This document shows positions 1 to 44,610 of a DNA stretch of 44,610 nucleotides, in pieces (positions within the stretch are counted from its first letter, which is position 1; every line of letters begins with the position of its first letter). The notes under the pieces were generated by a model. It saw nothing but the letters and a program-made list of their open reading frames with translations, ran no database searches and was not told the origin of the DNA. The position numbers were made by a program, and so were the translations under genes. The stretch is taken from NCBI GenBank assembly GCA_020402745.1, contig JADBYZ010000021.1, positions 1-44,610 of the forward strand. The letters are read 5' to 3'. The DNA comes from Phenylobacterium sp. GTDB taxonomy: Bacteria; Pseudomonadota; Alphaproteobacteria; Caulobacterales; Caulobacteraceae.

Positions 1-1
1 C

Positions 2-172
2 CTGCGCAAGGCTGCCGAGCGAACCATCGGCGCCCTCTGGGACGCCATCGGACACTTCATCGACCTCTTCACTCCGACCGAGTGCGCCAACTACTTCAAG
101 AGCTGCGGATACGATGCAGACGGAATGGAATCCGCTCTAGATATCCAACCCATCCGAGCCAGGAAAACCTGA
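2..172 (+). CDS. IS630-family transposase, C-terminal end (5' part outside window)
   Basis: The reading frame is open from the window edge to a TGA at 170-172 and gives 56 residues. It contains LRKAAERTIGALWDAI and, further on, NYFKSCGYDA, which I recognise as the usual C-terminal end of IS630-type DDE transposases from alphaproteobacteria, just past the last catalytic Glu region. No start is visible because the gene begins upstream of the window, so intactness cannot be judged. A strong hairpin terminator follows five bases after the stop. A second, broken IS630 copy lies at 17157-17700 and lacks exactly this kind of C-terminal end, but nothing shows that the two pieces were once one element. 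Confidence 0.75.
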   Translation: MRKAAERTIGALWDAIGHFIDLFTPTECANYFKSCGYDADGMESALDIQPIRARKT

Positions 173-176
173 GGAT

Positions 177-210
177 CCCTGCTCTCTTGGTCTCGGGAGC
201 AGGGCTTTTT
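177..210 (+). terminator. Rho-independent terminator after the IS630 transposase
   Basis: CCCTGCTC at 177-184 pairs perfectly with GAGCAGGG at 197-204 across a 12-base loop and is followed by CTTTTT. It starts five bases after the transposase stop codon, so it most likely ends that transcript. Confidence 0.7.
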
Positions 211-288
211 GCTGCTCAAATCCTCCACCTTTGGTTGATCTTTAAGACACTACATCGATCCAGAAAATAGGGGCCCTACCCCGGCGCC

Positions 289-467
289 CTACCAAGTCAA
301 CTTCAGAACACTGCGCATGGCCGCCTCAAAGGCCTGATCATCCATCGCGCGCCGGGTGCCAAGGATCATTTCAGCCTCAGCGCCGCCAGGCGCCCACGCT
401 CCTCCTCGCCTTCGTAATCGAGGTCCTTCCCCACCGGGAAAGCCGAGGTGTCGATGCGTGCGCACAT
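289..467 (-). other. Two short overlapping reading frames, possible decayed gene
   Basis: On the minus strand a 33-codon frame (467-366; MCARIDTSAFPVGKDL, then an acidic EGEEE stretch) ends in an ATGA overlap with a 26-codon frame (369-289; MILGTRRAMDDQAFEA...). I do not recognise either peptide. The sharp frame switch, with sensible amino-acid composition on both sides, fits a frameshifted remnant of one longer gene at least as well as two real small genes. Apart from this and the terminator I see nothing else in 173-548. Confidence 0.2.
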
Positions 468-548
468 CGGGATCGGCCCGGTTCAAGACGGGCTCATATG
501 ATGATGGAATCGCCCGGTTTCCAACGGGAATTGAACACCTCACTCCCT

Positions 549-908
549 TCAGCGAACCGCCCGAACACCCCCGGCGCGTCCTGCCCTGGCCTTGCCGCCG
601 CGGAGCTCGATGGTCATGGGCGGGCGATCCGGAAATTCCACGATCAGCCGGAGTTCCCCACCCAGAGCCCGAACATGCCGCCGCAATGTCGAAACCAGCG
701 CATCCTCGCCGTGTTCCAGCTTGGATATCCGGTCCTGCGAGGTTCCCAGAGCGGCCGCAACCTCGACCTGGGTGCGCCGGACCGCCTCTCTGACTTCACG
801 CAAGGTATAGTCGCGGATCAGTTCGTCGCCACGAGTCTCTCCGGCGTCCCGGACGGACTTCGGTTGCCGTGCGATCCATTCCGCGGCGTCGATGGAACGG
901 TAGGTCAT
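549..908 (-). CDS. XRE-family antitoxin of a HigBA-like toxin-antitoxin pair
   Basis: This 119-residue protein has a helix-turn-helix in its middle (about residues 40-75: REAVRRTQVEVAAALGTSQD then RISKLEHGED), typical of XRE/Cro-type antitoxins, followed by RALGGELRLIVEF, the usual C-terminal strand of HigA-like proteins. Its ATG overlaps the stop of the upstream toxin frame by four bases (ATGA), so the two were translationally coupled with the toxin first, the HigBA order. Such antitoxins neutralise the toxin and repress their own promoter. The antitoxin frame looks intact while the toxin is frameshifted, so it may persist as an orphan regulator. It lies just outside the repeat-bounded island. 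Confidence 0.8.
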   Translation of the reverse strand: MTYRSIDAAEWIARQPKSVRDAGETRGDELIRDYTLREVREAVRRTQVEVAAALGTSQDRISKLEHGEDALVSTLRRHVRALGGELRLIVEFPDRPPMTIELRGGKARAGRAGGVRAVR

Positions 909-1251
909 GTCAGTGACTCCAGATGTTGGTCGAACCGGGCGTCGGCCCGCTTGATCAGTCCCTTGTAGAACCGACCGGACGCGACGCCCGACTTGTCCCC
1001 GGCGACCCGGAGGATGGCGGCGCGCGCGGGATCAAATGCGAAGGCGATCCGCCAGACGCCTCCATCCGCCCGAAACCGCAATTCCTTCATGTTCGCGTGC
1101 TTCGAACCGTTGTGTCTGCCGTGGGCCGGCCGAGGCTGGGACCCAGATGCTCCAGCAGGCGGATCGACGCTCTCAACTCGACCCGAAGCGCCTCCGCGAG
1201 TTCGTCGGCCTCACGGGCAAAATCTGCGTGGAACTGAACACGCCAGGCCAT
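905..1251 (-). pseudogene. HigB/RelE-like (Gp49 family) toxin, frameshifted
   Basis: The N-terminal half (MAWRVQFHADFAREADELAE, then LGPSLGRPTADT) and the C-terminal half (KHANMKELRFRADGGVWRIA, then VAGDKSG and FYKGLIKRADARF) are the two halves of a phage-derived Gp49-like/HigB mRNA-interferase toxin, but they lie in different frames. The switch occurs near 1106-1116: the upstream frame runs on to a TGA at 1087-1089 while the family motif NGSKHANMKEL continues one frame over. The ATG at 1249-1251 was chosen because the family begins MAWxVxFH; an upstream ATG at 1276-1278 exists. The missing one or four bases could be real decay or a sequencing error. If real, the toxin is inactive. Confidence 0.75.
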
Positions 1252-1594
1252 GGGATCCCCGTGGCGATCGATACACATTATGTCAACAGCATATTCAATG
1301 GAATAACTTCTCGCTCAGGGGAATCGCATGGCCCCGTCCAGAAGAAAGCCGGCTGGCGCCGGAGGGCGCGCCATTCGTCCATTCAACGCAGGTTCAATGG
1401 GATGTCAGAAGGCTGGGTGGCGGTGGGGGTAGTCGGGGGCGAATTGATCTCGTGTGTTACAAGGGCTGCGATTGGTGTCAGTGAGACATGAAATCAAGCG
1501 GCATCTCATCGAGACGAAGCAAAATGTCAGCGTATTGGCTCCATTTTGGCTCACGTATCGCTAACTGATGGTCTTGCACGGCTGCGCTCCCGTA
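1252..1594. other. Intergenic stretch holding the left repeat
   Basis: No convincing gene lies here. AT-rich DNA around 1270-1310, with TTGACATAAT on the minus strand, is the likely promoter region of the toxin-antitoxin pair. The left copy of the 27-bp direct repeat is at 1399-1425. A 7-bp inverted repeat (GCACGGC at 1576-1582, GCCGTGC at 1603-1609) lies at the 3' end of the nitronate monooxygenase gene but has no T-run after it, so I do not call it a terminator. Confidence 0.5.
1399..1425 (+). repeat. Left copy of 27-bp direct repeat, candidate attachment site
   Basis: This stretch (GGGATGTCAG, then AGGCTGGGTGGCGGTG after one base) matches 18257-18283 at 26 of 27 positions, the one difference being A at 1409 against C at 18267. 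The right copy covers the CCA end, discriminator and last acceptor bases of tRNA-Ser(GCT) plus its downstream flank. The left copy has no tRNA body beside it. That is the arrangement expected of attL/attR around an element inserted at a tRNA 3' end. Confidence 0.6.
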
Positions 1595-2572
1595 TCAGCT
1601 CGGCCGTGCCGCTGCTCGATCATCAGGTAGTAAACTCTGCTCGGTATACTCTAAGGAGAGGCGTCCGACGAGTTCATCGACGGTTGGAATACCTTGCACC
1701 CCCGAAACGGAGTGTCCCGCACTCCAGATGTCTCGCCAACGCCTCGGACCATCCCCCTCCGGGCCATAGAGGGCCCGGGCGACGTCAGGATCCGGATTGC
1801 GGTCGAGGGCGTCGGGATCAAGTCCTGCCGCCCGTACTGACGGGCGTAGAATGCTCGTCGGTAGACCTGTGAAAGCGGGCGTCAGGATCACGTCATCCAT
1901 GCCGCTGTCGACCAGCATTTGCTTGTAGGCCTCCGGGGCGGCGCTTTCGTGGGTCGCGATGAAGCGCGTTCCCATGTAGCCGAGATCACATCCTAGGACC
2001 TGCGCCGCCCGCAGGGAGACGCCATCCGACAGGCCACCCGCGAGTATCAGGGGGCCATCGAAGAAGGCGCGGACGGCGCGGACGAATGCGAACGGATTGG
2101 CCCATCCGGTCTGGCCGCCGGCGCCGGCCGTCAGGAGGACAAGTCCGTCCGCACCGGCCCGGATCGCGCGGTGAGCATGTTGCAGCGAGGCGACGTCCGC
2201 GAACACGAGGCAGCCTGCCTTGCGAAGCGGCGCGACGACTGGCTCAGGCGATCCGACGCTGGTAATCACCAGCTCCACGCCGTGGGCGATCAGGCGATCG
2301 AGATCTGCGCCGAGGGTAGGGCTGCGCATGATCAGGTTCGGGCAGAAGGGCGCCTCGCGAGGAGACAGTCGGCTTCGTAGCTGAGCCAGCCAGTCATCAA
2401 GTTCGTCGGTCGAGCGGCAGTTGGCGGTCGGAAAGGCGCCGATCACGCCGGCCTTGCAGCTGGACTCGACGAGCCGGAGCCCGGAGACCCGCAGCATTGG
2501 CGCGGCAATCACTGGAAGCGATAGCCGGCCCAGGATGTCGGCCAACGCGTCCGGCAGGGTGCCGCCAATCAC
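1595..2572 (-). CDS. Nitronate monooxygenase (2-nitropropane dioxygenase family)
   Basis: This 325-residue protein is a TIM-barrel FMN enzyme of the NMO family. It starts with the typical first-strand motif LPVIAAPMLRVSG (about residues 18-30), has GADGLVLLTAGAGGQTGW (about 145-160) and GPLILAGGLSDG (about 173-185) for phosphate binding, and GCDLGYMGTRFIATHES (about 194-210), the family's C-terminal FMN-binding signature. Family members oxidise nitronates or related acidic-carbon substrates; several annotated NMOs are really enone reductases or oxidases. Its ATG overlaps the stop of the acyl-CoA ligase by four bases, so it is the last gene of the leftward sulfatase operon and probably acts in the cytoplasm on a product of the same pathway. 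Confidence 0.88.
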   Translation of the reverse strand: MIGGTLPDALADILGRLSLPVIAAPMLRVSGLRLVESSCKAGVIGAFPTANCRSTDELDDWLAQLRSRLSPREAPFCPNLIMRSPTLGADLDRLIAHGVELVITSVGSPEPVVAPLRKAGCLVFADVASLQHAHRAIRAGADGLVLLTAGAGGQTGWANPFAFVRAVRAFFDGPLILAGGLSDGVSLRAAQVLGCDLGYMGTRFIATHESAAPEAYKQMLVDSGMDDVILTPAFTGLPTSILRPSVRAAGLDPDALDRNPDPDVARALYGPEGDGPRRWRDIWSAGHSVSGVQGIPTVDELVGRLSLEYTEQSLLPDDRAAARPS

Positions 2573-4134
2573 CGCTGGCCCTCGGCAGGACTGATCACAG
2601 GGGCGGCGAGTGTCACCGCCAGTTCCCTGAGCTCCCGTTTCAGAACCTTGTCCAAGAGCCCCTTCGGTAGCTCGTCGACCACATGAAGGATCCGGGGCCT
2701 CTTGAAGTCCGCCAGTCGCTCAAGGCACCTCGCATGAATGGCGGCGAGCGTCTCGTCAGTTTGTCCCTCTATAACGACAAAGGCGACAGGGACCTCGTCC
2801 AGCATACGATCCGGAAGTCCGACGACAGCGGCCTCCCTGACGCCTGCGACCTGAAGAATGACCTCCTCGATCTCGATGGCAGCGACGTTCTCGGCTCCTA
2901 CCTTGAGCATGTCCTTGGTGCGTCCCGCATAGAAGGCGTGACCGTCCGGGGTGGCGATGACCTGATCGCCGGTGCAAAACCACCCGTCAGTGTCGAAGGC
3001 CTTTGAAGTGGCCTGCGGATCGTGGAGGTAGCCTTGGAAGATGGTCACGCCGGGCAGGCCCTTGATCCAGAGGGTGGCCACCTCGCCCGGTGAAGGCGGA
3101 AGTCCGTCCTCACGCCTCAGGTCCACCCTGTAGCCAGGATTCGGCCTCCCCACGGAGCCCTCCGGGCCGGGGAGATGCAGGTCCGAACTCAAGGGCTGGC
3201 TAACCATCTCGGTCATCCCGAAAGCCCCCAGCGTCCGGATGCCCCATCGGGAACGAACGGCCTGCAAGTCCCCTGCGCAGACCCAGGTTCGGAACCTGTG
3301 CTCTGGCGGATCCGGCAGCCCGGAGACCGCCTGGAGGGTGAAGCCGACCATGTTGGCCCAGGTGCACCCATGGGTCACCGCCACATCCCAGAACCGGGTC
3401 GCGGAAAAGCGCTGCATCAGGACGACGCTTCCCCCTGAATGAAGGGTCCCGAGGAAATTCCAGCTTAGGGCGACGGCGTGGAAAAGCGGGAGGAAGACGA
3501 GGCAGCGGTCCTCAGGCGTCAGTCCAAAGTGCGTGGCGTTGGCGCGGGCCGCCCACAGCACATTCGCGTGGGTCCAGACCACACCCTTCGGGCGCGCCGT
3601 CGTCCCGGAGGTATACATAACGCTGCAAGGCGCCTCTGGCGTCGCCTCCCAGGTCGGGCAGGCTTCGGGTTGAGCCCTCAGTGTGTCCAGGGAATGGGCG
3701 TCCGGCAGGTCTGTCGGATCGATCGAGACAATCCAGCGACAGTTTGCCGCCCTCTGCTTGAGCAGGCCGGCATAGGCCGAACTGGTGATCGCACCTACGG
3801 CCCGGGAATGTTCCACAAAATAGACGAGTTCGTCCCGGGTCGCCCGGGTATTCGTTGTCACCGCGACCGCCCCGATGCGAGCACAGGCGAACCAGGCCAG
3901 CAGCAGGGCTGGATGATTGTCGAGATGGATGATGACGGCATCGCCAGGCTTCACGCCCATGCCGGCCAGACCTGCGGCGTAGGCGCGGGTCTCGTCTGCG
4001 AAACCCGCGTAGCTGTAGACCTTGGTCTCACCTTCGGCGGGGCTCCAGATCAGCAATGGCTTGTCGCCGAAGCGCAAGGCCTGCCTGTCGAGAAGGTCCG
4101 GCGCATTGCGACCCACAAAGGGACTGAGCTCCAT
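2569..4134 (-). CDS. AMP-dependent acyl-CoA synthetase/ligase
   Basis: This 521-residue adenylate-forming enzyme has the P-loop-like A3 motif YTSGTTARPKG (about residues 174-184), the A5 motif FGMTEM (about 310), the A7/A8 region GWFCTGDQV then GRTKDMLKVGAENV (about 400-425), and a C-terminal KGLLDKVLKRELRE carrying the likely catalytic lysine. It should activate a carboxylic acid to an acyl-AMP and then an acyl-CoA in the cytoplasm; the acid cannot be read from the sequence. A good RBS (GGAGGT) lies seven bases before the ATG. It is fifth in the leftward operon, 157 bases after the hydrolase and overlapping the monooxygenase. Its presence suggests that the desulfated product of the locus is a carboxylic acid. 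Confidence 0.9.
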   Translation of the reverse strand: MELSPFVGRNAPDLLDRQALRFGDKPLLIWSPAEGETKVYSYAGFADETRAYAAGLAGMGVKPGDAVIIHLDNHPALLLAWFACARIGAVAVTTNTRATRDELVYFVEHSRAVGAITSSAYAGLLKQRAANCRWIVSIDPTDLPDAHSLDTLRAQPEACPTWEATPEAPCSVMYTSGTTARPKGVVWTHANVLWAARANATHFGLTPEDRCLVFLPLFHAVALSWNFLGTLHSGGSVVLMQRFSATRFWDVAVTHGCTWANMVGFTLQAVSGLPDPPEHRFRTWVCAGDLQAVRSRWGIRTLGAFGMTEMVSQPLSSDLHLPGPEGSVGRPNPGYRVDLRREDGLPPSPGEVATLWIKGLPGVTIFQGYLHDPQATSKAFDTDGWFCTGDQVIATPDGHAFYAGRTKDMLKVGAENVAAIEIEEVILQVAGVREAAVVGLPDRMLDEVPVAFVVIEGQTDETLAAIHARCLERLADFKRPRILHVVDELPKGLLDKVLKRELRELAVTLAAPVISPAEGQR

Positions 4135-4291
4135 TATTCAACCTCCAATGAGGGGCGTGGCACGTCTGGGCACCCTCACCCTCCAGCGTTCCTCGACCAT
4201 GGCGGCCCTTATGGGATTTCGGCGGTCGACGCCGCAGACGTGCGATTGGAGGGACGCGAAGTCCCACCTGCCGCCCGGATCGGATCTGACC

Positions 4292-5131
4292 TCATCCCAG
4301 GCTCTTCACATACGTGATCACTGTGTCCGCGATCAGCTGGGGCTGTTCTGGAAGCATGGCGTGACCGGCGTTGGGCGCCTCGATTACGGAGACCTGGGCG
4401 CCGAGCTCCTCCTTGAGGATCCGGGCGTTTGCTGGGGGAGCGAGGATGTCTTCCCGGCCCTGGATGACCAGGATTGGCCGCCCTCCCGCCTTCCACCAGA
4501 GCTCGACGGGAGTCTGTTCCGACGCGTGCAGCTGAGCGCGGGCCGCATCGGGCCACCACCCATCTCTCCAGGGAGACGCGTCATTGCCCGGCGCAAAGAA
4601 CGCCTTGCCGACCGCCTTCATCCGGACCTGGTCCGGGAGGGAGAGGTCAAAGCACTGCAGGAAGATCGGCTCGATGTCCGGCGCCATCCGCACTCGACCT
4701 CCCGCGGCGAGGAGGATCACGGCCCGCACGCGGGAGGGTTCGAGGCTTGCAAGGCGTCGAGCGACGCGATTGCCGAAGGCGTGTCCGACCACGATTGCGG
4801 GCTCGGCGGAGACGTCATCCAGGACGGCCAGGACGTCCTTCGCCAGATCATCCAGGCGCAGGGCCTGCATCGGGCCCCGGCTCTCCCCAATACCCCTCGG
4901 CTGCGGACAGATGGCCCGGAATCCCGCCTTGGAAACCGCCGCAGCCAACTGGCCGAAATCTTCAGCCCCACGGCCCAGAGACGGCAGGAAGATAACAGGC
5001 GCGCCGCGCCCCACGACCCGATAATGCAGGGTCGCCTCTCCCGAACGCACCGTTCGGCCCTCCCCTTCCAGGGCGGCGCCAGCGAGGCCGACGCCCAGGA
5101 TCCCGCCATTCAGGTCTCGGCGCGACATCAT
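4292..5131 (-). CDS. Alpha/beta hydrolase-fold protein with Ala at the nucleophile position
   Basis: The 279-residue product shows the alpha/beta hydrolase core: an oxyanion region VIFLPSLGRG (about 46-55), a nucleophile-elbow sequence VVGHAFGNRVAR (about 114-125), an acid loop VIQGREDILAPP (about 220) and a histidine region APNAGHAMLPEQP (about 255). The elbow reads G-H-A118-F-G where a hydrolase would have G-x-S-x-G, so the usual Ser is absent while the Asp and His candidates remain. The N-terminus SRRDLNGGILGVGLAGAAL resembles a twin-arginine signal without a clear cleavage site. The start overlaps the hotdog gene's stop (ATGA). It may be a non-hydrolytic fold member, such as a lyase or binding protein. 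Confidence 0.85.
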   Translation of the reverse strand: MMSRRDLNGGILGVGLAGAALEGEGRTVRSGEATLHYRVVGRGAPVIFLPSLGRGAEDFGQLAAAVSKAGFRAICPQPRGIGESRGPMQALRLDDLAKDVLAVLDDVSAEPAIVVGHAFGNRVARRLASLEPSRVRAVILLAAGGRVRMAPDIEPIFLQCFDLSLPDQVRMKAVGKAFFAPGNDASPWRDGWWPDAARAQLHASEQTPVELWWKAGGRPILVIQGREDILAPPANARILKEELGAQVSVIEAPNAGHAMLPEQPQLIADTVITYVKSLG

Positions 5132-6099
5132 CCCGACGCGCCCTCATATTCGGGATAGCCGGGGAACGAGGCCTTCAGATAAGCTTGGTTCAATAGCAGG
5201 GTCGCCACCAGATGGTCCTCGCCCTCCCTGAAGACGGAGGTTCGCATCCAGAGGCTCTCGGTTCTTCGGCTGCCGCTCATCGCGATCATGGTCCGTTCGA
5301 TCTCGTAGGTTTGTCCGACGAAGAGCGGGCCATCAATCAGGCGTATCTCCTGGTCTGCAAAGAGTCCGACCACGGGATTCCGAACGGGGATGGGCTCATC
5401 TGCAATGGTGTACTGGCCAAGGACGCTGATCATCTCGAAAGGGAGGATCGCCTTTTTCCAGGGCGTCTCAGAAGCCGTCGCCGGATCATAGGCCGGAGAG
5501 GGCTCTGTGATGCTCTGCAGCTTGTCCCGCAGACTGAACGGGTACAAGGCGCCCATGGGCCGGGCGAACTCCATGACCACCTGACGACGGGGCGTCGTCG
5601 ACCCCAATCGGATGTCAGCCAGGATGCGACGATCCTGGAGTGGCTCCAACTCAGTGAGCCGGAGGTCCAGCGACGTCTGCCCATGGTCAGGCCCGAGGGA
5701 GATCGTCCCGCGAAGCACCTCCACGCCGTCACGCTTGAGGACCTGAACCTCAGCCCTCCGGGGGTCGCGCTCTAGTCGGATCTGGGCCTGCGTCTCCTCA
5801 CCCTCGAAGCAGGGAGCCCGGTAGTGGGCGGAGATGCAACCCCGCGCGAGGAAGTCTTCGCCCCAGATCCGCACGCCGAGGGGCGCGAGCAGGCTGAAAT
5901 GAGTGGGCCCCTCAATCGTTCCGCCGCGAAAGCCCAGCTTGCTTGCCGTGTCATCGTCGTGGATCGACTTGTGCCCATCATAGGACTGCGCGGTCAGCAT
6001 GTTCCGTGGCGACCGCCAGGGGCCGACAAGCACTCCATCGGGCTTGGCCTCGATCGGCGTTTTGAAGAGGAGAGGCATTTCGGCTCCGGCTGGGTTCAT
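5128..6099 (-). CDS. MaoC/hotdog-fold protein, function unknown
   Basis: I use the ATG at 6097-6099 (323 residues) because AAGGCGGA lies just upstream and this start leaves a 64-base gap after the sulfatase; a longer frame begins at 6192 inside that gene. The N-terminal half carries a MaoC-like stretch, HKSIHDDDTASKLGFRGG then IEGPTH (about residues 43-68), matching the D/N-x-H...A...GF...G hydratase pattern of (R)-enoyl-CoA hydratases. The second half (about 190-315) looks like a second diverged hotdog domain. The Asp-His spacing is one residue longer than in classical MaoC proteins, so hydratase activity is uncertain. By context it should act in the cytoplasm on the same CoA-bound or free product as the acyl-CoA ligase. 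Confidence 0.65.
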   Translation of the reverse strand: MNPAGAEMPLLFKTPIEAKPDGVLVGPWRSPRNMLTAQSYDGHKSIHDDDTASKLGFRGGTIEGPTHFSLLAPLGVRIWGEDFLARGCISAHYRAPCFEGEETQAQIRLERDPRRAEVQVLKRDGVEVLRGTISLGPDHGQTSLDLRLTELEPLQDRRILADIRLGSTTPRRQVVMEFARPMGALYPFSLRDKLQSITEPSPAYDPATASETPWKKAILPFEMISVLGQYTIADEPIPVRNPVVGLFADQEIRLIDGPLFVGQTYEIERTMIAMSGSRRTESLWMRTSVFREGEDHLVATLLLNQAYLKASFPGYPEYEGASG

Positions 6100-6163
6100 G
6101 TTCCGCCTTGGGCCCGAGCTGCGGCGGATCCGCTCCACCCGGCTCGCCATCCAAGGCCTTGGA

Positions 6164-7657
6164 TTAATTGAAGAGTTGAACCTTTCGTCCATTCACCTCG
6201 ATGCTGAATTGACGGCGACTGGTATACATTGGAGGCACATTCGAGGCATCCCAGGCGGCGAACCGGCTCTTCAGGTCCGCAACGACTTCCGGATGACGGG
6301 TGGCGAGGTCCTGGGTCTGGCCGGGATCCGCCTTCATGTCATACAGCAGCGTGTATTGGCCGAGCGGTGAGACCGTCGCAGGCACCCCGTCAGGCACGGG
6401 TCTTCCGACAAGGCTCTCCGGATCCTCTGCAGTCTCTGACTTGTTGACCACAACCAGGCTCCAGCGATCGGTCCTGACGACGTGATTGGGGCCCATGCGC
6501 CAGAACAGGGTTCTTTCGGCGCGGGCTCTTCCCCCGGACCCCATCAGACGGACCAGGTCGAGCCCCTCTGCGGCCTTCGGCGTCTGAGCACCGGCAACCG
6601 CCGCGATAGTCGGCAGGATATCGAGGGATGAGACAGGACGATCGCTGACACTAGGCCTCAGCTTGGCCGGCCAGGACATGATGAATGGCACACGGATTCC
6701 ACCGTCCCACGGTAGGGCCTTGTGTCCGGAAAGAGGGGCGTTCGAACAAGCGCCGCGAATGTAGAAGGGACACCCATTATCGCTCAGGAACACCAAAAGC
6801 GTATTGTTCCTCTGTCCTGTGGCCTCGAGGGCCTTGAGGAGCCGACCGACACCATCATCCAGTGACGAAACCATCGCCGCATAGACGCGGTGATGGGTGT
6901 CCTCGATGTCCGGGAAGCGTTCAAGGTAGGTCTCAGCGGCCATCAGGGGGGTGTGTGGCGCGGTGTAAGCAAGGTAAAGGAAGAACGGAACTTCGCGCTT
7001 CCGGGACACAAACTCCACGGCCTCGTCGGTAAACCTGTCCGTAAGGTAGCCCGGCGCTTCCACAACCTCCCGGCCCCGATAGACCGGCATACGGTCCCGG
7101 TTGAAGCTCTTCAGGTCAGCGGTTGCGGCGACTTCATCACCCAGCTCGGGTCCGGGGTCGGGAAAGTAGGACGTCCCGCCATCAAGCACGCCGTAGAAAC
7201 TTCCGAATCCCCGGTCCAGCGGATGGTATCCTGGCGACTTTCCGAGATGCCATTTCCCGACGATCCCCGTATCGTAGTTGTTGTCCCGCAAAAGCGCGGG
7301 GATCATGACCTCGGTCGTGGGGGGGCCTATGCGCTCGTCGCGTCCGACGGGATTGAACTCGAATCCGAAACGGGTCTGGGGACGACCGGTCAGCAGACCC
7401 GCCCGGGACGGTGCGCACACGGCGGCAGTGACATAACCGCTCGTAAAGCGAACGCCGGATCGCGCAAGGGCGTCTAGGTTGGGTGTTGGAATTCGGCTGC
7501 CTTGCGCGCTGATGTCGCCGTATCCAAGATCGTCCGCGAGGATGACTACGACATTGGGGCGCATATCACCGGCCCGGGCGCCTGAGGTCACGGAGCCTTC
7601 TAGGGCGAGAGCGCCGACGATCGCCGCAAGGCTTGTGGCGATAGGTCGCATGAACAT
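6164..7657 (-). CDS. Secreted type I sulfatase (formylglycine-dependent), copy 1
   Basis: This 497-residue alkaline-phosphatase-fold sulfatase starts with a Sec signal peptide (to about residue 29, SGARA|G). It has VVVILADDLGYGD for metal binding (about 36-48) and the FGly site C81-A-P-S-R followed by AGLLTG. Later motifs are GKWHLGKSPGYHPLDRGF (about 136-153), LFLSDNGCPFY with DNG (about 290) and the SGHK motif. It hydrolyses a sulfate ester in the periplasm after Cys81 is converted to formylglycine by the FGE at 16141. A pair of cysteines around SDNGC...ACSNAP is shared with the sulfatase at 13696. RBS AAAGGTGA precedes the ATG. It is second in the leftward operon. The substrate is not predictable. 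Confidence 0.95.
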   Translation of the reverse strand: MFMRPIATSLAAIVGALALEGSVTSGARAGDMRPNVVVILADDLGYGDISAQGSRIPTPNLDALARSGVRFTSGYVTAAVCAPSRAGLLTGRPQTRFGFEFNPVGRDERIGPPTTEVMIPALLRDNNYDTGIVGKWHLGKSPGYHPLDRGFGSFYGVLDGGTSYFPDPGPELGDEVAATADLKSFNRDRMPVYRGREVVEAPGYLTDRFTDEAVEFVSRKREVPFFLYLAYTAPHTPLMAAETYLERFPDIEDTHHRVYAAMVSSLDDGVGRLLKALEATGQRNNTLLVFLSDNGCPFYIRGACSNAPLSGHKALPWDGGIRVPFIMSWPAKLRPSVSDRPVSSLDILPTIAAVAGAQTPKAAEGLDLVRLMGSGGRARAERTLFWRMGPNHVVRTDRWSLVVVNKSETAEDPESLVGRPVPDGVPATVSPLGQYTLLYDMKADPGQTQDLATRHPEVVADLKSRFAAWDASNVPPMYTSRRQFSIEVNGRKVQLFN

Positions 7658-7709
7658 GGGTCACCTTTCTCGAGAGAACGGCATGAAAGGGTGGAGATTT
7701 CCCCTGCGG

Positions 7710-7756
7710 GCTTCTGCGCCCCGGCGACTCCGGGTCGCATGGGCGCCCGCAGAAGC
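7710..7756. other. Large inverted repeat between the two leftward sulfatase genes
   Basis: GCTTCTGCG (7710-7718) pairs with CGCAGAAGC (7748-7756), and an inner CCCGG (7720-7724)/CCGGG (7730-7734) hairpin lies in the loop. It falls in the 101-base gap between the sulfatase genes and lacks a T-run on either strand. It could stabilise or attenuate the transcript between the two sulfatases; it is not a canonical terminator. Confidence 0.45.
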
Positions 7757-7758
7757 TG

Positions 7759-9210
7759 CTACTGGTCGTGGAAGACGACTCTCCCGCAATGGAAGACTTG
7801 GAACCCACTCGTGGGAGCCCAGGCTGGCGGCTTCATTTCCGATTGCCACACCTTGTAGCGCGCCTGGAGTTCCCGGGTGCGATCGGGAGCCTCAAACATC
7901 AGGTTTCGTGTCTCAAGTGGGTCCCGCTTGAGGTCAAAGGTCCAGGGAAAGCTGTTTGGACGGCTGTTCGACATCAGCTTCCAGTCTCCCATCAGAGCGG
8001 CGAACTCGGGACCGGTTCGCCAGAAAAGCGCTTCATGGATCGGGGTGTCGTCACCGTTCATCCGGGGCGTGAGGTCGAACCCGTCGAGGGCCTTATCCGC
8101 CGGAATTCCCGCCGCAGCCAGGATGGTCGGGTAGAGATCGAGGTGCGAGACATTACGGCTCTCCTGCCGACCCTTAGGCCACTGGGCAGGCCATGAAACG
8201 ATGTAGGGCACCCTGGCTCCACCCTCGTTGTAGCTAAGCTTTCCGCCGCTCAGCCGGGTACAATCAGACACCCCGAAGTAGGTCGCAGCTCCATTGTCGG
8301 AGGTGAAAACGACGATGGTGTTTTCGGACATGCCCGCTTCCTGGAGGGCCGACATCACACGTCCGACACTATCGTCCAGGGCGCTCACCATGGCCGCGTA
8401 GGTCCGTTTGAGCGGATCTTTTTCCCGCGGGAATCGATCGTAGTACTTCCGGGAGGCTTGGAACGGGCTGTGGGGCGCCAGGTGGGCTAGGTACATGAAA
8501 AGCGGTGGATCACCGGGCTTCTGACGACGAATATGGCCGACCGCCTCGTCAGTGAGCGCATCCGTCAAATACTGGCCTTCGTTACGGATCCACTCCGGTC
8601 CCGGATTGCCGGAGCGCCAGCGGCCGATCTGCGTCGACTCCGCCTCGCGCCGGAAGCTCCGCTCGCCCACGTAGGGCGCAGCCTGGTTGACCACCCCCGT
8701 GGACCCCGGATCCATGTAAGAGGTCTCGCCGCCGAGGAACCCGAAGAACTCATCAAATCCACGTGCTGTCGGCAGCCTGTCAGTGCTGATCCCAAGGTGC
8801 CACTTTCCGATGGCGACGGTGCGGTATCCAGCTCCCTTGAGCTTCTCGGACACAAGAGTCTGTCCTGGCTGCAGGCCCCCGTCCGGCTGCCGCGGACTGG
8901 AAGGCGCGAGGTACTCGAACCCGTAGCGCTGCTGATACTGACCCGTGAGAAGACCTGCGCGCGAGGGACTGCAGACGCTTGCGGTCGAGTAGCCCCGCGC
9001 AAACTTCACGCCTCGCGCTGCGATCCGGTCGATGTTGGGGGTCGGGATGGCCGATGGATAGCCGTAGGAACTGAGGTCTGTGACGCCCAAATCATCAGCC
9101 ACGATCATGATCACATTGGGCCGCGTCCACTTCGACTCCTGACCAGACGCCACACCGGGGGAAAGGCCAAGGACCGTCGCCGCCAGGGCTGCCATTTTTC
9201 TGAACTTCAT
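7759..9210 (-). CDS. Secreted type I sulfatase (formylglycine-dependent), copy 2
   Basis: With the ATG at 9208-9210 (RBS GGAGG eight bases upstream) the product has 483 residues and a clear Sec signal peptide (MKFRKMAALAATVLGLSPGV, cleavage near ASG|Q). A longer frame from 9258 lacks these features. Motifs are VIMIVADDLGVTD (about 33-45), the FGly site C80-S-P-S-R, GKWHLGISTDRLPTARGF (about 137-154), FTSDNGAATYFG (about 300) and LSGGK. It lacks the CSNAP cysteine motif of the other two sulfatases and belongs to a different branch, so it probably removes a different sulfate or acts at another step. It is the first gene of the leftward operon and lies back to back with the GntR gene. Confidence 0.95.
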   Translation of the reverse strand: MKFRKMAALAATVLGLSPGVASGQESKWTRPNVIMIVADDLGVTDLSSYGYPSAIPTPNIDRIAARGVKFARGYSTASVCSPSRAGLLTGQYQQRYGFEYLAPSSPRQPDGGLQPGQTLVSEKLKGAGYRTVAIGKWHLGISTDRLPTARGFDEFFGFLGGETSYMDPGSTGVVNQAAPYVGERSFRREAESTQIGRWRSGNPGPEWIRNEGQYLTDALTDEAVGHIRRQKPGDPPLFMYLAHLAPHSPFQASRKYYDRFPREKDPLKRTYAAMVSALDDSVGRVMSALQEAGMSENTIVVFTSDNGAATYFGVSDCTRLSGGKLSYNEGGARVPYIVSWPAQWPKGRQESRNVSHLDLYPTILAAAGIPADKALDGFDLTPRMNGDDTPIHEALFWRTGPEFAALMGDWKLMSNSRPNSFPWTFDLKRDPLETRNLMFEAPDRTRELQARYKVWQSEMKPPAWAPTSGFQVFHCGRVVFHDQ

Positions 9211-9421
9211 GAAGTGCACCTCCGCCCGGGGTCGTACAAATCTGTCTGCAATAAACAATCATAGTGTCGTCTGTTTTGACAAGAGAGGCTTTAGGCGTTT
9301 CCTTGTCGTCCCGCTTGCGGCTTGCCGGAACTCTGAAGTCGGGTTCAGACAGGGTGCAGGAAGTCGAATCCGCCAGCCGCACCTTCGATGCGGAAAAGGC
9401 GTGCATCAGGAGCATCGTGGC
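9211..9421. promoter_or_regulatory. Divergent control region between leftward sulfatases and gntR
   Basis: The 211 bases between the sulfatase start and the GntR start must hold the promoters of both blocks. On the minus strand an AT-rich stretch (9243-9284) contains TATGAT, but no well-spaced -35 box. TTGACA occurs here on the plus strand (about 9275) and again in the TonB receptor promoter. I cannot identify a firm operator, although a GntR protein encoded next to its own divergent region usually binds there. Confidence 0.4.
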
Positions 9422-10168
9422 TTGAAGTCAGAGAAAGCGAATGAGGGTCGATTCACTCCCCCCGACATCGCCCGCGCTGTTCGCGGCATGATCGTTAGTG
9501 GGGAGCTGCGGCCCGGCGATCACCTGAGCACGATCGACCTCGCGGCGCGGTTTTGCGTAAGCCGCGGCCCCGTAAGAGAGGCGCTCCGCCTGCTGGAGTC
9601 TCGCGCTCTGGTGCGTATCCTTCCACGCAAGGGCGCATTCGTGAACTCTCTTCAGGATGATGAAGTCGGCGTCACGATGGAGGCGCGCGAGCTCATATTC
9701 GCAGCTATGGCGGAACTTGCGGCGGAACGGATCAGCCGGAGCCAGCTCACGGACCTGCGCCGCGAGCTGCAACGACTGGCGCGCCTAGCAGACGCCCCGA
9801 AAACGACGCCAAACGAGTTCAAGCTTGCAACGTACGCCTTTGTTTCCGTCTTGTACGGTGCAGCGCGCAATCCTCGTCTCCATCAGATCATCCGCGATCT
9901 ATCCGAGGGCGTAGGCCATGCGTTCGGCCACCTGAGCATGGCGACCCAGGAGATGCGGCAGGCAGAGTACGAAGCTTATCGGCTGCTGGCGGATGCGGTT
10001 ACGGACCACGACCCAAGACGGGCAGGCGACCTCGCGAGGCGAATGCACGCCGCGGGCGTCGCCCGGGCGACCCAGCTCCAGGCGGCCGTTCCCCAGCCGG
10101 TGATCGAGTTCAAGGGAAAGCGCCGCCGATCAGGGCGCTCGGAACCGCGAACGCAGCCAGTGATCTGA
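9422..10168 (+). CDS. GntR-family (FCD-type) transcriptional regulator
   Basis: I start this gene at TTG 9422 because AGGAG lies nine bases upstream and the winged helix begins soon after; the frame is open further upstream to an ATG at 9209. The 248-residue product has a GntR winged helix (about residues 13-75: IVSGELRPGDHLSTIDLAAR, FCVSRGPVREALRLLESRAL) and an all-helical FCD-like effector domain. FCD domains normally bind metal through an Asp and three His. Here the usual FH and EH positions read as other residues (AFVSVLYG, AEYEAYRLL) and only the final H of RRMHAAGV remains, so ligand binding may be metal-independent. It probably controls both divergent blocks in response to the locus substrate. 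Confidence 0.9.
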   Translation: MKSEKANEGRFTPPDIARAVRGMIVSGELRPGDHLSTIDLAARFCVSRGPVREALRLLESRALVRILPRKGAFVNSLQDDEVGVTMEARELIFAAMAELAAERISRSQLTDLRRELQRLARLADAPKTTPNEFKLATYAFVSVLYGAARNPRLHQIIRDLSEGVGHAFGHLSMATQEMRQAEYEAYRLLADAVTDHDPRRAGDLARRMHAAGVARATQLQAAVPQPVIEFKGKRRRSGRSEPRTQPVI

Positions 10169-10268
10169 ACTGTCCGAAACGGGCGCGTCTCACGAGCTTG
10201 GTCGCCCAATCAAGACCCTCCGCCGACGCGCCGGCGCTGCGAGGGGCAAATGGCGAGTGGACACACGA

Positions 10269-10310
10269 AAACTGGAAAGTGTTGACAGTTTCGGACGGGC
10301 CATCATTCTA
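10269..10310 (+). promoter_or_regulatory. Predicted promoter and overlapping inverted repeat upstream of the TonB receptor
   Basis: TTGACA (10282-10287) and ATTCTA (10305-10310) are spaced by 17 bases, a good vegetative promoter 33 bases before the receptor ATG. An inverted repeat AAACTG-N11-CAGTTT (10269-10291) overlaps the -35 box, which is where a repressor such as the adjacent GntR protein would bind. Binding is inferred, not shown. Confidence 0.45.
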
Positions 10311-10342
10311 GGTGCGTCGATAGAGTCACCGGGAGGAAGCCC

Positions 10343-12556
10343 ATGTCCAAGTCTATCCAACGCCACCTTCTGCTGGGCGGCGCCGGCGTGGCGGCGCTAC
10401 TCGCATGCGCGCCCTCCCCGGCCATTGCGCAGGTCAGAAGTGAGAGTGAGACGGCATCGGTGGGCGAGGTCGTCGTAACGGCCAGGCGACGTGAGGAAAG
10501 GCTACGCGACGTACCCGTCTCGGCCTCCGTTATCGACGTGAACCAGCTCATCGAGCGCGGGGACATTGTTGACCCCCAGGCGATCCTGAACAGCGTCCCG
10601 GGCGTTAAGTTTCTTGATACGTCTTCGCCATCGAACTCGGAGATCACTCTCAGGGGCTCAGGACAGGGCCGGGGAACCTCAACAGAGGCCGCCGTCGGAC
10701 TTTACCGGAACAACATGTACATCGGCGGAGGTACGATCGGCGGGCGCAGTCTGAGCCGCCTTGATCTCCTCGATCTTGAACAGCTTCAGGTCCTGCGCGG
10801 CCCGCAGGGCGCGCTTTACGGCCGCAACGCCATCGGCGGCGCCATAACCGTCTCGTCAGCCCGACCGCGATGGGACAACCGTGGCTTCGTGAACGTGAAT
10901 TATCAGTTCGAGACCGAACTGAAGCAGGTTCAGGCCGCCGTGAACCACGCGGTGTCGGACCAGGTCGCTATCCGCCTGACAGGCGAGTGGTTCGATCAAC
11001 CCAAAGGCTTCTTTTTCAATGCGTCACAGCGCAATTTCATAGATCGTCAGGAAGGTTACGCTCTTCGCGGGCAGATCCGATTCCGGCAGGACGATCTGGA
11101 TATGAACCTTCTGGTGGAGGACGGGCTCTACTATCTGCCCGGCCTCCGCTCGGCGTTCACAGTTGCCGCCGGATCCCCCGGCTTCCCCTTCGGATACTTC
11201 ACGCCGAAGTATACATCCTACGCGAACGACGGAGAGCCCGCCAAGCAACGGGTTCAATCCGTGATCGGCCAGTTATCATGGGAATCGGACCTCGGCACGC
11301 TTTCAGGCTCTACAGGATTCCGGCGTCGTATCACGAACACAGAGAACGATACCGACCAGTTCGACCCAGCGACCTTGGCCCGCGAGAGGGCCCGCGGTAA
11401 CGCCACAACCATCACCGACGCCAACACTGCGACCAATAACAACGATGACTTCGAAGCGCTCTACGCGGACTTTCACTTTGCGGGGGCCCAGTCTGGTCGG
11501 TTCAGTTGGCTGATCGGATTCGAGGCCTTTTACAGCGACGACCAGTTCACGACCGTGACGGGACGGACCCCGACCCCCGCCAATGCATCCCTGGGCAACT
11601 TCCTGCCGGGACGCGGGCGCTATATGTCCTGGGCGCCATATGGATCCATTGGGTTCAAGCTTACCGACTCCTTCAGCGCCGAGGGAGAGATGCGCTACTC
11701 CAATGACGAGAAGGAGCGTCAGAACTTCGGGTTCACCCGACCGACAAATGCGCCGATCCCGGCTCAGACCAGCGAGGACTCGGATGAATTTTCGAACCTC
11801 GATTATGCGCTGTCGCTGACCTATGAACTGCCATTTGACTGGATCGTGTTTGGTCGGTTGGCCACCGGTTATCGGGCAGGTGGGTTCAATGCGAGCGTCG
11901 GTGATTCGCGGGCTCCTAGACCGGTTGTGCCGACCTATCAGCCTGAAAACGGGACGTCGTACGAGGTTGGTGCAAAGGGCGACCTCGGTCGCAACATTTT
12001 CGTCACTTTGGCCGCCTATCAGACCGAGGTCGAGGACTTCCAAGGCCAGGTTGACAACGGCTGCGCAGTGACCAATCCGGTGTGCCCGGTGGTTTCGACG
12101 TCCTTCATCTCAAACGTCGGCAAAGCGGAAGTCTGGGGCCTAGAGCTGACGGCAAGTGGCCGTTGGGAACTCCTTGGCGGACGCCTGAGGGCGGACGCCA
12201 GCCTTTCGCGTCAAGGCGGGAAACTGAAGTCGACGGGACGCCGCATTCAGCAGAACCCGGACTGGACCCGGGCGTTGGAGGTCAACTTCCGCCGTCCTGT
12301 AGTCGGAGACGCGGAGGGTTTCCTCAATCTCTCCTACTCTGGCCAGACGGGCGGATTCCAGGAAATCGACTCCGCCCTGGAACTCGATGATAGAGACCTG
12401 CTGGACGCACGCCTCGGGGTTACCTTCGAGCGGGTCGAGCTTTCCGCTTACGCAAACAACGTCACTGACGAGAGCTACGTTGTGTTCCGGAGCGCGACCC
12501 AGGTTCGTTTCAGCGATCCTCGCCGGTACGGTGTCCAGGTCCGGTACCGTTGGTAA
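10343..12556 (+). CDS. TonB-dependent outer-membrane receptor
   Basis: This 737-residue protein has a Sec signal peptide (to about residue 29, SPAIA|Q), a TonB-box-like EVVVTARRREERL (about 41-53), a plug domain with LRGPQGALYGRNAIGG (about 152-167), and a long beta-rich barrel ending in RYGVQVRYRW with a terminal aromatic residue as required for outer-membrane insertion. It has no N-terminal signalling (FecR-type) extension. GGAGGAAGCCC precedes the ATG. It should import a compound too large or scarce for porins, energised by TonB-ExbBD encoded elsewhere. Its place between the regulator and the secreted esterase/sulfatase genes argues for uptake of a sulfated organic substrate rather than a siderophore. 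No SusD-like partner is present. Confidence 0.95.
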   Translation: MSKSIQRHLLLGGAGVAALLACAPSPAIAQVRSESETASVGEVVVTARRREERLRDVPVSASVIDVNQLIERGDIVDPQAILNSVPGVKFLDTSSPSNSEITLRGSGQGRGTSTEAAVGLYRNNMYIGGGTIGGRSLSRLDLLDLEQLQVLRGPQGALYGRNAIGGAITVSSARPRWDNRGFVNVNYQFETELKQVQAAVNHAVSDQVAIRLTGEWFDQPKGFFFNASQRNFIDRQEGYALRGQIRFRQDDLDMNLLVEDGLYYLPGLRSAFTVAAGSPGFPFGYFTPKYTSYANDGEPAKQRVQSVIGQLSWESDLGTLSGSTGFRRRITNTENDTDQFDPATLARERARGNATTITDANTATNNNDDFEALYADFHFAGAQSGRFSWLIGFEAFYSDDQFTTVTGRTPTPANASLGNFLPGRGRYMSWAPYGSIGFKLTDSFSAEGEMRYSNDEKERQNFGFTRPTNAPIPAQTSEDSDEFSNLDYALSLTYELPFDWIVFGRLATGYRAGGFNASVGDSRAPRPVVPTYQPENGTSYEVGAKGDLGRNIFVTLAAYQTEVEDFQGQVDNGCAVTNPVCPVVSTSFISNVGKAEVWGLELTASGRWELLGGRLRADASLSRQGGKLKSTGRRIQQNPDWTRALEVNFRRPVVGDAEGFLNLSYSGQTGGFQEIDSALELDDRDLLDARLGVTFERVELSAYANNVTDESYVVFRSATQVRFSDPRRYGVQVRYRW

Positions 12557-12618
12557 CCTCAGGGCGCGCTAAGCACGCCCCCTCAATTCTCTTCGGGTTG
12601 TCTCGGGAGCCTTGTCTG

Positions 12619-13638
12619 ATGAAGAACCGCGTTCGCCCTAGCGGGATGCTTCGGTGTCTTCTGCCGGCACTTCTGTTACTGTCATCAAGAGACGCTGTAG
12701 CGCAATCCCTGGACAGGGCATCCCTTCCACCGCCATCGCTCGCCGCGGATATCGCCAATCCTCAGCTTATGAAGGGGCTGACGCAACGCGGGCTCAGGGT
12801 GGGCGGGAGTGAGAGAATCTATTTCATCCATACGCCCCCGACGGAGGCCCGCAACCTACCCGTAGTTATCGCTCTCCACGGTGGAAACGGGACAGCGCCT
12901 CGAAGGGCTCGGCAGATGGGGTTCAACGACATCGGGGATCGCGAGGGGTTCATCGCCGTCTATCCGCAGGGCGTGAACTACGGCTGGAATGATGGCCGCG
13001 CCTCGCCGGATATGCTCAGGCGCCTGGAAAGCGCGGACGATGTCGCTTTCTTCCGGGCTCTGATCGGCGAGTTACGCGCCCTGCCACAGGTCGATCCGCG
13101 ACGCATCTACCTCGTCGGCGGATCAAATGGTGGCATGATGACCCACCGCTTAGCCTGCGAGATGACCGACCTGATCGCAGGCGCTGTCGTGATGGTGGCC
13201 AGCCTCCCGGAACCTCTTCAGAGCTCATGCAGGCCAGGTCAGGCGGTGCCAATCCTGATGATGAATGGAACTGCAGACCCGCTGGTGCCCTATGCAGGAG
13301 GTGCCGTAGGGGGGCGACAAGTCGACCAGGGTCGCGTGCTTCCGGCGGAAGACACCCTGCGTTTCTGGGTCCGGGCGAATGGCTGCTCAGGTGAGCCAGA
13401 GCTGCGAACCATACCCGACCGCGATCCTGAAGACGGCATGACCACCGAGGGGCGAACATGGAAGACGTGTAGGGATGGCGTCGAAGTGGCGTTCCTCCGG
13501 ATGAACGGCGCAGGTCATGGGCTTCCAGGAAGGTCCCGAAACAAGGCGGCGCTCGCCGAGGAGTTGGGCGGCCGATCGACGAACGATTTCGACAGCAGCG
13601 AGGAAGCATGGACCTTCCTGAAGCGCTTCAGCCGCTGA
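12619..13638 (+). CDS. Secreted PHB-depolymerase/feruloyl-esterase-like (LpqC type) esterase
   Basis: Starting at ATG 12619 the product has 339 residues with a Sec signal peptide (LLPALLLLSSRDAVAQ, cleavage near residue 29). It has the CE1/LpqC pattern: oxyanion motif VVIALHGGNGTA (about 82-93), Ser169 in LVGGSNGGMMTHRLAC, an Asp in MNGTADPLVPYAGG (about 220) and His in NGAGHGLPG (about 300). Family members cleave polyhydroxyalkanoates, feruloyl or acetyl esters outside the cytoplasm. It lies 62 bases after the TonB receptor and 57 before the third sulfatase, all on one strand, so it is probably in the same transcript and removes an acyl group from the same substrate. Confidence 0.88.
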   Translation: MKNRVRPSGMLRCLLPALLLLSSRDAVAQSLDRASLPPPSLAADIANPQLMKGLTQRGLRVGGSERIYFIHTPPTEARNLPVVIALHGGNGTAPRRARQMGFNDIGDREGFIAVYPQGVNYGWNDGRASPDMLRRLESADDVAFFRALIGELRALPQVDPRRIYLVGGSNGGMMTHRLACEMTDLIAGAVVMVASLPEPLQSSCRPGQAVPILMMNGTADPLVPYAGGAVGGRQVDQGRVLPAEDTLRFWVRANGCSGEPELRTIPDRDPEDGMTTEGRTWKTCRDGVEVAFLRMNGAGHGLPGRSRNKAALAEELGGRSTNDFDSSEEAWTFLKRFSR

Positions 13639-13695
13639 GAACACCCGTGAGGGCTTCGGACGCATACCGGGGACATAGACAGGAGACTGACCATC

Positions 13696-15117
13696 GTGCG
13701 AATTCCTGAGTGTCTCAAGCGCCTTGCGGTGATGATCGCCCTGTGCTGTAGCGCGCCTCCCGCCCTGGCCGAAGCGAGACCGTCCAATATCGTCCTGATC
13801 ATTGCCGATGATCTGGGTGTCGGCGATGTCCGGTATCTGCGCTCCGGTCCGTTTGCGACCCCAAACCTCGATCGTCTCTCAAGGGAGAGTACTCTCTTCA
13901 CGAACGCCTACGTGACGGCGGCGGTATGCAGTCCGTCGCGGGCGGGTCTTCATACCGGTCGCTACCAGGCCCGCTTCGGCCACGACTTCAACCCTGGAAG
14001 CGCCAGCGACCAGGCGGAGATGTCGCTCCCGCCGGGCGTCCCGACGATAGCAGGGCGCCTGCAACGGGCAGGCTACTTCACCGGTCTGGTTGGAAAGTGG
14101 CATTTAGAGGGACGTCGCGCCGGTGCGTCACCGCTGGAACGCGGCTTTGAACATTACTTCGGGTTCGCCAGCGGCGGATCCTATATCCTCAATCCGAGGG
14201 AGGGGGATCTACTTCTCCGTACCGAAGGCGAACACAATGAGCGGACGCGGTCGCAGGGCTTCAGCCGCATGGGGGCTCCAGTCGAAATTGATGACTACAA
14301 GACCGACGTCCTTACCCGGGAGGCGTTAGAATTCCTTGCCCGGGCGGATACGGAGGACCGCCCCTTCTTCCTTGTTCTCGCCCACCATGCGCCGCATGTC
14401 CCGCTAGAAGCGACCAAGGCCTATGTCGACCGCGTAGCCCACATCACGGACCCTCGGCTTCGCGCTTACGCCGCCATGGTGACCGCCCTCGATGACAGCG
14501 TCGGGGCTGTGCTCGAAGACCTGAGCCGACGAGGCCTGAGGGAGAAAACTCTCATCATTTTCCTTAGCGACAATGGCTGCCCGCCCTACATCTCCCAAGT
14601 CTGCTCCAACGCCCCGTACTCCGGTCATAAGCGCGACCTTGGCGAGGGGGGGCTTCGGTCGCCATTCCTCATCCGATGGCCAAAGGGGACCGACGGACCC
14701 AAGGTCTACTCGAAGCCGGTGATCTCACTCGATCTTGCCGGCACCATTCTCGGCGCCGCCGGGCTTCAGGACCAGATACGCGACATCGACGGCGTCGACC
14801 TTTCCATCCATGTGAAGGCGAGCGGGATGACGCCCCATGAGGCCCTCTACTGGCGAGCAGGAACGGACCTCGCCATCCGGAAGGGGGGCTGGAAGCTGAT
14901 ACAGGTCGATCTGCCCCAGGGCGGACGCCAGAGCTTCCTTTTCGATCTGCAGCGCGATCCCGGTGAAACCCGCAATCTCGCGCCAGTTCACTCCGAAAAG
15001 GTTCGTGAACTGGAGGCGACCTGGCGCCGCTGGAATGAGGGAAATACGCCCTCAAGGATGCAGGGGCGGGTGACGACGACGCGAATTGCGGGCGTCGAGG
15101 TTCTGGCGCGCTACTGA
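13696..15117 (+). CDS. Secreted type I sulfatase (formylglycine-dependent), copy 3
   Basis: A GTG start at 13696 with AGGAGA upstream gives 473 residues and a signal peptide ending near PALAEA (about residue 26). Motifs are IVLIIADDLGVGD (about 32-44), the FGly site C78-S-P-S-R then AGLHTG, and LSDNGCPPYISQVCSNAP then YSGHK (about 293-318). The DNGC/CSNAP cysteine pair is shared with the sulfatase at 6164, so these two are closer to each other than to copy 2. GKWHLEGRRAG departs from the common GKWHLG-x-P pattern in the active-site region and may reflect another substrate. Its stop overlaps an upstream in-frame start of the next hydrolase (TGATG). Confidence 0.95.
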   Translation: MRIPECLKRLAVMIALCCSAPPALAEARPSNIVLIIADDLGVGDVRYLRSGPFATPNLDRLSRESTLFTNAYVTAAVCSPSRAGLHTGRYQARFGHDFNPGSASDQAEMSLPPGVPTIAGRLQRAGYFTGLVGKWHLEGRRAGASPLERGFEHYFGFASGGSYILNPREGDLLLRTEGEHNERTRSQGFSRMGAPVEIDDYKTDVLTREALEFLARADTEDRPFFLVLAHHAPHVPLEATKAYVDRVAHITDPRLRAYAAMVTALDDSVGAVLEDLSRRGLREKTLIIFLSDNGCPPYISQVCSNAPYSGHKRDLGEGGLRSPFLIRWPKGTDGPKVYSKPVISLDLAGTILGAAGLQDQIRDIDGVDLSIHVKASGMTPHEALYWRAGTDLAIRKGGWKLIQVDLPQGGRQSFLFDLQRDPGETRNLAPVHSEKVRELEATWRRWNEGNTPSRMQGRVTTTRIAGVEVLARY

Positions 15118-15152
15118 TGTGGTCGAGCGGCAACTTTCTCCGGAGGACTAAG

Positions 15153-16115
15153 ATGAGGACTAAGATGAAGGCTCTGATCGGGGTTGTTCTGGCGGCGATC
15201 GTCTCCGCGTCGGCCGCGCATGCGGGTCCGGAAAGGATAGTCACCGAATTCACGATCCCGTCGAGCGATCAGACACAACTCAAGGCAGTTCTCAGCTTAC
15301 CCGCTGGCCGAGGCCCCTTCCCCACGGTGATTACGGTCCATGGCGGCAAGGGCGGGCGGGATTTCGACTTCATACGGACCCTCGCTACGCCCTCTGAGGG
15401 GGCGAGCAAGACTCCCACGGTGGACATGCTCAACGAGACAGGCTGGGCGATATTGTCGATCGGATACCGGGATGGGGCCATCCTCGGCGCCGAAGAAGAC
15501 GATGTGATCGCAGCCCTCAGATTCGCTCGAAACAACCCCGCGCTTGATCCGAGGCGCGTCGCGCTTCTCGGTGGCAGTCACGGGGGCAACCTAGTCCTCC
15601 GGACGGCGATCCGTACCGGCGACGAGGCCTCTTGCTTCGCTGTCGGAGCGCCATGGATGACCAACCCGGCCCTTTATCTGAAGGGCGATTTCTCCAGACC
15701 ACCCTTGTCGGAAGTCGGAGGGGAGACAGTGCGGTTCATGACAATGACCCGGCAAGCGCTGCTTTCAGGTCTGGCCCGCCGAGGACTGGTCGGGGCGGAA
15801 CTCGATCGGGTAATCACGGCGAGGAGCATCGAGCTCAACGCCGGTAGGATCATGTCCCCTACGCTTTTTCTCATTAGCGAGGCGGATGTTCAGGTCCCCG
15901 CTAGACTTGTCGAGCCCACGATTGCGGCGATGCGGGCTGCCGGCCGCAAGGTGGAAGTTCTGAAGGTCAAGGAGAGTGCGCACGGTTTCTACTGGGGTCG
16001 GCCGGGAGATGGGCTCCGGGTCAGGCCGGCCGCAAAGACGCCCGCTCAGCTGGCCGAGGAGGAGATGGCCAGGACCGCGATCCGAAACTTCCTCACCCGA
16101 TGTCTTTCGTCCTGA
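15153..16115 (+). CDS. Secreted alpha/beta hydrolase (prolyl-oligopeptidase/dienelactone-hydrolase-like)
   Basis: I choose the ATG at 15153 because GGAGGACTAAG precedes it directly and it starts a clean signal peptide (MKALIGVVLAAIVSASAAHA). The frame also opens at 15117, overlapping the sulfatase stop. The 320-residue protein has VITVHGGKGGRDFD (about 59-72), Ser132 in LLGGSHGGNL, an acidic loop LISEADVQVPARLVEP (about 240) and His in KESAHGFYWGRP (about 275), so the full Ser-Asp-His triad is present, unlike the hydrolase at 4292. The specific ester or amide is unknown. It sits between a sulfatase and the FGE gene, 25 bases before the latter. Confidence 0.85.
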   Translation: MRTKMKALIGVVLAAIVSASAAHAGPERIVTEFTIPSSDQTQLKAVLSLPAGRGPFPTVITVHGGKGGRDFDFIRTLATPSEGASKTPTVDMLNETGWAILSIGYRDGAILGAEEDDVIAALRFARNNPALDPRRVALLGGSHGGNLVLRTAIRTGDEASCFAVGAPWMTNPALYLKGDFSRPPLSEVGGETVRFMTMTRQALLSGLARRGLVGAELDRVITARSIELNAGRIMSPTLFLISEADVQVPARLVEPTIAAMRAAGRKVEVLKVKESAHGFYWGRPGDGLRVRPAAKTPAQLAEEEMARTAIRNFLTRCLSS

Positions 16116-16140
16116 GGCCCCGAGGAGACCTAGACCTCCC

Positions 16141-17067
16141 ATGAGCTGCTGTGCGCCCGGACGTCTCGATCGACCGGAGGTCGAGGCTGGGTCCCTCCCG
16201 GCTCCCGGCGCATCGGTGGACTGCGACTGGCGACACATCCCCGGTGGGGGCTATTTGCTGGGCGGGTCCGACCACGACGCCAACCCGGAGGACGGCGAGG
16301 GTCCGCCGAGACGGGTGACGCTGTCCAGCTTCCGGATCTCGGCCACCACAGTCACGAACGCCCAGTTCGCCGGGTTTGTGAAGGCGACCGGGTACCGCAC
16401 GGAAGCGGAGCGGTTCGGATCCTCCCTAGTCTTTCACACTCTGGTCTCGCGCCGAGTGGCCAGGAGCGTACGGCGGCGCATCGACGGCTCCCCATGGTGG
16501 TGGGAAGTTCCGGACGCCTCCTGGCGCTGGCCTGCGGGCCGGGGAAGCCATGTCACTCTCAAGAGCGAGCACCCGGTCGTCCACGTGTCGTGGAACGACG
16601 CCCTCGCATACTGCGGGTGGGCGGGAGTCCACCTGCCCACCGAGGCCCAGTGGGAGGCGGCGGCGAGGGGCGGCCTTGTCGGTGCGCGGTATCCCTGGGG
16701 CGATGAACTGACCCCCGGAGGCGCCCACATGTGCAACATCTGGCAGGGTGACTTTCCACAGGCCGACACCGCAGAAGACGGTCATCATGGCACTTGCCCC
16801 GTGAAGAGTTTCCCGCCGAACGGATTTGGCCTGTTCGAGGTCGCAGGCAATGTCTGGGAATGGTGCAGAGATGTCTGGACTGCTCAACCGGACCCTAGGC
16901 GCGCTGGCGTCGACCCTGTCGGCCCGCCTGACGGATCGCACAGGGTTATCCGCGGAGGATCATTCCTCTGTCATGCCAGCCACTGCAACCGCTACCGGGT
17001 GGCGGCCCGCTCGGCGAATACGCCCGAGAGCGCCACGTCGAACACTGGCTTCCGTGTTGTCGGCTAG
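16141..17067 (+). CDS. Formylglycine-generating enzyme (SUMF1/EgtB-type sulfatase maturase)
   Basis: This 308-residue protein is a formylglycine-generating enzyme. It begins the FGE fold with IPGGGYLLGGSD (about 33-44), has the family's WWWEVPDASWRWP (about 119-131), HPVVHVSWNDALAYCGWAG (about 146-164), LPTEAQWEAAARGG, and NPGF-type core GLFEVAGNVWEWC, and ends with RGGSFLCHASHCNRYRVAAR. Cys277 and Cys282 match the two copper-binding, catalytic cysteines of aerobic FGEs, and no signal peptide is present. It oxidises the Cys of the CxPxR motif to formylglycine in unfolded sulfatases before export, which all three sulfatases here need. It is last in the rightward block. Activity depends on oxygen and copper, fitting an aerobe. 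Confidence 0.94.
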   Translation: MSCCAPGRLDRPEVEAGSLPAPGASVDCDWRHIPGGGYLLGGSDHDANPEDGEGPPRRVTLSSFRISATTVTNAQFAGFVKATGYRTEAERFGSSLVFHTLVSRRVARSVRRRIDGSPWWWEVPDASWRWPAGRGSHVTLKSEHPVVHVSWNDALAYCGWAGVHLPTEAQWEAAARGGLVGARYPWGDELTPGGAHMCNIWQGDFPQADTAEDGHHGTCPVKSFPPNGFGLFEVAGNVWEWCRDVWTAQPDPRRAGVDPVGPPDGSHRVIRGGSFLCHASHCNRYRVAARSANTPESATSNTGFRVVG

Positions 17068-17156
17068 AGCATTTGGCGACCTGATTGAATCGCGGAGGAT
17101 TCCCAAGGGGTCTGGGTTCTGATTCAACATTCATGCTGGGGAGGAGGCTGGCATGG
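17068..17156 (+). repeat. Left end of the IS630 copy (inverted repeat before the transposase)
   Basis: Between the FGE stop and the transposase start, TTGAATC and GATTCAA form an inverted repeat about 26 bases apart (within 17080-17130), followed by a strong GGGGAGGAGG ribosome-binding site. This looks like the 5' end of the IS; the exact terminal repeat and target duplication cannot be fixed because the other end is missing. Confidence 0.35.
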
Positions 17157-17700
17157 ATGAGCAAGGCTTTGTCGGTTGACCTGCGGGATCGTGTGATCGC
17201 CGCGATCGAGGGCGGGTTGTCATGCCGCGAGGCGGCCGCGCGGTTTGGGGTCAGCGCATCGAGTGCGATCCGGTGGCGTTCGCGGGTGCGGACCCAAGGG
17301 GATGTCCGGCCCGGCCCCCTGGGCGGGGATCGTCGCTCGGGCCATGTCGAGCGTCACGCCGAGCTGATCCTGGGTCTGGTCGAGGCCAGGGACGACATCA
17401 CCCTTGCCGAGCTGCGGGAGGCCTTGGCCTAGCAGGGTGTCGGGACCAGCGTGTCGAGCGTGTGGCGGTTGTTCGGGGGTCGCCGGATCACGCTCAAAAA
17501 AAGTCGGCGCACGCGGACGAGCAGAGCCGCCCCGACGTCCTGAACCGCCGTCAGGCCGGGTTCGACGGCCAGCTGGACCTCGACCCCGAGCGTCTCGTGT
17601 TCATCGATGAGACCGGAGCCTCGACCAAGATGGCTCGTCGCCACGGCCGGGCGCCACGCGGCCAGAGGCTGACGTCCAGCGTGCCCCAAGGTCACTGGAG
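17157..17700 (+). pseudogene. IS630-family transposase, truncated and with internal stop
   Basis: From ATG 17157 the frame reads MSKALSVDLRDRVIAAIEGG with the usual IS630 N-terminal helix-turn-helix (SCREAAARFGVSASSAIRW), but stops at TAG 17430-17432 where relatives continue (QGVGTSVSSVWR). After an A7 run near 17499 the frame shifts to KKSAHADEQSRPDVLNRR, the position where IS630 elements often use programmed frameshifting. The second part contains LVFIDETGASTKMARRHG with the first catalytic Asp, then loses all similarity after VPQGHW at about 17700, so the second Asp and the Glu are missing. It is a dead, 3'-truncated copy. Confidence 0.8.
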
Positions 17701-17907
17701 ACCCAGCCCGAGCTGGCCTGTCCCCAGTCCGCGCCCGACGGCCCCCATGCGCGCAAGCTCATCCGGCTCGCCTTCCTCGCCCCGGACCTGCAGGCCTGGA
17801 TCCTCGACGGGCGCCAGCCCCGGGGCCTGACCCTCAAGGCGCTCATGCGCTGGGACATGCCCGCCGACTGGGACGCCCAGAGGCGGGCGTTCGACGCCCT
17901 CCGCTGA
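17701..17907 (+). pseudogene. C-terminal stub of a probable site-specific recombinase
   Basis: One frame (TGA at 17905-17907) gives ARKLIRLAFLAPDLQAWILD, then GRQPRGLTLKALMRWDMPAD and WDAQRRAFDALR. From memory this resembles the C-terminal end of the large serine recombinases common in alphaproteobacteria, whose last helices carry RL-x-LAPDI-x-AIL-x-GRQP. No start is visible, and the broken IS630 joins it at about 17700, so the IS probably removed the catalytic part. Its position beside the tRNA and the right repeat suggests it is what remains of the island's own integration gene, but family membership rests on a short stretch. Confidence 0.5.
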
Positions 17908-18275
17908 GTTCCCTGCTCCGGGGGATTGTCCCTGTTGTTTGCGGGAAATTCCCTGCTCGGGGCGGTTTGAATTCCCTGCTTCAGGGGAGGCGCCCCGCTA
18001 GGGGCAGGTGAAAACCCATTGAACTTACTGGGAAATCCTGCAGCGGGATGAGAATTTCACCCGGATCAGGCGCAGGTTTTCCCTGCAAAATCCCTGTTCC
18101 CAGGGAAACCCAACCTCGCGGCCCGCGCACGGAGACGGGGCCGGTTCCCGGGCCAAACCGGCGCCCAAAGCCTGGGCCCTGGGGCGTCTCCCGGCACGCT
18201 TTGCGCGCGAAAACCCGCGCCTTTCCCGCGACATGGCGGAAGCACGTGGAAAAACAGGGATGTCAGCAGGCTGGG
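17908..18275. repeat. Cluster of short TTCCCTGC repeats beside tRNA-Ser
   Basis: This 368-base stretch has no gene. TTCCCTGCT occurs at 17909, 17949 and 17972, TTCCCTGC at 18079, and TCCCTGTT at 18091, where it forms a small hairpin with CAGGGA. Several copies face a CAGGG or GGGGA half-repeat. They lie between the recombinase stub and the tRNA, so recombinase-binding or resolution sites are possible. Minor repetitive DNA without function is equally possible. Confidence 0.5.
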
Positions 18276-18283
18276 TGGCGGTG
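18257..18283 (+). repeat. Right copy of 27-bp direct repeat, at the tRNA-Ser 3' end
   Basis: It is identical to 1399-1425 except at 18267. Positions 18276-18283 are the complement of the CCA, discriminator and first acceptor-stem bases of tRNA-Ser(GCT); the rest lies just downstream of the tRNA gene. It is the candidate attR (or attB scar). Confidence 0.6.
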
Positions 18284-18365
18284 ACGCAGGGATTCGAACC
18301 CTGGATACCCTTTCGGGTATGACGATTTAGCAAACCGTTGCCTTCAGCCACTCGGCCACGTCACC
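18276..18365 (-). tRNA. tRNA-Ser, anticodon GCT
   Basis: The acceptor stem pairs GGTGACG (5' end at 18365) with CGTCACC (18286-18280), followed by G and an encoded CCA. The anticodon stem ACGGT/ATCGT encloses loop TTGCTAA, giving anticodon GCT for AGC/AGU serine codons. A long variable arm (TACCCGAAAGGGTA) marks a class II tRNA, and the T arm carries GGTTCGAATCC. The gene looks intact, so any insertion at its 3' end restored it. Confidence 0.96.
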
Positions 18366-18388
18366 AGTCCCCGGCGGGGAGCGCTTCT

Positions 18389-18416
18389 CTTAGCCGAAGG
18401 CGGCGTCGCGGCGCAA
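18389..18416 (-). promoter_or_regulatory. Predicted promoter of tRNA-Ser
   Basis: On the minus strand TTGCGC (18416-18411) and GCTAAG (18394-18389) are separated by 16 bases and lie about 24 bases before the tRNA 5' end. The GCTAnn -10 form is the one known for alphaproteobacterial housekeeping promoters. Confidence 0.5.
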
Positions 18417-18437
18417 CGCCTGCTTCGGGCCCCTGCC

Positions 18438-19301
18438 CTACATCCCGCGATGGACGGGGCGCAGGTCGGGGAAGTCCGGCTCGCGGCCCTCCTGCCGGGC
18501 CTTGAAGGTCTCGGCCATGTCGGCGGCGGGGAACATGCCCGCCTGCCAGACCCGCAGATAGTCCAGGGCCGTCTCGGTGTCGTGCTCGCGGGCGTAGTTG
18601 ATCATGACCTTGGAGCCGGCCACCGCCAGGGGCGACTTGGCGGCGATCTCCCGGGCCACGGCCAGGGCGTGGGCGACCACCGCGTCAGCGTCCGGCAGGA
18701 CGGCGTTGACCAGGCCGATCTCGCGGGCGGCCTCGGCGGGCAGGCGCCGGCCGGTATAGGCCAGCTCGCGCACCCAGCCCTGGGGGATCAGGCGGCAAAG
18801 GCGCGGGAAGGTGCCGGCGTCGGCGGTCATGCCGATATTGATCTCCTGGATGCAGAAGAAGGCCTCGGCGCTGGCGTAGCGGATGTCGCAGGCGGCGGTC
18901 AGGTCGACGCCGCCGCCGACGCAGCCGCCCTGGATGGCGGCGATCACCGGCATGCGCGCCCGGTCCAGGCAGGAGAAGGCGTCCTGCAGGGACTCCAGGT
19001 GGGCCCGCGAGGCCTCGCCGGCGATGTCCGTCCGCCGGGGGCCGTCGGCTCCGCCCCCGCCACCGACGCCGGAGAAGTTCTGCAGGTCCATGCCCGCCGT
19101 GAAATGACGGCCGGTGGAGGAGATGACGATCACCCGGGCCCGGGCGTTGTCGCTGATGTCGTCGACAATGGCCGGAAGTTCGTTCCAGAACGCCCGGTTC
19201 ATAGAGTTGAAGGCCTCGGGCCGGTTCAGCCGGATGTGGGCGACCCGGTCCTCCAGGGTGACCTGGAAGCAGGTCCAGTCCGTCTCGAACGCCGACGCCA
19301 T
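18438..19301 (-). CDS. Enoyl-CoA hydratase/isomerase (crotonase family)
   Basis: Starting at the ATG at 19299-19301 (GGAGG seven bases upstream) the product has 287 residues. It shows the crotonase pattern: HIRLNRPEAFNSMN (about 22-35), FTAGMDLQNFSG (about 66-77) for the first oxyanion-hole strand, IAAIQGGCVGGGVDLTAACD (about 119-138) for the second, and ASAEAFFCIQEINIGMTADA with Glu and Asp residues near the dienoyl-CoA isomerase positions. The Asp of MTADAG suggests a delta3,5-delta2,4-dienoyl-CoA isomerase rather than a plain hydratase. It lies on the chromosomal side of the tRNA, next to gatB, and its C-terminus (FPDLRPVHRGM) is ordinary. It works in fatty-acid or related beta-oxidation in the cytoplasm. 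Confidence 0.9.
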   Translation of the reverse strand: MASAFETDWTCFQVTLEDRVAHIRLNRPEAFNSMNRAFWNELPAIVDDISDNARARVIVISSTGRHFTAGMDLQNFSGVGGGGGADGPRRTDIAGEASRAHLESLQDAFSCLDRARMPVIAAIQGGCVGGGVDLTAACDIRYASAEAFFCIQEINIGMTADAGTFPRLCRLIPQGWVRELAYTGRRLPAEAAREIGLVNAVLPDADAVVAHALAVAREIAAKSPLAVAGSKVMINYAREHDTETALDYLRVWQAGMFPAADMAETFKARQEGREPDFPDLRPVHRGM

Positions 19302-19326
19302 GCCGCTTCCTCCCAACGCCGGGGCC

Positions 19327-20787
19327 TCAGAGCCCGAGCTTCGCCTTCAGGATCTGGTTGACCGCGCCGGGATTGGCCTTGCCGCCCGTCGCCTTCATGA
19401 CCTGTCCCACGAACCAGCCGATCGCCTGGGGCTTCTCGCGCACCGCCGCCGCCTGGCCCGGATTGTCCGCGATCAGCTGGTCGACCAGGACCTCGAGGGC
19501 GCCGGTGTCGGACACCTGCTGCAGCCCCTGGGCCTCGACGACGGCGCGCGGCCGGCCCTCCCCCGCCCACATGCGCTCGAAGACGTCCTTGGCGATCTTG
19601 GAGGAGATGACCCCCTCCTCGATCAGGGCGACAAGCTCGGAAATCTCATCCGGGGCGATGGGGCTGTCAGAGATGGGCGTCCCCGCCGCCGTCAGCCGGG
19701 CGGCCAGGTCGTTGGTCACCCAGTTGGCCACCAGCTTGGCGTCGCGGCCCGCAGCCGCGGCCTCGTAATAGTCGGCCCGCGCCTGCTCGCTGATCAGGAC
19801 GCCGGCGTCATAGGCCGTCAGGCCATACTGGCTCTGGAACCGGGCCTTCTTGGCGTCGGGCAGTTCCGGCAGGCTGTCCTCGATGGCCTTGACCCAGGCC
19901 GGGTCCAGCTCGAGGGGCAGGAGGTCGGGGTCCGGGAAGTAGCGATAGTCGTGCGCATCCTCCTTGGAACGCATGGACCGGGTCTCGCCCTTCACCGGAT
20001 CGAACAGGCGGGTCTCCTGGTCGATCCTGCCGCCCTCCTCGAGGATCTCGATCTGGCGGCGGGCCTCGTACTCGATGGCCTGCTGGATGAAGCGGTAGGA
20101 GTTGACGTTCTTGATCTCGCAGCGCGTGCCAAGGCCCTCGCCCGGGCGGCGCACCGAGACGTTCACGTCCGCCCGCAGGTTGCCCTTCTCCATGTCGCCG
20201 TCGCAGCTGCCGAGATAGACGAGGATGGTCCGCAGCTTCTTGACGAAGGCGGCGGCCTCCTCGGACGAACGCATGTCCGGGCGCGAGACGATCTCCATCA
20301 GGGCGGTGCCGGCGCGGTTCAGGTCCACATAGGTGGCGTTGGGGTCCTGGTCGTGCAGGCTCTTGCCGGCGTCCTGCTCCAGGTGGAGGCGCTCGATCCC
20401 GACCGTGAAGGTGGAGCCGTCGTCGCGCTCGACCAGCACCTCGCCCTCGCCGACGATCGGGTCCTTGTACTGGCTGATCTGGTAGCCCTGGGGCAGGTCC
20501 GGATAGAAATAGTTCTTCCGGTCGAAGCGGCTCACCAGGTTGATCTGCGCCTTCAGGCCCAGGCCCGTGCGCACCGCCTGCTCGACGCAGTATCGGTTCA
20601 GGACCGGTAGCATGCCCGGCATGGCGGCGTCCACCAGGCTGACCTGGGCGTTGGGCCCGGCGCCGAAGCCGACCGCCGCGCCCGAGAAGAGCTTGGCGTT
20701 GGAAGCGACCTGGGCGTGAACCTCAAGGCCCAGCACGATTTCCCATGGACCGGTCCGGCCCTGGATCAGTTTGGATGTCTCACTCAT
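19327..20787 (-). CDS. gatB: Aspartyl/glutamyl-tRNA amidotransferase subunit B
   Basis: This 486-residue protein is Gat[13 protein letters not shown] (about 16-27), the cradle-domain motifs [19 protein letters not shown] and [20 protein letters not shown] (about 89-108), [20 protein letters not shown], and a C-terminal YqeY/tail domain ending [18 protein letters not shown]. With GatA and GatC it converts Glu-tRNA(Gln) and/or Asp-tRNA(Asn) to the amidated forms, and GatB binds the tRNA and does the ATP-dependent activation. The genes are split here: gatB is separated from the gatCA pair by a small secreted-protein gene on the other strand. The length is normal. Confidence 0.98.
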
Positions 20788-20902
20788 GGCACCTGTTTAA
20801 AGCGGGCGCCTTTCCGGCGAAAGCCTCTTGCGCTGTCGGCGCGTCTGTCTTCAACCTCCCGGCGCTGAGCCCGGGAAGGACCCGGCGCGCCTGGAGACCA
20901 AA

Positions 20903-21232
20903 ATGAAGAAGACCCTGATCGCCGGCCTGGCCGGCCTGTCCCTCGCCTTCGCCGCCCTTCCCGCCCTGGCGGAAGGCAAGAAGTCCGCGGACGCCACCCC
21001 GATTGCCGAGCTGGCGGCGGATCCCGCCGGCAAGGCGATCCTGGACAAGGAACTGCCGGGCCTGACCGACCATCCGGCCTACGAGCAGTTCAAGGGCATG
21101 ACCCTGCGCCAGCTCCAGCCCATGTCCGGCGGCGTGATCTCGGACGAGCGGATCACCGCAGTCCAGGCCGCCCTCGACAAGACCGCCCAAGGCGCTGGGC
21201 CGCAGCCTGCAGGCAAGCCCGCCGCGAAGTAA
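20903..21232 (+). CDS. Small secreted/periplasmic protein, function unknown
   Basis: The 109-residue product has a strong Sec signal peptide (MKKTLIAGLAGLSLAFAALP, cleavage at ALA|E, about residue 23). The mature ~85 residues contain PIAELAADPAGKAILDKELP and a charged, partly helical tail ending in Pro/Ala/Lys repeats. I do not recognise a named domain, although small alphaproteobacterial periplasmic proteins with GLTDHPAYEQFKGMTLRQL look conserved. The ATG at 20903 has a GGAG ten bases upstream; an earlier in-frame start at 20828 has no signal sequence. It is divergent from gatB. Confidence 0.8.
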   Translation: MKKTLIAGLAGLSLAFAALPALAEGKKSADATPIAELAADPAGKAILDKELPGLTDHPAYEQFKGMTLRQLQPMSGGVISDERITAVQAALDKTAQGAGPQPAGKPAAK

Positions 21233-21246
21233 GGCGTCTGACAGCG

Positions 21247-21273
21247 TCCCCGGGGTCAACCGGCCTCCGGGGA
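21247..21273. terminator. Hairpin between convergent small-protein gene and gatA
   Basis: TCCCCGG (21247-21253) pairs with CCGGGGA (21267-21273) in the 45-base gap between two convergent genes. No T-run follows, so it is only a possible transcription end. Confidence 0.35.
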
Positions 21274-21277
21274 TCGC

Positions 21278-22749
<1,472 letters not shown>

Positions 22750-22750
<1 letters not shown>

Positions 22751-23037
22751 CACTCAACCACCTTGGGAACCACAAAGAAGTCGCCGGCCCGGCGCGGGGC
22801 GTTGGCGAGGATGCGCTCGGGGTCGCCGCCCTCGGTCACCACGTCGTCGCGCAGGGGCGCAGGCTGGGACACGGCCGACGTCATGGGCTCGACGCCCTCG
22901 ATGTCGACCTCGGCCAGCTGCTCGATCCAGTTCATGATTCCGGTGAGCTCCCGGGCCAGGGGCTCGATCCGAGCCTCGGGCTCGGCGATGCGCGCCAGTC
23001 TGGCGACCTTGCGGACGGTCGCCGCGTCAATGGCCAT
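22750..23037 (-). CDS. gatC: Aspartyl/glutamyl-tRNA amidotransferase subunit C
   Basis: The 95-residue GatC has its usual N-terminal helix [17 protein letters not shown], a middle [20 protein letters not shown] and a C-terminal FFVVPKVVE. It is the small linker that wraps between GatA and GatB. The gene precedes gatA, and the two overlap by one base. Confidence 0.97.
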
Positions 23038-23094
23038 GGGGACCTCCGTAAGGCTCTGAAATCACGCCGGCGGGGACGCCGGGTTCGCACAGGC

Positions 23095-23122
23095 TCTAGC
23101 CGCCCGGCGCGGCCTTTGACAA
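23095..23122 (-). promoter_or_regulatory. Predicted promoter of gatCA
   Basis: On the minus strand TTGTCA (23122-23117) and GCTAGA (23100-23095) are spaced by 16 bases, 57 bases before the gatC ATG. The form matches the TTGnnn-GCTAnn housekeeping promoters also seen at the tRNA and purC. Confidence 0.5.
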
Positions 23123-23132
23123 GCGCTGCGCG

Positions 23133-24389
23133 TCATCCGCCCAGGAGCCCGGCCGCCAGGGCGCCCCCCAGGACCCCGAGGGTCAGGAGGAGGGCGCCCA
23201 GGCTGACCCGGAGGCCGTAGGCCGCACCGCCCAGGACCCAGGCCGTCGGCGCCTTGACCAGCATGTTGGCGATGAGTGCGACCAGGACGCCGAGGGCGGC
23301 GACGGAGTCCGTCAGCTTCCCGGCGGCGGCCAGGCCGGTCACCGAGAGGGCCGCGGCGTGGGCGTCAGCCAGGCCCGTGGCGGCGGCGCCCGCCAGCACC
23401 CCTCGCTCGCCCAACCAGAGCTCCAGCAGGCGGCTCAGGAGTGTGCAGCCGGCGACCAGCGCCACGAAGAAGACGGTGGAGGACAGATCGAAGGCCCGGC
23501 CAGTGGCCCCCTGGCCCGGAGGCGGATCCGCCCCATGTCGCGCCATCACGAGCGAAAGGACCAGGATGACGCCGCCCCCCGCCAGGAGCGGCAGGGCCAG
23601 GTGGGCCAGGACCTGCGGCCTGAGGGTCGCCAGCAGGACGGAGAGGTAGACCATGGACGACAGCATGGAGGCCACGCCCGCCGCCGCCGCCGCCCCGGTG
23701 ATCCCGGGCGTTTCCCTCGCGCGCCGGGCCATGCCGGCGATGGTGGCCGTAGAGGAGACGAAGCCTCCGGCCAGGCCCGCCAGCAGCAGGCCCCGACGCC
23801 CTCCCTCCAGTCGCTGGGCGATATAGCCCAGGGCGCTGAGCCCCATCATGACCACCGCCAGTCGCCAGAGGGCGAAGGGGTTGAGGACTCCCAGGGGGTC
23901 GATGGCCCGGTCCGGCAGAAGCGGAAGAACGACCAGGGCGGCGATGGCGAACGCCAGGCCATCCCTCAGCTCACTCTCGCTCAGGGTGTCCCGAACCAGA
24001 GCCTGAAGCGGCGCCCGCGCAGCGAGCAGGAGCGCCATGACCACCCCGGCCGCGACGGCCGCCTGAGGCCGGTCAGCGGTCATGAGCCCCAGCAGGAAGG
24101 TGGCGAACATGGCCACCTCGGTGGTCAGGCCCGGATCATCCGGGCGCGAGCGCCGGTAGGAGACGACGGCTGCGGCAGCGACGAACAGTCCCGCCACGGC
24201 GGTCAGCAGGGGCTGTCCGAAGAGCCCGCAGGCGCCCCCGACAAAGCCGATCAGGGCGAAGGTCCGCAGCCCCGCTGCGCCCCGGGTGGGCCCGGCGCCC
24301 TTGCTGCGCTCCCGCTCCACGCCCACCAGCAGCCCGATCCCGAGAGCCAACAGCAGCGTCAGTTCCGGCCGGTCCAGAAGGGCGTTCAT
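23133..24389 (-). CDS. MgtC/SapB plus DUF4010 family membrane protein
   Basis: This 418-residue, very hydrophobic protein has about 11-12 predicted membrane segments. The N-terminal part has LALGIGLLVGVERERSKG (about 14-31), LRTFALIGFVGGACGL and a later RRSRPDDPGLTTEVAMFATF (about 79-98), the pattern of the MgtC/SapB N-terminal domain followed by DUF4010 (COG3174). The second half contains FVSSTATIAGMARRARE. Its role is unknown; relatives are annotated as inner-membrane proteins, possibly Mg2+ linked. The start overlaps the stop of the SpoU methyltransferase by four bases (ATGA), so the two form an operon on the minus strand. Confidence 0.85.
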   Translation of the reverse strand: MNALLDRPELTLLLALGIGLLVGVERERSKGAGPTRGAAGLRTFALIGFVGGACGLFGQPLLTAVAGLFVAAAAVVSYRRSRPDDPGLTTEVAMFATFLLGLMTADRPQAAVAAGVVMALLLAARAPLQALVRDTLSESELRDGLAFAIAALVVLPLLPDRAIDPLGVLNPFALWRLAVVMMGLSALGYIAQRLEGGRRGLLLAGLAGGFVSSTATIAGMARRARETPGITGAAAAAGVASMLSSMVYLSVLLATLRPQVLAHLALPLLAGGGVILVLSLVMARHGADPPPGQGATGRAFDLSSTVFFVALVAGCTLLSRLLELWLGERGVLAGAAATGLADAHAAALSVTGLAAAGKLTDSVAALGVLVALIANMLVKAPTAWVLGGAAYGLRVSLGALLLTLGVLGGALAAGLLGG

Positions 24390-25204
24390 TCCAGCCTCGT
24401 CCCTTCCACGCCGCTATTGCGGAGGTGATGAAGCACGATACCCGAGGTGGTGGCCACATTCAGGGAATCAAATCCGGCCGCCATGGGAATGCGCACGGTC
24501 TCGCACAGCGCCAGCACCTCCGGGGCCAGCCCCGGGCCCTCGGCGCCGAACAGGATCGATATCCGGCCCTCGCCCCTCACGTCGGGCAGGGTCAGCCCCC
24601 CCGAGGGGCTGAGCGCCAGGACCCTGAAGCCCTGTCCTTCCAGGCGGGCGACCGGGTCTTCCCCGGGAGCGAGCCGGGCGTGGGGAACCCGGAGAACCCC
24701 GCCGACCGAGACCCTCAGGGCCTTCCGGTAGAAGGGATCGCAGCAGGCGGAGTCGAGCAGGACCGCATCGGCTCCGAAGGCGGCGGCGTTGCGGAAGAGG
24801 CCGCCCATATTGTCGTGATTGGAGATCCCGCACAGGGCCACGACCAGGGCCGCCCTCTCCAGGCGCCCCAGGAGCGCATCCGCATCAGGCCGGAGGCCGG
24901 CCTCCCCCAGGGCCAGGACTCCGCGATGGATCGGGAAGCCTACAATGCGGTCCATGACAGGCTGGGCGGCGACGTAGACGGGCGTGCCCGGCGGGACCCT
25001 TCCCAGCAGGTCAGACACCCCTGCGAGCCGCGCCTCGGAGACGAGGACCGAGACCGGCCTGGCGAGGGGGCTGTCCAGAAGGCTGCGCAGGACCACCGAT
25101 CCCTCGGCGATGAACCGGCCCCGGCGCCCGACCAGGTCCTTCTCCCGCACGTTCCTGTAATCTGCGATCCGGGGGTCCTCGGCGTCGGTAATGGGTTCAG
25201 CCAT
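24386..25204 (-). CDS. SpoU/TrmH-family RNA 2'-O-methyltransferase
   Basis: This 272-residue protein of the SPOUT fold has an N-terminal RNA-binding part (RNVREKDLVGRRGRFIAEGS) and the three SpoU motifs: CGISNHDNMGGLFRNAAAFG (about 146-165), ISILFGAEGPGLAPE (about 221-235) and VRIPMAAGFDSLNVATTSGI (about 242-261). It should methylate a ribose in rRNA or tRNA with SAM in the cytoplasm; the exact position cannot be told. It is the first gene of a pair with the DUF4010 protein. Confidence 0.92.
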   Translation of the reverse strand: MAEPITDAEDPRIADYRNVREKDLVGRRGRFIAEGSVVLRSLLDSPLARPVSVLVSEARLAGVSDLLGRVPPGTPVYVAAQPVMDRIVGFPIHRGVLALGEAGLRPDADALLGRLERAALVVALCGISNHDNMGGLFRNAAAFGADAVLLDSACCDPFYRKALRVSVGGVLRVPHARLAPGEDPVARLEGQGFRVLALSPSGGLTLPDVRGEGRISILFGAEGPGLAPEVLALCETVRIPMAAGFDSLNVATTSGIVLHHLRNSGVEGTRLE

Positions 25205-25324
25205 GCGCCGCTTCTATCCCCAGGGGGCAAGGGTAAGGAAGTCTCCACGGCCCCTTCCCCTCCCGCCGCCAGCCGCTAAAGTCGCCCCCGGGAAACGGCG
25301 GTGCGCCGTGGGGGAAACGAGTTC

Positions 25325-26824
25325 ATGTCAGCGCTTCAAGCGCAGCCGCAGGCTGCGGACCGTCCAGTTTACACCAACAGCTACAAGTCCATTGTCCTGA
25401 CCCTGCTGGTCACGGCCTACACCTTCAACTTCATCGACCGGACGATCATCTCGACCATCGGTCAGGCGATCAAGGTCGATCTCAAGATCACCGACACCCA
25501 GCTCGGCCTGCTCGGAGGGCTGTATTTCGCCCTCCTCTACACCTTCCTGGGCATCCCGATCGCCCGGTTCGCCGAGCGCTTCAACCGGGTCGACATCATC
25601 TCGGCGGCCATTGTCATCTGGTCCGGCTTCACCGCCCTGTGCGGCACGGCGACCAGCTTCGCCATGCTGGCCGCCTACCGGTTCGGGGTCGGATTTGGCG
25701 AGGCCGGGCTGAACCCGCCGGCCCACTCCCTGATCAGCGACTATTTCGAGCCCCAGAAGCGGGCCAGCGCCCTGGCGGTCTATGCCCTCGGCATCCCCAT
25801 CGGCACCATGCTGGGCGCTGTGGCGGGAGGATGGCTGGCCCAGAACTTCTCCTGGCGGGTGGCCCTCATGCTGGTGGGCCTGCCCGGCATCCTCATCGCC
25901 ATCGCCATCAAGCTGATGATCAAAGAGCCGCCCCGGGGCCATTCCGAGCCGGATGGCGGGGCCTCCCTGGCGGTGCAGCCGGCCTTCTCGATGGGCGGCG
26001 AGTTCCGGGAGATGTGGGCCATCGTGAAGACCCTGTTCGGCAAGTGGCCGGTGCTTCACATGATCCTGGGCGTGACCATCGCCTCCTTCGGCTCCTACGG
26101 GTCGGGCCAGTTCGTCCCGCCCTATTTCTCCCGCGCCTTTGGCCTGGACTATGCCCAGGTGGGCCTGATCACCGGTCTGGTGGGCGGTATCTCGGCGGGC
26201 ATCGGGACCTTACTGGGCGGGGTGGTGACCGACCGGCTCGCCGTGCGGAGCGCGCGCTGGTACGCCCTGACCCCCGCCCTCGGCCTCGCCATCGCGACCC
26301 CGATCTACATCGTCGCCTACCTCCAGCCGTCCTGGCAGGCCGCAGCCCTGATCCTGCTGATCCCCGGCATCTTCCACTATGTCTATCTGGGCCCGACCTT
26401 CGGCGTGGTGCAGAACATGGTCGAGACCCGGCGCCGGGCGACGGCGGCGGCGATCATGCTGTTCTTCCTGAACCTCATCGCCCTGGGCGGAGGCCCGCCC
26501 TTCACCGGCTGGGTGATCGACCAGTTCGCCCAGTTCAACTTCACCCAAGGCGCCCACCAGGGCATCCTCGCCTCCCTCGGCCAGATGCTGGGCGGGGTCG
26601 GCGGCGGCGAGAGCTTCGCCCAGGCCTGCCCGGGCGGCGTCGCCCCGGCGGGGTCCTCGGCGGACCTCGCCGGGCGCTGCCAGACCAGCCTCGTCGAGGC
26701 GACCCGGTCGGGCGTCATCGTCTCCCTGTGCTTCTACCTCTGGGCGGCCTTCCACTACTTCCTGGGCTCCATCGGCCTGGTGAAGGCCCTCGCCGACGCC
26801 CGGAAGGTCCGGGGAGAAGACTGA
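25325..26824 (+). CDS. MFS transporter, spinster/hexuronate-like (12 TM)
   Basis: From ATG 25325 (GTGGGGG upstream; an in-frame GTG lies at 25301) the product has 499 residues and about 12 membrane segments. It shows MFS motif A-like GIPIARFAERFNRVD (about residues 77-91), RFGVGFGEAGLNPPAHSLIS (about 119-138) and DYFEPQKRASALAVYALG, typical of the spinster-like/DUF894 MFS group, which often exports or imports carboxylates or lipids. A cysteine-bearing loop (ACPGGVAPAGSSADLAGRC) lies between the last two segments. The substrate is unknown. It is followed by a four-base overlap with a short Rieske-like stub. Confidence 0.9.
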   Translation: MSALQAQPQAADRPVYTNSYKSIVLTLLVTAYTFNFIDRTIISTIGQAIKVDLKITDTQLGLLGGLYFALLYTFLGIPIARFAERFNRVDIISAAIVIWSGFTALCGTATSFAMLAAYRFGVGFGEAGLNPPAHSLISDYFEPQKRASALAVYALGIPIGTMLGAVAGGWLAQNFSWRVALMLVGLPGILIAIAIKLMIKEPPRGHSEPDGGASLAVQPAFSMGGEFREMWAIVKTLFGKWPVLHMILGVTIASFGSYGSGQFVPPYFSRAFGLDYAQVGLITGLVGGISAGIGTLLGGVVTDRLAVRSARWYALTPALGLAIATPIYIVAYLQPSWQAAALILLIPGIFHYVYLGPTFGVVQNMVETRRRATAAAIMLFFLNLIALGGGPPFTGWVIDQFAQFNFTQGAHQGILASLGQMLGGVGGGESFAQACPGGVAPAGSSADLAGRCQTSLVEATRSGVIVSLCFYLWAAFHYFLGSIGLVKALADARKVRGED

Positions 26825-26940
26825 TGTTCGAGGGCTTCGCCCGGGTCTGGACCCCCCTCGTCCCCCTCCGCAGCCTCGCGGCGGGGCCGGTGGGCGTCCA
26901 GCTCGCCGGCGGCTTTGCATCCCGGGCCGCAGCGGCCTAG
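26824..26940 (+). pseudogene. N-terminal stub, possibly of a Rieske-type dioxygenase
   Basis: A 38-codon frame starts in an ATGA overlap with the transporter stop and reads MFEGFARVWTPLVPLRSLAA then GPVGVQLAGGF before a TAG. From memory FEGFARVWTP is how many Rieske oxygenase-like proteins of Caulobacterales begin, directly after such transporters. The rest of the domain is absent, so this is either a truncated relic or a chance frame. It ends 11 bases before purB. Confidence 0.35.
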
Positions 26941-26951
26941 AAGTCGCGACC

Positions 26952-28256
26952 ATGATCCCTCGCTACGCCCGCCCCGAATTCGCCCGCATCTGGGAGCCCC
27001 AGACGCGCTTCACCATCATGTTCGAGATCGAGGCGCACGCCGCCGACAAGATGGCCGAGCTGGGCGTGATCCCGAAGGCGGCCGCCCGGACCATCTGGGA
27101 GAAGGGCCGGGGCGTGATCTTCAATGTCGACCGGATCGACGAGATCGAGCGCGAGGTGAAGCACGACGTCATCGCCTTCCTGACCCATGTCACCGAACTC
27201 GTCGGACCAGAGGCCCGGTTCCTGCACCAGGGCATGACCTCCTCGGACGTCAACGACACCGCCCTGGCGGTCCAGCTGACCCGGGCGACGGACCTTCTGA
27301 TCGAGGACGTCGACCTGGTGCTGGCGGCCCTGAAGCGCCGGGCGATGGAGCACCGGCTGACCCCCTGCGTGGGCCGCAGCCATGGCATCCACGCCGAGCC
27401 GACGACCTTTGGCCTGAAGCTGGCCAGCCACTACGCCGAGTTCCAGCGGACGCGCCAGCGGCTGGCGGCCGCCCGGGCCGAGATCGCCACCTGCGCCATT
27501 TCCGGCGCGGTCGGCACCTTCGCCAATGTCGCTCCCGAGGTGGAGGCACACGTAGCGGAGCAGATGGGTCTGGCGGTGGAGCCGGTCTCCACCCAGGTCA
27601 TCCCGCGGGACCGGCACGCGGCCTACTTCGCCGCCCTGGCGGTGGCGGGCAGCGCCATCGAGCGCCTGGCGGTGGAGATCCGCCACCTCCAGCGCACCGA
27701 GGTGCTGGAGGCCGAGGAGCCCTTTGATCCCGGCCAGAAGGGGTCCAGCGCCATGCCGCACAAGCGCAACCCGATCCTGACCGAGAACCTCACCGGCCTG
27801 GCGCGCCTGATCCGCTCGGCCGTGACCCCGGCCCTGGAGAACGTCGTTCTCTGGCACGAGCGCGACATCAGCCACTCCAGCGTCGAGCGGGCCATCGCCC
27901 CGGACACCACCATCCACCTGGACTTCGCCCTGCGCCGTCTGGCCGGGGTGGTGGAGCGGCTGGTCATCTATCCCGAGAACATGATGCGCAACCTCGACCG
28001 CCTGGGCGGCCTCGTGCACTCGCAAAGGGTGCTCCTGGCCCTGACCCAGAAGGGCATGTCGCGCGAGGGGGCCTATTCGGCGGTCCAGACCAACGCCATG
28101 AAGGTCTGGCGGGGGGAAGGCGACTTCCTGGGGTTCCTGAAGGCTGACGCAGACATCCGCCCGCACCTGTCAGATGCCGAACTCTCCGAGCTGTTCGACC
28201 TCGGCTACCACTTCAAGGCTGTGGATACAGTGTTCGCCCGGGTGTTCGGGGACTGA
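26952..28256 (+). CDS. purB: Adenylosuccinate lyase
   Basis: The 434-residue PurB has FEIEAHAADKMAELGVIPKA (about 24-43), LHQGMTSSDVNDTALAVQL (about 94-112), CVGRSHGIHAEPTTFGLKLA (about 137-156) and the fumarase/aspartase signature GSSAMPHKRNPILTENL (about 263-279). It catalyses two steps of purine synthesis: SAICAR to AICAR and adenylosuccinate to AMP, both releasing fumarate. It lies near purC, purS, purQ and purL. No fragment or missing motif is seen. Confidence 0.98.
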   Translation: MIPRYARPEFARIWEPQTRFTIMFEIEAHAADKMAELGVIPKAAARTIWEKGRGVIFNVDRIDEIEREVKHDVIAFLTHVTELVGPEARFLHQGMTSSDVNDTALAVQLTRATDLLIEDVDLVLAALKRRAMEHRLTPCVGRSHGIHAEPTTFGLKLASHYAEFQRTRQRLAAARAEIATCAISGAVGTFANVAPEVEAHVAEQMGLAVEPVSTQVIPRDRHAAYFAALAVAGSAIERLAVEIRHLQRTEVLEAEEPFDPGQKGSSAMPHKRNPILTENLTGLARLIRSAVTPALENVVLWHERDISHSSVERAIAPDTTIHLDFALRRLAGVVERLVIYPENMMRNLDRLGGLVHSQRVLLALTQKGMSREGAYSAVQTNAMKVWRGEGDFLGFLKADADIRPHLSDAELSELFDLGYHFKAVDTVFARVFGD

Positions 28257-28297
28257 CCTGTCCCTCCCCGGGGCGCGGGCGCGGGCCCTTCCGGGCC

Positions 28298-28621
28298 TTA
28301 CTTTCCGTCCCGGATCTGCTGGCGCGCCACGGCGAGGCACTCACCCATCTTGTTGCGCACATCGCCCTCGGAAACCGTCACGCCGGCGCCCTTGAGGTCC
28401 TCGAAGACCTTGCGCAGCACGTCGTCGTCTCCGGGCAGTTCCAGGTCAGACTTCACCACCGCCTTGGCGTAATCGGCGACATGGTCACCCTCCAGGCCCA
28501 TCAGGCCCGCAGCCCATTCGCCCAGCATGCGATTGCGCCGGGCGGTCGCCTTGAACTCCTGTTCCTGGTCCAGAGCAAACTTGCTCTCGAAGCCGCGCTC
28601 ACGTTTCTCGAAGGTGGTCAT
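28298..28621 (-). CDS. DUF1476 protein, ATP synthase zeta-type inhibitor
   Basis: From the ATG at 28619-28621 this 107-residue protein reads [20 protein letters not shown], then [20 protein letters not shown] and [20 protein letters not shown]. That matches the alphaproteobacterial DUF1476 family, whose Paracoccus member (zeta) inhibits the F1-ATPase in the reverse direction. The sequence is mainly helical. A longer frame to 28780 exists but lies in the purC control region. It is adjacent and divergent to purC, the common order in this class. Confidence 0.92.
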
Positions 28622-28694
28622 GGGGTTTCCAAACAGGCGATGTCCCCGCTCTCTATCCGCTGCATCGACAGTCCGCAACGGAAAGCGGCGGCGT

Positions 28695-28721
28695 TTGCGA
28701 ACGCCTCCCGGTTCGGCTAGT
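28695..28721 (+). promoter_or_regulatory. Predicted purC promoter
   Basis: TTGCGA (28695-28700) and GCTAGT (28716-28721) are 15 bases apart, of the TTGnnn-GCTAnn kind. It lies upstream of two stable hairpins and 121 bases before the purC ATG, giving a long leader. Confidence 0.45.
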
Positions 28722-28731
28722 TTGTCGCCGC

Positions 28732-28795
28732 CTCGACGAAGCACGGACGTCGAGTCGTTCCCTGAAGCGCGGGCTGTCATTCCCGCGCCCTTTTT
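28732..28795 (+). promoter_or_regulatory. Structured purC leader with intrinsic terminator, possible attenuator or small RNA
   Basis: CTCGACG (28732-28738) pairs perfectly with CGTCGAG (28748-28754) around the loop AAGCACGGA. It is followed by a second stem, GCGCGGG (28767-28773) with CCCGCGC (28782-28788), and CCTTTTT. This second stem is a textbook intrinsic terminator 47 bases before purC. Together with the promoter just upstream it would give either a ~70-base small RNA or a terminated leader that must be read through for purC expression. I do not recognise a known riboswitch class. Confidence 0.5.
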
Positions 28796-28841
28796 GTCTC
28801 AGAACGACGAACGCCGAACCCGAGGCTTGGAGAAGGCGCTG

Positions 28842-29600
28842 ATGAGCACCCGCCGCAAGAAGATCTACGAAGGACACGGCAAGATCCTCTACGAGGGTCC
28901 CGAGCCCGGCACCCTGGTTCAGTACTTCAAGGACGACGCCAGCGCGTACAACAACGCCAAACGGGCCGTGCTCGAGGGCAAGGGCGTGCTGAACAACCGG
29001 ATCAGCGAGTATTTCATGACCCGGCTGAACACGATCGGCGTCCAGAACCATTTTATCCGCCGCCTGAACCTGCGCGAGCAGCTGATCCGTGAGCTCGAGA
29101 TCATCCCTCTCCAGGTGGTGGTGCGCAACGCCGCCGCGGGCTCTCTTTCCCAACGGTTCGGCCTGCCCGAGGGTCAGCCCCTGCCGCGCTCTGTCATCGA
29201 GTTTTATCTTAAGGACGAGAAGCTCGGAAATCCGATGGTTACGGAAGAGCACATCACCGCCTTCAACTGGGCCTCGACCCAGGAGATCGACGACATGATG
29301 GCCCTGTCCCTGCGGGTGAATGACTTCCTGAACGGCGCCTTTGGGGCGGTGGGCATTTCACTGATCGACTTCCGCGTCGAGTTCGGACGCCTTTGGGAAA
29401 ACGACTTCGCCCGCGTCGTTCTGGCCGACGAGATCAGCCCGGATAACTGCCGGCTTTGGGACACCCAAACCCGCGAAAAGCTGGACCTGGACCGCTTCCG
29501 CCGGGACCTTGGCGACGCCATCGAGGGATATGCCGAGATCGCCCGGCGCCTGGGGATCATGAAGGAAATGCCGACCGTCATTCAGGGAGGGCTGCACTAG
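28842..29600 (+). CDS. purC: Phosphoribosylaminoimidazole-succinocarboxamide synthase
   Basis: The 252-residue SAICAR synthetase has [20 protein letters not shown] (about 5-24), [20 protein letters not shown] (about 88-107) and [20 protein letters not shown] then [14 protein letters not shown] (about 168-203). It joins CAIR and aspartate with ATP in step 8 of purine synthesis. The ATG at 28842 has GGAGAAGG upstream. Its TAG overlaps the GTG of purS by one base, so purC-purS-purQ form an operon. Confidence 0.98.
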
Positions 29601-29839
29601 TGCGCGCCAGGGTCCATGTGTTTCTGAAGCCAGGCGTCCTGGACGTGCAGGGCAAGGCTGTGGAGAGCGCACTCCATGGCCTGGGCTGGGGCGGCGTCTC
29701 CGATGTCCGCGTGGGCAAGACCCTCGAGTTCGACCTCGCCGGCGTGGCGCCTGCGGCCGCCGAGGCGGAAGTGCGCCGGATGTGCGAGACCCTGCTCGCC
29801 AACACGGTGATCGAAGGCTACCGGATCGAGCTGTCCTGA
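29600..29839 (+). CDS. purS: FGAM synthase subunit PurS
   Basis: A 79-residue protein with a GTG start overlapping the purC stop. It reads [20 protein letters not shown], then [20 protein letters not shown] and [18 protein letters not shown], the whole PurS fold. PurS bridges PurQ and the short PurL to form the FGAM synthase used by most non-enteric bacteria. Confidence 0.97.
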
Positions 29840-29841
29840 CC

Positions 29842-30504
29842 ATGAAGGCCGCCGTCATCGTCTTTCCGGGCTCCAACTGCGACCGGGACTGCAAGGTCGC
29901 GGTGGAGCGCTCCACCGGGGCCGCCGTGGACATGGTCTGGCACACCGAGACAGCCCTGCCGCAGGGCCTGGACCTGATCGTCCTGCCGGGCGGCTTCTCC
30001 TATGGCGACTACCTGCGCTGCGGCGCCATGGCGGCCCTGTCGCCGGTCATGGCCGAGGTGCGCAAGGCGGCGGACCGGGGCGTGGCCGTTGTCGGCATCT
30101 GCAATGGCTTCCAGGTGCTCTGCGAGTCCGGCCTCCTGCCTGGCGCCCTCCTGCGCAATGCGGCGCTGAAGTACGTCTGCAAGCCGGTGGAGCTGGACAT
30201 TGTCCGGCCGGACACCCGCTTCACCCGCGCCTTCGGCAGCCGCCGGAAGGCGGTGATGACTGTCGGTAATGGCGAAGGCGCCTTCTTCGCGGACGCCGAC
30301 ACCCTCTCCCGCATCGAGGGCGAGGGCCAGGTGGTCTTCCGCTACGCCGACAATCCCAATGGCTCGCTCAACGACATCGCCGGCCTTATCAATGGGGCCG
30401 GCAATGTCCTGGGCCTCATGCCCCACCCGGACCGGTCCTTCGAGACGGAACTGGGTTCGGCGGACGGCGCCCTGCTCTTCCAGAGCCTGCTCGAGACCGC
30501 CTGA
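29842..30504 (+). CDS. purQ: FGAM synthase glutaminase subunit PurQ
   Basis: This 220-residue class I glutamine amidotransferase has [14 protein letters not shown] (about 5-18), the nucleophile Cys87 in [15 protein letters not shown], and the His-Glu end [11 protein letters not shown] (about 192-202). It provides ammonia from glutamine to PurL. It begins two bases after the purS stop and ends before a strong terminator. Confidence 0.98.
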
Positions 30505-30530
30505 CCTCTGAGGCGCAGACGCCCCAAAGC

Positions 30531-30560
30531 AAAAGGGCCCCTCCGGTTCCGGAGGGGCCC
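30531..30560. terminator. Bidirectional terminator between purQ and the permease gene
   Basis: An 11-bp stem (GGGCCCCTCCG, 30535-30545, with CGGAGGGGCCC, 30550-30560) encloses loop GTTC. Four A's at 30531-30534 give a T-run on the minus strand, for the permease; on the plus strand it also ends the purCSQ transcript, though with a weaker T-run. Confidence 0.75.
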
Positions 30561-30586
30561 TCGCTGTTTCAGCGTCTCTGAGTCCG

Positions 30587-32167
30587 TCAGTCGCCCTTGT
30601 GGGGCAGTTCCATCGGTTCGGCCTCATGGCCGCTGACGACAATGCCCTTGCCGAGCTTGGAGCTTCTCATCCCGTAGACGAAGTAGACGACGATCCCGAC
30701 CGCGAGATAGATCAGGAAGAAGTTCCGGGTGTGGTCAGTCCTCATCAGCGTCAGCAGCAGAAGACCGCACATCAGCACCCCGAGGATCGGAACGACCGGA
30801 TACAGGGGCACCCGGAAGGGGCGCTCAAGCCCGGGCGAAGTGAACCGCAGATAGATGACCGTCGCACAGACCACGCCGAAGGCGGTCAGGGCGCCGACGT
30901 TGGACAGGTCCGCCAGCTCGTCCAGGGACATGAAGCCGGCGGCGAAGCAGGCCAGGACCCCGACCACGACGGTGTTCACCCAGGGGGTCTGGAACTTCGG
31001 GTGAATCCGCGACAACACGTCCGGCAGCAGGCCGTCACGGCTCATCGTGTAGAAGATCCGGGTCTGGCCGTAGAGCAGGACCAGCATGACCGACGACAGG
31101 CCAGCGAGCGCCCCGATCTTCACCAGGATGGCGAACCAGCCCAGGCCAATCTCGTTCACCGCCAGGGCGATCGGGGCCGGATTGTCCAGCGACTGGTAGG
31201 GCACAATCCCGACCAGAACCGCCGAGGTGAGGATGTAGAGGATCGTGCAGATGGCCAGGGAGGCGAGGATGCCGATGGGCATGTCGCGGGCCGGATTGCG
31301 GCTCTCGGCCCCGGCGGTGGAGACCGCTTCGAAGCCCAGATAGGCGAAGAAGATCACGGCGGCGGCGTGAATGACGCCGCTGACGCCGAACTGGGACCCG
31401 GTGTCGCCTGTAATGATCCCGGCCAGGGCCCGCCAGATCTGGCTCCAGACATCCATGGGGGTCCCTTCAGGAGGCGCCGGGACCTGCGGCGGGATCAGGG
31501 GGCTCCAGAGGTCCGGATTCACATAGAAGGCGCCGATCCCGATAAAGGCGACCACGACCGCCACCTTGATGAAGACGACGATGTTGTTGACCGTGGTGGA
31601 CTCCGTCACCCCCCGGACCAGCAGGCCGGTGACGGCCAGCAGGGCGACCATGGCCGGAAGGTTCATGATGCCTGTCGCCACGACGTTCCCGGCCGCGTCC
31701 TTCACCTCAACGCCGGGCGCCGCCGTAAGGGCGGGAGGAATGGTGACACCGAAGTCCTTCAGCAGACTGACCAGGTAGCCGGACCAGCCCACCGCCACGG
31801 TGGATCCTGCGAGGCCATACTCAAGGATCAGGAGCAGGCCCATGATCCATGCGACGACCTCGCCCATCGAGGCGTAGGAATACGAATACGCGGAGCCGGA
31901 AACCGGCAGCACCGAGGCCAGCTCGGCATAGCAGAGGGCCACGAAGGCGCAGAGCGTGCCGGTGATGATGAAGGAGATCATGATGCCCGGACCGGCGAAC
32001 TCGGCGGCGGCCCGGCCTGTCAGGACGAAGATTCCCGTGCCGATGATGCACCCGATCCCCAGCAGGGTGAGGTTCAGCGCCCCCAGCGTCCGCTTCAGTT
32101 CGCCGTGCTCATGCTCGGATTGGATCTGGGCGACGGACTTGCGCCGGAATATGCCCCCGTTGGCCAT
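30587..32167 (-). CDS. APC-superfamily amino-acid permease
   Basis: This 526-residue protein with about 12 membrane segments has the APC start GALNLTLLGIGCIIGTGIFV (about 29-48), the GPGIMISFIITG and ASVLPVSGSAYSYSYASMGE (about 84-103) motifs, and FFAYLGFEAVSTAGAESRNP (about 268-287). It belongs to the cationic-amino-acid-like (CAT/YfnA) subgroup with a large loop between TM4 and TM5. It probably imports amino acids, with the exact substrate unknown. It interrupts the pur region on the opposite strand. Confidence 0.93.
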   Translation of the reverse strand: MANGGIFRRKSVAQIQSEHEHGELKRTLGALNLTLLGIGCIIGTGIFVLTGRAAAEFAGPGIMISFIITGTLCAFVALCYAELASVLPVSGSAYSYSYASMGEVVAWIMGLLLILEYGLAGSTVAVGWSGYLVSLLKDFGVTIPPALTAAPGVEVKDAAGNVVATGIMNLPAMVALLAVTGLLVRGVTESTTVNNIVVFIKVAVVVAFIGIGAFYVNPDLWSPLIPPQVPAPPEGTPMDVWSQIWRALAGIITGDTGSQFGVSGVIHAAAVIFFAYLGFEAVSTAGAESRNPARDMPIGILASLAICTILYILTSAVLVGIVPYQSLDNPAPIALAVNEIGLGWFAILVKIGALAGLSSVMLVLLYGQTRIFYTMSRDGLLPDVLSRIHPKFQTPWVNTVVVGVLACFAAGFMSLDELADLSNVGALTAFGVVCATVIYLRFTSPGLERPFRVPLYPVVPILGVLMCGLLLLTLMRTDHTRNFFLIYLAVGIVVYFVYGMRSSKLGKGIVVSGHEAEPMELPHKGD

Positions 32168-32376
32168 CTAGGTCTCCTGGTTCGCTCCGCGCCTGCGAAG
32201 CTTCGTGAGGGGGACGCTAGCCACCATTGCGGCGGGGAGCAATCTCTGAGAGGCGCGGGCGGCTTCAGGGGACTGGCGGCGCCTCCTGCCGGGCGCCGGC
32301 CAGGCCATGCCGATGGGGCGAACCTCCCCCTCGCGCGGCTATCGCCCTTCCGCGCGAGTCCGGATAGAAGCGGGGC

Positions 32377-34572
32377 ATGACCTCCGCGACCCAGTCCATG
32401 GCCCAGACGGCCGCCGAGTTCGGGCTCAAGCCCGCCGAGTATGCACTCATCCTGGAGCGGCTCGGGCGTGAGCCGAACCTGGTCGAGCTTGGCGTCTTTT
32501 CGGTGATGTGGTCCGAGCACTGCTCGTACAAGTCGAGCCGGCGGCACCTGTCGAAGTTTCCCACCACGGGGCCCCGGGTCATCTGCGGGCCCGGCGAGAA
32601 CGCCGGCGTGGTGGACATCGGCGATGGCCAGGCCTGCATCTTCAAGATGGAGAGCCACAACCACCCTTCCTTCATCGAACCCTACCAGGGCGCGGCGACC
32701 GGCGTGGGCGGGATCATGCGGGATGTCTTCACCATGGGCGCCCGGCCTATCGCCCTCCTGAACGCCCTGCGCTTCGGCGATCCGGCCCATCCGCGGACCC
32801 GCCGCCTCCTGTCCGGTGTGGTCTCGGGCATAGGCGGCTACGGCAACTGCGTCGGCGTGCCCACGATTGCCGGCGAGACCAACTTCCATCGCGGATACGA
32901 CGGCAACATCCTGGTGAACGCCATGTGCGTGGGCCTGGCCGACGCCGACGCCATCTTTTACTCGGCCGCCCCCGCCGCCGGCCTGCCCGTGGTCTATTTC
33001 GGATCCAAGACCGGCCGGGACGGCATCCACGGCGCCACCATGGCCTCCGCCGAGTTCGACGAGGCCTCGGAAGACAAGCGCCCCACCGTCCAGGTCGGCG
33101 ACCCCTTCGCCGAGAAGCTGCTCATTGAGGCGACCCTCGAGCTGATGGCCACCGGCGCCGTGGCCGCCATCCAGGACATGGGTGCGGCGGGCCTGACCTC
33201 CTCCTCGGTCGAGATGGCGGGCAAGGGCGGCGTCGGCATCGAGCTGGACCTGGACAAGGTGCCCCAGCGCGAGACGGGCATGAGCGCCTACGAGATGATG
33301 CTCTCCGAGAGCCAGGAGCGCATGCTGGCCATCCTCAAGCCCGGCCGCGAGGCCGACGGACAGCGGATCTTCGAGAAGTGGGGACTGGACGCCGCCGTCA
33401 TCGGCCAGACGACGGACACCGGCCGGATCATCCTTCGCCACCAGGGCGAGGTGGTCTGCGACCTGCCCCTGGCGCCCCTGTCGGACGACGCCCCCCTCTA
33501 CGACCGCCCCTGGACCCAGCCGGTCCTCCAGGCCCGGGTGGAGCCGTCCAGCGTCCCCGCGCCGGCGGACTTCGCCGCGGCGGTGCTGAAGCTGATGTCG
33601 GCGCCGGACATGGCCTCCAAGCGATGGCTCTGGGAGCAGTACGACCGGCACGTCATGGCCGACACCCTGGAGGACAGCGCGACGGGCGCCGACGCCGGCG
33701 TGGTGCGGGTACACGGGACCCGCAAGGCCATCGCCGCCACCTCGGACTGCACCCCCCGCTACGTCCAGGCCGACCCCTACGAGGGCGGCAAGCAGGCGGT
33801 GGCGGAGTCCTGGCGTAACCTGACGGCGGTGGGCGCCGACCCCATCGCCATCACCGACAACCTCAACTTCGGCAATCCGGAACGGCCCGAGATCATGGGC
33901 CAGATCGTCCGGGCCATCGACGGCATGGCCGAGGCCTGCCGCGTCCTCGACTTCCCGGTCGTGAGCGGCAATGTCAGCCTCTACAACGAGACCAGCGGCG
34001 CAGCGATCCCGCCCACGCCGACGGTCGGCGGGGTTGGCCTGATCCCCGACTATGGCCAGCGGGCGGACTTCGCCGGGCTGGAGGCGGGCATGAGCCTGGT
34101 CCTGGTCGGTGAGACCCGCGGCGAGCTGGGCGCATCGATGTACCTGCGCGAGGTCCTGGGCCGGGAGGACGGCGCCCCGCCGCCGGTGGACCTGGCCGTG
34201 GAGCGCCGCAATGGCGACCTGGTGCGCCAGCTGATCCGGACAGGCCTGACCCCCGTGGTCCACGACCTCTCTGACGGCGGCCTTGTCGCGGCGGCGGCCG
34301 AGATGGCCCTGGCCTCCGACGTGGGGATCACCCTGTCGGCGGAAAGCGCCCTGCCCGCCCAGGCCTGGCTGTTCGGCGAGGATCAGGGCCGATACCTGCT
34401 CGGCAGTGCGGACCCTGGCCCCGTGCTGACCGCCGCCGCCTCAGCCGGCGTCCCGGCCCGGGTGGTGGGCGCCGCCGGCGGCGTCGACCTCTCCTGTACG
34501 GGAGTCTTCACCCTCACCCTGGAAGCCCTGAAGGCCGGGCACGAAGGCTGGCTTCCCGGCTACATGGCCTGA
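32377..34572 (+). CDS. purL: FGAM synthase large subunit PurL
   Basis: This 731-residue PurL is the short form that needs PurS and PurQ. It has [20 protein letters not shown] (about 38-57), the ATP motifs [20 protein letters not shown] (about 89-108), [16 protein letters not shown], and a second half with [19 protein letters not shown] (about 488-506) and [11 protein letters not shown]. It converts FGAR to FGAM. The gene stands alone, divergent from the permease, rather than joined to purQ. The length is as expected. Confidence 0.98.
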
Positions 34573-34575
34573 GGT

Positions 34576-35067
34576 TCAGCCCGCCGCCTGCAGGCCCCGA
34601 TCCAGCAGGTCCAGGGCGGCGGCGGCGAAGGCCTCCATGTTGGCGCGACGGTCGCTGCTGCCCGTCTCCAGGGTGATCACCGCCTCTATGGGTCCGGAGA
34701 TGGCCACGCAGGTGTGCCCCGCCGCATCGCCATAGCCGTTGCCGGTTGGCCCTGCCGCGCCGGTCTCGGACACGCCCCAGCTGGCGCCGAACTGCTCGCG
34801 GATCGAGCGGGCGAGCAGCTGGGCATAGGGCTCGCTGGAGGAGCGCATGCCGGCCGTCGCCTCCCGCGGGATGTCCAAGAGGGCGAAGCGGGCCTTGGCC
34901 GTGTAAATGACCCCGCCGCCCAGATAGTAGGCCGAGGCGCCGCCCACGCCCAGCAGGGCGGCCGAGATCAGCCCCCCGGAGGAACTTTCCGCCACCGCCA
35001 CCGTCTCGCCCCGCGCCTTCAGGCGTTCGGCGATGGCGTCGGCTAGGGAGTCGAGAATGGCGGACAT
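34576..35067 (-). CDS. CinA-family nicotinamide-nucleotide amidase (PncC-like)
   Basis: The 163-residue product corresponds to the CinA C-terminal (PncC) domain: VAVAESSSGGLISAALLG (about 23-40), YLGGGVIYTAKARFALLD (about 48-65) and GVSETGAAGPTGNGYGDAAG (about 98-117). PncC deamidates NMN to nicotinate mononucleotide in NAD recycling. The common TAESCTGG motif is AESSSGG here. It ends three bases after purL, convergently. Confidence 0.88.
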   Translation of the reverse strand: MSAILDSLADAIAERLKARGETVAVAESSSGGLISAALLGVGGASAYYLGGGVIYTAKARFALLDIPREATAGMRSSSEPYAQLLARSIREQFGASWGVSETGAAGPTGNGYGDAAGHTCVAISGPIEAVITLETGSSDRRANMEAFAAAALDLLDRGLQAAG

Positions 35068-35167
35068 GGGGCGCTTCCTTCAGCATAGCGGGGCTGGCCA
35101 CGCCCAGCCTGTCAGGGGCATGATGCCCCGGAAAGTCCGAGAGACAAACACGGGGAGGCCCAGAGCC

Positions 35168-36397
35168 ATGACAGCGACGCACGCAACCGGATTCGACCTG
35201 TCGCGTCTGGAGCGGATCGGCGAGCACCTTGAGCGCAACTATATCGGCCCGCAGAAGATCGCCGGCTGCCAGGTCGCCATCGCCCGCCGGGGCATCCCGG
35301 CCTATTCCGGAAGCTTCGGGAGCATGGACCTCGAGCGCGGCAAGGCCATGCGCGACGACGCCATCTTCCGCATCGATTCCATGACCAAGCCGATCACCTC
35401 GGTGGCCCTGATGATGCTTTACGAGCGGGGCTACTTTCAGCTGAACGACCCAGTCAGCCGCTATGTCCCCTCCTGGAAGAACCACCGGGTCTGGGTGTCC
35501 GGCGAGGGCGAGGACATGGTCACCGAGCGGCCGCACCGGCCGGCCTCCTTCCGGGATGTCCTGGCGCACACGGCGGGCCTGACCTATGGCGGCGGGCTCC
35601 CGGGTGTGGGCATCCAGCACCCCATCGACAAGACCTACCGGGCGCTCAAAATCCGCTCGGCCGATACGACGGACAGCATGGTCGAGTTCATGGACAAGCT
35701 GTCCCAGGTCCCGCTCCGCTACCATCCGGGCGAGCGCTGGATGTACTCCCTGGCCACCGACGTCTGCGGCGCCCTGGTCGAGATGATCTCCGGCCGCCCC
35801 TTCGAGGACTTCCTTCAGGAGGAGATCTTCGAGCCCCTGGGCATGGGGGACACCGCCTTCCAGGTGGCGCCGGACAAGATCGACCGCTTCTGCGCCAACT
35901 ACCAGCGAGGGCCGGACAAGGCGCTGAAGCTGATCGACGACCCGGCGACCAGCAACTACACCCGCAACCCGGCCTTCAAGTCCGGCGGCGGCGGCCTGAC
36001 CGGCACGACGGCCGACTACATGCGCTTCTGCGAGATGCTGCGCCGGGGCGGCGAACTGGACGGGGTGCGCATCCTGGGGCCGAGGACCCTGGAGATGATG
36101 CACATGAACCACCTGCCCGGCGGCAAGGACCTGACCCAGCTGGCCATCGGCGCCTTCTCCGAGACGACGAACGAGGGGGTGGGCTTCGGCCTCGGCTTCG
36201 CCTCCACGCAAGGGGTTGTGGAGACCGGGGGCCTGGGAGTTGGCGACTACTACTGGGGCGGTGCGGCCTCCACCATCTTCTGGGTCGACCCCAAGGAGGA
36301 CATGACCATGGTCTTCATGACCCAGCTCATGCCCTCGGGCACCTTCAACTTCCGGGGCCAGCTGAAGAACCTGGTCTACTCGGCCATCGTCGACTGA
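35168..36397 (+). CDS. Serine hydrolase of the beta-lactamase/EstB (class C-like) family
   Basis: From ATG 35168 (GGGGAGG upstream) the 409-residue protein has the SxxK motif in RIDSMTKPITSVALMMLYER (about 72-91), a second-motif candidate YSLATDVCG with Tyr (about 195-203), and a third-box-like GGAASTIFWVDPKED (about 363-377). Family VIII esterases and beta-lactamase-like carboxylesterases share this layout. It has no signal peptide, so it is probably a cytoplasmic esterase rather than a resistance enzyme. The substrate cannot be read from the sequence. Confidence 0.88.
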   Translation: MTATHATGFDLSRLERIGEHLERNYIGPQKIAGCQVAIARRGIPAYSGSFGSMDLERGKAMRDDAIFRIDSMTKPITSVALMMLYERGYFQLNDPVSRYVPSWKNHRVWVSGEGEDMVTERPHRPASFRDVLAHTAGLTYGGGLPGVGIQHPIDKTYRALKIRSADTTDSMVEFMDKLSQVPLRYHPGERWMYSLATDVCGALVEMISGRPFEDFLQEEIFEPLGMGDTAFQVAPDKIDRFCANYQRGPDKALKLIDDPATSNYTRNPAFKSGGGGLTGTTADYMRFCEMLRRGGELDGVRILGPRTLEMMHMNHLPGGKDLTQLAIGAFSETTNEGVGFGLGFASTQGVVETGGLGVGDYYWGGAASTIFWVDPKEDMTMVFMTQLMPSGTFNFRGQLKNLVYSAIVD

Positions 36398-36404
36398 GGG
36401 CGGT

Positions 36405-36941
36405 CTACTGGGAGCGTCGCACCCAAACCGCTGTTCGGCCCGGGTCTTCCGCCGCCTCGGTGAAGGCTCGCGCCTCGGACGCACGGGCGGCGGCCAGCAG
36501 CTCCTTGGACGTCTTCAACCGGCAGCCCTTGGCCGGACAGGCGACAGGCCAGATTCGCGCGCGGATGACGCCGCCGTCGGCGTCCGAGGCCAGGGGCCGG
36601 AAGCCGTAATAGCTCCAGGCCTCCGCCCCGCCCCGGCCCGTCTCGACCTGCAGGAGACCCGGATCGCCCTCAGCATAGACGAACTTGAGGGCCGAACCCG
36701 GCCGGCCGGGCGAGGGGCGGGACAGGGCCGTCTGGCCCATCTGTACCGGGTCGGCGCAGTCCGGCCAGCGGTCCAGTTCAGAGCGAAGGTTGAAGCGGCA
36801 CTCCGCCCTGGCCAGCGTCCAAAGCCCCGCCCGGGGCCGCGGGGACGACGCTGGTGCGGCGGGCAGCAAGGGCGCGGAGGATACCGCCTGCCCTCCGGGA
36901 AAGCTGAACAGCGCCGCCGCCGCCATCGCCGCCATCACCAT
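36405..36941 (-). CDS. Hypothetical secreted protein
   Basis: A 178-residue frame begins with a hydrophobic stretch (MVMAAMAAAALFSFPGG) that could be a signal peptide, followed by a Pro/Ala-rich linker. The rest contains CRFNLRSELDRWPDCADPVQ (about 48-67) and CPAKGCRLKTSKELLAAARA (about 134-153), with four cysteines possibly forming disulfides. I know no family for it. It converges on the serine hydrolase gene with a seven-base gap. Confidence 0.7.
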   Translation of the reverse strand: MVMAAMAAAALFSFPGGQAVSSAPLLPAAPASSPRPRAGLWTLARAECRFNLRSELDRWPDCADPVQMGQTALSRPSPGRPGSALKFVYAEGDPGLLQVETGRGGAEAWSYYGFRPLASDADGGVIRARIWPVACPAKGCRLKTSKELLAAARASEARAFTEAAEDPGRTAVWVRRSQ

Positions 36942-37025
36942 TCCGTCCGCCTCCCGGTCTGGGAATCACCTATGCCGTCCCTACATGCCATGATGCGGCG
37001 CCAGTTCGCCCTAGGAGATGTTTCC

Positions 37026-37268
37026 ATGCCCATGTCCCAGCAAAACCTCGAATCCGAGCTTCGCGAGGCCTTCCCCGGCGCTGACATCCGGATCGAGGAC
37101 CTGGCGGGCGATGGCGACCACTACCGGGCGCGGATCGTCTCGGACGCCTTCAGCGGCCTGCCCCGGGTACGGCGGCACCAGCTGGTCTATGCCGCGCTCA
37201 AGGGAAAGGTCGGCGGGGAGCTCCACGCCCTGGCCCTCGAAACCCTCTCGCCGGACCAGGCCGGCTGA
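37026..37268 (+). CDS. BolA/IbaG-family protein
   Basis: The 80-residue product, starting at ATG 37026 with AGGAG upstream, reads LESELREAFPGADIRIEDLA then GDHYRARIVSDAFSGLPRVR and HQLVYAALKGKVGGELHALA, the whole BolA fold. BolA-type proteins pair with monothiol glutaredoxins to bind a [2Fe-2S] cluster, and the grxD gene follows 63 bases later. Confidence 0.92.
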   Translation: MPMSQQNLESELREAFPGADIRIEDLAGDGDHYRARIVSDAFSGLPRVRRHQLVYAALKGKVGGELHALALETLSPDQAG

Positions 37269-37331
37269 ACCTGCGCCTTGACCCGCAGGCGGCGGGCGCC
37301 TAGCTGAAGCTCTGTCTTCCGGAGAGCCCCA

Positions 37332-37664
37332 ATGTCCACCGACAACCCGGCCCACGACTTTATCGGCCAAACCATCGCCTCAAATCCGGTGGTGCTGTTC
37401 ATGAAGGGCGTTCCCGACCAACCCCGCTGCGGCTTCTCCGCCCTGGTGGTCCAGGTGCTCGACCACATGGGCGTCGACTATGTCGGGGTCGATGTCCTGC
37501 AGGATCAGGACCTGCGCGAGGGCATCAAGTCCTTCTCGGACTGGCCGACCATTCCCCAGCTCTACGTGAAGGGCGAGTTCATCGGCGGCGCGGACATCGT
37601 CAAGGAGATGTTCCAGTCCGGCGAACTCAAGACCCACATGACCGAGCAGGGCCTGATCGCCTGA
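37332..37664 (+). CDS. grxD: Monothiol glutaredoxin (Grx4/GrxD)
   Basis: This 110-residue protein has VLFMKGVPDQPRCGFS (about 21-36) with Cys33 in the CGFS active site, then FSDWPTIPQLYVKGEFIGG (about 63-81) and ADIVKEMFQSGEL. CGFS glutaredoxins carry [2Fe-2S] clusters with BolA for Fe-S trafficking. It forms an operon-like set with the BolA gene and a thioesterase. Confidence 0.96.
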   Translation: MSTDNPAHDFIGQTIASNPVVLFMKGVPDQPRCGFSALVVQVLDHMGVDYVGVDVLQDQDLREGIKSFSDWPTIPQLYVKGEFIGGADIVKEMFQSGELKTHMTEQGLIA

Positions 37665-37674
37665 CCGGCGCCCC

Positions 37675-38118
37675 ATGAGCCGCCTGTTCGAGCCGCCCGA
37701 GGGCCAGCAGGTCTTCACCCGCGCCTTTGCGCCGCAGCCTTCGGACATCGACGACAATGGCCACGTCAACAACGTCGTCTACCTGTCCTGGGCCCAGGAC
37801 CTGGCCATCGCCCACTGGGCGGCGCGGCAGTCCGCCGAGGACCAGGCGCGGTGGGCCTGGATCTGCCTGCGCCACGAGGTCGACTATCGCCGCGCCCTCC
37901 TGCCCGGGGAGACCGCGACGGGTCGCACCTGGGTGGCGCGCGAGGCCGAGGGCCCGCGCTTCGACCGCTATGTCCGGATCGACGGCCCGGACGGCGCCAT
38001 GTGCGCCCAGGTCCGCACCACCTGGTGCCTGATCGAGCGCGAAGGCGGCAGGCCGCGCCGGGTGCCGGCGGAAATCGTCGCCCGTTTCATCGACCCGGTC
38101 CCGTCGACAGCGGATTGA
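37675..38118 (+). CDS. Acyl-CoA thioesterase (4HBT hotdog family)
   Basis: The 147-residue hotdog protein has DIDDNGHVNNVVYLSWAQDL (about 24-43), the 4HBT signature with catalytic Asp and helix start, and RHEVDYRRALLPGETATGRT. It should hydrolyse acyl-CoA thioesters. It starts ten bases after grxD, probably in the same transcript. Its 3' end overlaps the convergent lipoprotein gene by 32 bases. Confidence 0.88.
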   Translation: MSRLFEPPEGQQVFTRAFAPQPSDIDDNGHVNNVVYLSWAQDLAIAHWAARQSAEDQARWAWICLRHEVDYRRALLPGETATGRTWVAREAEGPRFDRYVRIDGPDGAMCAQVRTTWCLIEREGGRPRRVPAEIVARFIDPVPSTAD

Positions 38119-38476
38119 GCACAAAGACCGGCTCGTCCGGCTTGAGGCCCAGGGCCTCGCGCGTGAAGGCGACCTCCACCCAGCCCGCCGTCGCCTCGCG
38201 GCAGGTCTGCAGCCGCCGCCGGGCGAAGGCGATCGTGGCGACCCCGCCCCGGCGCTCGACGAAGACGGTCAGGTCCGGCGGCGCTGCACAGCCCCGGCTG
38301 GCCACCTCGAGGCTCATCCCCCCGGGCGTGATCCGGACGGACCGGACCGCCTCAAGCTCTGGGAACGGACCTGCCGAAGGCCAGGCCTGCGGCCGCGGCA
38401 GGCTGGCGCAGCCAGCCAGGGCCAGGGTTCCGGCAAGGAGGAGACGACGGGACAGCACCCCTGTATTCGCCTCCAA
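38087..38476 (-). CDS. Hypothetical lipoprotein
   Basis: The 129-residue product has a Tat/Sec-like lipoprotein signal, LSRRLLLAGTLALAGCASLP, with lipobox LAGC (Cys at about 23). The mature part has two more cysteines and a beta-rich pattern (VRSVRITPGGMSLEVAS). No family is recognised. It is convergent with, and overlaps, the thioesterase gene. Confidence 0.75.
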   Translation of the reverse strand: MEANTGVLSRRLLLAGTLALAGCASLPRPQAWPSAGPFPELEAVRSVRITPGGMSLEVASRGCAAPPDLTVFVERRGGVATIAFARRRLQTCREATAGWVEVAFTREALGLKPDEPVFVLNPLSTGPGR

Positions 38477-38507
38477 AGGGACGCCGACCGCAAGCGCTGG
38501 ACATACG

Positions 38508-38534
38508 AAAAAGGCCCCGGATCGCTCCGGGGCC
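38508..38534 (-). terminator. rpsD terminator
   Basis: A 9-bp stem (GGCCCCGGA, 38513-38521, with TCCGGGGCC, 38526-38534) has loop TCGC. The minus-strand T-run follows (AAAAA at 38508-38512 on the plus strand). It lies 26 bases downstream of rpsD. Confidence 0.8.
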
Positions 38535-38560
38535 CCTGTTCGTCTCGCGGCGCGTCCGGA

Positions 38561-39178
38561 TCAGGACGCGTAGAATTCCACGACGAGGTTCGGTTCCATC
38601 TTCACCGGATAAGGCACTTCGGCCAGTTCCGGGGTCCGGATGAATCGGGCCGACATGGCCTTGGCGTCGACCTCGATATAGTCCGGCGTGTCGCGCTCGG
38701 CCGACTGCAGGGCTTCAAGCACCAGGGCCATGTTGCGCGAACGCTCACGGACCTGGACGACGTCGCCGACCTTCACGCGGTAGGAGGCGATGTTCACGCG
38801 CTTGCCGTTCACGGTCACATGGCCGTGGTTCACGAACTGGCGCGCGGCGAAGACGGTGGGCACGAACTTGGCGCGGTAGACCACCGCGTCCAGCCGGGCT
38901 TCCAGGAGGCCGATCAGGGTCTCGGCGGTGTTGCCCTTCCGGCGGGCGGCCTCGTCGTAGGTCCGCGAGAACTGCTTCTCGGTCAGGTTGCCGTAATAGC
39001 CCTTCAGCTTCTGCTTGGCGCGGAGCTGCAGGCCGAAGTCGGAGGTCTTCTGCTTGCGGCGCTGGCCGTGCTGGCCGGGGCCGTAGGAGCGCTGGTTGAC
39101 GGGGGACTTCGGGCGACCCCAGATGTTCTCGCCCATCCGCCGGTCGATCTTGTACTTCGCCGAGTGGCGCTTCGACAT
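38561..39178 (-). CDS. rpsD: 30S ribosomal protein S4
   Basis: S4 of 205 residues, from the ATG at 39176-39178 (the frame continues upstream but the family starts at [20 protein letters not shown]). It has [20 protein letters not shown] then [20 protein letters not shown] and the S4 RNA-binding domain ([40 protein letters not shown]). It binds 16S rRNA early in 30S assembly and may repress its own operon. Here it is a single gene with its own terminator. Confidence 0.99.
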
Positions 39179-39303
39179 GTGTCGTCTCTCTTCATTTGAC
39201 GCAGGCCGGCGGCCCCCTTGGGGACCGCGATTGCAACGGCGGCTCTGCATCTGCCCGTCATGCCGGCACAGGACACGAAGGTCTCACGCGCGGAAGGCGC
39301 GGT

Positions 39304-39331
39304 CTCTACCCCAGCGGGGCGCGAAATGCAA
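39304..39331 (-). promoter_or_regulatory. Possible rpsD promoter
   Basis: On the minus strand TTGCAT (39331-39326) and GTAGAG (39309-39304) are spaced by 16 bases, about 125 bases before the rpsD ATG. The long leader could hold an S4-binding structure, though I cannot show one. Confidence 0.35.
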
Positions 39332-39342
39332 CGCTGGCGGCG

Positions 39343-40593
39343 TCAGGCGGGCGTGACCGGGGGCAGGCGCCAGCGTCCGTCCAGCAGCTCAGGCCGCGGC
39401 AGGTAGGCGCGCATGAAGAGGGCGAACGGCGTCTCCGGGGCAGGCAGCCAGTTGGACTCGCGCCCCGCACCCGGCGAGGCGGCGCCGATCCAGATGTCGA
39501 GGGAGCCATCGGCGTTGTAGGCGAGGCCCGGAGTCCGGTCGCCGATGGCGAAGCGGTTGAGGTCGTTCCGGGTGAAGAAGAACTGTCCGTCCTCGGTCGC
39601 CTCGTAGAGGCTCAGGGACCAGAAGCTGTCCACCGGGATCTGCCGGTCGGCGGCGAAGTGCAGGCGCCAGTTGCGGGCGCCGTCGAAGAGGTTCCGGGGC
39701 AGGTCGCCCTCCGCCCGCATGTACATGGCCTCCTCCGGCGGCAGGGCGGCGAGCCCGCCCACGGCCACGGCGGCGCGCAGGGCGTAGTTCTGACCGAAAT
39801 TCCCCAGCCGACCGTCTGGATAGGACCAGCCGTCGATGAAGCTGGGTCCGGTCAGGCCGCCGGCGCTGCGCCCGAAACGCCGGCCCGCCTCAAGGCCCTC
39901 GGCGATCGCCGCCGCCTCTTCCGGCGAGAACCGGTCAGGATCAAAAGCCTCCAGACCCAGGGGCGCCATGCGCTCCAGGACCCGGCCGTCCATGACCGGC
40001 GGCGGGTTGAGCCGCATCAGCTCGGCGGCGGACGCCAGATAGTCCCGCCAGTCGGCCCCCCGGTGGGCGAAGGTCCCCGGATCGGCGGTGGCCGGCCCCT
40101 GCATGGACAGGCCCGTCTGCACCGCCTTGGCGTCAGCCGCGTCCTCCGGTCCCGCCACGAGGATCCGGGCCAGGACCCAGACGTGCCGGGTCGGCGCGCG
40201 CAGCACCCGCGGTCCCGGGGCGACGGCCTCGCCCGGCCCGACCAGGGTGTAGGTTCCTCCCTCCCCGCCCGTCGTGCGCGTGCCGAGGAGGGCGAAGGTG
40301 TTGCTGTAGGCGTCCATGAACTGGACCGAGAGATAGCGGTCGCCGGACGGCGGCAGGGTCAGGGTCACCGGCCCGTCGGACAGGTCCACCTGGGCGGTCG
40401 AGTAGAAGGTGTCGTTGTTCGGCGTCGTCACCGCCCGGGCGTTGTGGTCCGCCAGCCTGCGCATGTGTCCGAAGGTGTTCATCGGCGAGCCGACGGCCAG
40501 GCCCCGGCTTCGGGTGGTGGCGATCTCGATCAGCGGCAGGGTGAAGACATAGGCCGAACGGGCGGCCTCGCGGAGGGCTTCAAGGTCGCTCAT
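39343..40593 (-). CDS. DUF1254/DUF1214 domain protein
   Basis: This 416-residue protein shows the DUF1254 pattern: REAARSAYVFTLPLIEIATT (about 8-27), NTFGHMRRLADHNARAVTTP then NNDTFYSTAQVDLSDGPVTL (about 39-78) and VQFMDAYSNTFALLGTRTTG. The C-terminal DUF1214 part has NWRLHFAADRQIPVDSFWSL then YEATEDGQFFF and WLPAPETPFALFMRAYLP. The function is unknown; many relatives are exported, but no clear signal peptide is seen here. It overlaps the upstream methyltransferase gene by four bases. Confidence 0.88.
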   Translation of the reverse strand: MSDLEALREAARSAYVFTLPLIEIATTRSRGLAVGSPMNTFGHMRRLADHNARAVTTPNNDTFYSTAQVDLSDGPVTLTLPPSGDRYLSVQFMDAYSNTFALLGTRTTGGEGGTYTLVGPGEAVAPGPRVLRAPTRHVWVLARILVAGPEDAADAKAVQTGLSMQGPATADPGTFAHRGADWRDYLASAAELMRLNPPPVMDGRVLERMAPLGLEAFDPDRFSPEEAAAIAEGLEAGRRFGRSAGGLTGPSFIDGWSYPDGRLGNFGQNYALRAAVAVGGLAALPPEEAMYMRAEGDLPRNLFDGARNWRLHFAADRQIPVDSFWSLSLYEATEDGQFFFTRNDLNRFAIGDRTPGLAYNADGSLDIWIGAASPGAGRESNWLPAPETPFALFMRAYLPRPELLDGRWRLPPVTPA

Positions 40594-41375
40594 GCGGTTT
40601 CCTTTCCAGACGATTGGGCCTTCTGTCGGGCGATCTTCTCCAGGACCCGGCCGCGGCCGCGGGACAGGGCGGTGATCACGCCCCGGAAGGTGCGCACCTC
40701 CTGCTCACTGAAGCGGGCCCGGCCGAGGGCCGAGCGCAGGTTCTGGACCATGGAGGGTTTTTTCTCGGGCGGATGGAAGAAGCCCGCGGCCTCGAGTTCG
40801 TCCTCCAGGTGGCCATAGAGCCCCATGACGCTCGCAGCCGGCGCGGGTTCCGGACCGGGCCGGAAGCTGGCCGGGGCGCCGGAGTCCAGGCGCATGCGCC
40901 ACTCATAGGCCAGGATGATCACGGCCTGGGCCAGGTTGAGCGACCGGAAGCGCGGGTCGACCGGCAGTGTCACCACGGTCTGGCAAAGGGCGATGTCGGC
41001 GGTCTCCAGTCCCGCCCGTTCCCCGCCGAACAGCAGCCCCGTCCGCCGCCCTTGCGCCGCCTCGCCGTGGGCCCGCTCCAGGGCGTCCTGCGGGGTCAGG
41101 ACGGGCAGCTGGAGTTCGCGGGGACGCGCCGTGGTCGCCTGGACGAAGGCCAGGTCGGCGACGGCCTCGGCCACGGTCTCATAGACCCGGGCGGCGTTGA
41201 GCGGCCATTCCGCCCCCGAGGCGGCGGCCCAGGCCCGCTCCTGGGGCCAGCCATCCCGGGGCGCCACGAGCCGGAGGTCCGAAAGGCCGAAGTTCGCCAT
41301 GGCGCGCGCCACGGCCCCGATGTTCTCCGCCAGCTGGGGGCGATCGAGGATGACGGCGGGGGCGACAGAGTCCAT
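40590..41375 (-). CDS. TrmJ-like tRNA/rRNA 2'-O-methyltransferase
   Basis: From the ATG at 41373-41375 (AAGGAC upstream; a longer frame to 41411 exists) the product has 261 residues. The SPOUT motifs are VILDRPQLAENIGAVARAMA (about 8-27), GLLFGGERAGLETADIALCQ (about 113-132) and LPVDPRFRSLNLAQAVIILA then YEWR (about 137-160), as in TrmJ, which methylates position 32 of tRNAs. It precedes the DUF1254 gene, overlapping it by four bases. Confidence 0.9.
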   Translation of the reverse strand: MDSVAPAVILDRPQLAENIGAVARAMANFGLSDLRLVAPRDGWPQERAWAAASGAEWPLNAARVYETVAEAVADLAFVQATTARPRELQLPVLTPQDALERAHGEAAQGRRTGLLFGGERAGLETADIALCQTVVTLPVDPRFRSLNLAQAVIILAYEWRMRLDSGAPASFRPGPEPAPAASVMGLYGHLEDELEAAGFFHPPEKKPSMVQNLRSALGRARFSEQEVRTFRGVITALSRGRGRVLEKIARQKAQSSGKETA

Positions 41376-41427
41376 GGCCGTCCTTTTCAGGCCTGGCGTC
41401 GTGCGGCGCAAGCCGTCCCCGCAGCCT

Positions 41428-41455
41428 TTGCGCCGGGCTCAGGGGCGGGTATAGC
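41428..41455 (+). promoter_or_regulatory. Predicted icd promoter
   Basis: TTGCGC (41428-41433) and TATAGC (41450-41455) are 16 bases apart and lie 44 bases before the icd ATG. Confidence 0.45.
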
Positions 41456-41499
41456 TCCCCCACAACAGACCCGTTTTCGCCGAGGAGTGCGCGCCCGCC

Positions 41500-42717
41500 A
41501 TGGCCAAGATCAAAGTCGCCAACCCTGTCGTGGACCTCGACGGGGACGAAATGACCCGCATCATCTGGCAGTGGATCAAGGACAAGCTGATCTTCCCCTA
41601 CCTCGAGATCGACCTCGACTATTACGACCTGGGGATGGAGCACCGCGACGCCACGGACGACAAGGTCACCATCGAGTCCGCCGAGGCGATCAAGCGGCAC
41701 GGCGTGGGCGTCAAGTGCGCCACCATCACGCCGGACGAGGCCCGGGTGAAGGAATTCAACCTGAAGAAGATGTGGAAGTCGCCGAACGGCACCATCCGCA
41801 ACATCCTCGGCGGCGTCGTCTTCCGCGAGCCCATCATCTGCCGGAATGTCCCGCGCCTGATCCCCGGGTGGACCCAGCCCATCATCATCGGCCGCCACGC
41901 CTTCGGCGACCAGTACCGCGCCACGGACTTCCGGGTCCCCGGCAAGGGCAAGCTGACGGTCAAGTGGACCGGCGAGGATGGCCAGGAGATCGAGCACGAG
42001 GTGTTCGACTTCCCCGGCTCCGGCGTGGCCATGGCCATGTACAACGTCGATGAGTCGATCCGTGAGTTCGCCCGGGCCTCCCTGGCCTATGGCCTGCAGC
42101 GGAACTACCCGGTCTACCTGTCGACCAAGAACACGATCCTCAAGGCCTATGACGGCCGGTTCAAGGACATCTTCTCCGAGATCTACGAGGCCGAGTTCGC
42201 CGCCCAGTACAAAGAAGCGGGCCTGACCTACGAGCACCGCCTGATCGACGACATGGTCGCCTCCGCCCTGAAATGGAACGGCGGCTTCATCTGGGCCTGC
42301 AAGAACTACGACGGCGACGTCCAGTCCGACCAGGTCGCCCAGGGCTTCGGCTCGCTGGGCCTGATGACCTCGGTGCTCTTGACCCCCGACGGCAAGACCA
42401 TGGAGGCCGAGGCCGCCCACGGCACCGTCACCCGCCACTACCGCCAGCACCAGAAGGGCGAGTCGACCTCGACCAACTCCATCGCCTCGATCTTCGCCTG
42501 GACCCGGGGCCTAGAGCACCGCGCCAAGCTGGACGGCAACGAGGCCCTGGCCCACTTCGCCCATACGCTGGAGCGGGTCTGCGTGGAGACGGTCGAGGCT
42601 GGCGCCATGACGAAGGACCTGGCCCTGCTGGTCGGCGACTCCCAGGGCTGGCTGACCACCGAAGGCTTCATCGACAAGGTCGCCGCCAACCTCGACAAGG
42701 CCCTGGCGGCGGGCTGA
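41500..42717 (+). CDS. icd: NADP-dependent isocitrate dehydrogenase
   Basis: This 405-residue enzyme is the eukaryote-like homodimeric [27 protein letters not shown] (about 11-30), [20 protein letters not shown] then [14 protein letters not shown] (about 72-106), [20 protein letters not shown] then [10 protein letters not shown] (about 115-144), and the NADP region [20 protein letters not shown] (about 307-326). It oxidises isocitrate to 2-oxoglutarate in the TCA cycle. It is the last ordinary chromosomal gene before the MITE-flanked segment. Confidence 0.98.
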
Positions 42718-42848
42718 CCCCGCCGGTCAGCGGCGCCTCAGCTGCCCCCCTCCGGCCCGGGGCCTTGCCCCGGTCCACCTCCCCCTGGGGGGAAGAGTTA
42801 CCGCGCCATTGCTCCCCCAAGGGGAGCTCCCGGCAAAGCCGGCTAGAG

Positions 42849-43009
42849 TTACGGTGACACTGTAGGAAGCAGATCATCACCCACGGTACCGGGGCTTGTT
42901 GTGCGGCAGGCCTGGGACAACGACGCGCGCAAATCTGGCCATCGGCGGCGCTCCCCAGGGTGATGGAACTCCCGTGCACAGGAGGAGGTTTCGTACAGTG
43001 TCACCGTAA
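42849..43009. mobile_element. MITE-like element, complete copy
   Basis: TTACGGTGACACTGTA at 42849-42864 is the exact inverted complement of TACAGTGTCACCGTAA at 42994-43009, so the 161-bp element has 16-bp perfect terminal inverted repeats and no room for a transposase. A second copy lies at 44473-44610+ in the same orientation (roughly 90% identical by eye). Both copies are preceded by CGGCTAGAG, so the true outer border may lie a few bases further left. It replaces the 3' end of the deoxyribosyltransferase-like gene. Confidence 0.8.
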
Positions 43010-43223
43010 ACCCCCAGCCGAAGTCCCGGCGCGAGACCCGTTCTGGCGTGAAGTCCGCCTCCATGGCGCCGAACGCCTCGTCCAGGTGGGCGGAGAAGAC
43101 CCGGTGACCTTCCTCTCGAAGCTGCGCGATGGCGGCCTCGAGGTCGCGCTTCAGGGGCGTGTAGAACTGCGCCCCGCTCGTCGCATGTTGGATCGGGCCG
43201 CCGAGGAAGACCGATAGGGTCAT
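43010..43223 (-). pseudogene. Nucleoside 2-deoxyribosyltransferase-like protein, truncated by the MITE
   Basis: The 71 codons before the element read MTLSVFLGGPIQHATSGAQF, then EEGHRVFSAHLDEAFGAMEA and FTPERVSRRDFGWG. This resembles the N-terminal half of deoxyribosyltransferase-like proteins, which start with an FxGGP nucleotide-binding motif and have G-H-x-V-x-x-A-H. The frame then runs into the terminal repeat (GFTVTL...), so the C-terminal half is lost. The start overlaps the AlkD-type gene by four bases (ATGA), so it was the last gene of a coupled operon. Confidence 0.6.
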
Positions 43224-43978
43224 GATCCGTCCTTGGTCTGCTTGGCACCCATCTTGGATTTCGAGGTGAGCAGACGCCGGCGGTGGGGCACTGCTACCAG
43301 GGTCTGCAGCTCGCGCAGCGCGTCCTTTGCCACCCAGCGCGCGCCGCGAGAGCCGTCTTCGATCATGTCGGTAGCGCAGCCAACCGCCAGGTCATGGCTC
43401 TGGAAATCCCGCTTGCCGAGCTCGCGCAGCGCCCAGGACGCTGCCTTGCGCACCAGCGGGCGCTCGTCTTCGGCCAGATACCGGATGGTTTCCAGGAAGC
43501 GCGCGAAGGTGTGAGGGTCGAGATCGTCGCGATGCACGGCAAGGCAGGCGATCGTCGCAAGGGCCGCGCGGCGGACATAAAGCCTGCCGTCCGCCGCCCA
43601 CCGGAAGACCAGTGCTTCAGCCTCCGGCCTGGTGCAAACCAGCGCTGTGCAGAAGTGGTCGCAGAGGTCCCACGATCCGATGTCCTCGAGCCAGGCGGTG
43701 ACGCCGCGGGCGTTTAGCTGTCGTGGATCGGCGATAAGGACCGCCAGTAGGCGGGCTTCGTGGAAGCCCGTCGTCCAGAGCTTGAGGGCGAAGGCCTGGT
43801 CGCGGCCGATCTCGCGCGCCATGCGACGCACATCGGCGGTGGAAACGCCGAACGACGCCTCGGCTGTGATGCCCACCCGCACGGCGTGCTCGCGATGTGC
43901 CGCAGAACCCTTGCTACGCAACTCCGCGAGTACCGTCTCGACAGTCGGGGCGAACCTGTCACTATCGCGCTCACCCAT
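43220..43978 (-). CDS. AlkD-type DNA alkylation repair glycosylase (HEAT-like repeats)
   Basis: From the ATG at 43976-43978 the 252-residue protein reads as an AlkD-family (DNA_alkylation) HEAT-like repeat protein: VSTADVRRMAREIGRDQAFA (about 41-60), HEARLLAVLIADPRQLN, IGSWDLCDHFCTALV (about 100-114) with a WD-x-x-D motif like the catalytic Asp region of AlkD, and RPLVRKAASWALRELGKRD (about 178-196). AlkD enzymes excise 3- and 7-alkylated purines without flipping the base. It is the intact middle gene of a three-gene set, and overlaps both neighbours. The longer frame to 44059 has no support. Confidence 0.88.
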   Translation of the reverse strand: MGERDSDRFAPTVETVLAELRSKGSAAHREHAVRVGITAEASFGVSTADVRRMAREIGRDQAFALKLWTTGFHEARLLAVLIADPRQLNARGVTAWLEDIGSWDLCDHFCTALVCTRPEAEALVFRWAADGRLYVRRAALATIACLAVHRDDLDPHTFARFLETIRYLAEDERPLVRKAASWALRELGKRDFQSHDLAVGCATDMIEDGSRGARWVAKDALRELQTLVAVPHRRRLLTSKSKMGAKQTKDGS

Positions 43979-44472
43979 CCTGCGCTCCCTGGCTGTCCCG
44001 CAGGTTGACGAACTCTGGGGTCTTGCCGCGAGCAGTGCGGTGGAAATCAGCGTCCGCACAGACCCGCACGGTCAGCTTCTGCATGTCCAGCGACCCCAGC
44101 AGATCGAGCGAACAGCCGAGCAGCGCGGATGCCACTGCATCTTCGTCGGGCACCGAGGCGTCCGCAGGCGCCTCGTAACGGAGCTCGATCTCGTCGCCGC
44201 CGGCCGCGTCGGTCCGGAGCAGAGCCTGGTAACGGGGAATCCCCAAGGCCTGCATCGCGGCGCGGACCTGATAGTCGTGCAGCGAAACCCCATCGTAGAG
44301 CGGAAACGTCGCGTTGGATCGGCCGAGGATCCGCACCAACGGCCCTGCCGCGCCGCAGCTACAGGCCTCCTCACAAACCTCCAACACGTCACCTAGACGG
44401 TATCGAATCAATGGCGTCCCACGCATGTCGCGCGCGGTGATCACCGCTTCACCTTGCTGGCCGCGGCTAGAG
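43971..44472 (-). pseudogene. PaaK-like AMP-forming ligase, C-terminal part, 5' end cut by MITE
   Basis: The frame has GEAVITARDMRGTPLIRYRL then GDVLEVCEEACSCGAAGPLV and RILGRSN, the end of the adenylating core and start of the C-terminal domain of phenylacetate-CoA ligase (PaaK)-like enzymes (GELVIT...PLIRYR-x-GD...CxCG). Its formal ATG lies inside the MITE copy (MMIYFLQCHRNSS is terminal-repeat sequence), and the ~300 N-terminal residues including the P-loop are missing. The stop overlaps the AlkD-type start. It cannot be catalytically active. Confidence 0.75.
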
Positions 44473-44610
44473 TTACGGTGACACTGTAGGAAATAGATCA
44501 TCACTCAGGGTATTGAAACTTGTTGTGCGGCAGGCTTGGGATAACGACGCGCGCAAGTCTGGCCATCGGTGGAGCTCCCCAGGGTGATGGAACTCCCATG
44601 CACAGGAGGA
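44473..44610. mobile_element. MITE-like element, second copy (cut by window end)
   Basis: The copy begins with the same TTACGGTGACACTGTA repeat and runs in the same direction as 42849-43009, with about a dozen substitutions over 138 bases. Its far end lies outside the window. It cuts the PaaK-like gene. Confidence 0.75.

Follow-up and report, generated by a model that had tools for sequence, protein, structure and literature searches.

We find that twelve open and intact genes (positions 1595-17067) in a 44,610-bp stretch of Phenylobacterium sp. DNA (contig JADBYZ010000021.1; hereafter, the window) form one unit, beyond what chance would produce, and that this unit is apparently passed as a whole among related bacteria. 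We give an even chance to the best explanation, in which the genes are a mobile cassette serving the catabolism of a non-sugar organic acid that is sulfated and esterified. This is the best reading because the cassette has no glycoside hydrolase, lyase, or SusD, and because relatives of two of its proteins occur in CoA-dependent operons.

The genes were defined from an open reading frame (ORF) list and profile searches, and they lie in two divergent blocks. The minus-strand block comprises an NMO/FabK-like flavoprotein of the nitronate monooxygenase (NMO) family (1595-2572; PF03060, E = 8e-27; solved FabK relatives); an adenylate-forming acyl-CoA ligase (2569-4134; PF00501, 2e-65; solved FadD13 and 4-coumarate-CoA ligase relatives); an alpha/beta-fold protein (4292-5131; PF00561); a putative hotdog (MaoC/FAS1-dehydratase-like) protein of uncertain start (5128-6192); sulfatase A (6164-7657; PF00884, 5e-65); and sulfatase B (7759-9210; PF00884, 5e-67; start corrected to 9210). 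The plus-strand block comprises a GntR/FCD regulator (9401-10168; PF00392 and PF07729), whose start is probably 9401 by comparison with relatives (listed ORF start, 9209); a TonB-dependent receptor (10343-12556; PF00593 and PF07715); a putatively exported PHB-depolymerase/feruloyl-esterase-like hydrolase (12619-13638; NF050058, 5e-43, slightly below cut-off); sulfatase C (13696-15117; PF00884, 1e-58); a putatively exported alpha/beta hydrolase, ABH3 (15150-16115; PF07859, 7e-10; listed ORF start 15117, true start uncertain); and a formylglycine-generating enzyme (FGE; 16141-17067, start probably 16141; PF03781, 1e-76). Export was judged solely by N-terminal hydropathy. These assignments agree with the families proposed in the initial annotation for eleven of the twelve genes, while the hotdog call is weakly supported. 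In profile searches, none of the twelve came out as a CAZyme (a glycoside hydrolase or a polysaccharide lyase), a SusD, or a sugar transporter, and no inner-membrane transporter was found in the cassette. The TonB receptor stands alone, with no SusD to make up a SusC/SusD pair.

All S1 sulfatases share a C-x-P-S-R formylglycine motif. This motif, previously described as intact in the three sulfatases, reads CAPSR in sulfatase A and CSPSR in both B and C. The FGE carries the motif GGSFLCHASHC, whose two cysteines we take to be those of the active site. The intact catalytic triads claimed for the two exported hydrolases also hold: Ser, Asp, and His are kept in four of four aligned sequences each, and we infer which Asp is catalytic. 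The closest solved relative of the first of these hydrolases is a feruloyl esterase (9j07, 6e-19). The alpha/beta-fold protein at 4292-5131 lacks a serine nucleophile in all four aligned sequences, each from a different genome; the nucleophile position holds Ala instead (GHAFG). This protein without a nucleophile and the mobile cassette are the new features of the locus.

The co-occurrence of the genes in related genomes, which the initial annotation had put forward as a check, is conserved. Of 101 Phenylobacterium genomes, five have a sulfatase C orthologue, and a sixth genome (G050) has a rearranged cassette copy in which the hotdog gene is a remnant. All twelve genes are present in order in G048 and G038, and contig pieces hold twelve in G042 and eleven in G030. 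Relative to G048, dN/dS ranges from 0.04 to 0.26 across the twelve genes, indicating purifying selection. It is this selection, together with the gene order kept elsewhere and end repeats at nearly fixed distances, that establishes the genes as one unit. A tblastn search with the twelve proteins found the full set in none of the best 80 loci with sulfatase A relatives in named genomes; several of these loci are short, and the closest kin of the window may be absent from among them. Within these 80, a related TonB receptor (39%) lies close to the sulfatase in one locus (L091), weaker receptor matches occur in two (L146 and L155), and an FGE is present in three (L124, L131, and L153).

The cassette spans ~16 kb and is bounded by 25-bp direct repeats (1401-1425 and 18259-18283, plus strand), the second of which overlaps the 3′ end of a tRNA-Ser(GCU) gene, the probable integration site (18276-18365, minus strand; GCT in DNA letters). 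A repeat lies 170-173 bp from the NMO gene in four of five genomes and 332-333 bp from the FGE gene in four of five; the NMO-side repeat is missing in G030. End repeats with one at the tRNA 3′ end are seen in the window and in G038. The third-position GC content (GC3) of the twelve genes is 0.69-0.78, in contrast to 0.89-0.95 for five flanking genes. The nearest relative examined (G150), in which no sulfatase C match was found, has the site without the cassette, with 1.5 kb from the tRNA-Ser repeat to the next repeat. A broken IS630-type transposase remnant lies inside the cassette (17222-17830, plus strand; NF033545, 5e-6, below cut-off), and the genes identified from one repeat to the other include no integrase. 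Elsewhere in this genome, further units bounded by repeats hold toxin-antitoxin pairs. Like tRNA-site genomic islands, the cassette has direct repeats, one of them at a tRNA 3′ end, a foreign composition, and a relative in which the site is empty, but it differs in having no integrase between its repeats and in sharing its genome with units that carry toxin-antitoxin pairs.

Both the NMO protein and the hotdog protein have relatives that sit in CoA-dependent catabolic operons. Among 11 annotated contexts of plasmid NMO relatives, which are not all independent (two Rhodococcus loci look similar, as do two Cupriavidus loci), an adenylate-forming ligase lies within a 17-kb stretch in seven and adjoins in four, compared with one of seven control stretches taken from seven of the same plasmids. 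The presence of any CoA gene nearby is a weaker measure (11 of 11 contexts versus 4 of 7 controls). Neighboring ligases are 23-27% identical to the cassette ligase, and the figure for the Acuticoccus NMO is 29%. Among the closest NMO relatives, read by eye in seven genomes, a P450-like gene is nearby in two and no neighbor is common to all seven. The ligase family, read by eye and without a domain search in eight genomes, sits beside aromatic-ring catabolism genes in two (L202 and L203), with nothing clear in the other six.

The hotdog protein of the window has no Pfam or NCBIfam match, and no solved relative was found for it. Of 13 relatives scanned, one has a weak FAS1-like dehydratase match (E = 0.0044) and one a MaoC match (E = 0.23), and a single-sequence structure model (mean pLDDT, 30.5) is of no value for fold assignment. 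All three contexts read for its relatives hold CoA-pathway genes, once with an NMO-family gene immediately adjacent, and across 26 loci no neighbor family recurs in more than six. Both families are common at the cut-offs used, with NMO in 112 of 385 genomes and hotdog in 79 of 149.

The sulfatases point in another direction. The best solved match of all three is a carrageenan sulfatase (6bia for A, E = 1e-85; 6prm for B and C, 2e-74). We take 6bia, 6b0j, and 6prm to be members of SulfAtlas subfamily S1_19, and structure 9hh2 is labeled S1-19. By sequence comparison with solved structures only, sulfatases A to C are nearest to S1_19 among characterized relatives. The relevant part of the SulfAtlas founding paper gives the tested S1_19 members as carrageenan 4-sulfatases (PMC5066984). 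This kinship supports a sulfated glycan or glycoside locus, in which the sulfatases would take galactose-4-type sulfates and the esterases acyl groups, the glycosidic bond would be cut by enzymes encoded elsewhere or by a 3-keto route, and the CoA genes would process the acyl group or aglycone. Further support comes from the G050 contig, which holds a weak 3-keto-disaccharide-hydrolase-like gene (PF06439, E = 0.0006, below cut-off) and a Gfo/Idh/MocA gene, and from a GH3 gene 2.8 kb from a related sulfatase in Novosphingobium US6-1. However, the G050 sugar-type genes (at 1.6-2.8 and 11.4-12.1 kb) lie ~20 kb from the conserved genes (32-48 kb), although other sulfatases and receptors lie between, and the 17 of 34 G050 ORFs scanned hold no glycoside hydrolase or lyase apart from the weak PF06439 match. 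Sulfatases A to C also fall inside a 27-row clade (support 96) that lacks Catenovulum, Agaribacterium, and Paraglaciecola, presumably genera of algal-polysaccharide degraders, in a tree from which the tested S1_19 enzymes are absent. An ordinary sulfated-polysaccharide locus is not adopted, since no CAZyme or SusD is present; a glycan or glycoside substrate is rather unlikely but stays the main rival.

Two other explanations fare less well. In a sulfur-scavenging cassette, the sulfate would be the target and the organic part a by-product, and three sulfatases with an FGE and a receptor would be useful where sulfate is scarce. Yet purifying selection maintains the ligase, NMO, hotdog, and esterase genes together with the sulfatases, and the regulator is of the GntR/FCD type, which is usually acid-responsive, rather than of the CysB type, making this reading improbable. 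Slightly less probable still is a locus for a sulfated steroid, bile alcohol, or terpenoid, in which the ligase and NMO would act like FadD3 and IpdC (to which we would liken the cassette NMO) in side-chain or ring catabolism: Rhodococcus NMO relatives lie near ketosteroid-isomerase-related genes and the ligase scores 213 bits against the FadD3 family (cut-off 657), but no ring-opening or steroid-type gene was found among the twelve and the best NCBIfam match of the NMO is FabK (91 bits; cut-off 453).

For the preferred sulfated, esterified organic acid, we propose the following route. The TonB receptor would carry the compound, probably not a polysaccharide, over the outer membrane; the best plasmid match of this receptor has a GntR gene upstream and carboxylesterase and serine-hydrolase genes downstream. 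The FGE would activate the three sulfatases, which would then be exported. Each probably acts on a different sulfate position or congener, since each is a separate conserved lineage, forming one clade that contains a G050 copy. The feruloyl-esterase-like hydrolase and ABH3 would cleave the ester, and the freed carboxylic acid would enter the cytoplasm for activation by the CoA ligase. The resulting CoA thioester may then be modified by the NMO-family flavoprotein and by the hotdog-like protein, and would pass to the cell's own beta-oxidation. The GntR/FCD regulator might sense the acid product and control both blocks; an operator search found only conserved promoter-like stretches. As a first guess, the compound is an aromatic or phenylpropanoid-type acid.

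The non-sugar substrate suggested in the initial annotation is partly supported: it is favored by the lack of CAZymes and SusD, the co-occurrence, and the CoA-operon kinship, and opposed by the S1_19 kinship and the G050 sugar-type genes. Of the two outcomes that annotation had named as adverse, sulfatases of known glycan specificity are largely borne out by kinship, while glycoside hydrolases in the cluster elsewhere were not found. We also count the Novosphingobium GH3 gene, the commonness of the NMO and hotdog families, the G050 hotdog remnant, and the missing inner-membrane transporter against the preferred explanation.

The cassette shares features with several known systems. Like the S1_19 carrageenan sulfatases (6bia, 6b0j, 6prm, and 9hh2), its sulfatases are formylglycine (FGly) enzymes, but they are paired with CoA-pathway genes in a cassette without carrageenase. 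Sulfatase-bearing polysaccharide utilization loci (PULs) likewise have a TonB receptor, several sulfatases, an FGE, and their own regulator, whereas here a CoA ligase and NMO take the place of SusD and CAZymes. The ligase-NMO operons of Sphingopyxis granuli pRW412b and Cupriavidus plasmids also have an adenylate-forming ligase adjoining an NMO, and an alpha/beta hydrolase, with a TonB receptor in Sphingopyxis. Unlike the cassette, they have a carotenoid oxygenase, joined in Sphingopyxis by a ring-hydroxylating dioxygenase; no sulfatase or FGE is listed for them, and their ligase is only ~26% identical to that of the cassette.

Sulfatase loci in bacteria are commonly interpreted as serving glycan breakdown, and searches of open-licence papers found none on a locus of this kind. 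We tentatively suggest, at somewhat less than even confidence, a new class of sulfo-ester utilization locus, a non-glycan counterpart of the sulfatase PUL, carried as a repeat-bounded cassette in a tRNA-Ser-anchored array alongside toxin-antitoxin cassettes. One part of the SulfAtlas founding paper counts ~60 FGly-sulfatase subfamilies without a known substrate (PMC5066984). If the proposed function is correct, the cassette would offer a clean, assayable enzyme set and a testable handle on the recycling of natural non-polysaccharide sulfate esters.

The twelve genes lying between 25-bp direct repeats are a real, selected unit, and one that is apparently mobile; the window that holds them begins contig 14 in a genome of 2.87 Mb and 46 contigs. 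As the initial annotation proposed, all twelve are present with open reading frames in the window. Pfam and NCBIfam assign families to every gene except that at 5128-6192: nitronate monooxygenase (NMO; 1595..2572), AMP-binding ligase (2569..4134), alpha/beta hydrolase fold (ABH1; 4292-5131), three sulfatases (A, B, and C), GntR/FCD, TonB receptor, polyhydroxybutyrate (PHB)-depolymerase-type esterase (12619..13638), a second alpha/beta hydrolase (ABH3; 15150..16115), and FGE (16141..17067). The formylglycine site is indeed intact in each sulfatase (CAPSR in A, CSPSR in B and C). Three of the genome's seven sulfatases and one of its two FGE-family genes lie in this cassette. The window's GatB is 85-87% identical to that of three named Phenylobacterium genomes; across seven members of the same genus group the range is 85-98%, and two other genera of the family give 75-77%. 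These values place the genome in Phenylobacterium.

The remaining protein (5128-6192) had been called a hotdog protein, a label that is weakly supported. It has no family match in Pfam or NCBIfam itself, but among 13 relatives scanned, one weakly matches a FAS1-like dehydratase (E 0.0044) and another MaoC (E 0.23). Its invariant HDD and EGPTHFS stretches look hotdog-like.

We find that the genes co-occur in relatives, as had been suggested. Of 101 Phenylobacterium genomes, five (its own among them) carry sulfatase C at ≥75% identity. Two relatives (G048 and G038) carry all twelve genes in unchanged order; on contig pieces, G042 has all twelve (three pieces, two cut by contig ends) and G030 has 11, the esterase being the one not seen. 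Against G048, dN/dS is 0.04-0.26 for all twelve genes. ABH1 keeps the Asp and His, while Ala replaces the nucleophile Ser in all four aligned sequences; despite this, its dN/dS of ~0.2 indicates purifying selection, and it is therefore probably not a classical esterase. Upstream of sulfatase B/GntR (window 9210-9401) and of the TonB receptor (10168-10343), five genomes share conserved promoter-like sequence, including TGTTTTGACA and TGTTGACA.

A rearranged version of the cassette lies on a 50-kb contig of another relative, G050 (contig 30, L080-L082). It comprises sulfatases A, B, and C, two GntR genes, the receptor, the esterase, and ABH3; ABH1 and FGE have no match in it. The hotdog gene there is a mere remnant (L082 7977-8256), yet the ligase and NMO are 81% and 82% identical to those of the window. 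The sulfatase C relative is 47% identical. A quick phylogeny built from 129 sulfatase rows gives A, B, and C one clade apiece, every one with a G050 copy (supports 99, 100, and 100); the clades hold 15 rows, two of them flagged for odd composition. The contig also carries further sulfatases (at least five in all) and receptors (several TonB receptors in all), four DUF3604 genes, two HupE-type genes, acyl-CoA dehydrogenase, SDR, glyoxalase, Gfo/Idh/MocA, MFS, and a weak 3-keto-disaccharide-hydrolase-like gene. No glycoside hydrolase was found among the 17 of its 34 ORFs scanned.

The direct repeats lie at 1401-1425 and 18259-18283, the right one overlapping the 3' end of tRNA-Ser(GCT) (18276-18365). 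The repeat pattern occurs zero to five times per genome in eight genomes (five times in its own, three of these on contig 19), and the reversed pattern, used as a control, never occurs in them. The left repeat lies 170 bp from NMO in the window and 173 bp in G048, G038, and G042. In G030, no NMO-side repeat was found although the contig extends beyond the expected point; its likeness to G042 ends ~20 bp short of that position. From FGE to the right repeat, the distance is 332 bp in G048, G042, and G030 and 333 bp in G038; in the window it is 1192 bp, with an IS630 remnant inside. Repeat-to-repeat spans are 16.9 (window), 16.0 (G048), and 16.1 kb (G038). The tRNA-Ser lies between the cassette and the host ECH gene in the window, G038, G042, and G030. 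In G048, the tRNA site and the cassette are on different contigs, so either the cassette sits elsewhere or assembly split the array. In G150, whose GatB is 98% identical to that of the window, sulfatase C has no match, and the tRNA-Ser site shows a toxin-antitoxin-like pair, recognized by eye, between two repeats 1.5 kb apart. The twelve cassette genes have a GC3 of 0.69-0.78, lower than the 0.89-0.95 of five genes that flank them. The cassette contains no identified integrase.

Short toxin-antitoxin units are also separated from one another by the repeat (at 6245, 7784, and 8776 of L264) at the end of contig 19 (L264, 116000-127080), with HigB-like/HTH, MqsR/MqsA, and GNAT/TacA1-like pairs. 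A Gp49-like/HTH pair (549-1090) adjoins the window's left repeat. The arrangement resembles an array of cassettes with its anchor at tRNA-Ser.

Catabolism of a non-glycan sulfate ester is the best of several readings of the cassette, with a roughly equal chance of being right or wrong. The proposal of a sulfated non-sugar substrate meets its main difficulty in the sulfatases: the best solved matches of A, B, and C are carrageenan sulfatases, most of them S1_19 enzymes and one labeled as such. In the sulfatase classification paper, two S1_19 entries of known activity are carrageenan 4-sulfatases (PMC5066984). This kinship is the strongest point for a sugar. Counting toward a non-sugar acid, the esterase's nearest relative is a feruloyl esterase, and the ligase's are FadD13 and 4-coumarate-CoA ligases. 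Plasmid contexts of NMO relatives also favor the non-sugar reading. Of 58 plasmid records with an NMO relative (20 of them listed, with incomplete gene tables), 12 were examined and one was set aside as unannotated. Among the remaining 11, seven have an adenylate-forming ligase within a 17-kb stretch, adjoining NMO in four, and all 11 have some CoA-pathway gene. Seven control stretches, at round coordinates on seven of the same plasmids, gave a ligase in one and any CoA gene in four, so only the ligase measure is informative; the 11 are not all independent, since a Rhodococcus pair and a Cupriavidus pair of loci are alike. Hotdog relatives were followed in three of four plasmid records; the fourth, from a sister strain, has identical coordinates. 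In Haematobacter, the relative adjoins an AMP-binding gene; in Acuticoccus, NMO and enoyl-CoA hydratase lie nearby; in Sphingopyxis, the neighbors are acyl-CoA dehydrogenases, SDR, a TonB receptor, and a GntR gene. Since these neighbors share little identity with the cassette proteins (ligases 23-27%, Acuticoccus NMO 29%) and the two families occur widely, they speak for a type of pathway rather than a given substrate. No description of such a locus was found in the literature searched.

Divergence from G038 differs along the cassette. For NMO, ligase, ABH1, and hotdog, dS is 0.19-0.52, resembling host ECH, GatB, and GatA (0.47-0.63; MgtC, 1.0). It is ~0.7 for sulfatase A and FGE, 1.5-3.1 for sulfatase B, GntR, receptor, esterase, and ABH3, and saturated for sulfatase C. 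Comparing the window with G038 (L041/L042), it seems that the uptake and cleavage part was swapped for an older allele and the CoA part was not. Such module exchange would be compatible with an altered substrate range.
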